Shown one piece after another: positions 1 through 64,000 of a DNA stretch of 64,000 nucleotides (position 1 is the first letter of the stretch; the number at the start of each line of letters is the position of its first letter). The DNA comes from Aequorivita viscosa (GTDB lineage: Bacteria; Bacteroidota; Bacteroidia; Flavobacteriales; Flavobacteriaceae). The notes beneath the pieces were generated by a model. That model did not search any database. It was not told the origin of the DNA and saw nothing but the letters and a program-made list of their open reading frames with translations. The stretch covers positions 1 through 64,000 of the forward strand of contig NZ_FNNS01000010.1 in assembly GCF_900106795.1 (NCBI RefSeq). Reading direction: 5' to 3'. The translations under genes were made by a program, and so were the position numbers.

Positions 1-244
1 TATCCCTGGGGACGGCAATCTCGGATTCACCAAAGGAAGTTTTTATTTTCTTCTTGGTGTGACCGTTGCGCACATTAGCGTCAGTAGACTTTTGGTACTT
101 GTCGTAATCAAGGTGGCTATCGAGCTCACCTTCGAGCATCTTTTCGATACCACGTTTCTGGATCTGCTTCAAAAAGCCCGTGAGCTCTTCGTGAGTTTTG
201 AACTGCTTCAGAAAATCATCTGAAATTAAATCATCTTTCTTCAT
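1..244 (-). mobile_element. IS256-family (mutator-type) transposase, N-terminal part, cut by window edge
   Basis: The minus strand reads from an ATG at 244 to the left edge (81 codons). The protein begins MKKDDLISDDFLKQF and contains RGIEKMLEGELDSHL and NGHTKKKIKTSFGESEI, which is the conserved N-terminal region of Transposase_mut (IS256/IS905-type DDE transposases). The catalytic domain lies outside the window. A 48-bp palindrome sits about 20 bp upstream of the ATG, and the neighbouring oxidoreductase gene is broken next to it, so this edge looks like the end of an insertion sequence. Family assignment is by recognition of the N-terminal motif. Element boundaries and copy number cannot be seen here. 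Confidence 0.85.
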
Positions 245-263
245 AATGTGTAAAAATTTAAAA

Positions 264-311
264 TTAGTTAAAAAAATAGCGGGGGCCGGCCCCCGCTATT
301 TTTTTAACTAA
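264..311. repeat. 48-bp perfect palindrome at the transposase / oxidoreductase boundary
   Basis: The 24-nt arms at 264-287 and 288-311 are exact reverse complements with no loop. The core is GGGGGCCGGCCCCC flanked by A- and T-runs. It could fold as a terminator-like hairpin on either strand. The right arm supplies the stop codon of the truncated oxidoreductase reading frame (304-306), so the palindrome is part of the inserted element or of the insertion scar rather than of the original gene. Confidence 0.85.
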
Positions 312-1086
312 CACACTTTATGAGATAGTCCCTTTTTAAATTTACAATATTTTCATTAACGGTTTCTATACTTTCATATCCTGTGCAGTGAATTACAGTA
401 TCTGCTTCAATGGTAAATCCGTTTTTTGTTTTCGCAATTATCTCGTTATCCGTCTCTTTAATAAGGTCAATTTCTGTTCGGTCGTATATTGTTGCTCCTT
501 GGGAACAATTGAATTCTAAAAGATCGTTAGCGAATTTATATACGTCCATTCTTGCTCCCGAGGCAGATTCTATACCCGCGTAAGCTTTAAGTCCTAATTT
601 CTCAAAATCGACTTTCGAAAGCCATTTAACCTTAAATCCGTATTTCTTTCTTGCTTCAAATTCTTTTTTAAGAAAAGAAATGTCTTTTTTAGTAGAAGTG
701 AAGTAGATACTTTTTTGAAGTTTAAATCCGCAATCGCTTTTAATTTTATCGATGATAGATTTTAATTCCTTAATAGCTTCCTCACAGTTTTGATAACTCG
801 AAACAGCTATAGTTAAGCCAACCTGTTCGATTAGTTGATGAAGCGGCACGTCAATTTCATATTGCAGCATGGAAGTACTAGCTGCGGTGCTACCGTTACA
901 CACGTCGCGTTTATCTACGATTACTACTTTTTTTCCTGCTTCCAAAAGTTTAAAAGCGATTAAGGCACCCGTAATTCATGCACCAACGACGAGAACCTCT
1001 GTTGAAATAGACTCTTTAAGTGAAGGATAGCTCTGAGGTAAAGCATTTTTAATAAGCGAATACGGCTCGTTTGATCGTATATCCAT
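304..1086 (-). pseudogene. FAD-dependent oxidoreductase, broken by a nonsense codon and 3' truncation
   Basis: Reading on the minus strand from ATG at 1086 gives a continuous frame with a single in-frame TGA at 978-976. It falls in the FAD-binding dinucleotide motif: VVGA-stop-ITGALIAFKLLEAGKKVVIVDKR. The expected codon there is Gly (GXGXXG), so one base change (GGA to TGA) explains it. The frame then continues to 304, where it ends inside the palindrome. About 260 codons remain. DadA-like oxidoreductases of this type normally run to roughly 380-400 residues, so the C-terminal substrate domain is missing. Both lesions together make it non-functional. The substrate cannot be told. Confidence 0.8.
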
Positions 1087-1252
1087 AGTTTTTTATTGAA
1101 AGTTACAAAAAAGGAAAGTGAAGTTGTTTTGCTGTTGTGATATATTTATGAATAACCCTGATAATAGCGTTAAACACATATTAATTAAGAAAACTATAAG
1201 AGCTTTTACGTATGCTGATAATTATATTTATTGAAACAAAAAAATAACAACT

Positions 1253-1735
1253 ATGAAAACTACAAAAGAAATTGCAGATCAAAATATTCATGATGAAATT
1301 ACTAGTAACCTACAGGATTTGTTGGTGAAAAATTATGATGCTGAAAAAGGTTTTGCCAAAGCTATGGGAAACGCCAAAAGTGAAAATTTAAAACAATTCC
1401 TTAAACGGCAAGCGGCTCAACGAAGTCGATTTGCAACTGAAATAACACAAGAACTTCGTAACTTAAATGAAGAACCAAAAGAAAGTGGAAGTGTAACAGG
1501 AGATTTACATAGAACTTGGATTGACTTAAAAACTGCCGTTGTTGGAAATGAAGATGAAGCAGTACTTGAAGAGTGTATTCGTGGTGAAAAAGCGAGCGCA
1601 GAAGAATATGATGAAAAACTTAAGAAGTACAATTTCCCACCTCAGGTGTCAAGCGTACTACAGAAGCAGTCGAGTGAAATTCACCAAACACTTTCGCAAG
1701 TTAAACGATTGGAAGATCTTGCAGATAATGATTAA
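1253..1735 (+). CDS. PA2169-family four-helix-bundle protein (DUF2383-like)
   Basis: 160 residues, almost all helical and charged, with no signal peptide or membrane segment. The sequence matches the PA2169/DUF2383 type of ferritin-like bundle: N-terminal helices with LQDLLVKNYDAEKGFAKAM, a conserved GSVTGDLHRTWIDLK segment in the middle, and GEKASAEEYDEKL in the third helix. Such genes are usually stress-associated, but the biochemical role is unknown. An AT-rich leader with TATATTTA at 1223-1230 could be the -7 box. A strong hairpin follows the stop. The family call is good; no function is claimed. Confidence 0.75.
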   Translation: MKTTKEIADQNIHDEITSNLQDLLVKNYDAEKGFAKAMGNAKSENLKQFLKRQAAQRSRFATEITQELRNLNEEPKESGSVTGDLHRTWIDLKTAVVGNEDEAVLEECIRGEKASAEEYDEKLKKYNFPPQVSSVLQKQSSEIHQTLSQVKRLEDLADND

Positions 1736-1766
1736 TTATAGGCACAGAAAAATAAAATTGATAATG

Positions 1767-1803
1767 AAAAGCCCGAGACATTTCACTGTTTCGGGCTTTT
1801 GTA
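1767..1803 (+). terminator. Rho-independent terminator after the DUF2383-like gene
   Basis: A 10-bp perfect stem, AAAAGCCCGA (1767-1776) with TCGGGCTTTT (1791-1800), and a 14-nt loop end in a T-run. It also faces the 3' end of the convergent gene at 1822, so it may work in both directions. Confidence 0.8.
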
Positions 1804-1821
1804 ATTTAGTTTAATGGGGTG

Positions 1822-3207
1822 TTATGCCTCTATTGGAATTCCAGCTTCTTTAATAGCAGCAAAACCTCCCGCAATATTTACGACATTATGTATGCCTCTA
1901 CTTTTTAGAATTGATGCGGCAATTACCGAGCGATAACCTCCCGCACAATATAAATAACATTTGTTTCCACTTGGAAAACCACCAACGTAATCGTTTAAAG
2001 ATCCGAGTGGAACGTGAGCTGCACACGACAAATTACCATTAACATATTCACCGTCATTTCGAACATCAAAAACGGGAAGATCGTCCTCTATAATTTCTTT
2101 TAGACCTTCAGCATCAACAGAATCTACAGTATCTATTTCTTTTCCAGCTGCTTTCCAACCTTCAATTCCGCCTTCTAAATAACCAATGGTGTTATCAAAG
2201 CCAACACGCGACAAACGTGAAACAGCCTCTTCTTCTCTTCCTGGAGGAACAACTAAAAGAATTTTTTGTTGCACATCGGCCAACAAGGCTCCTACCCAAG
2301 GAGCAAAACCACCATCCAAACCAATAAAAATAGAACGTGGAATATGTTCGTCGATAAAATCTATTTGGTTTCTAACATCTAGAACTATTGCATCAGTTTC
2401 ATTCGCTAAACGTTCAAATGCCTCGGGACTTAATGGTTTTGTACCATCGGCAAGAACTTTATTAAAATCTGAATATCCTTCGCGATTCATTTTTACATTC
2501 ATAGGGAAGTAGAGTGGTGGTGGAGCCAATCCATCAGTTACTTCCTGTATAAATTCCTCACGGGTCATATCGGCACGAAGCGCGTAATTCATCTTTCTTT
2601 GGTTGCCTAAGGTGTCTACGGTTTCTTTCATCATATTCTTTCCGCAGGCAGAACCAGCACCGTGTGCAGGATAAACAATCACATCGTCAGCTAAAGGCAT
2701 AATCTTGTTTCTAAGACTATCAAAAAGAATCCCGGCCAAGTCTTCTTGCGTAACTTCATTTGCTTTTTGGGCAAGGTCAGGCCTACCAACATCACCAAGA
2801 AATAAGGTGTCTCCGCTAAAAATAGCATGGTCTTTTCCGTTTTCATCTTTCAATAGATAGGTTGTACTTTCCATTGTATGACCCGGAGTATGAATTGCAG
2901 TAATTGTAATGTTTCCCAACTTAAAGACTTCACCATCTGTGGCTATAACAGCTTTGAATGAAGGGTTTGCCAAAGGTCCATAAATTATATCGGCATCTGT
3001 TTGTTGAGCGAGTGTAAGATGTCCGCTAACAAAATCGGCATGGAAATGTGTTTCAAAAATATATTTAATTTTTGCATTGTCTTTTTCCGCTCGTTCCAAA
3101 TATGGTTTGGTTTCTCGAAGTGGATCTATAATTGCGACTTCGCCATTGCTCTCAATATAATAAGCACCTTGCGATAGGCAACCCGTATAAATTTGTTCAA
3201 TCTTCAT
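1822..3207 (-). CDS. Persulfide dioxygenase-like MBL-fold hydrolase fused to two rhodanese domains
   Basis: 461 residues. Residues 1-240 are a metallo-beta-lactamase fold with the metal motif THFHADFVSGH (residues 53-63), then GHTMEST, the GDTLFLGDVGRPDL loop and YPAHGAGSACG. This resembles ETHE1-type glutathione persulfide dioxygenases. Two rhodanese domains follow. The first has LLVVPPGREEE where the catalytic Cys loop should be, so it is probably inactive. The second keeps CAGGYRS, a proper Cys loop. The family handles sulfane sulfur in the cytoplasm. The start is ATG 3207: the TTG at 3228 is part of a perfect -7 box (3226-3233). It converges on the gene at 1253. Confidence 0.85.
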   Translation of the reverse strand: MKIEQIYTGCLSQGAYYIESNGEVAIIDPLRETKPYLERAEKDNAKIKYIFETHFHADFVSGHLTLAQQTDADIIYGPLANPSFKAVIATDGEVFKLGNITITAIHTPGHTMESTTYLLKDENGKDHAIFSGDTLFLGDVGRPDLAQKANEVTQEDLAGILFDSLRNKIMPLADDVIVYPAHGAGSACGKNMMKETVDTLGNQRKMNYALRADMTREEFIQEVTDGLAPPPLYFPMNVKMNREGYSDFNKVLADGTKPLSPEAFERLANETDAIVLDVRNQIDFIDEHIPRSIFIGLDGGFAPWVGALLADVQQKILLVVPPGREEEAVSRLSRVGFDNTIGYLEGGIEGWKAAGKEIDTVDSVDAEGLKEIIEDDLPVFDVRNDGEYVNGNLSCAAHVPLGSLNDYVGGFPSGNKCYLYCAGGYRSVIAASILKSRGIHNVVNIAGGFAAIKEAGIPIEA

Positions 3208-3225
3208 TTTCTCTTGTTTTTTTAG

Positions 3226-3233
3226 CAAATATA
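3226..3233 (-). promoter_or_regulatory. -7 box TATATTTG for the MBL-rhodanese gene
   Basis: The minus strand reads TATATTTG, an exact match to the Bacteroidota -7 consensus TAnnTTTG, 19 bp upstream of ATG 3207. No clear -33 TTTG is seen. It decides the start codon. Confidence 0.6.
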
Positions 3234-3350
3234 AGGATTGTCGAAGTCATAAAATAAATGAAGCTTTTACAAAGATGCATTTTCACAAAACTTTTGCATT
3301 AGGGCTTCAAACTTCTTTTATCTTTACAGCTAATCTAAACTATAATTATC

Positions 3351-3686
3351 ATGAAAAAGTTATTCTTTCTTATTTTGACAATTGCAATTGTTGCCTGTTC
3401 TTCAGATACCAAATCAGATCACGATACAGTTCGTGAATTAGCAAAAAAAGATATTATTGAAAAGTTAGACCTTCCTAAAGGTACCGAGTTTAGTGACGAA
3501 TCTGTTGAATTAACAACGAATCCTGCAGATGGAGATGGCCCAAATGTAGAATATATAGTTAAAGTAACCGTAAAATCTCAAGACCAATCTGGAAGTGAGG
3601 TAGTGAAGGTTCACAAAATGCATTATAAAAAGAAAGCTGATGCTGAGGCTGCCAAAGACCAATTTGAACTTACCTTTTTTGAATAA
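3351..3686 (+). CDS. Small secreted lipoprotein, unknown function
   Basis: 111 residues starting MKKLFFLILTIAIVACSSDT, a short lipoprotein signal peptide with the lipobox IVAC and the lipidated Cys at 16. The mature part (about 95 residues) is charged and ends with a segment of alternating hydrophobic residues (EYIVKVTVKSQDQSG) that suggests beta strands. I do not recognise a domain. It lies 26 bp upstream of an M28 peptidase lipoprotein on the same strand, so the two are probably co-transcribed and both placed in the envelope. Confidence 0.7.
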   Translation: MKKLFFLILTIAIVACSSDTKSDHDTVRELAKKDIIEKLDLPKGTEFSDESVELTTNPADGDGPNVEYIVKVTVKSQDQSGSEVVKVHKMHYKKKADAEAAKDQFELTFFE

Positions 3687-3712
3687 TTTGTACAATAATT
3701 TATCCTTAACCA

Positions 3713-4717
3713 ATGAAATTATTTTTTTATTTAGCATCTGCAATGCTATTTCTTTCTTGCAACTCAACTAGTCAAACTACAAGCGAAAAAAGTTCTAATC
3801 TCGATTACGCCAATACTATTACATCACAAAGCCTCATGGAAAAGCTATATGTGTATGCTGGCGATGAAATGGAAGGTAGAATGACGGGAACAAGTGGACA
3901 AAAGAAGGCGGTTGAATATATCCGTGATTTTTACATGGCCAACGGCGTTGCTTCTGCTTTTGGCGGAGACAATTATTATCAAGAAATTCCGGCTAGTTAT
4001 TTTAACGGACGCTCAAACAATAAGCCTTCTGAAAACGTATTAGCTTATATTAAAGGATCTGAAAAACCAGATGAATTGATTGTTATTTCGGCACATTTAG
4101 ATCACGTAGGAACAGACAGTGACGGAAATGTATTTAACGGCGCCGATGATGATGGAAGTGGAACAGTGGCAATGATGGAAATGGCAGCGGCTTTTCAAAA
4201 CGCAGTGAAAGATGGCAACGGCCCTAAACGTTCTATTTTATTTTTACACGTAACTGGTGAAGAAATCGGGCTATTTGGCTCAGCATATTATGTTGAAAAC
4301 CCTGTTTTTCCATTAGGAAACACAGTAGCTAACCTTAATATCGATATGATTGGTAGAATAGATCCAGACAAAAAAGACAATCCAGATTATCTTTATTTAA
4401 TAGGGAGTAATATGTTAAGTCAAGAATTGCAAGATGTTTCAACCGAAGTTAATAACAAATACATCAATTTGGAACTAGATTATAAATTTGATGATCCAAA
4501 TGACCCCAATCGTTTTTACTATAGAAGTGACCATTATAATTTCGCCAAGAACAATATTCCAGTAATTTTCTATTTCAATGGAGTACATGAAGATTACCAC
4601 AAAATGACCGACACGCCTGATAAAATTGAATATGACTTGCTGGCTAAGCGTTCAAAACTTATCTTTTTAACAGCTTGGGAATTGGCAAATCGCGATGAGC
4701 GGATTAAGTTAGATTAG
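3713..4717 (+). CDS. M28-family zinc aminopeptidase lipoprotein
   Basis: 334 residues. The lipobox is FLSC (Cys 16). The zinc-site motifs of M28 peptidases are in order: SAHLDHVG, NGADDDGSG, HVTGEEIGLFGS with the catalytic Glu, NIDMIGRI, and a C-terminal HEDYHKMTDTPDKI that supplies the last His ligand. The family removes N-terminal residues from peptides using two zinc ions. Here it is expected to be anchored in the outer membrane or periplasm. It follows the small lipoprotein gene closely and is followed by a terminator hairpin. Confidence 0.9.
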   Translation: MKLFFYLASAMLFLSCNSTSQTTSEKSSNLDYANTITSQSLMEKLYVYAGDEMEGRMTGTSGQKKAVEYIRDFYMANGVASAFGGDNYYQEIPASYFNGRSNNKPSENVLAYIKGSEKPDELIVISAHLDHVGTDSDGNVFNGADDDGSGTVAMMEMAAAFQNAVKDGNGPKRSILFLHVTGEEIGLFGSAYYVENPVFPLGNTVANLNIDMIGRIDPDKKDNPDYLYLIGSNMLSQELQDVSTEVNNKYINLELDYKFDDPNDPNRFYYRSDHYNFAKNNIPVIFYFNGVHEDYHKMTDTPDKIEYDLLAKRSKLIFLTAWELANRDERIKLD

Positions 4718-4775
4718 ATAAAAATGCTCTGGACATCTTGAATCAAGATTGTTAGCGTCTAGACGCATTAAATTA

Positions 4776-4804
4776 AAAATCCTCCTAATTTAGGGGGATT
4801 TTGT
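4776..4804 (+). terminator. Terminator after the M28 peptidase gene
   Basis: Stem AAAATCCTCCTA (4776-4787) with TAGGGGGATTTT (4791-4802), one G-U pair and a short loop, followed by TTGTTTTT. Confidence 0.75.
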
Positions 4805-5398
4805 TTTTGCTGAAATTCTGTTTTTAATTTCATCTATTTATCCTAAATATCAGCGGAATTTTATTCAATTTTTTCTTGTTTTGCGACGCTATTAAAACTA
4901 CTTCTTGACATTCAAATTGTTTTATCCTATTAAATAATCAAAACTAATAGGAAGTTTCATGAAATGTCTAGGGAGATATATAAAAAACATGTGCAACTTT
5001 TATTCAAAAGTTGCACATGTTTTTTTAAAAAGTTGCCTAGTTTTTTGGAAAAGTTGCCAATTTTTTCAAAACAGCTGTAACTGCCTTTAAAATAAGCTAC
5101 TAGGTGAATTTACAAAATTTTATGTATAAACTCCAATTATTCTTGAAAATTTAGACATTTTAAAAAGAGATTGATTTCCGAGAAGAAAGGGTACTATAAG
5201 CACTTCTACTTTGATCAGTGGGAAAGTGAAAAGTTCATTTCATAGTATATTCTCAGAGTCATTTTTTCGGCCATGCTCAAGATAAATCGAGGTTGCTTAT
5301 ATAGTAATGTCGTTTTAGCTTTGGACTCAAAATGCACTTAGGATGTCGCTCAGGATAAACTTCTCAACCTATATTATTTTCATTAAATATGTTCTAAA
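4805..5398. other. Intergenic stretch with no gene seen; hairpin and repeated motif inside
   Basis: There is no reading frame with recognisable protein sequence on either strand. The stretch contains the 20-bp-arm hairpin at 4982-5025 and further AAAAGTTGCC copies just after it. The rest is AT-rich and featureless to me. Confidence 0.5.
4982..5025. repeat. Long perfect hairpin with downstream partial copies of its arm
   Basis: The 20-nt arms at 4982-5001 and 5006-5025 are exact reverse complements around a 4-nt loop (ATTC). The arm contains AAAAGTTGCACATG. The segment AAAAGTTGCC recurs at 5028-5037 and 5049-5058. No gene lies within 300 bp on either side. It might be a small RNA terminator or a mobile repeat remnant. 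Confidence 0.6.
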
Positions 5399-5429
5399 CA
5401 AAAAAATCCCCCTTTTTCAAGGAGGATTT
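5399..5429 (-). terminator. Terminator of the tRNA-His gene
   Basis: On the minus strand, 9 bp past the tRNA end, AAATCCTCCTT (5429-5419) pairs with AAGGGGGATTT (5414-5404), and the sequence runs into TTTTTT. Confidence 0.75.
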
Positions 5430-5437
5430 GGTTTTTG

Positions 5438-5512
5438 GGTGGAAGACCGGTTTCGAACCGGCGACCTCTTGAACCACAATCAAGCGCTCTAACCAGCTGA
5501 GCTACAACCACC
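5438..5512 (-). tRNA. tRNA-His (anticodon GTG)
   Basis: The minus strand folds as a cloverleaf. The anticodon stem CTTGA/TCAAG holds loop TTGTGGT with anticodon GTG, the D-arm is GCTC-AGCTGGTTA-GAGC, and the T-arm is GCCGG-TTCGAAA-CCGGT. The extra G at -1 typical of tRNA-His is encoded (5512) opposite C73 (5438). The 3' CCA is not encoded. The acceptor stem as I align it has T-T mismatches at pairs 5-68 and 6-67, which I note as seen. The anticodon and G-1 make the identity firm. Confidence 0.93.
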
Positions 5513-5550
5513 ATTTTTGCAAAGAATGTTTTTGACTTTCTAAGCGGTTG

Positions 5551-5558
5551 CAAATATA
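5551..5558 (-). promoter_or_regulatory. -7 box TATATTTG for tRNA-His
   Basis: The minus strand reads TATATTTG about 40 bp upstream of the tRNA 5' end, an exact TAnnTTTG match. A TTGC lies at about the -33 distance. It predicts a short 5' leader trimmed by RNase P. Confidence 0.5.
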
Positions 5559-5783
5559 AATCAATTATTGAGGATGCGCAATAGACTTCGATGTTTTTTA
5601 ATCATTTCCGTTACCTATTTCAATTCTAAGCACTCATAATTAGGTGGTCTGACAAATTATAATTTTAAAAATTCGAAGATTCTGTAGTGTATTATTGCTA
5701 TTTCCTTTAAATAATTTAGAAAAAATAAAAATAAATCTATTAAAAGCGAGAATTTGTATATTGCAAAAAATAATGAATACTAT

Positions 5784-6287
5784 ATGGCACCTATTGAATA
5801 TCTTATTGAAAAATTAGAACTACAACCGCATCCTGAAGGCGGTTACTTTAAAGAAACGTACAGAAGTGTTGGAGAAATTAACAAAGATAGTCTTGGGAAT
5901 GAATACAGTGGAAAGCGAAACTATTCTACTTGTATCTATTTTTTGATGACCTCCAATAATTTTTCATCTTTTCATAAGGTGAACCAAGATGAAATTTGGC
6001 ATTTTTACGAAGGTGCACCAATTCAGCTTCACGTAATTTCTGAAAACGGAGAGTATTCAGCATATACTATTGGACGAAATTTTTCGAAAGGAGAAATGCC
6101 ACAATTGGTCGTTGCAGGGGGATGTTGGTTTGCTGCTGAAGTTAGTGAAAAAGACAGCTATTCTCTTGTAGGTTGCACAGTGGCACCAGGATTTGACTTT
6201 GCCGACTTCACACTTCCCAGCAGGAAAGATTTAGTTTCTAAATATCCGAAACATGAAAAATTAATCACTCGATTAACACATCAATAA
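5784..6287 (+). CDS. Cupin domain protein of the DUF985 family
   Basis: 167 residues from ATG 5784. The TTG at 5754 would add ten residues but sits in promoter-like AT sequence. The start MAPIEYLIEKLELQPHPEGG and the block HKVNQDEIWHFYEGAPIQLHVI are diagnostic of the DUF985 cupin family (like yeast YML079w). A second conserved stretch, VAGGCWFAAEV, and VGCTVAPGFDFADF follow. The fold is a sugar-epimerase-like beta barrel whose natural substrate is not known. It stands 17 bp before the deaminase gene, so they are likely co-transcribed. Confidence 0.85.
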   Translation: MAPIEYLIEKLELQPHPEGGYFKETYRSVGEINKDSLGNEYSGKRNYSTCIYFLMTSNNFSSFHKVNQDEIWHFYEGAPIQLHVISENGEYSAYTIGRNFSKGEMPQLVVAGGCWFAAEVSEKDSYSLVGCTVAPGFDFADFTLPSRKDLVSKYPKHEKLITRLTHQ

Positions 6288-6304
6288 TTTTAAAAACAAA
6301 TTTT

Positions 6305-6742
6305 ATGGATAATTTTTTTATAGAAGCCGTTAAAGAAGCGGAGCGTGGTTTGGCGGAAGGAGGAATCCCGATTGGCTCTGTTTTGGTACACAATGGTAAA
6401 ATAATTGGTCGTGGCCACAATCGCAGAGTGCAAAACGGAAGTGTAATCCTCCACGGCGAAATGGATGCTTTGGAAAACGCAGGTAGGCAAGAAGCAAAGG
6501 TTTATCAAGAAAGTGTGCTATATACTACATTGTCGCCTTGCCCAATGTGCTCTGGTACCATCTTGCTTTATGGAATTCCGAAAGTTATTATTGGCGAAAA
6601 TAAAACCTTTATGGGGGAAGAAAAGCTGCTCAAAGAAAGAGGCGTTGAGGTAATCGTTGTTGATGATGCCCGATGCAAAGAACTCATGGACACTTTTATA
6701 AAAGAGAAGCCAAGTCTGTGGAATGAGGATATCGGGGTTTAA
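6305..6742 (+). CDS. Zinc-dependent nucleoside/cytosine deaminase
   Basis: 145 residues of the cytidine deaminase-like fold. The zinc ligands are visible as HGEMDALEN (His and the catalytic Glu) and SPCPMCSGT (two Cys). The length and the AERGLAEGGIPIGSVLVHNG opening resemble yeast-type cytosine deaminase (FCY1) and bacterial nucleoside deaminases more than the tRNA-adenosine deaminase TadA. The reaction would be hydrolytic removal of an amino group from a free base or nucleoside in the cytoplasm. Cytosine specificity is inferred, not proven. Confidence 0.8.
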   Translation: MDNFFIEAVKEAERGLAEGGIPIGSVLVHNGKIIGRGHNRRVQNGSVILHGEMDALENAGRQEAKVYQESVLYTTLSPCPMCSGTILLYGIPKVIIGENKTFMGEEKLLKERGVEVIVVDDARCKELMDTFIKEKPSLWNEDIGV

Positions 6743-6839
6743 TCACGGCATAGCGTAAATTGACGCATGACATAGGATTAAAGAGTTTGTTTTCAATTTC
6801 TTTTAAAACAATAATTAAAACGAATAAAGCCAAATAGGA

Positions 6840-7592
6840 ATGATTGGAATAATGGGTGCAATGCCGGAAGAAGTAAATAATCTTCTCGATCAACTTAAAG
6901 ATGTAAAATCAACCACAATAGGTATGAGAACCTATTATGAAGGGGTGCTATTTGCAAAGCCAGCCGTCATTGTTTTTTCTCGTTGGGGGAAAGTGGCAGC
7001 GGCTACAACCGTCAGCACATTGTTATTGAAGTTTAAGGTGACTGAACTTATTTTTACAGGAGTGGCCGGGGCAATTAATCACACGCTTAAAGTTGGCGAC
7101 GTCGTTATTTCAGACAAACTATTTCAGCACGATATGGACGCTCGACCGTTGATGGCGCAGTATGAAATACCATTATTAAATAAATTGTTTTTTGAAACAG
7201 AGCAGGAGAAACAAGAGGAAGCAAAAGCTGCTGCAGAAAGGTTTTTAAAGAATATAAAAAAAACAATTTCTTCAGAAGATTTAGAAGAATTCAGAATAAA
7301 ATCTCCAAGAGTAATTATTGGAAATATAGCCAGTGGCGACAGGTTTATAGCTTCTAATACTGATAAAAACATTATCGAAGAAGGATTACCCAACATTGCC
7401 TGTGTTGAAATGGAGGGTGCTGCTGTAGCACAAGTTTGTTATGAATTTGGAATTCCTTTTACTATTATCCGAACTATATCCGACGCGGCAGATACACAAT
7501 CAGATATGGACTTCACCAAATTTATAGCTTCCATAGCAAGTAACTATTCCGAAGGAATTATTCGGGAGCTTTTTGAACATGAAAATGCTTAA
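6840..7592 (+). CDS. mtnN: 5'-methylthioadenosine/S-adenosylhomocysteine nucleosidase
   Basis: 250 residues from ATG 6840. The opening MIGIMGAMPEEVNNLLDQL, the central TGVAGAINHTLKVGDVVIS, the substrate motif VEMEGAAVAQVC and the TISDAADT segment with the catalytic Asp are those of MtnN/Pfs. It cleaves adenine from MTA and SAH, clearing the by-products of polyamine synthesis and methylation. A charged helical insertion (about residues 118-145, QEEAKAAAERFLKN) makes it slightly longer than the 230-residue enterobacterial enzyme. Confidence 0.92.
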   Translation: MIGIMGAMPEEVNNLLDQLKDVKSTTIGMRTYYEGVLFAKPAVIVFSRWGKVAAATTVSTLLLKFKVTELIFTGVAGAINHTLKVGDVVISDKLFQHDMDARPLMAQYEIPLLNKLFFETEQEKQEEAKAAAERFLKNIKKTISSEDLEEFRIKSPRVIIGNIASGDRFIASNTDKNIIEEGLPNIACVEMEGAAVAQVCYEFGIPFTIIRTISDAADTQSDMDFTKFIASIASNYSEGIIRELFEHENA

Positions 7593-7662
7593 ATTACTAT
7601 GCTTAGTTATTTTTTAGACTATGCAATAAATCCCGTTTAACTAGTAAGCTATAGCGTTATAT

Positions 7663-8622
7663 ATGAAACACAAATCATCTAGATTTTATTCGAAATTATC
7701 TATCGGAATTTTCCTTGCACTTCTTTGTTTCTTCACGTTTGGTCAATCAAGCCTTGATATAAATTGGCGGGAGAATTCTTCAGAAATCACAAATAATTTA
7801 ATTCACGAGGAAGAGGGAGAAAATAGGCTGCTTCAAAATAAATTAAATGGTTTTAATTCTGAAACTGTAAGTCTTGTATCGTGGAATATTCAAGATTTAG
7901 GTCGCTCCAAATCCTCTGAAAGCATTTATGAAATTGCAAACATTCTACGCGATTTTGATGTTGTTGCCATACAAGAAGTAGTTGCTAAGGATCCCGCTGG
8001 CGCACAGGCCATTGCAAAAATCGCTGATGAACTTAACAGAATGGGAGCTAAGTGGGACTATCAAATTAGTAATCCAACCAAAAGCCCATCGGTTTATATG
8101 AGTGAGCGGTATGCTTTTTTGTGGAAGACGTCAAAAGTAACTATTGTTCATAAAGCTTATTTGGATGACGATTTGAAAGATTTGTGTTATAGGGAGCCTT
8201 ACATAGGTGCCTTTAGGGTGAAAGGAAAGAATGAGCAGTTTTACGTGGTGAATTATCATTCACGAAAGTACGATGATAAACCAGAAGAGGAAATTGTACA
8301 TTTTATCAATTATCCCGAACGGTTTCTTTCAAATAAAATTCTAATTGCTGGCGATTTCAACCTTAATGAACGTAACAAGGTATGGAAACCGTTCTATAAT
8401 ATAGGATTTAAAAGTGCTTTAAATAACGAAGCAACTACTTTAAAGCGAACATGTTTAAACGGAAGCTATCGCAATCACGATATCGACAATATATATTTTG
8501 CAGCCGGAATTGAATTGATTACTTCAGGTATTGTTGACTTTGTAAAAACTTGTGTAGCGTTAAAAGGTGCTAGAAAAATTTCAGATCATCTACCAGTATA
8601 TTTAGAATTTAAAGTAATGTGA
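7663..8622 (+). CDS. Secreted endonuclease/exonuclease/phosphatase-fold protein
   Basis: 319 residues with an N-terminal hydrophobic segment (KLSIGIFLALLCFFTFGQ), probably a cleaved signal peptide. The catalytic EEP landmarks are present: SWNIQDLG, VVAIQEVV with the metal-binding Glu, VVNYHSRK, IAGDFNLN with Asp/Asn, and KISDHLPVYLEF with the terminal Asp-His pair. The family includes DNase I and sphingomyelinases. The target of this member cannot be told, but it is a likely periplasmic or exported nuclease or phosphodiesterase. Confidence 0.85.
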   Translation: MKHKSSRFYSKLSIGIFLALLCFFTFGQSSLDINWRENSSEITNNLIHEEEGENRLLQNKLNGFNSETVSLVSWNIQDLGRSKSSESIYEIANILRDFDVVAIQEVVAKDPAGAQAIAKIADELNRMGAKWDYQISNPTKSPSVYMSERYAFLWKTSKVTIVHKAYLDDDLKDLCYREPYIGAFRVKGKNEQFYVVNYHSRKYDDKPEEEIVHFINYPERFLSNKILIAGDFNLNERNKVWKPFYNIGFKSALNNEATTLKRTCLNGSYRNHDIDNIYFAAGIELITSGIVDFVKTCVALKGARKISDHLPVYLEFKVM

Positions 8623-8761
8623 GTTTGTTACTAATACTCGTTATTGTCTTTGCATTTTTTATCTACAAATTAAGTTTCTATTGCATTCTTTTTTAAAATT
8701 GTGCGTTTTTATTCTTTTATATTTATATTGCAAAAAAAATAATTACTTAATTTAAAATTAT

Positions 8762-9334
8762 ATGAAAGTTGTTTATCAAAATTTAGTAAAATTGGTTTTG
8801 GTCGGTTTAATCGTTGCTTTTTCTTCTTGCAGTAAAAGTGATGATAATAGCAATGACAATCAAGGAAACAAGCTTCATTCTTACGACATGGTATTTCAGA
8901 ATGAAACAGGGTCAAACACATTTAGGTATGCCTATGCTGGATCTATAACTAGTGCTATACAAGTTGGAAATTTTGATGAAGGAATAGGAAATTACGGAGC
9001 CTTGACGCTAAACTTTAATCACGATTCCAACAGTATAAAAGGAGGTTTTATTCTTAAAGAAAATGGAAACCCCTTAAATTTGGATTACAACGCTTATCAA
9101 AGCCGAGAAGGGTCTTTGCTAGAACTTCACGATACAGCGACCAACCGGATTTTTAGAGCTGTTTCAGGAACAGTTACTATAACCGGTAAAAATATTGAAC
9201 AGTCGTCAAGTGCAATTCGTGCTGCAAGTTATACATTACAATTTGATGGCGATTTCGATATTTTTACTAGCAATGGCGAAATTATTCGGTGTACAGGAAC
9301 AGGGTCGATAGCAGTAGGCCAGCCAATTCAGTAA
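8762..9334 (+). CDS. Lipoprotein of unknown function
   Basis: 190 residues. The signal peptide ends in the lipobox FSSC (Cys 23), followed by an Asp/Asn-rich linker (SKSDDNSNDN). The mature region is rich in Gly, Asn and beta-branched residues with repeating short strands (GALTLNFNHDSNSIKGGFILK, ASYTLQFDGDFDIF), suggesting a beta-sandwich on the outer membrane. No known domain is recognised. It stands alone between the EEP gene and a bidirectional hairpin. Confidence 0.7.
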   Translation: MKVVYQNLVKLVLVGLIVAFSSCSKSDDNSNDNQGNKLHSYDMVFQNETGSNTFRYAYAGSITSAIQVGNFDEGIGNYGALTLNFNHDSNSIKGGFILKENGNPLNLDYNAYQSREGSLLELHDTATNRIFRAVSGTVTITGKNIEQSSSAIRAASYTLQFDGDFDIFTSNGEIIRCTGTGSIAVGQPIQ

Positions 9335-9374
9335 ACGCGCTACTTTTTTTATATTACTAAAGAATTACAATAAA

Positions 9375-9423
9375 AAAATTCGTGAATTTGTGGTAAGCCT
9401 TTAACCACGAATTCACGAATTTT
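9375..9423. terminator. Bidirectional hairpin between convergent genes
   Basis: The arms 9375-9394 (AAAATTCGTGAATTTGTGGT) and 9404-9423 pair with a single G-U and a 9-nt loop. A/T runs lie on both sides, so it can terminate both the lipoprotein gene and the TonB receptor gene. Confidence 0.7.
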
Positions 9424-9511
9424 AATTTCATCTACCAGAGTCGGATTCATATCTTCGATTAGTTTGAAATTCACTTCACTTCACTTCATCTTCGACTTCA
9501 TCTTCACAGTG

Positions 9512-11329
9512 TTATTCAAATTTATAACTAACCCCAAACAACACATTTCCTTTGGGCATTGGCACCAAGTTGGCTTCTGAATATTCCGTATTAAAAATGT
9601 TATTTCCCGTTACAGAAAATTCAAATTGCTGTTGTTGATAATTTAGGGAAACATCGACAATATTATAATCGTCACCTTCGGTACGAGCAGCATATTTAAA
9701 GAGAATTGTTTGAGAAAAGTTTTTAAAAAATCGCGATTTAAAGTTGGCAACAAACTGATGCTTTAGTGAATTTATCGAATAACGGGAAAAAGGTAATGCT
9801 AGCTCCTTCACCTCATCGTCAATATAAGTATAGCCTAGGTTTATGCTTTGTTTTTTATTAGCCAAATTAAAGCTATAATCGATGGAAGCTTCAAGTCCTT
9901 TTGTATTTAAACTTCTAATATTGGTAGCCTGATACGATTCTTCCTCGGTGTTTTTCACAAAGTCGATGAGGTTCTTAGAATCTCTGTTGAAAAATACCAA
10001 CGTTGCCCGCACTTTAGTTGAATTAAACTTAAAACCAATTTCTTCTGCAATAGCTTCTTCGGGTTTTAATTGATCATTGCCTAAAGTATTCGGGTCACTA
10101 TAGTATAAATCGGTGTATGTAGGGATTCTATAGGTATAACCTGCATTGGCATACATTCTGAAGTTATCGGTTATATCGATTCCCGCATCAATTCCTGGAA
10201 AAAAATGAAACTTAAAGTCGGAATAATAAGCCAATGCCACTCCTGGCGTGAAATCGATACGTTCATTTAAAAACTTAAAACGCTGTTCTAAAAACCAAGT
10301 AGTCATTACTCTGGAATGATTTCCTAAATTGTTGCTCGACATATAAACTTTATCAAAACTAGCTCCGAAGCCAGTAATTCCAAGGTTTGATGTGTATGAA
10401 CCGTTTATTTGCGCTCCAATTTTGTTGGAAATATGAAGGTTGCGATAGCCTGTTGGGTTTTGCCGGTTGTATAAATAAAGATCCTGATTTCTTCTCCAAT
10501 AGATTTGTGGCGAAAGGGTTAACTTGTTAATTTGATATTTTGTTGAAAGCCCTACAACACTGGTTTGCGTCTCTTCGTATTGTTCTGTAGCGGCAGGAGT
10601 GGCATAAAATCCATTGGCTCCAAACTTTCTTTCGGAGAACGAAGCTAAGAGTTCAATAGGTCTATTTTCAGTATTGAATACACTTTTCAGGAAATAGTTC
10701 TGGTTATCGTAATCTGTATTGTGGCGATATCCTTCCGATGCGTTTCGGGAATAATGAACCAAATGGTTCGAGTTTTTAAAATTACTATTAGCGGTAACAG
10801 AAGCCCCTAATTGTTCGTATGAACCACCTTGTAATCCTACAGAAAGGTGATTATTGCTTTTTTTCTTTGTGATAATATTGACAGCACCGGTAAATGCATT
10901 TTGCCCATAAACACGTGCTGCGGGACCTTTAATGATTTCTATTCGTTCAATGACTTCCAGCGGTAAAGCGGCGTTTAATGTATGATGTCCCGTTTGCGAA
11001 TCGTCCATTTTTATTCCGTCGATAAGGAGTAGGGTTTGGTCAAAACCACCGCCACGAATGTAAAGATCTGCTTGCATGCCGTCGGTTCCACGTTGGCGGA
11101 TATCCAGTCCTGTTGTTTCCTGTAATAATTTAACTAACGAAGAGGCGGGACTTGCTTTAATATCTTCGGCTGTAATAACCGTAATCGTTCGTGAATCTTC
11201 TGAAAAAGGAATATCGATTCTGTTGGCTGAAACCACGACTTCGTTAAGTTGTTCTTGGGTTTCTGGATTTTCTTGCGCGGTGAGGAAGACTGGGATTAGA
11301 AAAAGTAGAAGTAAAGGTTTGTTAATCAT
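9512..11329 (-). CDS. TonB-dependent outer-membrane receptor, BtuB-like
   Basis: 605 residues from ATG 11329: signal peptide MINKPLLLLFLIPVFLTAQ, plug domain from about 25 to 160 (VVVSANRIDIPFSEDSRTI, DLYIRGGGFDQTLLLIDGI, IERIEIIKGPAARVYGQNA), then a 22-strand-type barrel ending in YKFE with a terminal aromatic pattern. Small size and plug sequence are like vitamin B12 or small-ligand receptors, but the ligand is not shown. I looked for a cobalamin riboswitch upstream and see none. No SusD partner is adjacent. The TTG at 11383 is rejected as start because it would put 18 residues before a normal signal peptide. Confidence 0.88.
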   Translation of the reverse strand: MINKPLLLLFLIPVFLTAQENPETQEQLNEVVVSANRIDIPFSEDSRTITVITAEDIKASPASSLVKLLQETTGLDIRQRGTDGMQADLYIRGGGFDQTLLLIDGIKMDDSQTGHHTLNAALPLEVIERIEIIKGPAARVYGQNAFTGAVNIITKKKSNNHLSVGLQGGSYEQLGASVTANSNFKNSNHLVHYSRNASEGYRHNTDYDNQNYFLKSVFNTENRPIELLASFSERKFGANGFYATPAATEQYEETQTSVVGLSTKYQINKLTLSPQIYWRRNQDLYLYNRQNPTGYRNLHISNKIGAQINGSYTSNLGITGFGASFDKVYMSSNNLGNHSRVMTTWFLEQRFKFLNERIDFTPGVALAYYSDFKFHFFPGIDAGIDITDNFRMYANAGYTYRIPTYTDLYYSDPNTLGNDQLKPEEAIAEEIGFKFNSTKVRATLVFFNRDSKNLIDFVKNTEEESYQATNIRSLNTKGLEASIDYSFNLANKKQSINLGYTYIDDEVKELALPFSRYSINSLKHQFVANFKSRFFKNFSQTILFKYAARTEGDDYNIVDVSLNYQQQQFEFSVTGNNIFNTEYSEANLVPMPKGNVLFGVSYKFE

Positions 11330-11601
11330 TTTTGGTTTTTTAAAGTGGGCGAAAATACAAAACCTTAATTCTAAATTGTTCAAGAAATATCAACATATTT
11401 TACTTGAAAAGCCCTTTGTTCATTGCTATTGCTGTTTTATTTTTTTTGTAATTTGCGATATGTTTTTTTGCGAATGTTTAACTTTATTAACTAATAGTGT
11501 TTATGTTTACTTCAGCACTAGTTATAAAAGTATCAAGAGTGGTAAGAATAATTAATTAATTTAAAACCATTTGTTTATTACAGTCAGTAAACCAACCATC
11601 T

Positions 11602-13953
11602 ATGAATAGAGTGATTTTATTTTTAACAATTATGGGGCTCCTTGCTAGTTCTGTTGCTAATGCCCAAGATACTAAGAGTGAAAAACCAACTTTACCCCAA
11701 GGCAAAAAGCCAAAAGTAGCCTTGGTTCTTAGTGGAGGAGGAGCAAAAGGATTAGCACATATTCCAACTTTACAAGCGCTCGACTCGTTGGGGATTGTGC
11801 CAGATTTAGTTGTTGGTAATAGTATGGGGAGTATTGTTGGAGCACTTTACGCAATGGGTTACTCTGGAGATAGTATTCATGGAATTTTACAAAAAACAAA
11901 CTGGGATGAATTGATGAGTGGTGGTATTTCATTACAAAACGTGAGTCCTGAAGAAAAGGCTGAATTTGGACGCTATGCCATTGAAATGGATTGGGTAGAG
12001 GGCAATCTACGACTTGGTAATTTTTTAGTAAATGATCAGAGTTTAAGAGAGTTTATCTCCATCCTTACCTTTCCCGTGTATGACGTAACCGATTTTGACG
12101 ATTTGGAGATTCCTTTTAGGGCTTTAGCAACAGACATTGTAAACGGAAAGGAGGTAGTCTTAAATAAAGGTTCCTTAGCCCTAGCAATGCGAGCCAGTAT
12201 GTCAATTCCAGGAGTGTTTCAAGCTGTTCCTTATGAAGAAACTCTGTTGATAGATGGCGGACTTTTAAATAATTTTCCGGTAGATGTAGCCAAAAATATG
12301 GGAGCGGATATTATTATTGGTAGTGATGTAGGAGATAAGCCATTTACGAAGGAAACTCTTAATAAAATTCCTAAATTAATGTCTCAAGCAACCATGTTGA
12401 ATAGTAATATAAAAAGACCTGAGAACAGAGCCCTTTGTGATATTTTGATCGATCATAGCGGTAAGTTATCTTATTCAACCGCAGATTTTAATAAAGCGAA
12501 TATTTTATACGAAGATGGAAAAAAAGCTTTAAGTGAAAAGATTGATACGCTTACGGCATTGTCCACAATGTTAAAGCAGTATGAGCAACGTACGGTTAGC
12601 GCACCAAAAAAGCGAGGTAAGTTTAGTTTAGATACGATTACTTATAATGGTATAAGTAAAGAAAATTTTGCACTGGTGAAAGCACATGCAAATATAGAAG
12701 TAGATACACTTTATTATATTGAAGACGTGATAGCTGGAGTTAATAGAGCTATGGGAACAACTCTTTTTACGCAAATAGCGTATGATTTAGATATTGATGA
12801 GAATGAAGTAGCCTTGCACTTAAACGGTGTTGAGCGTTCGCCTCATCAATTAAAAGGCGGTCTTCATTATGATGGATACCACGGCATTGGAGTTGTTTTT
12901 AATTACACAGGAAGGAATATTATAGGCAATGCATCGAGAACTTTGATAACTGCAGACATTGCCGAACAACCTAAATTAAGACTACAGTATCAAAAGAATT
13001 TTGGGCACGATAGAAACTGGTGGTGGCGTGCTGAATTGTATGGACAACAGCTAAAACAAAAGGTATTTCTAAAAGGGGAATACGTTGAAAATGTTAGAAA
13101 TAGATATCATCTTTTCGACAACCAAGCCAATTGGAATATAAGTCCACTTCGAAGTTATATTGGGATTGGGTTAAAATATGACAACACCAATATTAAACCG
13201 ACTGTTAATCCTGAATTTAACGAGAACTTATTCAAGTTTAGTTATTACAACAATTACGATATTGAGTTGTATGCACATTATGACTATAATAGCATGAATC
13301 AAGTTCATTTTGCAACTAAGGGAACACACCTGAAAAGTTACCTAGGAAGATCTTTATATGGCAATTTAAATGTAGTTTTTACAGATAATACGATTCCAGA
13401 TTATGACGGAGCTACAAATGGCTTTACACGTCTGGGAATTGATGCAGATAAACGATTTGGCTTGTCAGATAAAGTTGTAACCGTTCTCGGATTGTCTGGA
13501 CATTTTATTTTTGAAGATACTAAAACAGGTGATGAGATTCTATTTTCTGATGCAACTTTGAATTCTAAGTATTTTCTTGGCGGAAATGTAAACGCAGCGA
13601 GAAGTGCTTATCACGTTTTTCCTGGGTTGCAAGAGGAGGAGTTGGTTGTAAGTCAGTTTATAAAGTTAACTATAGCAATGCAAATTAATGCGATGAATAA
13701 TATTTACATTACACCCCATATAAACGCCGCTTCAATCGGGTTTGGAGATTTTGGAGATTACATTAATAACGCTATAAATTCTGATGCAAAATGGTCTGAA
13801 GCCGCTGAATCCAGCTATTTAATTTCAACAGGAACTACATTTTCATATAATTCGCTGCTCGGACCTATAAATTTTGATGTTTCTTGGGTCAATAATATAG
13901 ATAAACTTCGATTTTTTATCGGCATTGGATTTCATTTAAATGCTTCAAATTAA
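11602..13953 (+). CDS. Patatin-like phospholipase with C-terminal Omp85-type beta barrel
   Basis: 783 residues. After a signal peptide (to about residue 22) comes a patatin domain: GGGAKG oxyanion loop (residues 45-50), nucleophile elbow GNSMG with Ser 74, and catalytic DGG with Asp 218. A POTRA-like linker (about 345-420) leads into a beta-barrel surface-antigen domain ending in GIGFHLNASN. This layout resembles type Vd autotransporters such as PlpD, and the FplA-like proteins of anaerobes. It would hydrolyse acyl chains of phospholipids at the cell surface or periplasm. Confidence 0.88.
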   Translation: MNRVILFLTIMGLLASSVANAQDTKSEKPTLPQGKKPKVALVLSGGGAKGLAHIPTLQALDSLGIVPDLVVGNSMGSIVGALYAMGYSGDSIHGILQKTNWDELMSGGISLQNVSPEEKAEFGRYAIEMDWVEGNLRLGNFLVNDQSLREFISILTFPVYDVTDFDDLEIPFRALATDIVNGKEVVLNKGSLALAMRASMSIPGVFQAVPYEETLLIDGGLLNNFPVDVAKNMGADIIIGSDVGDKPFTKETLNKIPKLMSQATMLNSNIKRPENRALCDILIDHSGKLSYSTADFNKANILYEDGKKALSEKIDTLTALSTMLKQYEQRTVSAPKKRGKFSLDTITYNGISKENFALVKAHANIEVDTLYYIEDVIAGVNRAMGTTLFTQIAYDLDIDENEVALHLNGVERSPHQLKGGLHYDGYHGIGVVFNYTGRNIIGNASRTLITADIAEQPKLRLQYQKNFGHDRNWWWRAELYGQQLKQKVFLKGEYVENVRNRYHLFDNQANWNISPLRSYIGIGLKYDNTNIKPTVNPEFNENLFKFSYYNNYDIELYAHYDYNSMNQVHFATKGTHLKSYLGRSLYGNLNVVFTDNTIPDYDGATNGFTRLGIDADKRFGLSDKVVTVLGLSGHFIFEDTKTGDEILFSDATLNSKYFLGGNVNAARSAYHVFPGLQEEELVVSQFIKLTIAMQINAMNNIYITPHINAASIGFGDFGDYINNAINSDAKWSEAAESSYLISTGTTFSYNSLLGPINFDVSWVNNIDKLRFFIGIGFHLNASN

Positions 13954-14014
13954 ATGATTAACTGAACACAGATTTACGATAAACTCAATAAAATGTAAAT
14001 ATCTGGTCTGTACC

Positions 14015-14422
14015 TTAATCTAAATATTGAAGGTCTGTTTTCATTTTGTCTTCTGTAGGCCTTAAAAATATCACATAGATAATTATAAATAGTCCGAAGA
14101 GTGTGAATTGAGGAGCTAGAAATAATATTAAGAAGGCAGCCCCTTCCAAAATAGCCCATCGAATAATTGATGCAGTTTGATAAGTTCCAAAATTATCTTC
14201 TAAGGGTAGGGTTCTATCTACTTGCTTTAATTGCTGGTTGAATAATATATTTCCAAGGGCAAAAGCTGCTACGGGAATAAATAAATAGACACTTGACGAC
14301 GACCCTATAGATGGAAAATCAAGGATTTCTAAGGAGATGTTGCCTATAAATAAATAGACCAAAAGTATACCAGCACAAATTGCTATATGAATAATCTTTA
14401 GTGTTCTGATTTTAGCTGACAT
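14015..14422 (-). CDS. Small integral membrane protein, unknown function
   Basis: 135 residues with four predicted membrane segments (around 10-27, 48-65, 88-105, 105-122). The segment LEILDFPSIGSSSSVYLFIPVAAFALGN and the short loop LKQVDRTLPLEDNFGTYQTASIIRW recall a widespread flavobacterial membrane family with no assigned role. It is convergent with the patatin gene and has no clear operon partner. Confidence 0.65.
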   Translation of the reverse strand: MSAKIRTLKIIHIAICAGILLVYLFIGNISLEILDFPSIGSSSSVYLFIPVAAFALGNILFNQQLKQVDRTLPLEDNFGTYQTASIIRWAILEGAAFLILFLAPQFTLFGLFIIIYVIFLRPTEDKMKTDLQYLD

Positions 14423-14644
14423 AGGGGACTGGGGTTAACGTTTGGTAATTTATTTTATAACCTATTTTATTAATGTTTGAAATTTTGACTCACTAAATCA
14501 ATCATTCATTCAGAATTGAATTGGCTGAATGATTTGCATCATTTTAACTTGTGTTTTTTATGAATCTTGGCTGATGAAACAATCCTGTCCTAAATAAATT
14601 TTGTTGTCCATTTGAAAAGTTTTTTAATTTTTTTCGACCTCTTT

Positions 14645-14669
14645 TCTTTTTTGCATCGCCCAAAAAAGA
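14645..14669. repeat. Short inverted repeat in intergenic DNA
   Basis: TCTTTTTTG and CAAAAAAGA form 9-nt arms around CATCGCC. A further AAAGAAACAAAAAAG follows at once. It may be part of a dispersed repeat family. One copy only is seen in this window. Confidence 0.4.
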
Positions 14670-14993
14670 AACAAAAAAGTCTAGGCTGACGAAACTTTAT
14701 CTAAATTTATCATTCGGCAGCTAAATTTTAGGAACTCGCTTTGATATTTCTTGCTAAATATAAAAATTTATAATGCTCAAACAGCCTAAAATTTTTAACG
14801 CTGCTCTCATTTCAAATTTTACGATAAATTTCCGATAGGCCGATTTGACATTTAATTTTCAACCCCTTAAAACATTAAACCTCCAAAAATATTAATAAAA
14901 TAAGGTGTTTTGCAGAGATTAGTAAAAACGTTTAGGACGCTATTGCTGATGAAACATTTTTTCAAATATAGAAAAGTTACAACACCTAGTAAC

Positions 14994-15029
14994 GAAAAAA
15001 AGAGAGAAGCCAGTGGTGGGCTTCTCTCT
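14994..15029 (-). terminator. Terminator of the PID-CTERM gene
   Basis: On the minus strand, AGAGAGAAGCC pairs with GGCTTCTCTCT (15029-15019 with 15011-15001), followed by TTTTTT, about 30 bp past the PID-CTERM stop codon. Confidence 0.8.
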
Positions 15030-15057
15030 TCAGTTAAAATAGTGAACATTTGAAGTG

Positions 15058-15270
15058 TTAATTCTTTAGTCCTTTTATTTTTTTGCGCAGGCCAATGCAA
15101 GCTCCAGCAATCAATCCAATACTTAGGAAACCATCGATTGGGGCATCTGGAATATTAGGATCTCCCCCAGGCAACCCTATTTGTGCATTTGCAGTTAAAC
15201 TACCAACAATCAGTAAACCAGTAAATAGGAGTACTGCTTTTCTGTTAATAAATCTCTTTTCTGTTCTCAT
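15058..15270 (-). CDS. PID-CTERM protein-sorting domain peptide
   Basis: 70 residues: N-terminal signal peptide (RKAVLLFTGLLIVGSLTANAQ), a short Pro/Gly-rich middle (LPGGDPNIPDAP), then PIDGFLSIGLIAGACIG followed by basic LRKKIKG. The P-I-D motif, transmembrane helix and basic tail in that order are the PID-CTERM sorting signal found in Bacteroidota, presumably handled by an exosortase-like enzyme that is not in this window. The protein is little more than the two targeting signals, so its own function is unclear. It lies just downstream of a truncated T9SS-tail gene. Confidence 0.8.
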   Translation of the reverse strand: MRTEKRFINRKAVLLFTGLLIVGSLTANAQIGLPGGDPNIPDAPIDGFLSIGLIAGACIGLRKKIKGLKN

Positions 15271-15313
15271 AACTTGATTTTTATTTTAAATATAACAATT
15301 ATTTTTTAAATTG

Positions 15314-15655
15314 TTATGTTTTAATCAATTTATATGTAATAATTTCTCCACCGTGTTTCAGTGTAACCATATAAACACCTGAAGCTATAGTATCGCCCAT
15401 TGGTACAATTATCGTATTATCACGACACTCCAAAGTCTTTTCAGAGATACTTCTTCCAGTCAAGTCGCTGATGCTAACTGTTAGCTCTTCTCCGTTTAAA
15501 TTTGGCGCATTAATATAGAATAGGTTTCCATTTAATGGGTTAGGGAAGAGGCTGATTCCTGAAAGCAGACTATTGTCGTCTATAGCTAAACGTTGTTCTG
15601 CTCCTATAATGAATCGATCGGTTGCAGCACTTAATGGTTCGTCGCCATCAACTTT
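15314..15655 (-). pseudogene. C-terminal remnant of a T9SS-exported protein
   Basis: The minus-strand frame encodes a typical T9SS type A sorting domain: ISLFPNPLNGNLFYINAP, LTVSISDLTGRSI, and SGVYMVTLKHGGEIITYKLIKT at the end. These tails are about 75 residues on proteins of several hundred residues. Here only about 25 residues of passenger precede the tail. At about 15655 the coding sense stops and TMEM175-like sequence on the other strand begins. There is no signal peptide. The gene has therefore lost its 5' part at the junction. Confidence 0.75.
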
Positions 15656-16024
15656 AAAAAGGTGAATGGCAAAATACTTTGGGTAAACCTGCATTTACTT
15701 TTTTGGTTATCTTTAATTCCATTTACTACAGCTTGGATAGGCGAAAGTTATACAGACGTGCTACCGGTATTATCCTATGGCGTAGTATTGTTGTTTTGTG
15801 CAATTGCTTATTTTATCTTGCAAGCACAAATCATAAAATCACACGGCGAGGAGTTTCCATTAAGAAAAGTTGTTGGCTCAGATAGAAAAGGAAAAATTTC
15901 AATAGTTTTTTATTTACTAGGAATTGTAACTGCTTTATTGCATCCTTTGGTATCAATAGCTTTTTACGCTATTGTTGCAATTATGTGGCTTATACCCGAT
16001 AGACGGATTGAGCAAAGTTTATGA
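15650..16024 (+). pseudogene. C-terminal half of a TMEM175-family (DUF1211) potassium channel
   Basis: The plus-strand frame VNGKILWVNLHLLFWLSLIP-FTTAW begins in the middle of the TMEM175 fold and continues with three or four membrane helices to YAIVAIMWLIPDRRIEQSL. Full bacterial members have about 200 residues with six helices. The first part, including the RxxxFSD signature helix, is absent. A GTG at 15662 allows translation of 120 residues but no working channel is expected. The missing 5' end lies exactly where the T9SS remnant also ends. Confidence 0.75.
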
Positions 16025-16055
16025 TGTAGTTTTTTAAGCTAAAAAATAATTAAAT

Positions 16056-16910
16056 ATGAGTGCCGTCAAAACCTATCAAAAAGTAAATGCTGATCACAGG
16101 AATGTGAGTTTTGGGATATCTAAAATGGAGGATATTTACACAAAACGAAACGGAGAAGTTGACGAGCCTCATAGACACAATTACTACACGGTTTTAATTA
16201 TCAACAAGGCAAAAGGAGAGCATAAAATTGACTTCAACACCTACGACTTGTCCAACAAACAGATTTACTTTGTAGCTCCAGGGCAAGTACACCAAGTTAT
16301 TGAAACGGAAAAGTCTATTGGTTATGCAATGACATTTTCGAATCAGTTCTTAGTAGAAAATTCTATTCCCTTATCGTTTATAGACAGTTTGAATCTTTTT
16401 CAAAACTACGGTCAAAGTCCGCCGTTAATGCCAAATGAAACTCAATTTAGGGCGATAGAAGGTTTTGCTCAAAACATTTTTAATTTATTCAATAGCGATT
16501 CAGCAATGAAGAATTTGTCTATTGGTGCATTTTTAAAGCTTCTTTTAATAGAATGTAATAATATTTGTTCTATTAACCCAATCGAATCTGATGTTGATTC
16601 TTCTGGAGATAATTTAATTAGGGCGTTTAAAAAAGTGGTAGATGCTAACTATAAAAAGGAACATGCTACAACATTTTACGCTAATGAACTTCATATTTCA
16701 CCAGATCATTTAAACCGCACAGTAAAAGCGAGAATAGGTAAAACGGCAAAAGATTATATTCAAGCAAGAATTATTACCGAAGCAAAAAGACTACTCTATT
16801 TTACAGACTTGGCGAATAAAGAAATTGCATACGAATTGGGTTTTAGTGAGCCAGCAAACTTCAGTGCGTTCTTCAAAAAAAAACACGCAGGTTTCTCCTT
16901 CAAATTTTAA
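16056..16910 (+). CDS. AraC-family transcriptional regulator, probably frameshifted near its 3' end
   Basis: 284 residues: N-terminal cupin-type sensor (about 1-150, with EPHRHNYYTVLII) and a C-terminal two-helix-turn-helix AraC domain (about 185-280, ISPDHLNRTVKARIGKTAKD, ELGFSEPANFSAFFKK). The last residues depart from the family. A run of nine A's at 16875-16883 gives KKKHAGFSFKF. With eight A's the frame would read FFKKNTQVSPSNFKK and stop at 16926, which is the standard AraC ending. It starts 31 bp after the TMEM175 remnant and precedes pirin, GNAT, YceI and nitroreductase genes that it may control. Confidence 0.85.
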   Translation: MSAVKTYQKVNADHRNVSFGISKMEDIYTKRNGEVDEPHRHNYYTVLIINKAKGEHKIDFNTYDLSNKQIYFVAPGQVHQVIETEKSIGYAMTFSNQFLVENSIPLSFIDSLNLFQNYGQSPPLMPNETQFRAIEGFAQNIFNLFNSDSAMKNLSIGAFLKLLLIECNNICSINPIESDVDSSGDNLIRAFKKVVDANYKKEHATTFYANELHISPDHLNRTVKARIGKTAKDYIQARIITEAKRLLYFTDLANKEIAYELGFSEPANFSAFFKKKHAGFSFKF

Positions 16911-16993
16911 GAAAGTAGCGGTTTAGTCTTAAAACATCGGATTTTCATAAGTCTATCCCTGTTTTTCATATTCCACAGACTACTAGCAGGTTA

Positions 16994-17001
16994 TATATTT
17001 G
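16994..17001 (+). promoter_or_regulatory. -7 box TATATTTG for the pirin operon
   Basis: Exact TAnnTTTG match ending 24 bp before ATG 17026. It shows that the operon can start transcription downstream of the AraC gene and rules out the TTG at 16999 as start codon. Confidence 0.6.
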
Positions 17002-17025
17002 TACTACACTTTTAAAGCAAAGAAT

Positions 17026-17904
17026 ATGGACCGTAAGAAGTTTATAAAAAAAGCCCTTTTAACAGGGATAGTTGGGACTGTTGCACCGCAATTACTTAAA
17101 GCAACGGATAGCCAATACACAAAATCTACTCACGATACATTGATGCAAAAAGTAGGATTTAATCATTTACCCAATATAAATATACTTACTATGAATACAA
17201 TAATTCACAAAGCAGAAACAAGAGGAAGCGCAAACCACGGTTGGTTAAACTCACACCATACTTTTAGCTTCGCAAATTATCACAATCCGGAGCGCATGAA
17301 TTTTGGCGTACTGCGTGTTTTAAATGACGATACGGTAGCCGCAGGAATGGGGTTTGGAACACACCCACACGACAATATGGAAATTATTTCAATTCCATTA
17401 GAAGGCGATTTGGAGCATAAAGACAGTATGGGAAATGTTGCTGTAATTAAAGAAGGTGACGTTCAAGTGTTGAGTGCAGGAACTGGAATCACGCATTCAG
17501 AATACAACAAAAATAAAGACAAGGAAGTGAAGTTTCTTCAAATATGGATTTTCCCTAAAAAGAAGAATTTAGCACCTCGTTATGACCAAATTTCAATTAG
17601 GGATATCGCAAAAAATAATGAGTTTTACCAAGTACTTTCTCCAAACAAAAATGACCAAGGCGTTTGGATTAATCAAGACGCGTGGTTTCATATTGGGAAA
17701 TTCACCAAGGGCAATTCGGATGAATACAAAATCAAAAAAGAAGGAAATGGTGTTTACGCTTTCATCCTTGAAGGAGATGTGGAAATTAATAATCAAAAAC
17801 TTTCCAAAAGAGATGGAATGGGCATTTGGGATACAGATTCTATTAATGTAAAAGCAACTGAAAACGCGCGCGTACTGTTAATGGAAGTGCCAATGTCTTT
17901 ATAA
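17026..17904 (+). CDS. Pirin-family cupin protein with N-terminal leader
   Basis: 292 residues from ATG 17026. The pirin core begins at about residue 56 with NTIIHKAETRGSANHGWLNS, then GVLRVLNDDTV and the metal-site block GFGTHPHDNMEIISIPLEG (His, His, Glu) with a second cupin domain after KKKNLAPRYDQ. The first 40 residues (MDRKKFIKKALLTGIVGTVA) have basic residues and a hydrophobic stretch, like an export or anchor signal. Some bacterial pirins are quercetinases or redox sensors; the role here is not known. Second in a run of five same-strand genes. Confidence 0.85.
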   Translation: MDRKKFIKKALLTGIVGTVAPQLLKATDSQYTKSTHDTLMQKVGFNHLPNINILTMNTIIHKAETRGSANHGWLNSHHTFSFANYHNPERMNFGVLRVLNDDTVAAGMGFGTHPHDNMEIISIPLEGDLEHKDSMGNVAVIKEGDVQVLSAGTGITHSEYNKNKDKEVKFLQIWIFPKKKNLAPRYDQISIRDIAKNNEFYQVLSPNKNDQGVWINQDAWFHIGKFTKGNSDEYKIKKEGNGVYAFILEGDVEINNQKLSKRDGMGIWDTDSINVKATENARVLLMEVPMSL

Positions 17905-17945
17905 CGAACAAATTCATTCATACATTAACTTCAGAAAAACATAAA

Positions 17946-18233
17946 ATGGAAATAATCATAAAAGAACAAGAAAGTAAAGGTTTTGCAATGGCTCGTGAGG
18001 ACGGAAAAAGAGCTGGAGAAATGACTTATTCCATACCTGCTTCAGATTTTATTATCGTAGACCATACAGAAGTAGCCCCAGGTTTTGAAGGCAAAGGAGT
18101 GGGCAAGCAATTGTTGTATAAAATTGTTGAAATGGCACGAGAAAAAAACCTTAAAATCTTACCATTATGCCCTTTCGCTAATGCTATGTTTAAGAAGTTA
18201 CCAGACATACAAGACGTATTAAAAAAATATTAA
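17946..18233 (+). CDS. Small GNAT-like N-acetyltransferase (YjdJ/Acetyltransf_CG type)
   Basis: 95 residues with the short GNAT fold: GEMTYSIPASDFIIVDHTEV, acetyl-CoA loop APGFEGKGVGKQLLYKIVE (the Q/RxxGxG/A-type loop), then ILPLCPFANAMFKK. The conserved Cys-Pro-Phe motif is typical of this minimal family. The acceptor is unknown. It is placed between pirin and YceI genes, spaced 41 and 35 bp. Confidence 0.85.
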   Translation: MEIIIKEQESKGFAMAREDGKRAGEMTYSIPASDFIIVDHTEVAPGFEGKGVGKQLLYKIVEMAREKNLKILPLCPFANAMFKKLPDIQDVLKKY

Positions 18234-18268
18234 ATCAGATTAATTAATAACAATTAAAAATAAATAAA

Positions 18269-18787
18269 ATGAAAAACACAAATTGGACATTAGACAACAC
18301 ACATTCAGAAATCGCTTTTAAAGTAAAGCATATGATGATTTCAACCGTAACAGGTCATTTTGAAGATTTTCAGGCAACTGCAAAAACAGATGGTGACGAT
18401 TTTAACGGTGCAGTTTTAGAGTTTAGCGCAAAAACAGCATCCATAAACACCAAAAACAAAGATAGGGACGCGCATTTGCAATCGGACGATTTCTTCAACT
18501 CTGAGAAGTTTCCTGAAATGAAATTTGTTTCAAAATCATTTAATGGGGATAAATTGGTAGGAGACTTAACAATTAGGGACATAACCAAAGAAGTTACATT
18601 AGATGCTGAGCTTAATGGTGTTGCAGTAGACCCTTATGGCCAAACAAAAGCTGGGTTGGAAATTAGAGGAGAAGTTAGTAGAAAAGATTTCGGCCTAACT
18701 TGGAACGCTGTTACAGAAGCTGGAAGCATTGTAGTTTCTGACAAGGTGAAATTGGTGGTTGACGTACAATTCACTAAGCAAGCATAA
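18269..18787 (+). CDS. YceI-family lipocalin-like protein
   Basis: 172 residues. Opening TNWTLDNTHSEIAFKVKHMM, then VTGHFEDFQA, DDFFNSEKFPEMKFVSKSF and the closing block GKDFGLTWN-like (SRKDFGLTWNAVTEAGSIVVSDKVKL) are the standard YceI pattern. These proteins form a beta barrel that binds a long polyisoprenoid or amide lipid. There is no signal peptide, so this member is cytoplasmic, as is common in Flavobacteriia. It lies 5 bp before the nitroreductase start. Confidence 0.9.
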   Translation: MKNTNWTLDNTHSEIAFKVKHMMISTVTGHFEDFQATAKTDGDDFNGAVLEFSAKTASINTKNKDRDAHLQSDDFFNSEKFPEMKFVSKSFNGDKLVGDLTIRDITKEVTLDAELNGVAVDPYGQTKAGLEIRGEVSRKDFGLTWNAVTEAGSIVVSDKVKLVVDVQFTKQA

Positions 18788-18792
18788 GATAA

Positions 18793-19425
18793 ATGCAATT
18801 AGTAGATAATCTAAAATGGCGTTATGCCACCAAGAAGTATGATGCTTCCAAAAAAGTGTCAGAAAAAGATATAAACTACATAAAAGAGGCAGTCCAATTA
18901 ACTGCCTCTTCTTATGGATTACAGCCATTTAAAGTTTTGGAAATTAAAGATCCAGCTTTAAAAGAAGCGTTAAAACCTTTATCCTGGAATCAGTCACAAA
19001 TTACAGATGCTTCCCATTTATTTGTGTTTTGCAATAAAATTAAGGTGACAGACGAAGACGTAGATGGGATGATGCAACTAAGAGCTAAAACAAATAACAT
19101 TCCAATCGAAAAAATTTCTGGCTATGGCGAGTTTGTAAAAGAAAAAATGAAGGAAAAATCGGATGTCGAAATGTTTCATTGGACAGCCAAACAAGCTTAT
19201 ATGGCATTGTCTACCGCATTAATTGCGTGCGCCGAGCTGCAAATTGACGCCACGCCAATGGAAGGCTTTGATGCTGAAGATTACAACATAAAATTAGGTT
19301 TAAAGGAAAAAGGACTCAATGCGAGTGCTTTGCTAGCAGTGGGATATAGATATGCTGATAACATAGCTCAAAACAATAAAAAAGTAAGAAAGCCTATTTC
19401 TTCACTTTTTGAGCTACTTTACTGA
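18793..19425 (+). CDS. NAD(P)H-dependent nitroreductase-family flavoprotein
   Basis: 210 residues of the FMN-dependent nitroreductase fold. Visible motifs are KWRYATKKYDASKKVS at the N-terminus (FMN phosphate binding Arg/Lys), SSYGLQPFKVLEI, and AYMALSTALIACAELQIDATPMEGF, then LLAVGYR near the end. It reduces quinones, nitro-compounds or flavins using NAD(P)H. The physiological substrate is not shown. It is the last gene of the AraC-pirin-GNAT-YceI set, which suggests a response to electrophiles or oxidants (inference). Confidence 0.87.
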   Translation: MQLVDNLKWRYATKKYDASKKVSEKDINYIKEAVQLTASSYGLQPFKVLEIKDPALKEALKPLSWNQSQITDASHLFVFCNKIKVTDEDVDGMMQLRAKTNNIPIEKISGYGEFVKEKMKEKSDVEMFHWTAKQAYMALSTALIACAELQIDATPMEGFDAEDYNIKLGLKEKGLNASALLAVGYRYADNIAQNNKKVRKPISSLFELLY

Positions 19426-19634
19426 TCTCATTTAAGCTATTTTAAAGTTGATAATTACTAAAAAACGGTTGTAGTTTATGTTTAAATTGTTTTTTGTTTC
19501 ATTAAACTCATAAACTTTTGTAAAAGTCTTTCTTGTGGCAAACTTCTTGCTTAACTATGATGTGGCAACTTCTGAAATGATAAGTATATTGACAGAAGAA
19601 CACAAATGAAACAGTAACAAAAATCAACAAAAAA

Positions 19635-20213
19635 ATGATAAAGAATATTCTAACAATCGCAGCTTTAGGAGCTTTATTATTAGCTTCTTGTAAAGAAACA
19701 CCAAAACAAGAAAATGCAGAAGTTACAACCACAGAAACAGTTGAAATAACGTCTGATGATTTTGTAACTACTACAACCATCGATAAAGATGGTAAAGAAT
19801 TAGAAGTTGTATTTAACAATACTCAAGGCACAGCAACTTTTGTATTTGAAGGAGAAACCGTTGAACTCCCTCAGCAACAAGCTGCATCGGGTTTTTGGTA
19901 CCAGAACGATAAGTACGAATTACGCGGAAAAGGAAATAACCTTCAGTTAAAAAAAGATGGAAAAGTAGTTTTTGAACATGAAGACGATATTGTTCAATCT
20001 ACCCTGAAGGACAAAGACGGACAAACACTCGATATAACATTCAACAACACCGAAGGCACCGCCAAAGCTTACCTTAACGGCGGCGAGCAGATAGATTTAG
20101 TGGCAGAGAGAGCGGCCTCTGGAATATGGTATAAAAACGATCAATACGAATTGAGAGGAAAAGGAGAAAGCGTAGAATTAACTAAAAACGGAAAAACAGT
20201 ATTTAAAAATTAA
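19635..20213 (+). CDS. Lipoprotein with two MliC-like domains
   Basis: 192 residues. The lipobox is LASC (Cys 19). The mature part has two related units of about 65 residues. Each has a strand block with FNNT(Q/E)GTA, then AASG(F/I)WY(Q/K)ND(K/Q)YELRGKG and a final (L/E)xKKxGKxVF-type end. The SGxWYxNxxYxLRGKG pattern resembles MliC/PliC-type inhibitors of c-type lysozyme (SGARYxxGxxxFWGKG). The disulfide Cys pair of classical MliC is absent. Inhibition of host or environmental lysozyme is inferred from similarity only. Confidence 0.7.
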   Translation: MIKNILTIAALGALLLASCKETPKQENAEVTTTETVEITSDDFVTTTTIDKDGKELEVVFNNTQGTATFVFEGETVELPQQQAASGFWYQNDKYELRGKGNNLQLKKDGKVVFEHEDDIVQSTLKDKDGQTLDITFNNTEGTAKAYLNGGEQIDLVAERAASGIWYKNDQYELRGKGESVELTKNGKTVFKN

Positions 20214-20249
20214 GGATTCAAGGTAATCGCTCTAAACAAGAATAAAAAC

Positions 20250-20282
20250 AAGGGTCGAGCTAGTTATAGTTGGGCCCTTTTT
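20250..20282 (+). terminator. Terminator after the MliC-like gene
   Basis: AAGGGTC (20250-20256) pairs with GGGCCCTT (20272-20279) allowing G-U pairs, and a T-run follows. Confidence 0.6.
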
Positions 20283-20744
20283 AATTGGCGTACATGTTTA
20301 TTCCAATCATATCACGCATAATATAATTTCATGATTGAAAGTTTTGAAAGCGTTAGTAGGGTAGAAGTGAAGAGAGGAAGCATTCTTTTAGTCCATTCTT
20401 TAACATATAACATGGATGTGGCCGCTTAATTTCAGTTACATTTACCGCATAAACGAATTAGTAAGCTTATCTTTTTTTAATTTCTACCCAATTTTAAATA
20501 AACCTTCGCTTCCTTTTATACATAAACAATCACAGTATAATGGGCGTTTTATGGTCAAGACCAGCAGGGTTAATAGTAAATATTCTCCACAAAAGTTTTC
20601 ATCTTAATCAATTCACTATTTGCGGCTTCTTGTTTATAGCACTGGCTATCCCTTATACCTTTTGTAATTTGGAATGCGAAAGGCAAAGGATTGAGAAGGG
20701 GTTTACGCATCAAGAAATTTCAATTAAAACACAGTAAAAGAATC
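20283..20744. other. Long untranslated region before the cold-shock gene
   Basis: About 460 bp with no supportable protein. Two short frames here (63 and 65 codons) have no family resemblance. It may hold the long, structured 5' leader that cold-shock mRNAs usually have, but I cannot point to a defined structure. Confidence 0.4.
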
Positions 20745-20792
20745 ATGTTAAAAGAATTTATAAACAAACTATTAAATAAAAAAACAGAAGTA

Positions 20793-20984
20793 ATGAAAGA
20801 AGGTACAGTAAAATTTTTTAACGAAGCCAAAGGTTTTGGTTTTATTAAAGTAACAGACACAGATCAAGATATTTTTGTCCATTCAACTAATCTTATAGAC
20901 AATATCCGTGAGGATGATAAAGTACAGTTTGAAGTTGAGCAAGGAGATAAAGGTCTTAGCGCAGTAAAAGTACGATTGTTGTAA
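20793..20984 (+). CDS. Cold-shock domain protein
   Basis: 63 residues from ATG 20793: MKEGTVKFFNEAKGFGFIKV is the classic cold-shock domain with RNP1 (KGFGFI) and RNP2 (DIFVH). The protein binds single-stranded RNA or DNA and acts as an RNA chaperone. An in-frame ATG at 20745 would add 16 residues (MLKEFINKLLNKKTEV), an amphipathic basic segment. I prefer the canonical length, but the longer start cannot be excluded. A terminator follows. Confidence 0.9.
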   Translation: MKEGTVKFFNEAKGFGFIKVTDTDQDIFVHSTNLIDNIREDDKVQFEVEQGDKGLSAVKVRLL

Positions 20985-21012
20985 TAGAACACCATTCTAA
21001 TCAGTTATTAAT

Positions 21013-21045
21013 AAAGTCGTTTAAAGCAATTTAAGCGGCTTTGTT
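21013..21045 (+). terminator. Terminator after the cold-shock gene
   Basis: AAAGTCGTTTAAA (21013-21025) pairs with TTTAAGCGGCTTT (21030-21042) with two G-U pairs, and T-rich sequence follows. Confidence 0.7.
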
Positions 21046-21099
21046 ATTTTAATTTTGTTGAGAAGTATGCTGCAAACACTCGTTCCGTGAAATAGTTAG

Positions 21100-21130
21100 T
21101 ATCTTTGGAATAGGATAAAATTGCAATTTT
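21100..21130 (+). promoter_or_regulatory. Promoter and palindromic operator of the Fur-family gene
   Basis: TATCTTTG at 21100-21107 is an exact -7 box. A 14-bp perfect palindrome AAAATTGCAATTTT lies at 21117-21130, just over the predicted transcription start, flanked by AGG and CCT. That position suits a repressor site, possibly self-regulation by the downstream Fur-family protein (inference). Confidence 0.55.
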
Positions 21131-21167
21131 CCTGAATAAGGATAACACTACATTCCAAATAATAATT

Positions 21168-21629
21168 ATGAACGCACAGAAAAGCCTTTTACGCGATTGG
21201 TGTAAGCCTAAAACGAATACCATAGAGGAATTTCTCGAAAGTAAGAAAGTACGGCCCACAGCGATGCGCCTATTGATTTTCCGATTTCTTTTGGAAAAGC
21301 AAACCGCTGTTAGTCTGGGCAACATTGAAGCATATTTTGATAATTGCGAACGCACTACCTTGTACCGGACCTTAAAGACTTTTGAGGAAAATGGAATCGT
21401 CCACCAAATTGATGACGGTACAGGAATTTCAAAATACGCGCTGTGTGAACCAGGTTGTAATTGCCAAATTGAACAGGATTTACATCTACATTTTCACTGC
21501 ACTAATTGCAATGAAACAGTCTGCCTAACCCAATATAAAATCCCTCACATCAACCTTCCTGATGGATACGAAGCCAAAGACGTAAATTTAGTGGTAAAAG
21601 GAGTCTGTAAACAATGCAACCTCAAATAA
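21168..21629 (+). CDS. Fur-family metalloregulator
   Basis: 153 residues. The winged helix region is TAMRLLIFRFLLEKQTAVSL through NCERTTLYRTLKTFEENGIVHQID (recognition helix TTLYRTL). The C-terminal dimer domain has the HLHFHCTNCNETVCL metal segment and a final CKQCN, giving the two CxxC pairs of a structural zinc site. A long N-terminal extension with a Cys (MNAQKSLLRDWCKP) precedes the fold. Whether it senses iron, zinc or peroxide cannot be decided here. A separate promoter with a palindrome precedes it. Confidence 0.87.
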   Translation: MNAQKSLLRDWCKPKTNTIEEFLESKKVRPTAMRLLIFRFLLEKQTAVSLGNIEAYFDNCERTTLYRTLKTFEENGIVHQIDDGTGISKYALCEPGCNCQIEQDLHLHFHCTNCNETVCLTQYKIPHINLPDGYEAKDVNLVVKGVCKQCNLK

Positions 21630-21752
21630 GCCTATCTTTATTTTTTCAAATTAATCACTCGGCAATCCCCTGTTAATGAACTTGTTAATTAACATGAGTT
21701 AAAGTGATAAATAATATTAAAAATTTGATGTAATAAAATTTTTAAAATATTT

Positions 21753-21842
21753 TCTCTAGTCTCTAGTCTCTAGTCTCTAGTCTCTAGTCTCTAGTCTCTA
21801 GTCTCTAGTCTCTAGTCTCTAGTCTCTAGTCTCTAGTCTCTA
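21753..21842. repeat. Heptanucleotide tandem array (TCTCTAG) x 12.9
   Basis: Twelve exact copies of TCTCTAG followed by TCTCTA. The array touches the stop codon of the carboxyltransferase gene (21840-21842), so the last repeat supplies the TAG on the minus strand. Perfect identity among the copies points to recent expansion or active slippage. Two other heptamer arrays occur in this window. Confidence 0.95.
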
Positions 21843-23381
21843 AAGCGGAATATTCCCGTGTTTTCTATTTGGCCTTATAACCTCCTTGGTTTCCAACATA
21901 GCAAAAGCTTTCAGGAGTTTTCTACGAGTTTCCCTTGGCTGAATTACTTCGTCAATAAAGCCACGTTGAGCAGCTTTAAACGGGTTTGCAAACTTTTCGG
22001 CATATTCGGCTTCTTTTTCTGAAAGTTTTAAGGCAGGGTCTTCCGCAGCAGCGATTTCTTTTCTGAAAATAATCTCACTCGCACCTTTTGCGCCCATTAC
22101 TGCAATTTCGGCTGTTGGCCACGCGTAATTCATGTCAGCGCCAATGTGCTTGCTATTCATTACATCATAAGCACCTCCGTATGCTTTTCTGGTAATAACG
22201 GTAACTCTTGGCACGGTTGCCTCACTTAAGGCATAAAGCAGTTTTGCGCCGTTTAAAATGATGCCATTCCATTCTTGGTCGGTTCCAGGTAAAAATCCAG
22301 GTACATCCACCAAAACCAGCAACGGAATGTTGAAACAGTCGCAGAAACGCGTGAAGCGAGCACCTTTTATAGAACTATCTACATCTAAAACTCCAGCCAA
22401 ACTCATTGGTTGATTGGCTACAATACCTATACTGCGTCCGCCAAGTCGTGCAAAGCCAACTATAATGTTATCTGCGTAGTCTTTATGAACTTCAAAGAAA
22501 GAGTCTTCGTCTATAATTCCTTTTATAACATCGTGCATGTCATAAGGCTTGTTTGCAGAATCTGGAACGATGGTTTCGAGCTCATCTCTATATTCCTCCT
22601 GAATCTCATAAGGAAGTTTTTCAGGAACCATTTTGTTGTTTTGGGGCATATAGCTAAGCAGAGTCTTAACTTGTTCCAAACACACAATGTCATTGGCTGC
22701 AGTAAAATGCGTTACGCCACTTTTAGTTGCGTGTGTCCGAGCACCTCCAAGTTCTTCGGAAGTTACAGTTTCATTTGTTACTGTTTTAACCACATTGGGT
22801 CCTGTAACAAACATATAGCTGCTGTCCTGAACCATTAACGTGAAATCGGTCATAGCAGGGGAATACACTGCTCCACCGGCGCAAGGTCCCATAATGGCCG
22901 AAATCTGTGGGATTACTCCCGAAGCCTGAACGTTTCTATAAAAAATATCGGCATAACCACCCAAGGAGCGAACTCCTTCTTGAATACGTGCTCCGCCGGA
23001 ATCATTCAAACCAATGATTGGAGCGCCCACACTCACAGCGTGATCCATTACTTTGCAGATTTTCTCTGCGTGAGTTTCAGATAATGCGCCTCCAAAAACC
23101 GTGAAGTCTTGAGCAAAAACATAGACTAATCGGCCATCGATTGTTCCGTATCCTGTAATCACACCGTCGCCATAATAGACTTCATCTTGCATATTGAAAT
23201 CTGTAGTTCTGTGGGTAACGAGGATGCCCATTTCTTCAAAAGAGCCTTCGTCCAATAAATATTCAACACGTTCCCGTGCTGTAAGTTTTTTCTTTTGGTG
23301 CTGTTTTGCAATTCGTTTTTCTCCGCCGCCCATTTTGGCTTCAGAAATCATTTCGTGCAGTTTTTTATTGTTGTCGGTCAT
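21840..23381 (-). CDS. pccB: Acyl-CoA carboxylase, carboxyltransferase (beta) subunit
   Basis: 513 residues of the crotonase-fold carboxyltransferase, of the propionyl/acetyl-CoA carboxylase beta type. Motifs: [11 protein letters not shown], the acyl-CoA oxyanion region [32 protein letters not shown], and in the second half [19 protein letters not shown] and [11 protein letters not shown]. It transfers carboxyl from biotin to propionyl-CoA (or a related acyl-CoA). It is the last gene of the operon with biotin carboxylase and the biotin carrier. The exact acyl specificity is inferred from family size. Its stop codon sits in the heptamer array. Confidence 0.9.
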
Positions 23382-23393
23382 ATTAATTCCATT

Positions 23394-23427
23394 AAAACCC
23401 CAAAGGTTTTAAAAACCTTTGGGGTTT
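23394..23427. repeat. Intercistronic hairpin in the carboxylase operon
   Basis: The arms AAAACCCCAAAGGTTTT (23394-23410) and AAAACCTTTGGGGTTT (23412-23427) pair over 16 bp with almost no loop. It lies between the biotin carboxylase stop and the carboxyltransferase start. It may attenuate or stabilise the transcript. Confidence 0.7.
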
Positions 23428-23433
23428 AGTTTT

Positions 23434-24876
23434 TTATTTCGGTAATCGAAGTACTCCTGAATCTTTTAAATATTGTTTTAAAGCAATAAGAGCAGCAACT
23501 TTGGCCTCTTCCTCATTATTGGCTTGTATCTTTTCTTCTGAATAATGATGCTTAACAAAGTTGGTGTCGAAGTTCCCACTTCGGAAGGCTTCGTGCTTAA
23601 ACACATACTTTCCAAAGGGTAGGGTAGTACTCACTCCCTCAACGTTATAGTTGGAAATTGCTTCTAGCATTAACTGCATTGCTTCATTTCTGGTTTTTCC
23701 ATAAACAATCAATTTTGAAAGCATCGGATCATAGTGAATAGGAACCTGCATGCCTTCAGTAAATCCATCGTCTACACGAATATTTTTCGCACTTGGCGGG
23801 CTGTAAACTTCAAGCTTTCCTACGCTTGGCATAAAATTATTCAACGGATCTTCAGCATAAACCCGAAGTTCGAAAGCGTGACCAGTTATTTTTAAATCTT
23901 CTTGCACAAATGCAAGCTTCTGGCCATTGGCAATATGGATTTGTTGTTCCACCAAATCGAGCCCTGTAATAAGCTCAGTAACGGGGTGTTCTACTTGAAG
24001 GCGAGTGTTCATTTCTAAAAAATAGAAGTTGAGGTTTTCGTCTAAAAGAAACTCGACTGTTCCAGCGCCCACATAGTCGCAAGATTTGGCAACTTTTACC
24101 GCTGCAGCCCCCATTTGTTCCCTTAATGTGGGGGTGAGTACAGCAGAAGGGGCTTCTTCTACCACTTTTTGGTGACGACGCTGAATGCTGCAATCCCGCT
24201 CGAATAAATGTACTGTATTTCCGTACTTATCAGCTAAAACTTGTATTTCAATATGTCGTGGAGAAGTGACGAATTTTTCGATAAAAACGGAGCCATCACC
24301 AAATGCGTTTTCTGCTTCACTGATAGCGCGTTTCATCTGTTCTTCAAATTCCTTTTCATTTTCAACGATACGCATTCCTTTTCCACCACCACCAGCTGAA
24401 GCTTTAATGAGGATAGGGAAGCCAATTTCTTTGGCGATATTTTTTGCTGCCTTTACATCTGTAATAGCTTCATCAGTGCCTGGAACCATTGGGATATCGT
24501 AAGCTTTCACGGTGTCTTTTGCCGCTAATTTGCTTCCCATAACGCGAATGGCGTGCGATTTAGGCCCTATGAAAATCATTCCGCTTTCTTCAACTTTTTC
24601 AGCAAAGTCAGCATTTTCACTTAAAAAACCATATCCAGGATGAATTGCGTTTACATCTAACTCTTTTGCAATTTTTATAATGTTATTGCCTAATAAATAC
24701 GATTCGTTTGAAGGGGGTGGACCTATACAAACGGCTTGGTCGGCAAACTTTACATGTGGTGCATCCCTATCTGCTTCAGAATATATAGCAACCGTGGCGA
24801 TGCCCATATTCTTAGCCGTTTTCATGATTCGAAGCGCGATTTCGCCACGATTGGCAATCAGTATCTTTTTAATCAT
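23434..24876 (-). CDS. accC: Biotin carboxylase subunit of acyl-CoA carboxylase
   Basis: 480 residues from ATG 24876 (the TTG at 24891 is less likely). ATP-grasp biotin carboxylase: ILIANRGEIALRIM, AIHPGYGFLSENADFAE, glycine-rich loop KASAGGGGKGMRIV, ERDCSIQRRHQKVVEEAPS and EMNTRLQVEHPVTE. It carboxylates biotin on the carrier using ATP and bicarbonate. The start overlaps the end of the biotin carrier gene by 8 bp, which suggests coupled translation. Confidence 0.92.
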   Translation of the reverse strand: MIKKILIANRGEIALRIMKTAKNMGIATVAIYSEADRDAPHVKFADQAVCIGPPPSNESYLLGNNIIKIAKELDVNAIHPGYGFLSENADFAEKVEESGMIFIGPKSHAIRVMGSKLAAKDTVKAYDIPMVPGTDEAITDVKAAKNIAKEIGFPILIKASAGGGGKGMRIVENEKEFEEQMKRAISEAENAFGDGSVFIEKFVTSPRHIEIQVLADKYGNTVHLFERDCSIQRRHQKVVEEAPSAVLTPTLREQMGAAAVKVAKSCDYVGAGTVEFLLDENLNFYFLEMNTRLQVEHPVTELITGLDLVEQQIHIANGQKLAFVQEDLKITGHAFELRVYAEDPLNNFMPSVGKLEVYSPPSAKNIRVDDGFTEGMQVPIHYDPMLSKLIVYGKTRNEAMQLMLEAISNYNVEGVSTTLPFGKYVFKHEAFRSGNFDTNFVKHHYSEEKIQANNEEEAKVAALIALKQYLKDSGVLRLPK

Positions 24877-25384
24877 TTTTTTGGAATTCAATTAGTAATT
24901 TTCCTTTATCAACCGTGTCGCCTTTGGCAATATAGACAGATTTTATAACGCCATCTCTAGGGGCAGTGAGTGCGTTTTCCATTTTCATAGCTTCCAAAAC
25001 GCATAAATAATCGCCTTGTTTCACTTCATCGCCAGTTGCTACGGTTACCTCTAAGATAATTCCAGGCATAGGCGCAAGCACTTCGTCTTCAACAGAAGCA
25101 TTTCCGAGTGATAGCCCCATTTCTTTAATTAACCGGTCGAGAGGTGTTGCAATGTTAACTGTATACGAATTACCGTTAACTTTCACGGTGTACACCCTGT
25201 TAAGAAAATCTTCTTTTACAATTGCTGCAGAAAAAGACTTTTGATTGTGTAGAATATGGATTTTTTCTTTTTTCGTTCCCGCCTCAACTTCTGAGAAGAT
25301 TAACTGATTTAATTTAGTGGCATCGTCAACTCCTAGCTCGAATTGATAATTTTCGTCCACTGAAATACTATATTGATGTTTCAT
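24869..25384 (-). CDS. Biotin carboxyl carrier protein
   Basis: 171 residues. The C-terminal biotinyl domain has the lysine motif EAMKMENALTAPRDG, preceded by LAPMPGIILEVTVATGDEV. The N-terminal 90 residues (MKHQYSISVDENYQFELG, KVNGNSYTVNIATPLDRL) form a separate beta-rich region found in acyl-CoA carboxylase carriers that brings the subunits together. It is the first gene of the three-gene carboxylase operon. A weak -7-like TATCTTTA lies upstream. Confidence 0.88.
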   Translation of the reverse strand: MKHQYSISVDENYQFELGVDDATKLNQLIFSEVEAGTKKEKIHILHNQKSFSAAIVKEDFLNRVYTVKVNGNSYTVNIATPLDRLIKEMGLSLGNASVEDEVLAPMPGIILEVTVATGDEVKQGDYLCVLEAMKMENALTAPRDGVIKSVYIAKGDTVDKGKLLIEFQKND

Positions 25385-25737
25385 GTGTATAAAATATTTG
25401 ATAAAGATAAGATTTGTTTAAGGTATCGGCAAAAGGGTGAAGTGCCTGATTTGAAAATATTTTTCAGAAAAAATCAACCTTTTTTACTTTTGATTTGTTT
25501 AATTTCTGAAAATGAGTAGTTTGTGTGATTAAAGGTACTTTATAATTTATAGAAGTTAATTACTTTCTGGGTGTAGAATCATTGCCTTTTAGCTTTACGA
25601 ATTTTTCAGCGATTTTTTAAGCTGTCAGGAAAAAACCTTACCGAAAAAAGGGGTTTTTCCTGTTTTTTGAAGTACTAATGACGCTTTCCTTTTGATTTTC
25701 ATTAAATTCGTGGGACTAATTTAAAACAAAACCAAAA
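25385..25737. other. Divergent intergenic region, no gene seen
   Basis: 353 bp between the carboxylase operon and the gene at 25738. An imperfect inverted repeat AGGAAAAAACC ... GGGGTTTTTCCT lies at about 25628-25662. I see no other feature and no clear TAnnTTTG box. Confidence 0.4.
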
Positions 25738-26085
25738 ATGAAAAAGCCATTTAATTGCATTACAGTTGCCGAAGCAAAAGAATTACAAGATAATTGGATG
25801 AAAACTCGGGCTTTGTATATAGAAAAGGAGCTAGGTGCGCCCGATTGCTGTGAGTTTTTATTTAGTGTAGATGAATTGCAAGCGTTTTTGGATTACGTTA
25901 AGGCAGGTTCTGGTAATCAGACTCCGGGAATCCGAATTTATTTTGGGGCGTACGGTACTGGAAAACGAGATAAAGCAACTGTGTTTTTAGCGCCAACATT
26001 GGGAGTAACCGTGGGGTCTGAAAATAATTATAAACTGGAACCTATAAATAGGTCTTTACAGGGCATGCCTCCCAAAATCTATTAA
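25738..26085 (+). CDS. Conserved hypothetical protein
   Basis: 115 residues, soluble, no signal peptide. The opening MKKPFNCITVAEAKELQDNW, the pair of Cys in GAPDCCEFLFSVDELQAFL, and GIRIYFGAYGTGKRDKATVFLAPT suggest a small alpha/beta protein common in Flavobacteriia. No function is recognised. It ends 4 bp before the membrane protein that begins a histidine kinase operon, so it may belong to the same transcript. Confidence 0.7.
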   Translation: MKKPFNCITVAEAKELQDNWMKTRALYIEKELGAPDCCEFLFSVDELQAFLDYVKAGSGNQTPGIRIYFGAYGTGKRDKATVFLAPTLGVTVGSENNYKLEPINRSLQGMPPKIY

Positions 26086-26089
26086 AAAA

Positions 26090-26812
26090 TTGGAATTATC
26101 CGATATATTATTTTTTCCTCTCTCTACGATCTGTATAGAGGTGTTAGCAGCTTTGTCCGGAACTTATTATTTAAAAAAAAGTAGTTCTCGGTCTAAGAAT
26201 TCTAAATATTTAGTTTTATTTCTGTGGTTTACCGTGCTTGTAGAAATTGTAGCATCTTATGTTATAGTTGCTTACTATTCTAATTACAACTACTTTGGAT
26301 TTGTAGAGGGAACACCATTTAAAAATAATTATTGGTTATACAACATTTACAATGTATTAAGTTTTTCGTTTTTTTCTTTTTACTTCACCTCTTTTTTAAA
26401 AAACAAATATTCAAAAATCACTTTTTATGGGCTAATCATCACATTTGTTGTAGCCTCTATGGCGGTAATTTTGAGTACAAATACCTTTTTCGAAACTACG
26501 CCTCAAATAGTTTCGTTATCAGGCACTTTACTGTTGTTTTTTAGTGTGATTTTCTTCTATTTTGAATTGCTTAGAAGTGATATGCTATTGCAACTTAAGA
26601 GTTTTCTGCCTTTCTACATTTCGGTAGGGGTTTTGGTGTTTAATTTGTGTATTGCACCCATCGATATCTTGTCTCAACATTTTAATATAACAGATGGCAA
26701 CGATTTATTTGTTAAATTGCACTTAAATGTATTATTTTTTGCAAACATTTTTACTTATAGCACCTTTACGCTTGGTTTTTTAATATGCTCGAGAAAGAAG
26801 AAATTTTACTAA
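26090..26812 (+). CDS. Multi-pass membrane protein preceding a two-component system
   Basis: 240 residues with about seven hydrophobic segments starting at ELSDILFFPLSTICIEVLAAL. The start is TTG 26090, because no ATG or GTG lies in frame nearby and the reading starts 4 bp after the previous stop. Its 3' end overlaps the histidine kinase start by 28 bp, so the two are co-translated. It could be the sensory membrane partner of the kinase, which itself has only one helix. I know no named family for it. Confidence 0.7.
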   Translation: MELSDILFFPLSTICIEVLAALSGTYYLKKSSSRSKNSKYLVLFLWFTVLVEIVASYVIVAYYSNYNYFGFVEGTPFKNNYWLYNIYNVLSFSFFSFYFTSFLKNKYSKITFYGLIITFVVASMAVILSTNTFFETTPQIVSLSGTLLLFFSVIFFYFELLRSDMLLQLKSFLPFYISVGVLVFNLCIAPIDILSQHFNITDGNDLFVKLHLNVLFFANIFTYSTFTLGFLICSRKKKFY

Positions 26813-27567
26813 TAGTATACTTTATTACCGTAATTTTCCTTCTGGTTATATTTGTTGTTGTGTTTTTTATAGCATTCCAACGAAGAAAAAACAAGCTTCT
26901 AAAAGAACGATACGAGGTTGCACAACGCTATCAAACCGAACTGGCTAATTCCCGGATCGAAATTCAAGAACAAACATTCAAAAACATTGCTTGGGAATTG
27001 CACGATAATGTTGGGCAACTATTATCTGTTGCAAATATGCAATTGAATATTTTAAAACAAACTGTTCCAGAAAATTTTCATCAACAAATTTTAGAGACTA
27101 AAGGAGTTATACAAGAAAGTGTTCAGGAAATCCGCTCACTTTCTAAAGTGTTAAACAACGATGTTGTCCTGAAAAATGGACTTTTGGAGTCATTGCAATT
27201 AGAGATGGATAGATTTAAGCGCTTAGGCTACTTGGACGTTTCCTTGGAAATTGTTGGAGATATTGTGCCAATAAATAAAGCTTCTGAAATTATTATATTC
27301 CGCATTTTACAGGAATTTCTTTCAAATGTGCTTAAACATGCTAAGGCTTCAAATTTATTCGTAAGTTTGGACTATAAGGAAGATTTTCTTGAAATCACAG
27401 CTACCGATGATGGGGTTGGCTTTGATACATCGCTAAAAACAAGTAGTTCGGGTATGGAGACGATGAAAAGCCGTGCAGCACTTCTTAAAGCTTCATTTTC
27501 AGTAACATCTAAGCCAGGGGATGGAGCCAAATTATTTTTGAGATACAATTATAAAAATGCAGGATAA
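26785..27567 (+). CDS. Sensor histidine kinase, HisKA_3 (NarX/LiaS) type
   Basis: 260 residues. One N-terminal membrane helix (about 8-32), a short linker, then HisKA_3 with the phospho-acceptor in NIAWELHDNVGQLL (His in LHDN), and HATPase_c with the N box FRILQEFLSNVLKHAKA, G1 box DDGVGFD and GMETMKSRAALL. It has no periplasmic sensor domain, so the signal may come through the overlapping membrane protein. Overlaps the response regulator by 11 bp. Confidence 0.9.
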   Translation: MLEKEEILLIVYFITVIFLLVIFVVVFFIAFQRRKNKLLKERYEVAQRYQTELANSRIEIQEQTFKNIAWELHDNVGQLLSVANMQLNILKQTVPENFHQQILETKGVIQESVQEIRSLSKVLNNDVVLKNGLLESLQLEMDRFKRLGYLDVSLEIVGDIVPINKASEIIIFRILQEFLSNVLKHAKASNLFVSLDYKEDFLEITATDDGVGFDTSLKTSSSGMETMKSRAALLKASFSVTSKPGDGAKLFLRYNYKNAG

Positions 27568-28213
27568 ACCTTTACAATATAAAGTTGGAATTGTAGATGA
27601 CCACGCTCTATTCGCTTGTTCTTTGGAAAGACTTATTAACTCATTTCCAAATTTTGAAGTTTCATTTAATCTTCGGAATGGCTTTGAACTTCAAAAGAAG
27701 CTAGGACAGGACGGGGTCACCCCAGATATTGTTTTATTAGATATTAATATGCCTGTATTAAATGGCTTTGAAACCGCAGAATGGCTCTGTAAAACGCATC
27801 CGAGTGTTCAGTTTTTGGCATTGACAATGGATGATGAAGAAACTAGTATTATAAAAATGTTGAGAAATGGGGCCAAAGGATATCTGCTGAAAGATATTGA
27901 ACCAGAATATTTGCTGCGTGTTTTAAATGAAGTTATCGACAACGGATATTACCATTCAGATAAAGTTTCGGAAGCCTTGCTTCACTCTATTGGCTATTCT
28001 GAAAATGAAGAATTATTAAATTTTAAAGAACAAGAAATAGCCTTTATAAAACTTGCATCTTCTGAAATGACTTATAAAGAAATTGCCGAAAAAATGAATT
28101 TAAGTCCAAAAACAATTGACGGTTACCGTCAAGAACTTTTTCGAAAATTAAATATTAAAAACAGGGTAGGATTGGTAATGTTTGCCATAAAACATGAAAT
28201 CGTAAAGCTCTAG
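27557..28213 (+). CDS. NarL/LuxR-type response regulator
   Basis: 218 residues. Receiver domain: VGIVDDHALF acidic pocket, phospho-acceptor Asp in VLLDINMPVLNGFE, Thr in LALTMDD and Lys in YLLKDI. The C-terminal LuxR-type helix-turn-helix is KEQEIAFIKLASSEMTYKEIAEKMNLSPKTIDGYRQ. It is the output partner of the overlapping kinase. Its stop codon shares the tetranucleotide CTAG (28210-28213) with the stop of the convergent pseudouridine synthase gene. Confidence 0.92.
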   Translation: MQDKPLQYKVGIVDDHALFACSLERLINSFPNFEVSFNLRNGFELQKKLGQDGVTPDIVLLDINMPVLNGFETAEWLCKTHPSVQFLALTMDDEETSIIKMLRNGAKGYLLKDIEPEYLLRVLNEVIDNGYYHSDKVSEALLHSIGYSENEELLNFKEQEIAFIKLASSEMTYKEIAEKMNLSPKTIDGYRQELFRKLNIKNRVGLVMFAIKHEIVKL

Positions 28214-28791
28214 CTACAAGCATTCCAAATAGGGTCATCTAAAGTAGAAGTTTCAAATACCATTTCTTCTTTTAACACAGGATGAACGAGGGTTAGTTTT
28301 TTGGCGTGTAGGTGAATACTACCGTCTGCATTGCTTCTATCGAATCCGTATTTTAAGTCACCTTTTATCGGACTCCCGATGGCCGAAAGCTGCGATCTAA
28401 TTTGATGATGTCTACCGGTTTCAAGCACTATTTCGAGTAAGCAGTAATTCTTTAATTGTTTTAGCACTTTGTAATGAAGTATGGCTTTTTTGCTATCAGG
28501 AACTTCTTTGTTGTGTGCATACGATTTATTCTGCTTTGGATTTCTTTTTAAATAATGAACTAGCGTTGCTTCTAATTGTGAGGGTGTGTTCTTTACAATT
28601 GCCCAATATATTTTTTCAGTTTCCCGTGCAGAGAACATTTTGTTTAATCGAGCCAAAGCTTTTGAGGTTCTCGCAAAAACTACAATTCCGCTGGTAGGTC
28701 TATCTAATCTGTGTACAACACCTAAAAATACGGCTCCTGGCTTATTGTATTTTTCGGCGATATATTCTTTAACTACTTCGGATAAAGGCAT
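28210..28791 (-). CDS. RluA-family RNA pseudouridine synthase (start codon uncertain)
   Basis: At least 193 residues from ATG 28791. Catalytic motif: GVVHRLDRPTSGIVVFA (Asp in HRLDRPTSG), then RKT-like REKIYWAIV and ETGRHHQIRSQLSAIG. The frame stays open upstream to about 28950 and encodes family-like sequence LQVLYEDNHLIVVNKRPGDI before the ATG, which is the N-terminal strand pair of RluA proteins. No ATG, GTG or TTG precedes that segment in frame. An ATT at 28911 would give 233 residues, the usual size. Either a rare start is used or the start was lost near the heptamer array. It modifies uridines in rRNA or tRNA. Confidence 0.85.
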   Translation of the reverse strand: MPLSEVVKEYIAEKYNKPGAVFLGVVHRLDRPTSGIVVFARTSKALARLNKMFSARETEKIYWAIVKNTPSQLEATLVHYLKRNPKQNKSYAHNKEVPDSKKAILHYKVLKQLKNYCLLEIVLETGRHHQIRSQLSAIGSPIKGDLKYGFDRSNADGSIHLHAKKLTLVHPVLKEEMVFETSTLDDPIWNACS

Positions 28792-28954
28792 ATCACCCGT
28801 TTTATCTCCCTGAACAATATCGCCTGGGCGTTTGTTTACTACAATTAAGTGATTGTCTTCATATAAAACCTGAAGATTATCTTTGGAGCTATGGGTTTTT
28901 GTGGGTGAAATTGGAAGTTGATTTGTGGTTTGTAGTTTATTATTTTTAAATTCT

Positions 28955-28982
28955 GTTAATCGTTAATCGTTAATCGTCAATC
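28955..28982. repeat. Heptanucleotide tandem array (GTTAATC) x 4
   Basis: Three exact GTTAATC units and a fourth variant, GTCAATC, 3 bp from the panB stop codon. On the minus strand the TTAA in each unit places a TAA stop in all three frames across the array, so no start upstream of it can read into the pseudouridine synthase gene. Confidence 0.8.
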
Positions 28983-28984
28983 AT

Positions 28985-29803
28985 CTAATATTGTTCGCTT
29001 TCATTTGGGAAATCACCACTTTTTACATCGGCGCTATATTGACTGAAAGCACTTCTCATTTCGGTATATAAATCTAAATATCTTCGCAAAAAACGAGGGT
29101 TAAATTCGTGTGTCATCCCAAGCATATCGTGGGTTACTAACACTTGGCCGTCTACTCCGTGTCCGGCACCAATGCCAATAACCGGAATGCTAATGGTTTC
29201 AGCGACTTTTTGTGCAAGTTTTGCAGGTACTTTTTCTAAAACTATAGCAAAACAACCTGTTTTTTCGAGAAGTAAGGCGTCTTCAATTAGCTTTTCAGCT
29301 TCAGCTTCTTCTTTTGCTCGAACTGTGTAGGTTCCAAACTTGTATATGGATTGTGGGGTTAACCCTAAATGGCCCATTACCGGGATTCCTGCATTCAGAA
29401 TTCGCTTTATCGATTCTTTTATTTCCTTTCCACCTTCAAGTTTTACTGCATGTCCGCCACTTTCTTTCATTATTCTAATTGCTGAGCGAAGTGCTTCTTT
29501 AGGATCGCTTTGGTAGCTTCCAAAAGGTAAATCTACAACTACTAAGCTTCTTTCAATTCCGCGGACTACAGAAGCTGCGTGATAAATCATTTGATCTAGC
29601 GTTATGGGCAAGGTTGTTTCGTGACCTGCCATAACATTACTGGCCGAATCGCCTACCAAAATAACATCAATACCTGCGCTATCCACAATTTTTGCCATAG
29701 TGAAATCGTAGGCGGTTAACATCGAAATTTTTTCGCCTTTCTTTTTCATATCCACCAAGGTTTTAGTGGTAATACGCTTATATTCTTTTTTGGCTACAGA
29801 CAT
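28985..29803 (-). CDS. panB: 3-methyl-2-oxobutanoate hydroxymethyltransferase
   Basis: 272 residues. PanB motifs are clear: [65 protein letters not shown] and [21 protein letters not shown]. It adds a hydroxymethyl group from methylene-tetrahydrofolate to 2-oxoisovalerate in pantothenate synthesis, with Mg bound by the Asp residues of VGDS and VVDLP. A single gene; panC and panD are not adjacent. Confidence 0.95.
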
Positions 29804-29955
29804 ATTTTAAAACTTAAATTAATTTGTAAAAATAGTGATTTTGATTTGGATGCCCTTCAGAATTTACAATATCAACGAATCACTGCTAGCTGGCGATCTA
29901 TGATATTTAATTTGAAAGGCTTGAAGAAAATGAAATTGACTTCTTGTGTGTTTTT

Positions 29956-31380
29956 TTAGCAATCGCTTATATTCACTTGAACCGCTAAACCACCTTCACT
30001 GGTTTCTTTATATTTAGAAGTCATATCTTTTGCAGTTTCCCACATAGTTGCTATAACTTTATCCAAAGGTACTTTTGCCTTGCTTGGGTCGCTGTTGAGT
30101 GCCATTTCGCAAGCATTTATGGCTTTTATTGCGCCCATTGCGTTGCGTTCTATACAAGGAATTTGAACCAATCCTGCAATCGGGTCGCAGGTTAGCCCCA
30201 AGTGATGTTCCATGGCTATTTCACTTGCCATTAAACACTGTTCTGGAGTACCGCCCATCAATTCGCATAAAGCTCCAGCAGCCATTGAGGAGGAAACGCC
30301 TATCTCGGCTTGACATCCGCCCATAGCAGCTGATATGGTTGCACCTTTTTTGAAAATGCTACCAATCTCACCCGAAGTGAGCAAAAACTTACGAATGTCA
30401 TCAAAATTGGCATCGTGGTTTTCAATAACCAAATAGTACATTATTACGGCTGGAATTACACCTGCGCTTCCGTTTGTGGGAGCTGTAACAACACGCCCTA
30501 ATGAGGCATTGACTTCATTTACCGCAAGAGCAAAACATGAAACCCATTTCAATATTTGACGGAATTTTACTTCGGTATCACGAATGGCTTCAATCCATTC
30601 TTCGGCATTACTATATTTAGTGTCACAAATAAGGTTCTTATTCATATTATAAGCTCTTCTTGTAACGTTTAGTCCACCAGGGAGCGTGCCTTCGGTATGG
30701 CAGCCCACGTACATAGAATCGAGCATTACATCCCAAATTTCTTTAAGTCCTTGGTTTATTTCGGCTTCAGTACGAAGCGATTTTTCATTTTCAAGAACAA
30801 TCTCCCAAATTTGTTTGCCTTCTTTTTTACAATATTCAAGCAACTCCGTTCCGAGCTTAATAGGAAATGGGAAATGTGAAAATTTTTCAAGCTTCACCTT
30901 CTTCGATTTTCGTTCTTCTTTAACCACAAAACCACCGCCGATGGAGTAAAAAGAAGTAGATTTTTTGGATCCGTCTTCAAGAATTGCTTTAAACGTCATT
31001 CCGTTTGGGTGAAATTCTAAAAACTTGCGGTTGAAGATTATGCTTTCCTTTGGAATAAAATTGATTTCACGTTCGTTATTCAGTTTTAATTTGTTTTCTG
31101 AATTAATAAAATCTATTTCTTTTTCAATGTTTTCTATAGGAAAGGTTACTGGGTCAAAGCCAGAAAGTCCGAGCATTACTGCAATGTCGGTAGCGTGACC
31201 TTTTCCGGTAAGAGACAGTGAACCATATAAATCGACTGAAACCCCGACAACTTTATCGAATTGTTTCTTCTCTTTCAATTCGTCAATCCACTGCAAGGCA
31301 GCACGCCAAGGTCCTAAGGTGTGCGAACTTGAAGGGCCAACACCAATAGACAACATATCGAAAACACTGATACTTTCCAT
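29956..31380 (-). CDS. sdaA: L-serine ammonia-lyase (iron-sulfur type)
   Basis: 474 residues, one-chain type with the beta domain (SVFDMLSIGVGPSSSHTLGPW) before the alpha domain. Iron-sulfur ligands are expected among the Cys residues in SCFALAVN, CDPIAGLVQIPCIERNA and NACEMALNSD. TAPTNGSAGVIPAV and GAAG-like AMGGCQAEIGVSSSMAAGAL complete the match. It deaminates serine to pyruvate. A -7 box TATATTTG lies 21 bp upstream of the ATG. Confidence 0.93.
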   Translation of the reverse strand: MESISVFDMLSIGVGPSSSHTLGPWRAALQWIDELKEKKQFDKVVGVSVDLYGSLSLTGKGHATDIAVMLGLSGFDPVTFPIENIEKEIDFINSENKLKLNNEREINFIPKESIIFNRKFLEFHPNGMTFKAILEDGSKKSTSFYSIGGGFVVKEERKSKKVKLEKFSHFPFPIKLGTELLEYCKKEGKQIWEIVLENEKSLRTEAEINQGLKEIWDVMLDSMYVGCHTEGTLPGGLNVTRRAYNMNKNLICDTKYSNAEEWIEAIRDTEVKFRQILKWVSCFALAVNEVNASLGRVVTAPTNGSAGVIPAVIMYYLVIENHDANFDDIRKFLLTSGEIGSIFKKGATISAAMGGCQAEIGVSSSMAAGALCELMGGTPEQCLMASEIAMEHHLGLTCDPIAGLVQIPCIERNAMGAIKAINACEMALNSDPSKAKVPLDKVIATMWETAKDMTSKYKETSEGGLAVQVNISDC

Positions 31381-31400
31381 TTTATTTCTGTTTTAACGTA

Positions 31401-31408
31401 CAAATATA
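31401..31408 (-). promoter_or_regulatory. -7 box TATATTTG for serine ammonia-lyase
   Basis: Minus-strand exact TAnnTTTG match, 20 bp before ATG 31380. Confidence 0.6.
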
Positions 31409-31541
31409 ATGGTATGTTTCAGAATTTGGTTGTGCTTTCCAAAATGAATTTTTCACCAGAATTTCAAATCCTTTTTTTAAAAAATAATTTAAACATAACC
31501 GGTAGTGAAAAAAGCACCACAAACTAAGACTAAAAAGTCTT

Positions 31542-31563
31542 AAATATGATTTTTGTCATATTT
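31542..31563 (+). promoter_or_regulatory. Crp/Fnr-type operator of the norC-like promoter
   Basis: AAATATGA (31542-31549), spacer TTTTTG, TCATATTT (31556-31563): perfect 8-bp arms with TGA-N6-TCA spacing. Its centre (31552.5) is 36.5 bp upstream of the last base of the -7 box TATTTTTA (31582-31589), so it falls near -41.5 from the expected start. Three other promoters in this window have the same geometry. Confidence 0.75.
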
Positions 31564-31581
31564 CACCTTCAATTTCAGTAG

Positions 31582-31589
31582 TATTTTTA
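31582..31589 (+). promoter_or_regulatory. -7-like box of the norC-norB-like operon
   Basis: TATTTTTA, one base off TAnnTTTG, 22 bp before ATG 31612. A weak -7 box fits activation by a factor bound at -41.5. Confidence 0.5.
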
Positions 31590-31611
31590 GCGGCAATTAA
31601 TTAATTCTTTA

Positions 31612-32040
31612 ATGCCTGTCAATTCAAAGCCTTACCTGTATGCAATAGCGTTTTTGCTAGTAACTTTTGGGTTGTACAACTATGTTGTGTACACTACGGA
31701 AAGTTATATTGCCGTCGAGAAATTATCTCCACAAGCTGTAAAGGGGCAGCAATTGTTTCAAAGTAATCGTTGTTGGTCTTGCCATCAACTCTATGGTTTA
31801 GGTGGTTATTTGGGACCTGACCTTACTAATGTGTTTTCTGATGAAAAGAAGGGACCGCTGTACATTAAAGCATTTTTGAACAGTGGCGTGAAGAGTATGC
31901 CTCAGTTTAACTTTAATGAAGAAGAAAAGGAGGCTATTGTAGCCTATTTAAAACAAGTAGATGAAACAGGAATTTATCCTAACTACGATGCCAAAATAGA
32001 AGCTACTGGCTGGGTAAAATTAAAGTATCGAAATGAATAG
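31612..32040 (+). CDS. norC: NorC-like membrane-anchored cytochrome c
   Basis: 142 residues. One N-terminal membrane helix (about 8-26), then a monohaem cytochrome c domain with CWSCH (haem site), LGGYLGPDLTNV, and KSMPQFNFNEEEKEAIVAYL, where the Met is the sixth haem ligand. The MPQFN segment and size match NorC of cytochrome c-dependent nitric oxide reductases. It passes electrons to the catalytic subunit, whose gene overlaps by 8 bp. A Crp/Fnr-type site lies upstream. Identity as NorC depends on the partner being a true NO reductase. Confidence 0.8.
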   Translation: MPVNSKPYLYAIAFLLVTFGLYNYVVYTTESYIAVEKLSPQAVKGQQLFQSNRCWSCHQLYGLGGYLGPDLTNVFSDEKKGPLYIKAFLNSGVKSMPQFNFNEEEKEAIVAYLKQVDETGIYPNYDAKIEATGWVKLKYRNE

Positions 32041-33364
32041 TAAAATGCCCATCTATTTTTTAGTATTTGCCATTATCTCGCTTGTTTTGGGAATGTGCTT
32101 TGGAATGACTGCTTCTTTTCAATACGTGATGCCTGAGTTTTTAAAGGATTATTTTCCTTTTTCAAAACTGCGACCTTTTCACGCTACATCTGTAATAGCT
32201 TGGATTATCCTTGCCGCAACAGGGAGTATCTATTTCTTTCTTACCTACGTTGAAAAGTTCAAGTTGTTTTCGCCCGTACTGGGCAAATTGCACTTTATCA
32301 TTTTCCTTTTAACAGGAACAGCCATTTATTATTCCTATACATTCGATTATACCGAAGGGCGGGAATATTTCGCCTTTCCATCTTTTTTGATGATCCCAAT
32401 TTTAATTGGTTGGATTTTGTTCGGTATTAATTACTTCAAAACACTTTATCAAAATATGCGGGGATGGCCCGTTTACTATTGGATGTGGGGTACAGGGATA
32501 GCTTTTATGACATATCACTTAATGGAAGCTCATTTTTGGCTATTCGACTTTTTTAGACTGGATTTTATAAAAGATTTCTCTGTTCAATGGAAATCTACAG
32601 GTTCTTTTACGGGTTCGTGGAATATGTTGGTGTACGGAATCTCTATCTATTTAATGTCCAAAATAAAATCTGATACCAATGTGGCTACCAATAAAGTTGC
32701 GTTTTTCTTCTACTTTTTAGGGCTTACCAACTTAATGTTTGGGTGGGCGCACCACACGTACCTCGTGCCAACACAGCCTTGGATTAGGTATGTGGCTTAC
32801 GGAATTAGTATGACGGAGTGGATAGTTTTGGCATCTATTATTTATAATTGGAAACGTTCAGTTTTAAAGGTTGAAAAAGAAAACCACCCAATGGCATACC
32901 GTTTTTTATTGGCTACAGACCTCTGGGTTTTCCTCAATATAATCTTGGCGTTGTTGTTTTCTATTCCGGCAATTAATTATTTTACACACGGTACGCATAT
33001 TACAGTGGCGCACTCAATGGGAACAACTATTGGCATCAATACAACCATTCTTTTTTCGGCATTGTTTTTTATTATCCATCATTTATATCCACAATATAAC
33101 ACTGACAGAAAGTGGGTGAAGCGTGGCTTTATTGCGTTTAATATTAGTCTATTCCTTTTTTGTGCTTCCTTGTTTGCAGCGGGCGTTAAAAGGAGTTATT
33201 GGATGTATGTTACCAAAGTGGGGGCTTTTTCAGAAATGGAAGAATCAATGGTTATTTATTACATATCGTTCTTCATCTTCGGAATCGGAATTTTCATCTC
33301 TCTTGTAACCGTGGTGTTTCCAATATTTAAAATGCTGCTGCTAAAATTGAAACCAGGAAAATGA
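32033..33364 (+). CDS. norB: NorB-like haem-copper-type catalytic subunit (probable NO reductase)
   Basis: 443 residues with 12 membrane helices. Haem and metal ligands can be placed: His in RPFHATSVIAW (low-spin haem b), His in MEAHFWL and His-His in GWAHHTYL (the three non-haem metal ligands), Glu in SMTEWI, and His in ITVAHSMG (active-site haem). Compared from memory with Pseudomonas NorB, two positions differ: the second low-spin haem ligand is Met (AHSM in place of AHGH), and the active-site Glu after HLW is not acidic (HFWLF). This makes it a divergent NO reductase subunit rather than a canonical cNOR. It forms an operon with the NorC-like gene. Confidence 0.75.
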   Translation: MNSKMPIYFLVFAIISLVLGMCFGMTASFQYVMPEFLKDYFPFSKLRPFHATSVIAWIILAATGSIYFFLTYVEKFKLFSPVLGKLHFIIFLLTGTAIYYSYTFDYTEGREYFAFPSFLMIPILIGWILFGINYFKTLYQNMRGWPVYYWMWGTGIAFMTYHLMEAHFWLFDFFRLDFIKDFSVQWKSTGSFTGSWNMLVYGISIYLMSKIKSDTNVATNKVAFFFYFLGLTNLMFGWAHHTYLVPTQPWIRYVAYGISMTEWIVLASIIYNWKRSVLKVEKENHPMAYRFLLATDLWVFLNIILALLFSIPAINYFTHGTHITVAHSMGTTIGINTTILFSALFFIIHHLYPQYNTDRKWVKRGFIAFNISLFLFCASLFAAGVKRSYWMYVTKVGAFSEMEESMVIYYISFFIFGIGIFISLVTVVFPIFKMLLLKLKPGK

Positions 33365-33410
33365 GGTTTTAGCTATGATTAATATCATTTTAAACCACTT
33401 CTGTTAAACT

Positions 33411-33418
33411 TAACTTTG
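33411..33418 (+). promoter_or_regulatory. -7 box TAACTTTG for nadAB
   Basis: Exact TAnnTTTG match, 12 bp before ATG 33431, so nadAB has its own promoter separate from norCB. The TTG at 33416, within the box, is not the start. Confidence 0.6.
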
Positions 33419-33430
33419 AATTCTCTAAAA

Positions 33431-34378
33431 ATGAAGCCGAATACAATGACAATGACCTTAGCTGAGAAGATTACAGCGCTTAAAAAAGAAAAAAATGCAG
33501 TTATTTTAGCGCACTATTATCAGGTGCCTGAAATTCAGGAAGTAGCTGACTACGTGGGTGATAGTTTGGGATTATCGCAAAAAGCAGCAGAAACCGATGC
33601 CGATATAATTGTTTTTGCAGGTGTACATTTTATGGCCGAAACTGCTAAAATATTGAACCCGAACAAGAAAGTTTTGTTGCCAGATTTACTAGCAGGTTGT
33701 TCCTTGGCCGATTCGTGCCCACCAGATAAGTTTGGAGAATTGGTAGCCGCCCACCCAGACCATACAGTAATTACTTATGTGAACTGCTCTGCAGAAGTTA
33801 AAGCCTTGAGTGATATAATTTGTACTTCGTCGAATGCTGAGAAAATCGTGAACTCCATTCCAAAAGACGTCCCGATTATTTTTGCACCCGATAAAAACTT
33901 GGGGAAATATATTCAAAAGAAAACAGGTAGAAAGATGTTGCTTTGGGATGGTGCTTGTATTGTTCACGAGGCTTTTTCCATCGAGAAACTTTTGAAACTC
34001 TATCAAGAGCATCCCGACTCTGTCATTATTGCACATCCTGAATCGGAAGCACATATTTTGGAAACTGCGACTTATATAGGCTCTACTGCTGGAATGATAG
34101 ATTACGTAAAAAAGAATCCTTCAAAAAAATTCATTGTTGCTACCGAAGCTGGGATTCTGCACAAGATGCAACAGGAAGTACCTGAAGCGGTGCTAATTCC
34201 TGCACCAGCGGAAGAAGACAACACCTGTGCTTGTAGTGAATGTGCTTTTATGAAAATGAACACGTTGCAAAAGCTTTACGACTGTTTGCTGCACGAAACT
34301 CCACATATAGAAGTTTCGGAGGAGGTACGAAAAAAAGCTATTGTCCCCATTGAGCGTATGCTAGAATTATCGAAATAA
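33431..34378 (+). CDS. nadA: Quinolinate synthase
   Basis: 315 residues from ATG 33431 (a second ATG at 33446 is possible). NadA motifs: [40 protein letters not shown] with the first cluster Cys, [11 protein letters not shown], and the C-terminal [12 protein letters not shown] carrying the last Cys. It binds a 4Fe-4S cluster and makes quinolinate from iminoaspartate and dihydroxyacetone phosphate. The stop overlaps the nadB start by one base. This cluster is a known target of NO damage, which may explain its place next to NO-detoxifying genes (inference). Confidence 0.95.
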
Positions 34379-35934
34379 TGATGGAAACCAATTTTTTGAT
34401 TATCGGTTCTGGTGCTGCGGGGTTAACACTTGCGGTGAAACTTGCGGAGAAATTTCCAAAGAAAAAAATTACGGTTGTTACCAAAGCCCATCAATCAGAA
34501 TCTAACACCAAATATGCCCAAGGCGGTGTGGCGGCAGTTTTCGATTTGAAAGAAGATTCATTTCAAAAGCATATTGAAGACACTTTAATCGCTGGCGACG
34601 GGCTTTGCGATAAGAAAGTTGTGGAAATGGTAATCAAAGAAGGACCACTTAGGTTAAGGGAATTAATGAGTTGGGGTGCTAATTTTGACACCAACGCAGA
34701 TGGCGAACTTACATTGGGGAAGGAGGGAGGCCATTCAAAATTTAGGGTTATTCACCATAAAGACACTACTGGAAATGAAATTGAACGCGCCCTTTTGGCA
34801 CGCACAGACCAGTTGCAAAATATTACAATCCTTCCCCATCATTTTGCGATAGATTTAATCACGGAGCATCATTTTCCTGAATTGAAAACCGAAGAAATTT
34901 CTTGTTACGGGACTTATGTTCTAGACCAAATATCAGGAAGTATCTTCGCAATAAAAGCCGATTGTACCACATTGGCTTCGGGGGGGATGGGGCAAGTTTA
35001 TGGCCATACCACCAATCCTGCGGTGGCTACGGGCGATGGAATTGCAATGGCGTATCGCGCGAAGGCCCGTATTGAAAACATGGAGTTTATACAATTTCAT
35101 CCCACAGCTTTTTACGATGGAAAAAATCAATCTTCATTTTTAATTTCTGAAGCGGTGCGTGGTTTTGGAGCTTTTCTTCGGAATAAAAAGGGCGAAAGAT
35201 TTGTGTTGGATTATGACGCTCGAGGCGAATTGGCTTCACGCGATATCGTTTCGCGAGCGATCGATTCCGAAATGAAAAAATCAGGTGAAGAATGCGTTTT
35301 CCTAGATTGCACACATCTGGAGATTCAAGAGCTGAAGATACATTTCCCCAATATTTACGAAACCTGTTTAAAAAATAATATTGATTTAGAAGAAGATTGG
35401 ATTCCTGTAGTGCCAGCCTCGCATTATTTGTGTGGTGGTGTGGTGGTGGATATTGATGGTAAAACGTCGTTAAAAAATCTTTTTGCGTGTGGGGAATGTT
35501 CCCACACAGGGTTACATGGTGCCAATAGGCTAGCTTCCAACTCGTTGCTGGAGGCGTTGGTTTATGCAGACCGAATTTTTAAATACATTAGTAAGAACCT
35601 ACCTTTGCGAACGACTATATCAATTGCTGAATGGAATGAAAGCGGTGTAGAGATGTTAAAAAGCTCGGAAATTCTTCAGCAGAAAACGGTTGAACTACAA
35701 CAATTAATGCGACGATTTGCAGGCGTTGTAAGAAATAATAAAGATTTGAAGGAAGCTTCAATCAGATTGGAAGGTTTGTATGCAGAAACTGAAGATTTAT
35801 ACCAAAAGCACAAACTGAACACCTCATTATGTCAGCTTCGAAATATGGTTAATGTGGCGCATTTGATAATTCAGCAATCCTTGGTTAGAAAAGAAAATCG
35901 TGGGGGATATTTTAATGAAGATTACAATCAATAA
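34378..35934 (+). CDS. nadB: L-aspartate oxidase
   Basis: 518 residues. FAD-binding opening FLIIGSGAAGLTLAVKLAE, NTKYAQGGVAAVF, KEGGHSKFRVIHHKDTTGNEI, substrate loop EFIQFHPTAFY and SEAVRGFGAFL, and HYLCGGVVVDIDGKTSLKNL. It oxidises aspartate to iminoaspartate with fumarate or oxygen as acceptor, and passes it to NadA. It starts at ATG 34378 overlapping nadA by one base, a coupled pair. Confidence 0.95.
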   Translation: MMETNFLIIGSGAAGLTLAVKLAEKFPKKKITVVTKAHQSESNTKYAQGGVAAVFDLKEDSFQKHIEDTLIAGDGLCDKKVVEMVIKEGPLRLRELMSWGANFDTNADGELTLGKEGGHSKFRVIHHKDTTGNEIERALLARTDQLQNITILPHHFAIDLITEHHFPELKTEEISCYGTYVLDQISGSIFAIKADCTTLASGGMGQVYGHTTNPAVATGDGIAMAYRAKARIENMEFIQFHPTAFYDGKNQSSFLISEAVRGFGAFLRNKKGERFVLDYDARGELASRDIVSRAIDSEMKKSGEECVFLDCTHLEIQELKIHFPNIYETCLKNNIDLEEDWIPVVPASHYLCGGVVVDIDGKTSLKNLFACGECSHTGLHGANRLASNSLLEALVYADRIFKYISKNLPLRTTISIAEWNESGVEMLKSSEILQQKTVELQQLMRRFAGVVRNNKDLKEASIRLEGLYAETEDLYQKHKLNTSLCQLRNMVNVAHLIIQQSLVRKENRGGYFNEDYNQ

Positions 35935-36024
35935 ACTAAAAATGAATTTAAAAGAATAGGACGAAATACACATAGCTGTCTTTCATATATATTCAATCAA
36001 TTATAAAAATTATAAAAGAAAAAA

Positions 36025-36624
36025 ATGAAGACCTTGATAGAACAATCAGTTCAAAAAGCAATGGATTACACTCAATACAATTTGCTTTTTAAACAATTAG
36101 TTGAAGAAGAAAAATCTACTGGCGAGCATTCGCAAATGAAAGTTGATTACACAAAACTGAATTTTAGTCGTACCAAAAGGTTGGACAAAACGGCTAAAGT
36201 TTCAGATGAAGCTATGAAGGTTTTCAAAAACGTTTCAGAAAAGCAAACTTGGCTTGTAATTAGTGAACCGTGGTGTGGCGATGCAGCTCAGACGCTTCCA
36301 TATTTAAACAAGATAGCGCAACACTCAGATAACATCGATTTAAAAATCGTACTTCGTGATGAAAATCTAGATTTGATGAATCAGTTTCTAACCAATGGGT
36401 CACAGTCAATTCCTATAATTATTATGCTAGATGAAGCTATGAATGTGCTTCAAACCTTTGGACCACGTTCCAAAGCAGCGACAAAATTGGTAACAGATTA
36501 CAAAAAAGAACACGGAGTAATTGACGATGCCTTTAAAGAGATATTGCAGGTTTGGTATAATAATGATAAAGGGGTTTCTGTTGTGAATGATATTATGGAA
36601 ACAATACAAATACCATCAAATTAA
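36025..36624 (+). CDS. Thioredoxin-fold protein with single active-site Cys
   Basis: 199 residues. A helical N-terminal region (1-80) is followed by a thioredoxin fold: WLVISEPWCGDAAQTLPYLN, DLKIVLRDENLDLM, and the cis-Pro loop SQSIPIIIMLDEAM. The active site is WCGD, so only the first Cys is present, as in a family of thioredoxin-like proteins common in Flavobacteriia and Bacillota. Activity may be redox or chaperone-like. It stands alone after nadB, with about 90 bp on each side. Confidence 0.8.
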   Translation: MKTLIEQSVQKAMDYTQYNLLFKQLVEEEKSTGEHSQMKVDYTKLNFSRTKRLDKTAKVSDEAMKVFKNVSEKQTWLVISEPWCGDAAQTLPYLNKIAQHSDNIDLKIVLRDENLDLMNQFLTNGSQSIPIIIMLDEAMNVLQTFGPRSKAATKLVTDYKKEHGVIDDAFKEILQVWYNNDKGVSVVNDIMETIQIPSN

Positions 36625-36719
36625 TAACCAATGTGAATACAGGATGCATCGGATATCCCCCTGAATACAAATAATTTAAAATTTATTTCGTATTTTCAAT
36701 TTCTGATTTGGTAATTGAA

Positions 36720-37277
36720 ATGTCCGATAAATTCAGAAATAGATATCGAATTGCATCCACCCGCCTACAAAATTGGGATTATGGTTGGAACGCGATGTAT
36801 TTTGTAACCATTTGCACGAAAAATAGAATTTGTTTTTTCGGGGATATTCGTAGAGATGCGATGCATCGCGTGTCCACAAAAATGCAATTATCCCAAATTG
36901 GTAAAATTGCGGACACCGAATGGCTGAAAACCTTTGTATTACGACCAGACATGAATTTGGAAATGGGCGAATATATTGTAATGCCGAATCATTTTCATGC
37001 CGTAATTGGCATTGGCAGTAATGAATATAATTCCAATCACGCCAAAACGAAACAACCAGTAAACCAATTTGGTCCACAATCAAAAAATTTGGCATCTATA
37101 ATTCGTGGTTTCAAATCTGCCGTAACAGTGAATGCCCGTAAAATTGATTCCAATTTTGGATGGCAATCCCGGTTTCACGATCACGTAATCCGCAATCAAG
37201 GATCGTTTGATAGAATCCAATCCTATATTATAAACAATCCATTAAATTGGAAAAATGATTCATTTTACAAAAAATGA
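36720..37277 (+). CDS. REP-associated tyrosine transposase (RAYT)
   Basis: 185 residues from ATG 36720. The Y1/HUH-type fold has WNAMYFVTICTKNR, then HUH motif in YIVMPNHFHAVIGI, and GWQSRFHDHVIRN with a catalytic Tyr expected in RIQSYIINNPLNW, the standard RAYT layout. These enzymes cut and move REP palindromes. Between residues about 44 and 55 (RRDAMHRVSTK) the coding DNA is itself a near copy of the palindrome found just downstream (36850-36877 against 37357-37384). The protein has no IS-type partner; it is likely a domesticated or resident element. Confidence 0.85.
   Translation: MSDKFRNRYRIASTRLQNWDYGWNAMYFVTICTKNRICFFGDIRRDAMHRVSTKMQLSQIGKIADTEWLKTFVLRPDMNLEMGEYIVMPNHFHAVIGIGSNEYNSNHAKTKQPVNQFGPQSKNLASIIRGFKSAVTVNARKIDSNFGWQSRFHDHVIRNQGSFDRIQSYIINNPLNWKNDSFYKK
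36850..36877. repeat. REP-like palindrome embedded in the RAYT reading frame
   Basis: Left half GTAGAGATGCGATG and right half CATCGCGTGTCCAC. It matches the palindrome at 37357-37384 at 25 of 28 bases. It is in frame and codes for RRDAMHRVST inside the transposase, where related enzymes have a variable loop. Confidence 0.8.
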
Positions 37278-37356
37278 TGATTTTTTTAATATTGTATAAC
37301 AAAAACATTTTAGGGGTATTGGATATTGGATGCGGTGATTTTGGCCGTTGGTAATG

Positions 37357-37384
37357 GTAGAGACGCGATGCATCGCGTCTCTAC
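37357..37384. repeat. REP palindrome downstream of RAYT
   Basis: A 28-bp perfect palindrome: GTAGAGACGCGATG (37357-37370) and CATCGCGTCTCTAC (37371-37384). It stands 80 bp after the RAYT stop codon, the normal position for the repeats such enzymes mobilise. Confidence 0.85.
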
Positions 37385-37388
37385 AGGG

Positions 37389-37418
37389 CATCGTGGTTCA
37401 AACCATCGTGGTTCAAAC
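37389..37418. repeat. Tandem 15-bp direct repeat beside the REP palindrome
   Basis: CATCGTGGTTCAAAC occurs twice without a gap, 4 bp after the palindrome. It may be a duplication made during REP movement. Confidence 0.75.
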
Positions 37419-37499
37419 CGCCCATATTTCCAAATAATCTGACCGATATCATTTATAAAACCTGATGATTTATCAACCTTTGTATAAAAATCATATTCC

Positions 37500-38768
37500 A
37501 TGCAAATTGTATCTGCTCAAGAGGCTGTATCTATAGTAAAATCAAATGATCGTGTGTTTTTTCAGGGTGCCGCAATGACACCTAATTTATTGATAGACAC
37601 GTTATGCGAAAGATATCGCGAACTTAAAAATGTTGAAATAGTTCATATTCATACGCATGGTGATGCAAAATACACTTACGCCCCGTATACCGATGCATTT
37701 CACTTAGCCAGTTGTTTTGTGGGCGATAATGTTCGGAAGGGTGTAGATACAATTCACGGCGATTATATTCCAGTTTTTTTAAGTGAAATCCATTGGTTGT
37801 TTAGAAGAAACATAATGCCTTTGGATGTCGCATTTATCCAAGTTTCGCCACCAGACAAGCATGGGTATTGTTCTTTAGGGCTTTCAGTTGATGTTACATT
37901 ACCTGCAATTCAAACAGCTAAACACGTCGTAGCTTTGGTTAATCCAAATGTACCAAGAACTCATGGAGATGGTATTATCCATATAAAAAGCATTGATTAT
38001 GGTGTGGAAATCGATACGCCAATTTATCAAGCCCCGGTAGGCGAACCGTCAAAAGTTGAAGCTATAATTGGTAAAAATGTAGCCGAATTGGTAGAAGATG
38101 GCGCAACACTTCAAATGGGGATTGGCAATATTCCCAACGCAGTTTTACACAACTTAATGAATCATAAAAGGCTTGGAATTCATACAGAAATGTTTAGTGA
38201 TGGGATTCTCCCATTAGTTGAAAAAGGAATTATTACGGGTGAAGAAAAGGAAATTAAGACTGGAAAAATAGTGACTTGTTTCGCAATGGGTACTAAGAAG
38301 TTATACGATTTTATTGATGACAACCCAAACATTCATTTTAAAGAGGCAGCATATACCAATGACACGGCAATTATTAGACGAAACCCTAAGGTAACGGCCA
38401 TTAACAGTGCAATTGAAATAGATTTAACTGGTCAAGTTTGTGCAGATAGTATAGGGATGTATCAATATTCGGGAGTAGGGGGACAGATGGATTTTATACG
38501 TGGTGCATCACTTTCAGAAGGCGGAAAACCAATTATTGCAATGCCTTCAGTTACCAATAAGGGTATTTCCAAAATAACACCTTTTTTGAAGGAGGGCGCA
38601 AGTGTTACGACTACTAGAGCGCATGTTCATTACGTTGCAACGGAATACGGTGTGGTAAACCTTTTCGGAAAAGGAATAGAGCAAAGGGCAAAGGAACTTA
38701 TTTCTATCGCACACCCCGACCATCGTGAAGCATTAGAAAGGGAAGCTAGAAAGCGATTTAATAAGTGA
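37500..38768 (+). CDS. Acetyl-CoA hydrolase/transferase family protein (CoA-transferase)
   Basis: 422 residues. Two-domain CoA-transferase fold: FQGAAMTPNLLIDTL, VSPPDKHGYCSLGLSVD, then TLQMGIGNIPNAVL, the catalytic Glu in HTEMFSDGILPLVEKG, GVGGQMDFIRGASLSEGGKP and ATEYGVVNLFGKG. This subgroup includes 4-hydroxybutyrate and succinyl-CoA:acetate CoA-transferases. The exact acid is not determined. A single gene between the RAYT region and the Rrf2 regulators, with no obvious link to NO metabolism. Confidence 0.88.
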   Translation: MQIVSAQEAVSIVKSNDRVFFQGAAMTPNLLIDTLCERYRELKNVEIVHIHTHGDAKYTYAPYTDAFHLASCFVGDNVRKGVDTIHGDYIPVFLSEIHWLFRRNIMPLDVAFIQVSPPDKHGYCSLGLSVDVTLPAIQTAKHVVALVNPNVPRTHGDGIIHIKSIDYGVEIDTPIYQAPVGEPSKVEAIIGKNVAELVEDGATLQMGIGNIPNAVLHNLMNHKRLGIHTEMFSDGILPLVEKGIITGEEKEIKTGKIVTCFAMGTKKLYDFIDDNPNIHFKEAAYTNDTAIIRRNPKVTAINSAIEIDLTGQVCADSIGMYQYSGVGGQMDFIRGASLSEGGKPIIAMPSVTNKGISKITPFLKEGASVTTTRAHVHYVATEYGVVNLFGKGIEQRAKELISIAHPDHREALEREARKRFNK

Positions 38769-38834
38769 TTCTTAATCGAACCTTTACTATTTTAATTTTA
38801 GAACCAATTTTTCGTTAAAATATTTAAGAAAACT

Positions 38835-38848
38835 TTAATTTGAATTAA
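38835..38848. promoter_or_regulatory. Palindrome over the -33 region of the first Rrf2 gene
   Basis: TTAATT-TG-AATTAA, perfect 6-bp arms, covering the -33 TTTG (38839-38842). The location suits self-repression, but A/T palindromes are common in this genome. Confidence 0.35.
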
Positions 38849-38868
38849 GGCTTGTTTATTTACTTTTG
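38839..38868 (+). promoter_or_regulatory. Promoter of the first Rrf2 gene
   Basis: -33 TTTG (38839-38842), 18-bp spacer, -7 TACTTTTG (38861-38868), near the Bacteroidota consensus TTTG-N19-TAnnTTTG. ATG 38884 follows 15 bp later. The upstream TTG at 38866 is inside the -7 box. Confidence 0.6.
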
Positions 38869-38883
38869 AAGAAAAGTAAATGT

Positions 38884-39312
38884 ATGTTTTCAAAAGCCTG
38901 TGAGTATGGTATTAGAGCCGTGCTATTTATAGCAAAAGAATCTCAGAACGATAAAAGACCTAATATCGCACAAATTTCTAAAGCAGTTGATTCCCCTGTT
39001 CCATTTACGGCTAAAATTTGTCAAGAACTTGCGAGGGCTGGAGTTATATTGTCAAAAAAAGGGCCTAATGGCGGTTTTTATCTCGAAAAAGATTCCAAAT
39101 TAAAACTTATAGATATTGTTGCAGCAATCGATGGCAAAGGCATTTTCACGGGATGCTGCTTAGGGTTGCAAGCTTGTTCGTCTCTTCATCCGTGCCCAGT
39201 TCACGATCAATATGAAGATATACGTGGCAATTTAAAACGAATGTGTGAGAATACAAATGTTCTAGATCTTGCTTTAGATTTAAATGAAGGCGGGACTTTC
39301 TTGAAAATCTAA
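38884..39312 (+). CDS. Rrf2-family transcriptional regulator
   Basis: 142 residues from ATG 38884. Winged helix: FSKACEYGIRAVLFIAKES, SKAVDSPVPFTAKICQELARAGVI, KKGPNGGFYL. The Cys cluster is GCCLGLQACSSLHPCPVHDQY, with C-x6-C-x5-C spacing, fit to hold an iron-sulfur cluster as in NsrR and IscR. The cluster would lose DNA affinity when hit by NO or by iron loss. With a close paralog 100 bp downstream and hemerythrin and RIC genes following, a role as NO or iron-sulfur sensor is likely (inference). Confidence 0.87.
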   Translation: MFSKACEYGIRAVLFIAKESQNDKRPNIAQISKAVDSPVPFTAKICQELARAGVILSKKGPNGGFYLEKDSKLKLIDIVAAIDGKGIFTGCCLGLQACSSLHPCPVHDQYEDIRGNLKRMCENTNVLDLALDLNEGGTFLKI

Positions 39313-39351
39313 TAATTGTTATTTACATTTATGTTTCAGTAAGCGCAAATA

Positions 39352-39375
39352 ATTTCTGACAATTTTATCAGAAAT
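39352..39375. promoter_or_regulatory. Dyad operator (NO/Fe-S type) before the second Rrf2 gene
   Basis: ATTTCTGA-N8-TCAGAAAT with perfect 8-bp arms, centred about 25 bp upstream of the -7 box, so it covers the -33 element. The inner sequence reads TTCTGACAATTTTATCAGAA. A nearly identical dyad lies at 40893-40914 before ric. Repression by one of the two Rrf2 proteins is the simplest reading. Confidence 0.65.
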
Positions 39376-39387
39376 TAGAATTATTGC

Positions 39388-39395
39388 TATATTTG
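39388..39395 (+). promoter_or_regulatory. -7 box TATATTTG for the second Rrf2 gene
   Basis: Exact TAnnTTTG match, 17 bp before ATG 39413. Confidence 0.6.
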
Positions 39396-39412
39396 TGCAA
39401 GATTTTTAAAGT

Positions 39413-39847
39413 ATGTTCTCTAAAGCGTGTCAGTACGGAATTAAAGCTTCGGTTTATATAGCCTCGCAATCGGCTATTGGAATTCGAACAAGTTTAAAAG
39501 ATATCGCATTTAACATTAATTCTCCAGAAGCTTTTACGGCTAAAATCTTACATCAATTAGCAAAGCAAAATATTTTAGAATCTTTGAAAGGGCCAACGGG
39601 AGGTTTTGAAATTCCGAAAGGTAGTGCGGAGAGTATTAAATTGGCTCATATTGTTTCCGCAATAGATGGAGATTCTATTTATAACGGCTGTGCACTTGGT
39701 TTTGATAACTGCGACGCCCGTCAGCCTTGCCCAATGCACGATAAATTTGTCGATATTAGAGATAATTTAAAAGAAATGCTAGAGAATACCAGTCTTTTGG
39801 AATTGGCGAATGGAGTAGATGTTGGCTTGTCATTTTTAAAACGATAA
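39413..39847 (+). CDS. Rrf2-family transcriptional regulator (second copy)
   Basis: 144 residues, paralogous to the gene just upstream. FSKACQYGIKASVYIASQS at the start, then SPEAFTAKILHQLAKQNILE and KGPTGGFEIPKG for the winged helix, and NGCALGFDNCDARQPCPMHDKF with three Cys at C-x6-C-x5-C spacing. Two tandem Rrf2 genes with the same Cys layout suggest two related sensors. Its own promoter carries a dyad operator; a partial copy of that dyad follows the stop at 39863. Confidence 0.87.
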   Translation: MFSKACQYGIKASVYIASQSAIGIRTSLKDIAFNINSPEAFTAKILHQLAKQNILESLKGPTGGFEIPKGSAESIKLAHIVSAIDGDSIYNGCALGFDNCDARQPCPMHDKFVDIRDNLKEMLENTSLLELANGVDVGLSFLKR

Positions 39848-39862
39848 CTTTTTTTATAGTTA

Positions 39863-39883
39863 TTTCTGATAAAAATGTAATAA
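39863..39883. promoter_or_regulatory. Degenerate copy of the Rrf2-type dyad
   Basis: TTTCTGATAAAAATGTAATAA matches the dyad seen at 40893-40914 at about 16 of 20 bases (left half exact, right half weak). It lies 16 bp after the Rrf2 stop and 200 bp before the next gene. Function doubtful. Confidence 0.3.
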
Positions 39884-40068
39884 TTTAAAACTGAAGGTTG
39901 ATACTTTACTTAGGTAGTTGCGGGGGAGTGTTCAAGAGAACGTAATAACTAGGAAAGGGTATACAAGAGGACTGATGTGAGTCAATAAAATAATATAGAA
40001 AACCTTGGCAGTCTTCTTTAGTCGAGCCCTTTAAAACAGTACTATTCTGTTAAGATAAAACTAAATTG

Positions 40069-40076
40069 TATTTTTG
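40069..40076 (+). promoter_or_regulatory. -7 box TATTTTTG for the zinc-ribbon/hemerythrin pair
   Basis: Exact TAnnTTTG match, 12 bp before ATG 40089. The TTG at 40074 inside it is not a start. Confidence 0.55.
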
Positions 40077-40088
40077 AATTTGAAGCTT

Positions 40089-40382
40089 ATGAGCTTTTTA
40101 GAGCGTTTGTTTGGAATTTTTAAATCAAAACCAGAAGTTCAGCCTAAAATAACGGATGAAAAAGAAGGTTGTGCTTTTTGCTGGGGATATCAGGAATATG
40201 ATTCACAATCGCGAACAGCGAACCACGATAAGCAAATAGATGTTAAAAATCATCGAGATAAACACGTGAAAGTTGGAAAGTTTATGGTGGAACATGTAGA
40301 AGGTTTTAAAAATAAGAAGAGAATAATAATGCGTTGCCCAAAATGTGGTGGAAAACGCATTAAATATAAAGAAAAGTCATAA
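40089..40382 (+). CDS. Small zinc-ribbon-like protein of unknown function
   Basis: 97 residues from ATG 40089. It has two Cys pairs, CAFCWGY near residue 28 and CPKCGGKR near residue 87, able to bind zinc as a split ribbon. The middle is basic and polar (NHDKQIDVKNHRDKHVKVGK) with several His. No named family is recognised. It is 6 bp upstream of a hemerythrin gene and shares its promoter, so it belongs to the NO/iron-handling set by context only. Confidence 0.65.
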   Translation: MSFLERLFGIFKSKPEVQPKITDEKEGCAFCWGYQEYDSQSRTANHDKQIDVKNHRDKHVKVGKFMVEHVEGFKNKKRIIMRCPKCGGKRIKYKEKS

Positions 40383-40388
40383 TTAGAT

Positions 40389-40856
40389 ATGGAAGTACAT
40401 AAGCCTATTAAACGACATAAAGCATTGCAACCACTCAGCCGGCAACATCATTTTGGGTTGCTTTTTGGTTGGAAAATCAGAAAGGGATTTGCTAAAAATA
40501 TTGCTCCCGAACGGATGATGAAATACGCCAGTTGGTTTTATTCACACGAAATCGAACCTCATTTTAATGATGAAGAGAAGTACCTTTTCCCCATACTCGA
40601 TCCAAGTCATGAATTAATTGAACGCGCCCTTAAGGAACACCGAAGATTAAAACGCCTGTTTTTAGATACAGCACATCCAGAAAAATCGCTTCATCGGTTA
40701 GAGGAAGAGTTAGATGCCCATATTCGTTTTGAAGAACGTATTTTATTTAACGAAATTCAGAAAGTAGCAACTCAAGAGCAATTAGATAAAATTGAGGAAA
40801 TTCATTCAGATATTGAAAAAGCTCCTGATTACGAAGATCCATTTTGGGATGAATAG
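40389..40856 (+). CDS. Hemerythrin-domain protein
   Basis: 155 residues. The di-iron ligands of the four-helix bundle are visible: PLSRQHHFGLLFGW (first His), FYSHEIEPHFNDEEKYLF (His and Glu), LKEHRRLKRL (His) and LDAHIRFEERILFNEI (His and Glu). Such proteins bind oxygen, NO or iron in the cytoplasm. It is a different branch from the RIC protein downstream, lacking the N-terminal ScdA part. Co-transcribed with the small zinc-ribbon gene. Confidence 0.85.
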   Translation: MEVHKPIKRHKALQPLSRQHHFGLLFGWKIRKGFAKNIAPERMMKYASWFYSHEIEPHFNDEEKYLFPILDPSHELIERALKEHRRLKRLFLDTAHPEKSLHRLEEELDAHIRFEERILFNEIQKVATQEQLDKIEEIHSDIEKAPDYEDPFWDE

Positions 40857-40892
40857 ACGATGCTAAGCATTTCTAAATCAAGCTTATTATAA

Positions 40893-40914
40893 ATTCTGAT
40901 AAATTTGTCAGAAT
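40893..40914. promoter_or_regulatory. Dyad operator (Rrf2-type) before ric
   Basis: ATTCTGA-N8-TCAGAAT. Its reverse complement contains TTCTGACAAATTTATCAGAA, one base different from the dyad before the second Rrf2 gene. It lies directly upstream of, and abuts, the Crp/Fnr-type site at 40912-40931. Confidence 0.65.
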
Positions 40915-40931
40915 ATGATTTAAGTCATATT
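40912..40931 (+). promoter_or_regulatory. Crp/Fnr-type operator of the ric promoter
   Basis: AATATGA, spacer TTTAAG, TCATATT: perfect 7-bp arms. Centre 40921.5, exactly 36.5 bp upstream of the last base of the -7 box, the same arrangement as at norC-like, ccoI and ccoS. Confidence 0.75.
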
Positions 40932-40950
40932 CTATTAGTGTTTTAAATAA

Positions 40951-40958
40951 GACCTTTG
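40951..40958 (+). promoter_or_regulatory. -7-like box of ric
   Basis: GACCTTTG keeps the TTTG but not the TA of TAnnTTTG, so it is a weak box that would need an activator. ATG 41001 follows 42 bp later. Confidence 0.45.
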
Positions 40959-41000
40959 TGTCGTAATAAAGAAATTGTTTCATATAAAAATATTGTTAAG

Positions 41001-41726
41001 ATGACTACACTACAAGAAAGAACGGTAGCCGATGTTGTAACCGAAAACATTAAAGCTGCACATATTTTCAAAAAATACGGAATAGATTTTTGCTGTGGCG
41101 GAGGAGTTAGTATTACCCGCGCTTGCGAAAAAGCCAAAATAGATCCTACGATTTTAATTGAAGAATTACAAAATCTGAATACAGCGCCTGATCGTGCTTT
41201 TGATTTTAACAGTTGGAAACTTGATTTTCTAACAGATCATATTCTGAACGTACACCATCAATATGTGGAAGAAAGTAGTCCGCTATTATTGCAATACGCT
41301 AAAAGAGTAAACCACGTACATGGTCATCATTACACCGAATTAAATGAAATAGAAGAACTGGTCATTAAACTGGTTCAGGCTATGGCTGCTCATCAACGTA
41401 AGGAGGAACTAATTCTTTTTCCTTTTATCAAAAAACTTGTTAAAGCGGAAGCTGAAGGAACTGAGGTGCCTGCTACACACTTTGGATCGGTTGAAAACCC
41501 AATTCATATGATGGAAGAAGAGCACGAAGAGGCAGGCGATTTTTTAAAGCGTATTTCTGAATTGAGTAGTGGTTTTACACCACCGCAAGGAGCTTGTAAC
41601 ACCTATAGAGCCTTTTATGCCAAACTGGATGAGTTTGAACAAGATTTGCACCAACATATTCATTTAGAAAATAATATTCTTTTCCCAAAAGCCTTGAAGC
41701 TTGAAAAGACTTTACAAAAAAAGTAA
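41001..41726 (+). CDS. ric: RIC protein, iron-sulfur cluster repair (ScdA/YtfE/DnrN)
   Basis: 241 residues from ATG 41001. The N-terminal ScdA_N domain has TVADVVTENIKAAHIFKKYGI-DFCCGGG with the paired Cys, and a hemerythrin domain follows with HHQYVEE, HGHHYTELNEIEE, AHQRKEELILFPF, MEEEHEEAGDFL and HQHIHLENNILFPKAL. It is a di-iron protein that repairs iron-sulfur centres hurt by NO or oxidants. Its promoter carries both types of dyad operator found in this region. A terminator follows. Confidence 0.93.
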   Translation: MTTLQERTVADVVTENIKAAHIFKKYGIDFCCGGGVSITRACEKAKIDPTILIEELQNLNTAPDRAFDFNSWKLDFLTDHILNVHHQYVEESSPLLLQYAKRVNHVHGHHYTELNEIEELVIKLVQAMAAHQRKEELILFPFIKKLVKAEAEGTEVPATHFGSVENPIHMMEEEHEEAGDFLKRISELSSGFTPPQGACNTYRAFYAKLDEFEQDLHQHIHLENNILFPKALKLEKTLQKK

Positions 41727-41781
41727 ACCAAAATTCTATATATAATCCCCAGTTTTTTTTACATTTTGATTGGTTTTTTGG

Positions 41782-41828
41782 CAGTCCGGAAGAAGTACAG
41801 TTTTTATTGTACTATCCCGGACTGTTTT
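41782..41828 (+). terminator. Terminator between ric and the membrane protein gene
   Basis: CAGTCCGG (41782-41789) pairs with CCGGACTG (41817-41824), with an inner GTACA/TGTAC pairing. T-rich sequence follows. Confidence 0.7.
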
Positions 41829-41830
41829 TC

Positions 41831-41838
41831 TAATTTTG
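41831..41838 (+). promoter_or_regulatory. -7 box TAATTTTG just before the GTG of the membrane protein gene
   Basis: Exact TAnnTTTG match. The expected transcription start (about 5 bp past the box) falls at or just inside the GTG start codon at 41843, which would give a leaderless mRNA. Confidence 0.45.
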
Positions 41839-41842
41839 ATGG

Positions 41843-43057
41843 GTGATAAATCTTAAGAAACATATAGGTGTTGCGCTTTTCTACTTTTTGTTGGTAGCGT
41901 TAATGGGAGTCTTATTGCGATTATATGTAATAACCTCACTTCCTTTTAATTATAAGTTTTTATTACACGCACATTCGCACACAGCATTGCTAGGTTGGAT
42001 TTATTTGGGGCTAACAACCTTAGTATATAAATGCTTTCTAGAGTCGGCCGAAAAGCCAAAACTGTACAAGCGTATATTTTACTTTACCAATATTTGTATC
42101 GTTGGAATGTTAATAACCTTTCCTATTCAAGGGTATGCGCTGTATTCCATCATTTTTTCTACACTTTTCCTATTTGCATCTTATTGGTTTGCCTGGTTTG
42201 CAATAAAACACATACCTGCGCATTTCAAAAAACGATTTTCCTGGAAATTGATAAAAACCTCAATTTGGTATTTGGTTATTTCGAGTATCGGGCCGTGGGC
42301 TATTGGCGGCGTGATGTCTACACTGGGATCAACATCAATTTGGTATAAAACTTCCATCTATTTTTACCTCCATTTTCAATATAATGGTTGGTTTATTCTA
42401 GCGCTTCTAGGCTTGTTGTTCTTTATCTTTGAAGAAAGAGGAGTACAGTTTAATTCGCAAAAATTGAAATCTATTGTTTTTCTTTTGAATTTTGGAATTA
42501 TATTCACTTTTTTTCTTTCGGTGCTGTGGTTTCAGCCTCCAAAGATTTTTTATGTACTCGGCGGAATTGGGGCTATAGCACAACTGCTCGCTTTTGGTGA
42601 TTTATACTTTCTTCTACAAAACCAATTTTCATTTATTAAAGAAAAATTTGATGAAAAGTCGTTGCTTCTTTTAAAAATAGCTTCTATCTTGATGGTAATC
42701 AAGCTAATTATGCAGTTATTCTCAGCGCATTCGTACTTTGCAAAATTAGCATTCCGACTTCCTGATTTTGTAATTGGGTATCTGCATCTAGTATTTTTAG
42801 GAATTGTTGTTACTACAATGCTAGCTTTTTTGAAATATTTTAAATTACTTCATTTACCCAAAAGTTTTGTTTGGATTTTTCTGATAGCTTTTTTCACAAC
42901 CGAAGCTTTAATATTTTATAAAGCAACAGCTATATGGCTCGGACTTCCTTTCTTATCAGGATACTACAATTTTCTAACTGTTTTAAGTTGTCTTTTTCCA
43001 GTCGCCGTTGGAGTTTTATTTTTTAAACAGGTTAAAAGTCTTTATCTTTCTGCCTAA
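41843..43057 (+). CDS. Polytopic membrane protein resembling haem-copper oxidase subunit I / NnrS
   Basis: 404 residues from GTG 41843 with about 12 membrane helices. His-rich segments sit at the helix positions expected for haem or metal ligands: FLLHAHSHTALLGWIYLGL in helix 2, YFYLHFQYNGWFIL near the middle and VIGYLHLVFLGIVV later. This His pattern recalls haem-copper oxidase subunit I and the NO-response protein NnrS, but sequence similarity is loose and the HH metal pair is missing. It lies between ric and the ccoI gene, so a role in NO sensing, haem or oxidase biogenesis is plausible. Family assignment is uncertain. Confidence 0.7.
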   Translation: MINLKKHIGVALFYFLLVALMGVLLRLYVITSLPFNYKFLLHAHSHTALLGWIYLGLTTLVYKCFLESAEKPKLYKRIFYFTNICIVGMLITFPIQGYALYSIIFSTLFLFASYWFAWFAIKHIPAHFKKRFSWKLIKTSIWYLVISSIGPWAIGGVMSTLGSTSIWYKTSIYFYLHFQYNGWFILALLGLLFFIFEERGVQFNSQKLKSIVFLLNFGIIFTFFLSVLWFQPPKIFYVLGGIGAIAQLLAFGDLYFLLQNQFSFIKEKFDEKSLLLLKIASILMVIKLIMQLFSAHSYFAKLAFRLPDFVIGYLHLVFLGIVVTTMLAFLKYFKLLHLPKSFVWIFLIAFFTTEALIFYKATAIWLGLPFLSGYYNFLTVLSCLFPVAVGVLFFKQVKSLYLSA

Positions 43058-43108
43058 ACTGTTTAAGTTTAAAACTTATTTTCTAGTGCTTAATTAGGTT
43101 GTAAAAGC

Positions 43109-43120
43109 TGATAATTATCA
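43109..43120 (+). promoter_or_regulatory. Crp/Fnr-type operator of the ccoI promoter
   Basis: TGATAATTATCA, a 12-bp perfect palindrome close to the Fnr consensus TTGAT-N4-ATCAA. Centre 43114.5, exactly 36.5 bp upstream of the last base of the -7 box. Confidence 0.7.
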
Positions 43121-43143
43121 TTAGAAATTTAGGTAGGTATTGC

Positions 43144-43151
43144 AATATTTG
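43144..43151 (+). promoter_or_regulatory. -7-like box of ccoI
   Basis: AATATTTG, one base off TAnnTTTG, 11 bp before ATG 43163. Confidence 0.45.
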
Positions 43152-43162
43152 CAACTGGTTTA

Positions 43163-45592
43163 ATGAGCAAATTTTTGAAGATGGTAAACTGTTTCCATTG
43201 TGGAGATGCGTGTATAGATGTTGAGATTAAACACGATGAAAAGTCTTTTTGCTGCCATGGCTGCAAAACGGTTTATGATATTCTGCACGATAATGATTTA
43301 AGCTATTATTACGATTTAGAAAAAACACCAGGTATTTCTCCTCAAGAAATTGCTGGTAAGTATGATTTTCTAGATAATGAAGCTATCGTTGAAAAACTAT
43401 TGGAATTTAATGATGGAAATCTCCAAATTGTCTCATTTGTAATTCCTTCAATTCATTGTAGTAGTTGTATTTGGATTCTTGAAAACCTTAATAAACTGAA
43501 TCCTTCAGTTAAATCTTCTCAGGTTAATTTCCCAGAAAAAACGGTTCGAATTACGTTCACAGGACAAGACGATTCCTTGAAAAATCTTGTTGTTCTTTTA
43601 AGTCGAATAGGGTATGAGCCTTATATATCGCTGGATGATTCAGATAAAAAAGATAAAAATGTAGATCGCAGCTTAATTTACAAATTGACAATTGCCGGAT
43701 TCGCGTTTGGAAACATAATGTTCCTGTCGCTTCCAGAGTATTTTGAAGGTTCTGAGTTTTGGTTAGATCAATTTAAGCCATTTTTTCGTTGGTTAATGTT
43801 TGCGTTTTCGCTTCCAGTTGTTTTTTATTCGGCAAGTGGATATTTCACTTCAGCTTACAAAGGGCTCAGGTCAAAAATTTTAAATATTGATGTTCCTATT
43901 GCTTTAGGGGTTGCAGTGCTTTTTATAAGAAGTACAATAGACATTGTTATGGACTGGGGAACCGGTTTTTTTGACAGTTTAGCAGGGCTTCTTTTCTTTT
44001 TGCTCCTCGGAAAATTCTTTCAACAAAAAACATACAGCTATCTTTCATTTGAACGTGATTACAAATCGTACTTCCCAATTGCTGTTACACGACTATTTAA
44101 AAATGCAGAAGGAAAAACAATTGAAGAACAAGCTGAGGTTTATACCGTTAAAAAAGGCGATCGACTATTAATTCGGAATAACGAAATCATCCCCGTTGAT
44201 GCTATTCTTATTAAAGGGAACGCGCTTATTGATTATAGTTTTGTAACTGGAGAGGCGGAACCAATTTCCAAGCAAAGCGGTGATAAACTTTTTGCTGGAG
44301 GGAAACAGCAAGGAGGAATAGTTGAAGTAGAAGTATTAAAACCCGTTTCTCAGAGTTATTTAACCCAACTTTGGAGTAACGACGTATTCAGTAAAGATCA
44401 TTCAGGCATTTTCGAATCGCTAACGGATAGTATTAGTAAGCGCTTTACGGTTACGCTTCTTACCATTGCGTTTGTTTCAACTATTTTTTGGCTGGTTGTA
44501 GACCCTTCAAAGGCGTTTAACGTGTTTACAGCAGTTTTGATTGTAGCCTGTCCGTGTGCCATTGCCTTAGCAGCACCTTTTACTTTGGGGAATGTTTTGC
44601 GAATCTTTGGAAGAGAAAATCTTTACTTAAAGGAAGCTTCGGTTATAGAACAAATGGCAAATTTAGATACAGTGGTTTTTGATAAAACGGGAACACTCAC
44701 TACAAATCAGAAAAACTTGATTACTTATGAAGGTGTAGCACTTTCAACAGAAGAAAAACAATTACTTACAAGTACCCTTCGAGCTTCAAGTCACCCGTTA
44801 AGTCGCTCCCTGTACAGTATCTTAGATAAAAATGACATTCAGACTTTAGATGATTTTGAAGAAGAAGTTGGAAAGGGGATTTCTGCTAGATTTAATCAAA
44901 ATTCTATAAAAGTAGGGTCCTATGAATTTGTTGGATACGCAAATGAAACCGATGTAGAATTAAAAAATAAAACAACTGTACACATTAGCACAAACAAGAA
45001 TTATAAAGGTTGTTATGTTTTTAATAGTGAATATAGAAGTGGTGTTGCCCAGGTTTTTGAAGAATTGGGAGCATCTAAGGAAGTTATAGTTTTATCTGGC
45101 GACAATGAAGGTGAACGTGAAAAATTGGAGGCTATGCTTCCAAAAGGTGTGAATTTGTATTTTAACCAAAAACCAGACGACAAACTTAATTTTATTAAAT
45201 CATTGCAACAGCAAGGCAAACGGGTTTTAATGATCGGTGATGGTTTGAATGATGCTGGAGCGCTAAAACAGAGCGATGTAGGCTTTGTTATTTCGGAAAA
45301 CACCAATGTGTTTTCTCCAGCTTGTGATGGGATTTTGGATGCGTCAAAGTTTACTAAAATTGCAGACTTTTTGAGCTTTTCACAACAAGGGGTAAAGATA
45401 ATTAAATGGGCGTTTGTACTATCCTTGTTTTATAATTTAATAGGAATTACATTTGCAGTTACAGGGCATTTACGTCCTGTGGTTGCTGCAATTTTAATGC
45501 CTTTAAGTTCCATAAGTATTGTGATTTTTACTACCGTTGCAACACAATATATTGGCAAGAAATTAAGAATGAATATAAATAAGGGAACTTGA
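43163..45592 (+). CDS. ccoI: Copper-exporting P-type ATPase for cbb3 oxidase maturation
   Basis: 809 residues. N-terminal Cys-rich metal domain (NCFHCGDACIDVEI, FCCHGCKTVYDIL), a second metal motif HCSSCIWILENL, then the P1B core: TGEAEPISKQ, CPC motif ACPCAIALAAPF in helix 6, phosphorylation DKTGTLTTN, and MIGDGLNDAGAL. This is the CcoI/CtpA-type heavy-metal ATPase that supplies copper for the oxidase. It precedes ccoS and ccoNO as in most cbb3 clusters. An Fnr-like palindrome stands at -41.5. Its stop TGA overlaps the next operator. Confidence 0.93.
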   Translation: MSKFLKMVNCFHCGDACIDVEIKHDEKSFCCHGCKTVYDILHDNDLSYYYDLEKTPGISPQEIAGKYDFLDNEAIVEKLLEFNDGNLQIVSFVIPSIHCSSCIWILENLNKLNPSVKSSQVNFPEKTVRITFTGQDDSLKNLVVLLSRIGYEPYISLDDSDKKDKNVDRSLIYKLTIAGFAFGNIMFLSLPEYFEGSEFWLDQFKPFFRWLMFAFSLPVVFYSASGYFTSAYKGLRSKILNIDVPIALGVAVLFIRSTIDIVMDWGTGFFDSLAGLLFFLLLGKFFQQKTYSYLSFERDYKSYFPIAVTRLFKNAEGKTIEEQAEVYTVKKGDRLLIRNNEIIPVDAILIKGNALIDYSFVTGEAEPISKQSGDKLFAGGKQQGGIVEVEVLKPVSQSYLTQLWSNDVFSKDHSGIFESLTDSISKRFTVTLLTIAFVSTIFWLVVDPSKAFNVFTAVLIVACPCAIALAAPFTLGNVLRIFGRENLYLKEASVIEQMANLDTVVFDKTGTLTTNQKNLITYEGVALSTEEKQLLTSTLRASSHPLSRSLYSILDKNDIQTLDDFEEEVGKGISARFNQNSIKVGSYEFVGYANETDVELKNKTTVHISTNKNYKGCYVFNSEYRSGVAQVFEELGASKEVIVLSGDNEGEREKLEAMLPKGVNLYFNQKPDDKLNFIKSLQQQGKRVLMIGDGLNDAGALKQSDVGFVISENTNVFSPACDGILDASKFTKIADFLSFSQQGVKIIKWAFVLSLFYNLIGITFAVTGHLRPVVAAILMPLSSISIVIFTTVATQYIGKKLRMNINKGT

Positions 45593-45605
45593 TAAATGTC
45601 ATATT
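45588..45605 (+). promoter_or_regulatory. Crp/Fnr-type operator of the ccoS-ccoNOQP promoter
   Basis: CTTGA-TAAATG-TCATATTT: right half exact, left half weaker, TGA-N6-TCA spacing kept. Centre 45595.5 is exactly 36.5 bp upstream of the last base of the -7 box. It overlaps the stop codon of ccoI (45590-45592). Confidence 0.65.
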
Positions 45606-45624
45606 TTAAAGGCGTTTTCAACAA

Positions 45625-45632
45625 TATTTTTG
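45625..45632 (+). promoter_or_regulatory. -7 box TATTTTTG for the cco operon
   Basis: Exact TAnnTTTG match, 17 bp before ATG 45650. Confidence 0.6.
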
Positions 45633-45649
45633 AATTAAAATAATTAGGT

Positions 45650-45856
45650 ATGAACATAATTTATATGCTCCTGGCAATCAGTCTTTTTGTGGCTCTTGTC
45701 TTTTTTGTACTGTTTATTTTTTCGATGAGAAAAGGTCAGTACGATGATACCTATACCCCCGCCGTGAGAATGCTGTTTGAAGATGAATTGGTGAAAGAAG
45801 GCACAAAATCAAAAAACAATCCCCCAAAAGAAAAATTAACCAATCCAGATAAATAA
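45650..45856 (+). CDS. ccoS: CcoS, cbb3 oxidase assembly protein
   Basis: 68 residues. One membrane helix (3-24) and the CcoS signature GQYDDTYTPAVRMLFEDELV right after it. CcoS is needed to load cofactors into the catalytic subunit. 13 bp upstream of ccoNO. Confidence 0.93.
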   Translation: MNIIYMLLAISLFVALVFFVLFIFSMRKGQYDDTYTPAVRMLFEDELVKEGTKSKNNPPKEKLTNPDK

Positions 45857-45869
45857 TTCTATTACCACT

Positions 45870-48071
45870 ATGCAAACAGAACAGTTTTATTACGACAATC
45901 AGATTGTCAAAAAATTCATCTATGCGACCATATTTTGGGGACTCATTGGTATGAGTGTCGGCTTATTGCTGGCCTACATGTTTATGTTCCCGAATATGAC
46001 GGATGGAATTTCTTGGCTTAGTTTTGGACGATTACGCCCATTACACACCAACGCCGTTATTTTCGCCTTTGTGGGGAACGCAATCTTTGCAGGAGTATAT
46101 TACTCCAGTCAACGTTTGCTAAAAGCACGTATGTGGAGTGACGCTTTAAGTAACCTAAACTTCTGGGGATGGCAAGCAATTATAGTTGCAGCAGCTATAA
46201 CATTACCCTTAGGTTATACAACTTCAAAAGAATATGCCGAACTGGAGTGGCCTATTGATATTGCTATTGCAATAATTTGGGTAGCTTTTGGTATTAACCT
46301 AATTATGACAATGGTTAAAAGACGCCAACGTCATTTATACGTTGCTCTTTGGTTTTATTTAGGAACTTGGGTAACCGTAGCCGTTCTGCATATTGTAAAC
46401 AGTATGGAAATTCCTGTAACTGCTTTAAAGAGTTACTCAATGTACTCTGGTGTGCAAGATGCCCTTGTTCAGTGGTGGTACGGGCATAATGCAGTGGCAT
46501 TTTTCCTTACAACACCATTCTTAGGGTTAATGTATTATTTTGTTCCCAAAGCGGCAAACAGACCTGTTTATTCATACAGGCTTTCGATTGTTCACTTTTG
46601 GTCTTTGATTTTTATTTATATCTGGGCTGGCCCTCACCACTTATTGTACACTGCGCTCCCAGAATGGGCTCAGAACTTAGGTGTTGCGTTTTCAGTAATG
46701 CTATTGGCACCATCTTGGGGAGGTATGATTAACGGACTTTTAACCTTGCGAGGCGCTTGGGATAAAGTACGTGTAGATCCTGTGTTAAAGTTTATGGTTG
46801 TGGCTATTACCGGTTATGGTATGGCAACTTTTGAAGGGCCTATGCTGTCGCTTAAAAACGTTAACGCTATTGCTCACTTTACCGATTGGATTGTTGCTCA
46901 CGTTCACGTTGGAGCACTTGCTTGGAACGGTTTCTTGGCATTTGGTATGATTTATTGGCTCGTGCCAAGGCTCTTTAAAACTAAGTTGTTTTCTGTACCA
47001 TTGGCTAATGCCCACTTCTGGATAGGTACTTTAGGTATCATTATGTATGCATTACCAATGTATGTAGCTGGGTTTATGCAAGCTTCTATGTGGAATCAGT
47101 TTAATCCAGATGGAACTCTAACCTATGGTAACTTCCTTGAAACGGTTACGCAAATTATGCCAATGTACTGGATGCGTGCTATTGGAGGAAGCCTTTATAT
47201 AACTGGAGCATTTATTATGCTTTATAATATGATAATGACTGCGAGAAGAGGCAGTAAAGTAACAGACGAACTAGCTGAAGCAGCTCCACTTACTCCAGTA
47301 ACTAAAAAGCAGACAGCTGGCGAAGGATGGCACACTTGGTTGGAGCGTCGTCCTGTTAAATTGACTATTTACGCTACAATTGCAATTTTAATTGGGGGTA
47401 TGGTACAGATTATACCTTCGTTAATGGTAGATGATTATGTTCCTAAAATTTCAAGCGTAAAACCTTATACTCCCTTAGAGTTAGAAGGACGTGATATCTA
47501 CATTCGAGAAGGTTGTGTAAACTGCCATACGCAAATGATTCGTCCTTTTAGAAGTGAAGTAGAACGCTATGGCGAATATTCTAAATCGGGAGAATATGTC
47601 TATGACCATCCATTTTTGTGGGGAAGTAAGCGTACAGGTCCAGATTTACATCGCGTGGGTGGAAAGTATTCTGATAGTTGGCACCTAAACCATATGTACG
47701 ACCCACAGAGTACATCTTCTGGATCTATTATGCCGTCATACAAGTGGTTGGTAACTGCAGAATTAGACAAGTCTAATACCGAAGCTAAAATGCGTGCCCT
47801 GGCTACTATTGGTGTTCCGTATACCGATGAAGAAATTGAAAGAGCTCAACAATGGATGGACGAGCAAGGGACTGAAATAGAACAAAATCTATATAGCGAT
47901 CCTGATTTTGTTACTACTTATGAAGCAGACAAAAAATATGCTGCAGAAAACGGCGAAGAGTTTATTGAAATGAAAAATCGTGAAATCGTTGCTATGATTG
48001 CTTACCTACAACGATTAGGAACTGATATTAAAGCAGTAAACGCCGATGAAGCTTCGGCTCAAAACGAATAG
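45870..48071 (+). CDS. ccoNO: Fused CcoN-CcoO, catalytic and cytochrome c subunit of cbb3 oxidase
   Basis: 733 residues. Residues 1-470 are CcoN: RPLHTNAVIFAF (low-spin haem His), WWYGHNAVAFFLT and AGPHHLLYTALP (copper ligands), VAHVHVGALAWNGF (two haem His). A linker leads into CcoO from about 490: membrane helix LTIYATIAILIGGMVQI and the haem c motif REGCVNCHTQMIRPF, then GPDLHRVGGKYSDSWHLNH and MPSYKWL for the Met ligand. The fusion is the usual form in Bacteroidota. It reduces oxygen at low concentration and can also reduce NO weakly. Confidence 0.95.
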   Translation: MQTEQFYYDNQIVKKFIYATIFWGLIGMSVGLLLAYMFMFPNMTDGISWLSFGRLRPLHTNAVIFAFVGNAIFAGVYYSSQRLLKARMWSDALSNLNFWGWQAIIVAAAITLPLGYTTSKEYAELEWPIDIAIAIIWVAFGINLIMTMVKRRQRHLYVALWFYLGTWVTVAVLHIVNSMEIPVTALKSYSMYSGVQDALVQWWYGHNAVAFFLTTPFLGLMYYFVPKAANRPVYSYRLSIVHFWSLIFIYIWAGPHHLLYTALPEWAQNLGVAFSVMLLAPSWGGMINGLLTLRGAWDKVRVDPVLKFMVVAITGYGMATFEGPMLSLKNVNAIAHFTDWIVAHVHVGALAWNGFLAFGMIYWLVPRLFKTKLFSVPLANAHFWIGTLGIIMYALPMYVAGFMQASMWNQFNPDGTLTYGNFLETVTQIMPMYWMRAIGGSLYITGAFIMLYNMIMTARRGSKVTDELAEAAPLTPVTKKQTAGEGWHTWLERRPVKLTIYATIAILIGGMVQIIPSLMVDDYVPKISSVKPYTPLELEGRDIYIREGCVNCHTQMIRPFRSEVERYGEYSKSGEYVYDHPFLWGSKRTGPDLHRVGGKYSDSWHLNHMYDPQSTSSGSIMPSYKWLVTAELDKSNTEAKMRALATIGVPYTDEEIERAQQWMDEQGTEIEQNLYSDPDFVTTYEADKKYAAENGEEFIEMKNREIVAMIAYLQRLGTDIKAVNADEASAQNE

Positions 48072-48073
48072 TT

Positions 48074-48271
48074 ATGCTAAAATTTGTAAAAGGAAATTTA
48101 GAGAACATAGATAATGTTCAAATATATCCGATGATTTCACTTTTAATATTTTTTATCTTTTTTGTAGCGCTTTTTTATTGGGTGATTACTGCAAAGAAGG
48201 AACATATTGCCGAAGTGAGTAATATTCCATTGGAAGACGATTCAAAACATCAAAAAGACCAAATTTTATGA
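48074..48271 (+). CDS. ccoQ: CcoQ-like small membrane subunit
   Basis: 65 residues, one membrane helix (about 20-38, ISLLIFFIFFVALFYWVIT) followed by a charged tail. Position between ccoNO (2 bp after its stop) and ccoP and its shape fit CcoQ/FixQ, which steadies the complex. Sequence identity alone is too short to be decisive. Confidence 0.8.
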   Translation: MLKFVKGNLENIDNVQIYPMISLLIFFIFFVALFYWVITAKKEHIAEVSNIPLEDDSKHQKDQIL

Positions 48272-48377
48272 AATGTCCGGAAACATATCAAAAAAACCTG
48301 AAGATGTCTGATTTGGGCATTCCCTGTCGAGCAGGCGGGCGAGCATCTTTAACTAACCAATCAAATATTTTATACAG

Positions 48378-49268
48378 ATGAAAACTACAGCCTCATATTT
48401 TAGAGTCATAGGCTTTATGATTCTTGCCTTTTTTATACTAGAATTTATTGTAGATTCTGGAGATAGTTGGGCAATCGTAAAATATCCAATTATTTGGGTA
48501 GTTTTAGGAATGGTGTTTCTTTTTTCAATTGCTTTTGAGGTAGTCGCAGCTACTTTGGAACGAATATTATATCAAGGTCTTGATGAAAATGCTAAAGCAC
48601 GTTATATGGCCTTGGCAGCAGATCGAGAAAAAAGCCAATTTGGCTGGTTTAAAAGAAAGTATCAGGAAATGCTTGATTCTAAACCAATAGAAAAAGAGCA
48701 GGAAATTGTGTTAGACCACAACTATGACGGTATTCGTGAATTAGATAACAACCTTCCGCCTTGGTGGGTGTATATGTTCTATGCTACAATCATTTTTGCA
48801 GGAGTATACTTAGTTTATTACGAAGTTTTTGATGGTCCTAATCAAATTGATGAATTCGAAACTGAAGTCGCACAGGCTAAAGTAGCGGTTGCAGAATACA
48901 AGAAGAACAATAAAGATTTGATAGATGCTAGCACTGTTGAATTCTTAGATTCTCCTTCAGATTTGGCTGCCGGAAAAGCTATTTATACAGCTAACTGTGT
49001 AGCTTGCCATAAAGACAGTGGAGGAGGAGGTATTGGCCCAAACCTAACCGATGATTATTGGATTTTAGGTGGTGGCATTAAAAACATATATACCACCATT
49101 AGTGAAGGAGGTAGAGCTGGAAAAGGTATGATTGCCTGGAAAACAGATCTTAAACCAAGTGAAATGGCTCAGGTTTCCAGTTATGTTATGACATTGCACG
49201 GTACAAACCCATCAGACGGGAAAGAACCTGAAGGAGAAATCTGGACAGAAGAAAGTTCTGCTGAATAA
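48378..49268 (+). CDS. ccoP: CcoP, cytochrome c subunit of cbb3 oxidase
   Basis: 296 residues. Two N-terminal membrane helices, a third at LPPWWVYMFYATIIFAGVYL with the conserved ELDNNLPPWW motif of CcoP, then a single cytochrome c domain: GKAIYTANCVACHKDSGGGG, GPNLTDDYWILGG and GMIAWKTDLKPSEMAQVSSYV. Only one CxxCH is present, where proteobacterial CcoP has two haems; one-haem forms are usual in Bacteroidota. An odd, more GC-rich spacer (48272-48377) separates it from ccoQ. Confidence 0.92.
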   Translation: MKTTASYFRVIGFMILAFFILEFIVDSGDSWAIVKYPIIWVVLGMVFLFSIAFEVVAATLERILYQGLDENAKARYMALAADREKSQFGWFKRKYQEMLDSKPIEKEQEIVLDHNYDGIRELDNNLPPWWVYMFYATIIFAGVYLVYYEVFDGPNQIDEFETEVAQAKVAVAEYKKNNKDLIDASTVEFLDSPSDLAAGKAIYTANCVACHKDSGGGGIGPNLTDDYWILGGGIKNIYTTISEGGRAGKGMIAWKTDLKPSEMAQVSSYVMTLHGTNPSDGKEPEGEIWTEESSAE

Positions 49269-49287
49269 TAAACGGTTACCTTATTAT

Positions 49288-49320
49288 ACGCAGAAGGAGA
49301 ACCCGTTTTTCCTTCTGCGT
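49288..49320 (+). terminator. Hairpin between ccoP and ccoG
   Basis: ACGCAGAAGGA (49288-49298) and TCCTTCTGCGT (49310-49320) form a perfect 11-bp stem. No long T-run follows, so it may reduce rather than stop transcription into ccoG. Confidence 0.6.
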
Positions 49321-49356
49321 TATTAAGTGAAATAAATCCTTTAAAACAATATAAAA

Positions 49357-50778
49357 TTGGAAACTCCAGAAAACGAAAGCTTTAGAGATAGTATCGGAAC
49401 CATAAATGAAGAAGGTAAAAGAGCTTGGATTTATCCTAAAAAGCCTTCTGGTCGGTGGTATCAATATAGGAAGTATGTGAGCTATGTTTTGTTAACATTC
49501 CTATTTGTTGCTCCTTTTATAAAAATTAATGGTAACCAATTTTTACTGTTCAATGTTTTAGAGCGCCGATTTAACATTTTTGGATTTCCTTTTTGGCCAC
49601 AAGATTTTTATCTATTTGTAATAATGATGATAATCGGGGTCGTGTTCATCATCTTTTTCACGGCGGCGTTTGGAAGGATTTTTTGTGGGTGGATATGTCC
49701 GCAGACCATTTTTATGGAAATGGTTTTCCGTAGGGTGGAATATTGGATTGATGGTGATAGGGGAGCTCAAATTCGGTTAGACAAACAAAAGTGGAATGCC
49801 GAAAAGATTAGGAAAAGAGTTTTAAAGTGGTTTATATTCTTTCTTATTTCCTTTTCAATAGCAAATATTTTTCTTGCTTATTTTATAGGAAGCGATCGTT
49901 TAATTCAATACGTTTTTGAAGGACCTTTAGAGCACCTGAGCACGTTAATTTCACTTTTAATTTTTACAGGAGTCTTCTACTTCATCTTTGCTTGGTTTAG
50001 GGAACAAGTATGTATTATTGCTTGTCCTTATGGTAGATTGCAAGGTGTGTTGTTAGACAATAAATCTATTATTGTAGCCTACGATCACAAACGAGGCGAA
50101 AAGGAAGCAGGTAGAGCAAAATTCAGAAAAAATGAAGATCGGGTAGCTTCTGGTAAAGGAGATTGTATAGATTGTTTTCAGTGTGTAAATGTCTGTCCAA
50201 CAGGTATTGATATCCGAAACGGTACACAATTGGAATGTATTAATTGTACTGCTTGTATGGATGCTTGCGACGATATGATGGAAGCTGTAAATCTTCCAAA
50301 GGGATTAATTCGCTATGCTAGTGAAGAGAATATAGAAAAGAAAGCTCCATTTAAATTTACACCTAGGTTAAAGGGCTATACAGCCGTTTTAATTATTTTA
50401 ATTGGTGTGCTCACGGGTATGTTATTCTTACGAAGTGATGTAGAAGCAAATATACTTAGGCTGCCAGGACAACTATATGAACATAAAGAAAACAATATTA
50501 TCAGCAATGTTTTCACATATAAGTTGCTCAATAAAACGACTAAAGATTTTGAAAACATTCACTTTAAACTGAAATCTCCAAAAGGAACTATTCACAGTGT
50601 AAAACAAGGCGAAATTGTAGTGCCAGCACAAGGTTTATCTGAAGGAACACTGTTTATCGAAATTAATAATTCAGCTTTAAGTGGCGATAAAAATCGAGCG
50701 GTAATTGAAGTTTATAGCGGAGACGATTTAATAGAAACAACAAGCGTTACATTCTTGGGGCCAAGGAGTTATAAATAG
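49357..50778 (+). CDS. ccoG: CcoG, cbb3 oxidase assembly ferredoxin-type protein
   Basis: 473 residues. Start is TTG 49357: the N-terminal METPENESFRDSIGTINEEG is conserved family sequence and no other start precedes it. Membrane helices near 40, 85 and 160, an FCGWICPQTIFME motif, IIACPYGRLQ, and two 4Fe-4S sites CIDCFQCVNVCPTGIDI and CINCTACMDACDDMM. A C-terminal immunoglobulin-like domain lies in the periplasm (about 360-473). CcoG reduces copper(II) for delivery to the oxidase. Confidence 0.92.
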   Translation: METPENESFRDSIGTINEEGKRAWIYPKKPSGRWYQYRKYVSYVLLTFLFVAPFIKINGNQFLLFNVLERRFNIFGFPFWPQDFYLFVIMMIIGVVFIIFFTAAFGRIFCGWICPQTIFMEMVFRRVEYWIDGDRGAQIRLDKQKWNAEKIRKRVLKWFIFFLISFSIANIFLAYFIGSDRLIQYVFEGPLEHLSTLISLLIFTGVFYFIFAWFREQVCIIACPYGRLQGVLLDNKSIIVAYDHKRGEKEAGRAKFRKNEDRVASGKGDCIDCFQCVNVCPTGIDIRNGTQLECINCTACMDACDDMMEAVNLPKGLIRYASEENIEKKAPFKFTPRLKGYTAVLIILIGVLTGMLFLRSDVEANILRLPGQLYEHKENNIISNVFTYKLLNKTTKDFENIHFKLKSPKGTIHSVKQGEIVVPAQGLSEGTLFIEINNSALSGDKNRAVIEVYSGDDLIETTSVTFLGPRSYK

Positions 50779-50905
50779 TATAAAAGTGCTTAGTGGCAAA
50801 TACTGGATGCGTAAAAATATCTAGCGGGAGTTCACCAAAGGCAAGATTGTAGGCGAGGCGCTTCAACTACTAGATGTTTAATGTGAAATATTTAAAGGTA
50901 TTGAT

Positions 50906-51352
50906 ATGAAAATGAATTGGGGTACAGGTATTGCGATTGTGTTGGGACTTTTTATCGCATTTATTTTATATTTTGTTATAAGAATTAGCACAGAAGAAAA
51001 ATACGATTTTGATTTAGTTACCGAAGAATACTATAAAAAAGAACTGGTTTTCCAAAAAGAAATGGACGACGAGGCAAATTCCAGTACGTTAAAAAGCAAT
51101 ATTTCAGGTAAGAAAATACCCGAAGGCTGGATGCTTACATTTCCAGAAAATATAGATTACTCGAAAATATCGGGAACAGTCACGCTTTATAGACCTTCTA
51201 ATAAAAAATTGGACTTTGAAATTCCGTTAAAACTCTCTAGTTCGGAATTATTAATTCCGGATGAGCGAATGGTTCCTGGACGTTGGAATACAATTGTGCA
51301 GTGGAATTATGAGGGTGAGGACTATTTGTATAAAAAGGAAATAACGTATTAG
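50906..51352 (+). CDS. fixH: FixH-family protein
   Basis: 148 residues. One N-terminal membrane helix (WGTGIAIVLGLFIAFILYFVI) and a periplasmic beta domain ending in VPGRWNTIVQWNYEGEDYLYKKEI, the FixH pattern. It follows ccoG in the usual order and is thought to help copper delivery with CcoI. Confidence 0.88.
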   Translation: MKMNWGTGIAIVLGLFIAFILYFVIRISTEEKYDFDLVTEEYYKKELVFQKEMDDEANSSTLKSNISGKKIPEGWMLTFPENIDYSKISGTVTLYRPSNKKLDFEIPLKLSSSELLIPDERMVPGRWNTIVQWNYEGEDYLYKKEITY

Positions 51353-51445
51353 AAATCCGAATCGGAGATGATGAGTTTATGAGTTGAAAAGTTTAAGGGT
51401 TTATATGTGAAGTTTGTCAATAGGGTAAACGTTTTTTTTTATTTT

Positions 51446-51529
51446 GACCACTGACCACTGACCACTGACCACTGACCACTGACCACTGACCACGGACCAC
51501 GGACCAATGATTACTGACTACTGACTACT
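51446..51529. repeat. Heptanucleotide tandem array (GACCACT) x 12, ending 6 bp before a start codon
   Basis: Six exact GACCACT units, then variants GACCACG (2), GACCAAT, GATTACT and GACTACT (2). The array fills the leader of the ccoH-like gene; ATG 51536 follows after AAAAAA. Variation increases toward the gene. Confidence 0.93.
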
Positions 51530-51535
51530 GAAAAA

Positions 51536-52270
51536 ATGTTATACACCGCTCTTTTATTTGGATTATTAGGTAGTTTCCATTGTGTGGGAATGTGCGGGCC
51601 TATAGCATTTTTATTACCGGTTGATAGAACTAACAATTTTAAAAAAGTTGGGCAGATTTTTTTATATCATTTTGGAAGAATTCTAGCCTACAGTATCATA
51701 GGATTAGTGTTTGGGTTGGTTGGAAAAAGCTTAAATTTATTTGGGCTTCAACAACAACTCTCAATATTGATAGGGGTTTTAATGATAGCTGTTATTTTTA
51801 TTCCTATAAAAACTTTTATTAAGTATAATTTCTCCAAACCTATTTATATGGCAGTTTCAAAGGTGAAATCTGCTTTGGGTAAGGAGCTTAAAAAGAAGAC
51901 ACCCGATACATTTTTAACTATTGGGTTTTTAAACGGGTTTCTGCCTTGTGGCCTTGTTTATATGGCAGTTTTTGGTGCCATTGCTTCAGGAAATGCGTTA
52001 CAAGGCAGTTTGTATATGGCTGTGTTTGGAATAGGTACTATTCCATTAATGACTTCGGCTATTTATCTTGGAAATTTTTTAAACGGACAAGTGCGGCAAC
52101 GTATTCGGCGCGCGATTCCAGTTTTAGTTGTTATTATTGGTTGTCTTTTTATTGTTCGTGGCTTAGGGTTAGGGATTCCTTATATTTCACCAAAACCTAT
52201 GACCGAACAAGTTGATGCAAGTCAAAACTGTGCACCAATAATTTCAGGGAATGAAGTAATTACTAACTAA
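51536..52270 (+). CDS. CcoH-like TauE/SafE-type membrane protein
   Basis: 244 residues with six membrane helices. MLYTALLFGLLGSFHCVGMCGPI with a Cys in the first helix (HCVGMCGP motif), FLYHFGRILAYSIIGLVFG, and GFLNGFLPCGLVYMAVFGAIASG with the second conserved LPCG. This is the UreH/SafE family which, behind ccoG and fixH, is believed to act in copper insertion for cbb3 oxidase. The heptamer array lies directly upstream of its start. Confidence 0.87.
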   Translation: MLYTALLFGLLGSFHCVGMCGPIAFLLPVDRTNNFKKVGQIFLYHFGRILAYSIIGLVFGLVGKSLNLFGLQQQLSILIGVLMIAVIFIPIKTFIKYNFSKPIYMAVSKVKSALGKELKKKTPDTFLTIGFLNGFLPCGLVYMAVFGAIASGNALQGSLYMAVFGIGTIPLMTSAIYLGNFLNGQVRQRIRRAIPVLVVIIGCLFIVRGLGLGIPYISPKPMTEQVDASQNCAPIISGNEVITN

Positions 52271-52285
52271 TTAAATATTTAAACA

Positions 52286-52459
52286 ATGACAAATTCAATT
52301 TTACCATTAGCTAATTGGGGCGCTGGAACGGCGATTATTATCTTTTTTGCCGTACTATGCGTAGTTATGTCTGCCATTGTAATAAGCTTTGTACTTAGCG
52401 GAAAAAAGAAAGACAGTAATGATGAAGTTTTTCCTAAAAAAGAAAATTCATTAGAATAA
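52286..52459 (+). CDS. 57-residue single-helix membrane protein
   Basis: ATG 52286 to TAA 52457-52459. The sequence begins MTNSILPLANWGAGTAIIIF, has one membrane helix (about 15-37, ending SAIVISFVLSG) and a charged tail KKKDSNDEVFPKKENSLE. It starts 15 bp after the ccoH-like stop, so it belongs to the same transcript. I do not know a family. The shape resembles accessory subunits such as CcoQ. Confidence 0.65.
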   Translation: MTNSILPLANWGAGTAIIIFFAVLCVVMSAIVISFVLSGKKKDSNDEVFPKKENSLE

Positions 52460-52677
52460 ATATAAACATCATCATTGTCTTATAAACGTATTGAGTAATC
52501 CTTAAACCGTAGAGATGACCAAGGGTTTTGATTAGGGTTCTATTTATGACTTACATATAATGCTTACGACATACGCCCAAGGGTGCAGCTTGTTGATAAA
52601 GGATTAGTAATATGGAAATGTTTGTAGAGAGATAATAAGATGTTAATCTGGGCAATACTGTGAACATTTGAAGTAAA

Positions 52678-52720
52678 ATAGGCTCAAATTTTAGCGTGAC
52701 AGCCAATTTTGAGCCTATAA
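52678..52720. terminator. Bidirectional terminator between the cco and nir operons
   Basis: ATAGGCTCAAA pairs with TTTGAGCCTAT (52678-52688 with 52708-52718). It lies between convergent transcripts. Confidence 0.65.
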
Positions 52721-52744
52721 TAATGCCTTTATTAAGTAGTTTTC

Positions 52745-53365
52745 TTATTTCGCCAAATCTATAATGGCTTGAACGGTTTCTTTGTTGTTCACCCCCAAAC
52801 CTTCTTGTTGATGAATCAGTTCGCCACCTTGGTTAAAGACGCTGATGATGTTGGAGTGTGAAAAATCTATTGGTGAAATTTGTTTGTAATTTACCGCCAA
52901 TACTGCAGCAAATTCGCGGGTGTCTTCTTCTGTACCTCTTAGAAAAAGCCATTTATCGTCTTCCATTTGGTTTTCTTTTGCAAATGCCGTGAGTCGCTCA
53001 GGAGTGTCTGTTTCTGGATCGATACTCACAAAAACATATTGTACATTATCTTTTTTAGATTCTGGAATTTGCTTTTCAATATTTCGCATATCTGCCACCA
53101 ATCTAGGGCAGGCCGCTTGACAAGAAGTGTAAATCATTACCATAGCCAGGACCTTGCCTTGTAATTCTTTTAATTCTATTTCTTCTCCATCCTGAGTGGT
53201 CCAATGGGAGGGAAGGTTGTAAATAGACATATCCGAAATTTTAGCAGTTTCGGAAGTTTCCATATTTGTATTTTCCGAAGTTGTTGAGTCCTTTTTGGCT
53301 GAATTGTTGCAGGAAATTGCAACAAATGAAAGAGCGATTAAAAAATATTTAAGTTTGTTTATCAT
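52745..53365 (-). CDS. SCO-family copper chaperone lipoprotein (SenC)
   Basis: 206 residues from ATG 53365, chosen because it gives a normal lipoprotein signal MINKLKYFLIALSFVAISC. The copper site is SCQAACPRLV (CxxxC) with His in IDFSHSNIISVF. Thioredoxin-like fold. It carries copper to the CuA site of oxidases or, here, more probably to the copper nitrite reductase encoded two genes upstream in the same operon. It overlaps nothing and ends the operon. Confidence 0.88.
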   Translation of the reverse strand: MINKLKYFLIALSFVAISCNNSAKKDSTTSENTNMETSETAKISDMSIYNLPSHWTTQDGEEIELKELQGKVLAMVMIYTSCQAACPRLVADMRNIEKQIPESKKDNVQYVFVSIDPETDTPERLTAFAKENQMEDDKWLFLRGTEEDTREFAAVLAVNYKQISPIDFSHSNIISVFNQGGELIHQQEGLGVNNKETVQAIIDLAK

Positions 53366-53373
53366 ATCGAATT

Positions 53374-54141
53374 CTAAATTTCTATATCCTTTACACATCT
53401 AAACCCTAAGTTTTGAGAACTGTAACGCGCTTTCATACTTCCACGAAATGCATAGCGCATAAAGGCAGCATAATTCATTAAATCTGATGCGCCAATAGTA
53501 GCACTTCCACAGAAAAGATTCGGGTTTTTATCGCCATCTTTTCTAGATTCCCCAGTAATAAGGACAGTATTAAAATCTTGAGTCCATTCCCAAACTAGAC
53601 CGTGCAAATCATAAATTCCGTAATAGTTTTTATACGACTCGCCTATTGGGTTATTAAACGTTCTTGGAGTTTCATACCAGCTTAAAATGTATTGGTTGTA
53701 CGATTCTATTCTCCTTGCATCGGCTACTTTTTCATTTGCCATTGCTGCAAATTCCCATTCATCAATTTTTGGCAATCGTTTGCCTTGACATTCGCAGTAT
53801 TTTTTAGCTGCAAACCAAGAAACGTTTGTTGCTGGTGCATTGGGTAAACCAGTGTATGTTGTGTCGTTTTCCCATTTGGTTAAATAGCTCTTGTCTGCAA
53901 ACAAGCTTATTACATTGCTTTTTTTCCACTTGGGGTTTTCCTTTACAAACTTGAGGTATTCTTCGTTTGTTACTGGGTAGACATCCATCATAAACGGATC
54001 CACTTTTACAGTTTGTCCAGCGGCACCGTATAAGGGTAAATAAACACCCCCCTTTACTAAGGCCATGCTATCGTTTTGGGCAGTTGCCTTAAAAAATAAG
54101 ATTGAACAGACTAAGAAAAGGGTGGTGCTATATAATTTCAT
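53374..54141 (-). CDS. nirV: NirV, formylglycine-generating-enzyme-like protein
   Basis: 255 residues with a signal peptide (to about residue 21). FGE-sulfatase fold: VKGGVYLPLYG, DPFMMDVYPVTNEEYLKF, NAPATNVSWFAAKKYCECQGKRLPKIDEWEFAA, YDLHGLVWEWTQDF, and MRYAFRGSMKARYSSQNLGFRCV. Genes of this type next to nirK are called nirV. The exact role is not known; it may help maturation of NirK. 11 bp downstream of nirK. Confidence 0.9.
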   Translation of the reverse strand: MKLYSTTLFLVCSILFFKATAQNDSMALVKGGVYLPLYGAAGQTVKVDPFMMDVYPVTNEEYLKFVKENPKWKKSNVISLFADKSYLTKWENDTTYTGLPNAPATNVSWFAAKKYCECQGKRLPKIDEWEFAAMANEKVADARRIESYNQYILSWYETPRTFNNPIGESYKNYYGIYDLHGLVWEWTQDFNTVLITGESRKDGDKNPNLFCGSATIGASDLMNYAAFMRYAFRGSMKARYSSQNLGFRCVKDIEI

Positions 54142-54152
54142 TGTATATAAGT

Positions 54153-55622
54153 TTATTTTCTATTTCTAACAGCATTAACCATTTCTGGTGTAACATCGGT
54201 TTTGTTATTGCCCCAGCTGTTGTAAACGTAGGTAAGTACGTTAGCTACGTCTTCGTCACTAAGCGCTTGAGCAGTCATTACACTGTTGTATTTTTTACCG
54301 TTTACTGTAATTTCACCTGATTTTCCGTGTAATACAATATCAATGGCACGATCTACATCGGCATTTAAGTAATCAGCATTCGCAAGAGGAGGGAAGGCAC
54401 CTTCAATTCCTTGTCCGTTACCTTGGTGACAAGCAACACAAGTTGCCATATATTTGTCTTTTCCAAATTTCATTTTTTCCTCAAAGCTTAATGCTTTAAT
54501 TTCTTCTTTCGGTTTACTGCTTCCAGAAGTTGGCATAGACTGAATTACACTACCTTCAGGTTGGTAAATACCCTCGTAGATTTCGCCTGCAAAAACTTTT
54601 TCGTTTTCTTCTCCTTGTACGTTTAGTACAGCAAGAGCTCCTTTGTTGAATGCTCTAAAAATAGAGTGGTCTACAAGGATAAATGAACCGGGAACATCTA
54701 CACGAAATTCTACGATAGCAGCTCCTCCCGCTGGGATTAATGTAGTTTGAACGTTGTCATTTACTAAATCTCCTCCTTCAACATAAACTTTGTCGAAAAT
54801 TTCACCAATTACGTGAAAAGAAGAAACTAAGTTAGGCCCTCCATTACCCACAAAAAGTCGAACTGTTTCGCCTACATTAGCGGTAAGTGCGTTATCACCG
54901 GTCATGGCGCCCACGTGGCCGTTAAATACTACGTAATCTGCGTTTTCATCAATTGCTTTTTGCATATCGAATGCTTGAAGCCCACGTTCACCATATTTTC
55001 CTTCGGTGTAGAAGTCACCTTGCATAATGTAGTATTCCTTATCAACTGGCGGTAAACCACCTTCAGGTTCTACAAGAATAAGGCCGTACATTCCATTAGC
55101 AATATGCATTCCTACTGGTGCAGTTGCACAATGGTAAACATATAAACCTGGATTAAGTGTTTTAAATGAGAATACTTTTTCGTGACCAGGGGCTACAAAT
55201 GAAGACTCCGCACCACCTCCAGGTCCGTTTACTGCGTGAAGGTCGATATTGTGTGGCAATTTATTATCTGGGTGGTTCTTTAATCTAAATTCAATTTCGT
55301 CACCAACGCGTGTTCTAATAAAGCTACCTGGAACAGTTCCTCCAAATGTCCAATAAATATATTTAACTCCACTAACCATTTCGCCTTCTCGTTCTTGTAT
55401 TTCGAGATCTACGATTAATTTTTTAGCTAGTCGATTTCCAACAGGAGTTGGTACAAAAGGTGGATCGGTAAGTTCTGCAACCATTTCTTGATTCACCGGT
55501 ATGTCAACGGCATTCTCATAGGTTTTGTCAGATTGTGTATTAACACAAGAAGTTAGCAATGCCATCGCTCCAATTGTCAATGCAACATTTTTTAATGATG
55601 TTTGTTTAATTTTGAATTTCAT
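54153..55622 (-). CDS. nirK: Copper nitrite reductase fused to cytochrome c
   Basis: 489 residues. Lipobox LTSC (Cys 26). Two cupredoxin domains hold the copper sites: [14 protein letters not shown] (type 2 His residues and the catalytic Asp), [20 protein letters not shown] (His, type 1 Cys, His, Met), [17 protein letters not shown] (second-domain His) and [13 protein letters not shown]. From about residue 400 a cytochrome c domain follows with [23 protein letters not shown], one haem c. It reduces nitrite to NO. The attached cytochrome would be the direct electron donor. Confidence 0.94.
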
Positions 55623-55657
55623 AAGTCGAATTTTATAGGTTGGTTTTAATATAATAA

Positions 55658-56935
55658 TTATTTATTTGTGGTTTTATTTTCACTCCAGGTAAACAATACG
55701 GGGTCTATACTTATCATGATCCAAGCCCAATTGTTACTGTTACCGTCATAATTGTTTTTTACACTTTCAATACCTTCAGATGTGAAGTAATGTGAATATC
55801 CTGCTTTTACTCCAACAAATTGAGTGATTGAATACGAAGTTACTAAATCTAATTCGAACCCTAAATCTTTAGAAAGGTCGGAATCTATTTTTGAAGCAGC
55901 AAAGAATTTATGAAAATTTACGATAACATTTGATTTGGTGTTAAATGCATACGATACTTTTCCGTGTAAATCTAACAATCCAACATCATCAATATGATTG
56001 CCAACGTAGAAGTAATCCATAAATCCGTTAAATTTATGATTAGTACCATAAAGTGGATTAAAAGCATTGTTTTTTCCGTCTTTAGGAGCGCCATATTCAT
56101 TTCCACTAATTAACTCACCACCCAAACCTAAATTGAGGTTTTTTGTAGGTTTAAATGCTGCTTCAAGTGAAATTAAGTAAGCTTCTAAAGAATTATTTGC
56201 AATATCTTTTCCGAATTGATAGTAAAGATTTGAGCTGAACTTAAATTTATTTAATGCCCCATCAATATGTACTCCAGCCGTTTGACTATATCGCGTCTCG
56301 TTCTTTGATTCGTCGATTTCATCAATATATTGTAGTCCATTATTTAGGAATAAGAAGCTAGCACTTACTTTATTTATGTTTTTATGCAACCATACATACT
56401 GTAAGCTTTTGTAGGTTTTTTTTGTTAAAGTATTTCCAGTTAACGCTTCTCTATCTTGATTATAGGCGGCACCAAAATGAATTTTCGTATTGTTCGGTTC
56501 AAACTTTAAAATTGCGGCGTCGTGACTTCTACCTTGTTGCGCCCAATCGACATTTCCAAATAAACGTTGATCGTCATAAACAATTTCTTGTCGACCTAGT
56601 TTAAGTGAAAGATTCTGAACTAATAAAACATTTGCCCAAGCTTGATGTAGGGAAACGCCGTTTTCATCGGCTACATTAAGTTGGGGAACATCGCCCCAAA
56701 CACGCACATCTTGCGGGCTTAAATAAAAATGTAACTTTTCAGTTTTATAACTAAAGTTAAGTCTTGTACGCTGCGAAACGAACGTTGCAGGATCTATGTT
56801 GTTAGGGAAAAGCGTTTTGTAACCGTGCCTGTATTCAAACCGAGGCCTTAATGAAGCATCAATAGTAAATTGTGCGAAAACAGGTTCAAGAAAAAACAGG
56901 AGGAGAAGAGGTAAAAGAGACTTTAATTTGCTCAT
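55658..56935 (-). CDS. Outer-membrane porin of the alginate-export type
   Basis: 425 residues. Signal peptide ending VFAQ, then a beta barrel with the Alginate_exp pattern: [72 protein letters not shown] and a C-terminal SIDPVLFTW. As first gene of the porin-nirK-nirV-SCO operon (35 bp before nirK) it may let nitrite or copper across the outer membrane. That role is inferred from position. Confidence 0.85.
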
Positions 56936-57244
56936 AATTTTTTGTGGTTAAAACCGTAGAACAAAGGTCGTTTCTAGCTTTGAGAAAACAAAACAAATTA
57001 GTCTTTTATTTTTATTTTTTTTAGCTCCAGTTTAGAATAATTACGCTATTTATTCTTTTTGTAAATCTTGCACGCATTATTTTCTAAAGGGTAGAAAATT
57101 AAATATGAAATAAACGCAAAGCAGTTTTAATACTAAACAGAACAATTTCAAGTTGTAACGGAAATGCAAGCGTAAAACTTAGCTAAAACTTGAAAATAAA
57201 AAAGACCACCAAATGGCAGTCTTTTTTACTATTTCTTATAGAGC
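56936..57244. other. Promoter region of the nir operon, no gene seen
   Basis: 309 bp. The minus strand has GACCTTTG at 56969-56962, the same weak -7 box as ric. I looked for a TGA-N6-TCA dyad at the matching distance (near 56998) and found none. The FKBP terminator (57198-57227) also lies here. Confidence 0.45.
57198..57227 (-). terminator. Terminator of the FKBP gene
   Basis: Minus strand: AAAAAAGAC pairs with GTCTTTTTT, extended by GG/CC, directly after the stop, with T-run. Confidence 0.75.
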
Positions 57245-57673
57245 TTATTTTATCTCGAGTAATTCGAGTTCAAATGTCAAATCTTGTCCTGCTAATGGGT
57301 GATTAGCATCTACAATAATGAAATCTTCTTTTACATCTGCTACGCGCATCTGGCGTTCAGAACCATCAGGATTTTTAGACACAAGTCCCATTCCTACTTC
57401 TGGTTTAATTTCTGGTGGAAGGTTTTCATTAGGTACTTTTTGAAAAAGTTCTTTTTGGACTTCTCCGTAAGCTTCCTCTTTTGGAATGGTAATAGTTTTC
57501 TTTTCACTCACCTTCATATCTACCAATCCTTTTTCGAAACCGGGAATTAAACGACCTTCGCCCAGCTTAACTTCCAAAGGCTCACGCTCTAAGGAACTGT
57601 CGAATATTTGCCCGTCTCCTAATTTTCCGGTGTAATGAAGTTTTACGGTTTCATTTCCTGTTACTTGATTCAT
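57245..57673 (-). CDS. FKBP-type peptidyl-prolyl isomerase (SlyD-like)
   Basis: 142 residues. FKBP strands VKLHYTGKLGDGQIFDSS and RLIPGFEKGLVDMKVSEKKT, IF (insert-in-flap) domain EEAYGEVQKELFQKVPNENLP through RVADVKEDFIIVDANHPLAGQDLTFELELL. The NHPLAGQ/LxFE ending is the SlyD signature. There is no His-rich tail. It speeds proline isomerisation and acts as a folding helper in the cytoplasm. Confidence 0.92.
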   Translation of the reverse strand: MNQVTGNETVKLHYTGKLGDGQIFDSSLEREPLEVKLGEGRLIPGFEKGLVDMKVSEKKTITIPKEEAYGEVQKELFQKVPNENLPPEIKPEVGMGLVSKNPDGSERQMRVADVKEDFIIVDANHPLAGQDLTFELELLEIK

Positions 57674-57708
57674 ACTGTTTTGTTTTTCAATTATTTAATC
57701 AATAGGCG

Positions 57709-57716
57709 CAAAACTA
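57709..57716 (-). promoter_or_regulatory. -7 box TAGTTTTG for the FKBP gene
   Basis: Minus-strand exact TAnnTTTG match, about 35 bp before the ATG at 57673. Confidence 0.55.
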
Positions 57717-58246
57717 TAGGTTTGAATGACCAATTCCACAGAATTTGATAGATAATATAGATTTTAGGTCATAAAATTTGGTTAAAAAACAAAATGACGT
57801 AATCTTATAGTGCCTCGTTTAAACAAAACTAAATGGTTTGGTGATTGAGTGTAAACCTTTAAATCGAAAGCTAGAATTTCTTTTTCTTTGGAAGCAATAT
57901 ATTTTAGCCTAGATTAGGTGATGTTCATAAAGTGATATTATTTTAAGGTTATCTAATAAATAAAATAGTTAATTCGTAAGTTGGAAGTTGCTTTCGTTGC
58001 ATTGCATAAAGAAATAAATTGCATTGACGTGGCTATGTTATATAAAAAGAAACAAACAATTGGTTATTAATCAGTGTTGCCTGGCTAAAATTCTATAATC
58101 ACGTATAGACCAAGTCAATAAAGACTTTCGGAGGGTTTTTTAAATATGACCTTCATTTTCATTTTTGTTCAGTATCAGAACCGAAATTTTTCAATCTTTT
58201 CAATCTTTAAATGTTAAAAAATACATTTTCCGTGTTTTACAATATA

Positions 58247-58378
58247 GTCTTGGCTCCCGCCTCCAAGACGGGCAGACTTGGTTCTTGTAGCGACAGCGGT
58301 CCGCCCGAACGTGCTTTTCTTGCCCAAATGAATATGATAAGGCGGGCGGGTCTTGTTTCTTTTCTCGGACAATTGGTT
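58247..58378. repeat. GC-rich segment with nested inverted repeats
   Basis: GTCTTGG (58248-58254) and CCAAGAC (58263-58269) are inverted. CCCGCC near 58257 and GTCCGCCCG near 58310 can pair with GGCGGGCGGG near 58341. Base composition is clearly richer in G and C than the surroundings. It may be a REP-like or transferred fragment. Confidence 0.4.
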
Positions 58379-58503
58379 ATTAATAATTAGTCACTACTTT
58401 TATATACTAACGTAGGACCACTTAAAATTGTGAATATCTATTCTCAACTTTCAATTTCGTTTCTATTATAAGTCCTATTTTCGCTTTTCTAAAAAATATT
58501 ACT

Positions 58504-59001
58504 ATGAGCGTAACTTGGTATGAATGTAAGGTGAAATACAAAAAAACACACGAGACAGGAGAACAAAAAGTAACTACAGATACCTATTTGTTAGATGCGG
58601 TTTCTTATACCGAAGCTGAATCCAGAATTACAGAAGAGATGAAAGCTTACACAGAGGAAGATTTTAGAATAATGAATATAAAGGTGGCTAACTTTTCAGA
58701 AGTTCATCCGTTTGAAAATTCCGATCGTTGGTTTAAATCTAAGGTATCTCTGGTAGCACTCGACGAAGAGAGCGGTAAGGAGAAAAAGACTAATATATAC
58801 TTGTTAGTTCAAGCCAACGACGTAAAGGAAGCTTATGAAAACAGTACTAAAGCGATGGCTGATACCATGGGCGATTTTACAATACCGTCAATTACCGAAT
58901 CTCCAATTTTAGATGTATTCCCATATTTTACTGGAGAAGAAGAACAACTTGAAAAATTTAATGTCATAGAAACGGCTGAACTTGTAGAACAAGAAGATTA
59001 A
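58504..59001 (+). CDS. DUF4494 domain protein
   Basis: 165 residues, soluble. The start MSVTWYECKVKYKKTHETGEQ, TYLLDAVSYTEAESRITEEM, the mid motif ANFSEVHPFENSDRWFKSKVSLVALDEESGKEKK and FPYFTGEEE are those of DUF4494, a family almost confined to Bacteroidota. The sequence holds two halves of similar pattern (WYECKV.../WFKSKV...), so it may be an internal duplication. Function unknown. Confidence 0.9.
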   Translation: MSVTWYECKVKYKKTHETGEQKVTTDTYLLDAVSYTEAESRITEEMKAYTEEDFRIMNIKVANFSEVHPFENSDRWFKSKVSLVALDEESGKEKKTNIYLLVQANDVKEAYENSTKAMADTMGDFTIPSITESPILDVFPYFTGEEEQLEKFNVIETAELVEQED

Positions 59002-59052
59002 ATTAGAAGTACTATCGTGATTTCAATATAATTTTATAAAAGTTAACGATTT

Positions 59053-59083
59053 AAAGCATCTCTAATAAAGAGGTGCTTTTTAA
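59053..59083 (+). terminator. Terminator after the DUF4494 gene
   Basis: AAAGCATCTCT (59053-59063) and AGAGGTGCTTT (59069-59079) pair with one G-U, then TTT. Confidence 0.8.
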
Positions 59084-59232
59084 TTAATGAGTGTGCAATC
59101 AAAAGTTGCTACTGTTGTTCATTTTTCTATATTTGTGATAATATTAAGTAATTTGAATAAGTTAAAATTTAATTCAAATTTTCTTGCTTAATTAATTTCA
59201 GTTAGACACTACTGATATAACAAAGTTTCCTT

Positions 59233-60015
59233 ATGATAAACAATTTTGATGAACTTTCTAAAGTCAATAGATTCAACGTTTGGTCTGATGCTGAAAAAGC
59301 TTCTATATATGTTGCACGAACTATAGCGGAACTTATCGTTCAGCAACAACATTTGGGTAAGCCTGCGGTATTAGGGTTGGCTACTGGCAATACTCCTAAA
59401 AAGGTGTATCAAGAATTAGTTAGACTACACCAAAATGAAGGCTTGAGCTTTCATAATGTAATTAGCTTTAACCTAGATGAGTATTACCCAATTCATCCAG
59501 AAAGCTTCCAGAGCTATACATATTTTATGAAACATCATTTGTTTAATCATATTGATATAGACGAATCGAATATTCATATTCCTCATACAGATCTTTCACC
59601 TGATCGTATTTTGCAATATTGCAACGATTATGAAACGAAAATAAAAAATTATGGCGGCTTAGATTTGCAGTTATTGGGTATTGGCAGAAACGGACATATT
59701 GGGTTTAACGAACCTGGTTCTAAGTTCGATTCTACCACTCGTTTGGTGAACTTACATTCGCTAACAAGACTTGATGCCGAAGCGGATTTTGGAACTATGG
59801 AAATGGTTCCTCATCAAGCAATAAGCATTGGAATTCATACAATTACACAAGCAAAGAAAATACTTTTACTGGCCTTAGGAGAGCGAAAATCAGAAATTAT
59901 CAACAAAGCACTTAAAGGCGATGTATCTACCGATGTTCCTGCTTCTATATTGCAAACAATTCCACAAGTTGAAATTGTTTTAGATGCGGAGGCTGCGTCA
60001 TTAATTCAAGAATAG
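59233..60015 (+). CDS. nagB: Glucosamine-6-phosphate deaminase, single-domain form
   Basis: 260 residues. NagB motifs: AVLGLATGNTPKKVYQELV, FNLDEYYPIHPES with the catalytic Asp-Glu, LQLLGIGRNGHIGFNEPG with the active His. It converts glucosamine-6-phosphate to fructose-6-phosphate and ammonia. The opening (FNVWSDAEKASIYVARTIAELI) is like the N-terminal part of the long 640-residue NagB common in Bacteroidota, which carries a second PIG-L-type domain. That domain is absent here, and the following 268 bp show no trace of it. Confidence 0.88.
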   Translation: MINNFDELSKVNRFNVWSDAEKASIYVARTIAELIVQQQHLGKPAVLGLATGNTPKKVYQELVRLHQNEGLSFHNVISFNLDEYYPIHPESFQSYTYFMKHHLFNHIDIDESNIHIPHTDLSPDRILQYCNDYETKIKNYGGLDLQLLGIGRNGHIGFNEPGSKFDSTTRLVNLHSLTRLDAEADFGTMEMVPHQAISIGIHTITQAKKILLLALGERKSEIINKALKGDVSTDVPASILQTIPQVEIVLDAEAASLIQE

Positions 60016-60283
60016 TTAATTGGGCTTTCATTTAGTGTTAATTATTCTTTAAACGGCTTTAGTAAAAAACGGGTCTTTTTTAGCCATTCCTCTCAAACCA
60101 TATTTCATTTTTAGATTAATCTTTCAGCATTAAGTGGTCCAAATCTCCTACAAAATTGTGTTTGTTCGGATTTCAACCTTTCAACAATTAGCGGTTAATA
60201 AATAGGTATAAAATGATTCTCGTTATCTTAAAAAGGCTTCACTGATTTAGTAGATTTGAAAAATAACTGAAAATGTAATCGCA

Positions 60284-62944
60284 ATGGTTAGTCTGGTAGA
60301 AGATAAAATAAAAACAATAATGGAAGACGAACTGTTTACCCATTCTGAAATAGAAGAAGCAAAACGGTTTTATGGCGAAGGCGAGCACACCATCCTATCG
60401 CAAGGGAAAGAAAAGATAACGGTACTTGTAGCAAACGGGGAAGAGCATACGGTACAGATAGCAGTGAACGGAGAAGAAGAACTCTTCCAAAAGACCAACG
60501 ATAGACTTACCGAATGGGATGTATATGGCCTTACCGCCCTGTTCGTTATAGCCAATAAATGTAAGGACGAAACCCTTTCCGAAGGCATCAAATATACCCG
60601 GGAAGGCATGATAAAGCGGGTAATTGAGGAACGTTATGATAGAGCCAAAAAAGCTGATTATAAGGTAGTTTTGGCCAATAACCTGCACGGCGAGCACATT
60701 TTAACCAACGAAAAAGGAAAATCCTATAGGATTACCCTTCGCGATTTTGAGAATAAGACCGGTTATATCAACAATATCGATTGGCGCACAAACAAGCTCG
60801 GCACTACCAAGCATATAATGTACCTGTTCAACTATTTGGAAAACAATCCTTCGAAAACTAGAAAAATGGATAAAAAATATCCATTTATAGAAATTTTTAC
60901 CGATCCGTTGAACGATTATAGAATTACGTGGTATTATCCGGAAACCCTACGAACGGAGGAAAGGAAATTACTGACCTCGTATTTTGGTAACAAAAACCAT
61001 ATCGGCGATTCACAGATTGCCGGTTTCTTTTCTTTCGTACATAAATCGAGGGACCTGGAGCGCATTAAGATTCGCCAAGAGGTGTTTGAAAAAGTAGAAG
61101 CTTATTTTGAGAAGAACGAGTTGGAGCAGAAGAAGCAAAACACAACATTGGACTTTTCGTCTATACGGGCAACCTTGTACCCCTACCAAAAAGAAGGTGT
61201 TGAATTTGCCGCCTTTAAAGAAGGTGTTATAATCGCTGATGAAATGGGACTGGGGAAAACCCTTCAAGCCATTGCGACCGCGGTCCTCAAAAAGGAGATA
61301 TTTGATTTTGGAAAGACCTTGGTAATTTGCCCAGCTTCGGTAAAAAGCCAATGGAAGAACGAGGTTTTGAAGTTTACCAATGAGCAGGCCATTGTGGTTG
61401 AAGGCCTCCCCGAAGAACGCAACCAAATGTACCTTAACGATCCTTCTTTTTTCCATATAATCAACTATGAAACCGTATTGCGGGATCTGCCCGTTATAAA
61501 CAAAGTTGGATACGATTTCATCATACTCGATGAAGCCCAGAAGATTAAGAATTATGAGACCAAAACCGCCAACGCCGTAAAAGCCATACATAAAAAACAC
61601 GCCTTGGTAATTACAGGTACTCCATTGGAGAACAAGTTGTTGGACCTCTATTCCATAGTTCAGTTTTTGGATCCTTATTACCTGGCGCCGCAATGGGAGT
61701 TTTCATACCAGCATTGTGTTTTCGATACCAATTCAAAGAATAAGATTCGGGGATATTATAATTTGCAAGAATTAAAAGCCCGGTTGGAACCAATACTTAT
61801 CCGTAGGGAAAAGCGGGATGTGTTTGAGCAGTTGCCCAATGTAATCCAAAAAAATGTGTTTGTTTCATTGTCTGATGAACAGGCTGGATTGCATGCCAGT
61901 TTTGCGAGGGGAATAGCGTCCATTCTAGGCAAGAAGTTTAAAACCACCTACGACTGGCAAAAATTAATGCACTTACTGACCAATATGCGCATGGTATGCA
62001 ATTCTACCTATCTTATTGACAAGGAAACACATATTTCGCCAAAGCTGGTGGAACTCCGTGAAATTCTGTTAGAAAACTTGGATGTAAAGAATAACAAAAG
62101 AAAGATAATTATTTTTTCGGAATGGGTAACCATGTTGAATCTTATTGGGGAAATGCTTAAAAAGGAAGGTATTACCTACACAATATTAACCGGAAAAGTA
62201 CCCGTAAAGAAGCGCGGTGCATTAATAAAGGAATTTGAGGATAACCCAGATTGCAGTATTTTTCTGTCCAGCGAGTCGGGTGGAACCGGACTCAACTTGC
62301 AGGTTGCCGATACCGTGATTAATTTTGAACTCCCTTGGAATCCAGCAAAGAAAAACCAGCGCATTGGCCGTATTGACCGGATTGGCCAAAAGAAGCAAAC
62401 ATTACACGTGTTTAACCTGCTCTCTTATGATTCCATTGAAATGAAGATTGCTACTGGCCTCGTGTTAAAACAGAATCTGTTTGAAGGCGTACTGAATTCG
62501 GAAAGCCTAACTGATAATGTGGATTTTTCAGATAAAGGTAAATCTCAGTTTATTCAGCAATTGGAAGAAGTATTAGGAAAAGATGATGAATTAAGTCCAA
62601 AAGGCAAGGATGCGTCAAACTTCGAGTTTCAAGAGGAAGACACCCTTTTGGAACTGACCACCGAACCCGTCCAAACAAACTTGTTTGAGGATAATGAACT
62701 TAACAAAAAAGTAAGGAATCCGAAAAGCCAAAATTTCCAAACCACAGCTGCCAAAAATGAAAACAACGGAAAAAACATAACCGATTTGGAGCAAATGGAA
62801 GCGGTAATGACCAAGGGCATGGAGTTTTTAACCGGTATCTATAAGATGGGCACCGGAAAGGACATCGCAGCTGCGGGAAAGCCGAAGGTAAGTGTGAACA
62901 AAGAATCGGGAGAGGTTTCAATTACCTTTAAAATGGAACTGTAA
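60284..62944 (+). CDS. SNF2-family DNA-dependent ATPase/helicase
   Basis: 886 residues. A 280-residue N-terminal region of unknown fold is followed by SNF2 motor motifs: LYPYQKEGVEFAAF (Q-like), DEMGLGKT (Walker A), DEAQKIKN (Walker B), ITGTPLENKLLDLY, and in the second RecA lobe FLSSESGGTGLNLQVADTVI and RIGRIDRIGQ. A C-terminal tail of about 150 residues is low-complexity and charged. It lacks an N-terminal zinc SWIM domain. These enzymes move along DNA and remodel protein-DNA contacts. No restriction or defence partner is seen adjacent. The base composition is somewhat less AT-rich than its left neighbour. Confidence 0.88.
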   Translation: MVSLVEDKIKTIMEDELFTHSEIEEAKRFYGEGEHTILSQGKEKITVLVANGEEHTVQIAVNGEEELFQKTNDRLTEWDVYGLTALFVIANKCKDETLSEGIKYTREGMIKRVIEERYDRAKKADYKVVLANNLHGEHILTNEKGKSYRITLRDFENKTGYINNIDWRTNKLGTTKHIMYLFNYLENNPSKTRKMDKKYPFIEIFTDPLNDYRITWYYPETLRTEERKLLTSYFGNKNHIGDSQIAGFFSFVHKSRDLERIKIRQEVFEKVEAYFEKNELEQKKQNTTLDFSSIRATLYPYQKEGVEFAAFKEGVIIADEMGLGKTLQAIATAVLKKEIFDFGKTLVICPASVKSQWKNEVLKFTNEQAIVVEGLPEERNQMYLNDPSFFHIINYETVLRDLPVINKVGYDFIILDEAQKIKNYETKTANAVKAIHKKHALVITGTPLENKLLDLYSIVQFLDPYYLAPQWEFSYQHCVFDTNSKNKIRGYYNLQELKARLEPILIRREKRDVFEQLPNVIQKNVFVSLSDEQAGLHASFARGIASILGKKFKTTYDWQKLMHLLTNMRMVCNSTYLIDKETHISPKLVELREILLENLDVKNNKRKIIIFSEWVTMLNLIGEMLKKEGITYTILTGKVPVKKRGALIKEFEDNPDCSIFLSSESGGTGLNLQVADTVINFELPWNPAKKNQRIGRIDRIGQKKQTLHVFNLLSYDSIEMKIATGLVLKQNLFEGVLNSESLTDNVDFSDKGKSQFIQQLEEVLGKDDELSPKGKDASNFEFQEEDTLLELTTEPVQTNLFEDNELNKKVRNPKSQNFQTTAAKNENNGKNITDLEQMEAVMTKGMEFLTGIYKMGTGKDIAAAGKPKVSVNKESGEVSITFKMEL

Positions 62945-63338
62945 ACCTCTTAAAACACTAATAATGCAATTATGAAGGATATTAAAACTTCCAACTATAT
63001 CCAACGAAAACTGCGGGAACTTTAGGGAAATCAATTTCAGCTTTAACAATTAGTGGTTCCAAGACGGTTTTATTCAGCCTAAAAACTAAACCCCTTAGTC
63101 ATTACTACACAATCATAATAGGCAACGTTGTTATTCATTGTTATTCATTCAGAGCGCAAAGCCCTGCTGTTTGGTCTGATTTCGCTTACTTTCCAATTTA
63201 AATTCCCCTATTTTTGTGCTATTGAATTTCCTCAACCAAAACATTACGGTCGAAATAGAAAAAACATAAATTTAATTGTGTAGGTTAGGGGTTTATCAGG
63301 GCCTTTTTGTAAGCTCTATTCGAAATAAAACGTAAATA
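62945..63338. other. Intergenic region, no gene seen
   Basis: 394 bp of AT-rich sequence with a short direct repeat (GTTATTCATT twice near 63130). No clear promoter box for the channel gene. Confidence 0.4.
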
Positions 63339-64000
63339 ATGAAATTTGTCGGTAGCCAATTAGCATATTATTTGAGCGACAGGGATTTTAAAAGAAACTC
63401 TAAGGTTCTATTAAAATATTTGGTCCTTCTTGTAATCGTCATTGTAATTTTTTCTGTTCTTTTCCATTTTATTATGGAGATTGAAGGGCAGAACCACTCG
63501 TGGATTACTGGCTTTTATTGGACGCTTACCGTAATGAGCACTCTGGGTTTCGGCGATATAACCTTTGAATCTGACTTGGGGCGTTTTTTCAGTATTGTGG
63601 TATTGCTTTCAGGTATATTCATGCTATTGATTTTTTTGCCTTTTGCTTTTATTAGGCATTTTTATGTACCGCTGTTGGAATCGAAAAAGAAAAACAGGGT
63701 TCCCCGAAGTGTTCCGCAAAAAACAAAAGACCATATACTTATATGTTCCTATGATGTCATCGCGAGGGATTTTACAGAGCGGTTAAAACAGGACAACGCA
63801 CCGTATTATATTATCGAGAAAGATCCAGAAAAAGCCCTTAAGCTTTATGACGCCGAGGTTCCTGTGCTATTGGGAGAATTGGACATGGAAGAAACCTTTC
63901 TACATGCCAATATCAAGGAGGCAAAATTGGTACTCGTAAACAGGGATGATATTTTGAATACGAAAATCATCCTTATTATCCGAAACCTTGCTCCCCATAT
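63339..64000 (+). CDS. Potassium channel with TrkA-N domain, 5' part (cut by window edge)
   Basis: ATG 63339 gives 220 codons to the edge without a stop. Two membrane helices surround the pore with selectivity filter TLGFGD (in WTLTVMSTLGFGDITFESD). A short linker follows, then a cytoplasmic RCK/TrkA-N domain (HILICSYDVIARDFTERLKQ, YIIEKDPEKALKLYDAEVPVLLGELD). The G-x-G-type nucleotide loop of classical TrkA-N reads CSYDVIA here, so it is atypical. Kch-like two-helix channels of this type pass potassium. Confidence 0.87.
   Translation, partial: MKFVGSQLAYYLSDRDFKRNSKVLLKYLVLLVIVIVIFSVLFHFIMEIEGQNHSWITGFYWTLTVMSTLGFGDITFESDLGRFFSIVVLLSGIFMLLIFLPFAFIRHFYVPLLESKKKNRVPRSVPQKTKDHILICSYDVIARDFTERLKQDNAPYYIIEKDPEKALKLYDAEVPVLLGELDMEETFLHANIKEAKLVLVNRDDILNTKIILIIRNLAPH

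Follow-up and report, generated by a model that had tools for sequence, protein, structure and literature searches.

A 64,000-nucleotide stretch of the Aequorivita viscosa genome (the window) carries composite sites, in which a TGA-N6-TCA dyad stands at one fixed distance from a -7-like promoter box of Bacteroidota type, upstream of genes for NO reduction, iron-sulfur repair and a cbb3 oxidase. Judged from their sequence, these are almost certainly class-II activator sites of a low-oxygen regulon. Their main activator in this Aequorivita is very probably a REC-FNR hybrid response regulator encoded on another contig.

Composite sites in the window

The preliminary description had placed four dyads, centred at 31552.5, 40921.5, 43114.5 and 45595.5, each 36.5 bp away from the final base of its box (31589, 40958, 43151 and 45632), and both the positions and the distance, measured to the -7 box as reference point, were recovered exactly. 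All four sites are real; two more had been overlooked, before nadA and before an acetyl-CoA hydrolase-like gene (Table 1). In a scan of 30 offsets from 22.5 to 51.5, the four sites sum to 3 mismatches with TAnnTTTG at 36.5 and to no fewer than 11 at any of the 29 others. The first base of TAnnTTTG is not matched by the boxes at ric, ccoI and the hydrolase gene.

The dyad alone occurs in the window at about chance level (26 matches vs 19.9 expected; 9 of 100 shuffles had as many). At +36.5, six of these 26 have a box with one mismatch or none (P = 5e-7 for one orientation, 3e-5 for both), a probability that is partly circular because the offset was taken from four of the six; on their own, the two new sites among the remaining 22 dyads give P = 0.03. 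The spacing is proved independently by loci outside the window: of 655 distinct TGAYN4RTCA dyads there, 99 are paired with an exact box at gap 23, and none of the other gaps from 5 to 49 has more than three such pairs.

The longer form AATATGA-N6-TCATATT, previously noted for two dyads, is present at norC and ric; its exact form occurs nowhere else in the genome and in 0/8 norC sites of relatives. The conserved core is instead TGAY-N4-RTCAT, preceded mostly by A or C. Across 244 sites, a T-rich stretch adjoins the dyad within the 23-bp gap to the box, and that gap lacks a conserved TTG (-33 element).

From gene pair, size and family, norC-norB is predicted to encode an NO reductase; no NCBIfam model attains its cut-off for the pair. 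For ccoNO, the PRK14485, ccoN and ccoO models are over cut-off, and ccoS, ccoP, ccoG and ccoH were named from ORF reading. The nirK cluster of the window has no composite site, and relative G024 carries one at that cluster.

Table 1. Composite sites, associated genes and candidate regulators
Feature	Position	Strand	Box mismatches with TAnnTTTG	Details
Composite site before norC-norB	31547..31589	+	1	Dyad 31547-31558; box 31582-31589, TATTTTTA; kept in 8/8 norC loci
norC-norB	31612..33364	+		norC-like cytochrome c 31612-32040; norB-like COX1-family protein 32033-33364
Composite site before nadA (newly found)	33376..33418	+		Dyad 33376-33387; box 33411-33418, TAACTTTG
nadA-nadB	33431..35934	+		NadA by PF02445; nadB from ORF reading
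Composite site before acetyl-CoA hydrolase-like gene (newly found)	37440..37482	+		Dyad 37440-37451; box 37475-37482, AACCTTTG
Acetyl-CoA hydrolase/transferase family gene	37500..38768	+		PF13336, PF02550
Rrf2 regulator genes in cluster	38866-39312, 39413-39847			Rrf2 family
Composite site before ric	40916..40958	+	1	Dyad 40916-40927; box 40951-40958, GACCTTTG
ric, iron-sulfur cluster repair di-iron protein	41001..41726	+		TIGR03652 over cut-off
Composite site before ccoI	43109..43151	+	1	Dyad 43109-43120; box 43144-43151, AATATTTG
ccoI-like heavy-metal P-type ATPase	43163..45592	+		Only the general TIGR01494 over cut-off; ccoI from position and reading
Composite site before ccoS-ccoNO	45590..45632	+	0	Dyad 45590-45601; box 45625-45632, TATTTTTG
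cco genes	45650..51352	+		ccoS 45650-45856; ccoNO 45870-48071; ccoP 48378-49268; ccoG 49357-50778; ccoH 50906-51352
Soluble PAS histidine kinase	G000:C26:12432-13664			FixL-like PAS; 4 bp ahead of the hybrid gene
REC-Crp/FNR response regulator (hybrid)	G000:C26:13669-14712			Output domains cNMP_binding and HTH_Crp_2

Conservation and genome-wide occurrence

Related Flavobacteriaceae keep the sites at the same genes, so that they pass the conservation check named in the preliminary description. Among the best 80 of 348 loci, with up to two mismatches allowed and 150 or more bases of upstream sequence required for each gene, a composite precedes ccoN in 20/20 loci, ccoI in 23/23, norC in 8/8 and the acetyl-CoA hydrolase-like gene in 16/18. 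Conservation is partial at ric (42/80; 15/16 among the closest) and low at nadA (4/13; 0/8 in the Aequorivita group). In the same loci, no composite was found upstream of norB, nadB, ccoP, ccoG, ccoH, tauE or the hemerythrin gene, and 12 alternative spacings used as control gave 0-3 loci each.

Scanning the genome with the dyad tied to the box (TGAY-N4-RTCA-N23-TAnnTTTG) yielded 10 exact sites, three of them on one 20-kb contig surrounding the kinase-hybrid operon, and 24 one-mismatch sites, at least seven of which lie inside an ORF or have no gene start behind them. In 199 Flavobacteriaceae genomes there are 1602 exact composites, compared with 35 reversed controls. The other sites of the genome also precede genes of low-oxygen kinds, and by site the predicted targets are norCB, ric, nosZ, ccoNOQP, ccoI, hemN, usp and hpf. 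The suggestion of one regulon linking NO reduction, iron-centre repair and the microaerobic oxidase is thus supported; it is not peculiar to Aequorivita, and fermentation, stress and nosZ genes also belong to it.

A REC-FNR hybrid as candidate activator

A Crp/Fnr-family regulator encoded elsewhere and acting class II had been proposed, and this is still the best reading, with the modification that the protein is here probably a two-component REC-FNR hybrid and not a one-component FNR. The candidate gene lies on contig C26 behind that of a PAS histidine kinase (Table 1). Of the 30 best loci of the hybrid, each 4 kb long, 28 contain exact sites, 49 in total vs 0.27 expected at mean density. With one mismatch allowed, a site is present in 30/30 hybrid loci, compared with 3/10 loci of orthologues of L002 and 4/20 loci of L005, two other Crp/Fnr-type proteins considered below.

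The phospho-acceptor Asp52 of the receiver and the H-box His of the kinase are each conserved in 36/36 distinct rows. The recognition helix is of the FNR type (E..xR), reading ATESLIR in 32/36 hybrids and ATESAIR in 5/6 FNRs. With two Cys in total, the hybrid lacks the cysteine cluster that FNR proper has for its 4Fe-4S centre. FixJ output is of the LuxR type, that of the hybrid cNMP_binding plus HTH_Crp_2, so the hybrid is not a FixJ-type response regulator.

The closest relatives of the kinase PAS domain are those of FixL (E = 8e-15) and DosP, which are oxygen sensors by name. FixL-type PAS domains have a heme-ligand His and a conserved Arg. His67 of the kinase aligns with the heme ligand of FixL and is conserved in 34/35 readable rows; Arg87 is Arg in 32/36. 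Some PAS domains bearing this His are not heme proteins. Heme and oxygen as the signal are favoured by us with some reserve.

Stand-alone FNR and the distribution of sites

Stand-alone FNR occurs in 132 of the 199 family genomes, 70 without and 62 with the hybrid; 39 genomes are hybrid-only and 28 have neither (weak FNR matches in G033, 37% identity, and G108, 35%, were counted as without FNR). Neither of the two Aequorivita genomes searched (G000, G024) has a stand-alone FNR at E <= 1e-35, and both retain the kinase-hybrid operon. Six stand-alone FNRs share an N-terminal CEQC that aligns to the cysteine region of solved FNR, and their gene (L214:5706-6383 and relatives) is divergent from, or within ~4 kb of, ccoI in six loci (L208, L210-L214).

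Hybrid-only genomes carry 2-24 exact sites (median 8) and genomes with neither regulator a median of 0, raw counts that ignore kinship of the genomes; two of the latter, G121 and G174, have 5 sites each. The small number of sites in the neither-regulator genomes may partly mean missing targets, because 27 of the 28 have no ccoN match and one has a 34% match only. Among 30 chosen genomes, the ccoN site is present in 11/12 hybrid-only and 14/15 FNR-only genomes with a ccoN orthologue, paralogues L219 and L247 (34% identity) being left out, and three hybrid-only genomes without ccoN have 5, 3 and 3 sites.

Proposed mechanism and comparison with known systems

Taken together, it is likely that a heme-PAS kinase phosphorylates the REC-FNR regulator and that this activates the promoters in class-II fashion. 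When oxygen falls, the FixL-like kinase would phosphorylate Asp52 of the hybrid. The FNR-type domain of the phosphorylated protein would then dimerise on the dyad at about -41.5, in the place of a -33 element, and recruit RNA polymerase. Stand-alone FNR, where present, would probably act at the same sites, on its own in 70 genomes and beside the hybrid in 62. FNR and hybrid have the same recognition helix core and sites at the same ccoN promoters, although one is a one-component protein with CEQC and the other belongs to a two-component system. We are inclined to think that Flavobacteriaceae may use one promoter code with two interchangeable readers, the one-component Fe-S FNR in some genera and the FixL-like kinase with REC-FNR in others, many having both. 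The two-component reader would have wholly replaced FNR in the hybrid-only genera, Aequorivita among them, collapsing FixL-FixJ-FixK to one phosphorylation step with the DNA code unchanged.

FNR/ANR/FixK promoters of Pseudomonadota have the dyad in class-II position near -41.5, and ccoNOQP/fixNOQP, ccoI, hemN and usp are among the targets. Their anaerobox, TTGAT-N4-ATCAA (PMC7888657), has dyad spacing and core in common with the Aequorivita sites, which differ in having mostly A or C, not T, before TGA and in coupling the dyad to TAnnTTTG instead of a sigma-70 -10. The rhizobial cascades FixL-FixJ-FixK and hFixL-FxkR-FixK (PMC7888657) likewise have a FixL-like PAS kinase on top, a Crp/FNR-type protein at the bottom and cbb3 oxidase as a target. 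The Aequorivita pathway would have one transcriptional step fewer than these cascades, because receiver and FNR-type DNA-binding part are one protein.

Within Bacteroidota, HcpR2 of Bacteroides (motif GTAACnnnnGTTAC) is also a Crp/FNR-family protein connected with nitrogen-oxide genes; its predicted regulon in most Bacteroides is only hcp (PMC1274295). Crp/FNR homologues of a Flavobacteriales genome have been predicted to have carbon-sensing MalR-like roles (PMC8510549), a different proposal. Among the open-access PMC matches listed, no title or abstract opening deals with a Flavobacteriaceae FNR regulon or with a REC-Crp regulator of cbb3, and the term CRP gave no hit in two signalling censuses (PMC4558063, PMC1183210). 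The proposed system would give a large marine family a sharply defined low-oxygen regulon, with NO and N2O reduction, cbb3 respiration, repair of NO damage and fermentation tied to one switch. It would also provide a predicted oxygen-sensing phosphorelay with an FNR-type output domain, and a natural example in which the sensor was replaced while the DNA code stayed constant.

Alternative readings and other candidates

One possibility is that the hybrid is the activator and responds to nitric oxide or redox state instead of oxygen. Heme-PAS proteins are able to bind NO, and norCB, ric and nosZ are among the targets besides ccoNOQP. However, ccoNOQP, ccoI, hemN, usp and hpf are targets of the oxygen type and the PAS domain is nearest to two named oxygen sensors, which leaves this a rather unlikely minority reading. 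It is considerably less probable that the Aequorivita activator is L002 (C41:97525-98109), perhaps an NO sensor, and that the hybrid has another job. L002 has an FNR-like recognition helix, one TGA-N6-TCA directly before its start and a divergent truncated-haemoglobin-like gene (named by reading). Against it, L002-orthologue loci have no exact composite (0/10), and 24 hybrid-only genomes without an L002 orthologue keep 2-24 sites. The Crp part of the hybrid is 30-34% identical to six FNRs and only 21% to L002, a distance not beyond doubt because the tree places L002 on the hybrid side, next to the divergent hybrid L212, and its branch is very long.

The presence of two Rrf2 genes within the cluster might suggest that these regulators own the dyads. 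This appears very improbable, as the dyad geometry is that of Crp/Fnr, the composites are genome- and family-wide, and only 3/29 rrf2 loci have one upstream. Least credible of all is that the spacing arose by chance pairing of AT-rich motifs: within the window the dyad without its box does not exceed chance and the two new sites give a modest P value, but the gap curve and the excess over reversed controls speak against chance, and conservation of the sites refutes it.

Among further Crp-type proteins, L003 and L004 were dropped because of their distance (identities of 21% and 22%). The nearly universal Crp L005 (181/199 genomes) was rejected as regulator: 16 genomes that lack both hybrid and FNR contain it, and 9 of these are devoid of sites; 0/20 of its loci have an exact site. 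In this genome, however, an exact site stands at the start of the gene row that contains L005, three genes ahead of it.

Site architecture and distribution

The TGA-N6-TCA dyad alone is frequent in the window (26 observed vs. 19.9 expected). Unlike the dyad by itself, its pairing with a TAnnTTTG-like box at a single distance is not common there. The preliminary description had placed such pairs ahead of norC, ric, ccoI and ccoS, 36.5 bp separating each dyad centre from the last box base, and these positions were confirmed. At this offset the four boxes carry 3 mismatches in total, whereas none of 29 other offsets gives fewer than 11. A box with no more than one mismatch lies at +36.5 from six of the 26 dyads (P = 5e-7 when a single orientation is counted and 3e-5 when both are), but this offset was derived from four of these six; the two additional sites, ahead of nadA and an acetyl-CoA hydrolase-like gene, give P = 0.03 by themselves.

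The genome comprises 3.54 Mb in 62 contigs, and its closest named relatives are Aequorivita species. Searching it for the composite site TGAY-N4-RTCA-N23-TAnnTTTG returned 10 exact and 24 one-mismatch matches. Up to two mismatches gave 180 matches vs. 145 in reversed controls, which leaves only the closest matches informative. A gene starts no more than about 150 bp downstream of each of the 10 exact sites. Seven one-mismatch matches (L122-L124, L126, L127, L134, L137) lie within ORFs or lack a downstream gene start and are probably due to chance; the inspection of one-mismatch sites covered all but C56:169417. The gene row at L252 includes the nearly universal Crp, L005, which may itself be a regulon target since the row follows an exact site.

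Locations of features and genes preceded by composite sites (genome sites: exact or one mismatch)
Feature	Location	Gene or remark
Window site	33376-33418	nadA
Window site	37440-37482	acetyl-CoA hydrolase-like
Genome site		MlaE permease
Genome site		hibernation factor, then Usp
Genome site		TerB-like protein (name by reading)
Genome sites		further Usp proteins
Genome site		phosphofructokinase
Genome site		pyridine-nucleotide reductase
Genome site		radical-SAM HemN-like protein
Genome site		formate-THF ligase
Genome site		YceI
Genome site		CoA-ligase
Genome site		di-haem cytochrome c peroxidase
Genome site		cytochrome c upstream of nosZ
Genome site		phosphate acetyltransferase
Genome site		ATP-synthase-type subunit
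Three sites in 155 bp	L248:2701-2855	upstream of cytochrome c-nosZ cluster; two share a dyad (2813-2824) on opposite strands
Gene row	L252:2305-5568	begins at exact site: mlaE, two more genes, L005 Crp
Kinase-hybrid paralogue pair	L212:4401-6710	divergent; PAS with Tyr replacing heme-ligand His
Tandem Rrf2-family pair	window 38866-39312, 39413-39847	within cluster; cysteine-rich by reading
404-aa membrane-like protein	window 41843-43057	between ric and ccoI; relatives in 45/80 loci (best 80)
nirK-like (C-terminal cytochrome c), FGE-like, Sco-like cluster	window 52745-56935 (-)	
Site before nirK-like counterpart in G024	L199:5231-5273	

Conservation in relatives

Among the best 80 relatives' loci retrieved with Ric and scored at up to two mismatches, the expected conservation was borne out upstream of ccoN (20/20), ccoI (23/23) and norC (8/8); for ric it held in part, with a composite in 42/80 loci and none in the remainder. 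The acetyl-CoA hydrolase-like gene has one in 16/18, rrf2 in 3/29 and nadA in 4/13. None of the 8 nadA loci from the Aequorivita group has it, and nadA expression there may rely on the promoter of norC. Among the best 80 loci no composite lies upstream of norB, nadB, hemerythrin, cox404, ccoP, ccoG, ccoH or tauE. The nadA site occurs in Altibacter (L056, L060), Flagellimonas (L104) and Tenacibaculum (L106). In Salinimicrobium and Salegentibacter, a C precedes the second TCA of the ric dyad at all nine loci (L045-L053), e.g., TGACTTGACTCA.

Twelve alternative spacings gave 0-3 of the best 80 loci each, and the spacing curve over the loci examined outside the window counts 99 sites at gap 23, with no other gap exceeding 3. 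A matrix from 244 sites reads TGAY-N4-RTCAT, with the promoter-near half better conserved, a T-rich stretch behind and no conserved TTG ahead of the box. Family-wide, 184/199 genomes hold one or more exact composites (1602 in total vs. 35 in reversed controls). Across 148 phylum genomes, the composite is also seen in further families of this class (as many as 11 sites) and is scarce outside it (0-3 per genome).

A candidate regulator

The preliminary description had postulated a Crp/Fnr-family regulator encoded elsewhere, and the genome encodes five Crp-type proteins. One is a receiver-Crp fusion (the hybrid), downstream of a soluble PAS histidine kinase on the 20-kb contig C26, which carries 3/10 exact genome sites. 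In G024, which belongs to the same genus, 68 kb of DNA contain the genes of the kinase and the hybrid along with hemN, nirK, cco, ric, nor and usp, and 15 composites at up to one mismatch. Exact sites occur in 28 of the best 30 hybrid loci (30/30 with one mismatch), in 0/10 orthologue loci of L002, the Crp/Fnr protein beside a truncated-haemoglobin-like gene (3/10), and in 0/20 of L005 (4/20).

Other genomes carry a stand-alone FNR. In G130, G146 and G105 the kinase-hybrid operon and ccoI point away from each other, a site lying between them, and FNR (N-terminus M(S/G)KCEQC) lies downstream of the usp gene. In G169 and G122 the divergent neighbour of ccoI is FNR alone. Presence was called in 199 genomes at E <= 1e-40 for the hybrid and E <= 1e-35, minus two weak hits, for FNR. 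In raw counts that ignore kinship, median exact sites were 8 in 39 hybrid-only genomes (both Aequorivita genomes, G000 and G024, among them), 11 in 62 with both and 6 in 70 FNR-only, no genome in these classes having zero; the 28 genomes with neither had a median of 0 (15 with zero, maximum 5). G121 and G174 have five exact sites each and neither regulator at these thresholds. The association partly reflects joint loss of regulator and targets, since the 28 genomes with neither regulator lack a ccoN orthologue: 27 gave no match at all and the last a match of 34%. Among 30 hand-chosen genomes (15 hybrid-only, 15 FNR-only; ccoN orthologue in 27), the ccoN site is present in 11/12 hybrid-only and 14/15 FNR-only genomes having the gene.

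The recognition helix is ATESLIR in 32/36 hybrids and ATESAIR in 5/6 FNRs, a similarity that would account for their common site. The Crp part of the hybrid is closest to FNRs (30-34% identity vs. 21-22% for L002 and the distant Crp proteins L003 and L004). A branch (92/89) puts hybrids on one side of the tree and FNRs on the other; L002 falls inside the hybrid side on a long branch, its placement unsure.

Proposed sensing mechanism

The kinase PAS domain best matches FixL chains (E = 8e-15), and DosP also matched. Its His67 and Arg87 align with the heme-ligand and oxygen-contact residues of FixL. His67 is kept in 34/35 readable distinct kinase rows, the exception being Tyr in a divergent paralogue, and Arg87 in 32/36; the receiver Asp of the hybrid is present in 36/36. 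The L212 paralogue pair probably responds to another signal. The parts and their linkage are evident from sequence, from which we infer each step of a likely chain: low oxygen would activate the kinase, which would phosphorylate the hybrid receiver; the phosphorylated hybrid would then bind the dyad as an FNR-type dimer and exert class-II activation of the promoter.

Class-II activation by FNR-type regulators is well known, as is FixL-type sensing. In contrast to known systems, receiver and FNR output are here fused in one protein, sites are tied to a Bacteroidota-type promoter box, and regulators are probably exchanged while sites stay constant. No paper on the fusion, the promoter-box tie or the exchange was found in the open-access library searched, and one may exist elsewhere. 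In rhizobia, control of the same cbb3-type oxidase runs via FixL-FixJ-FixK or hFixL-FxkR-FixK (PMC7888657).

Other features of the window

The 404-aa protein had no match in Pfam or NCBIfam. The nirK-like cluster of the window has no composite site, and its G024 counterpart is preceded by one.
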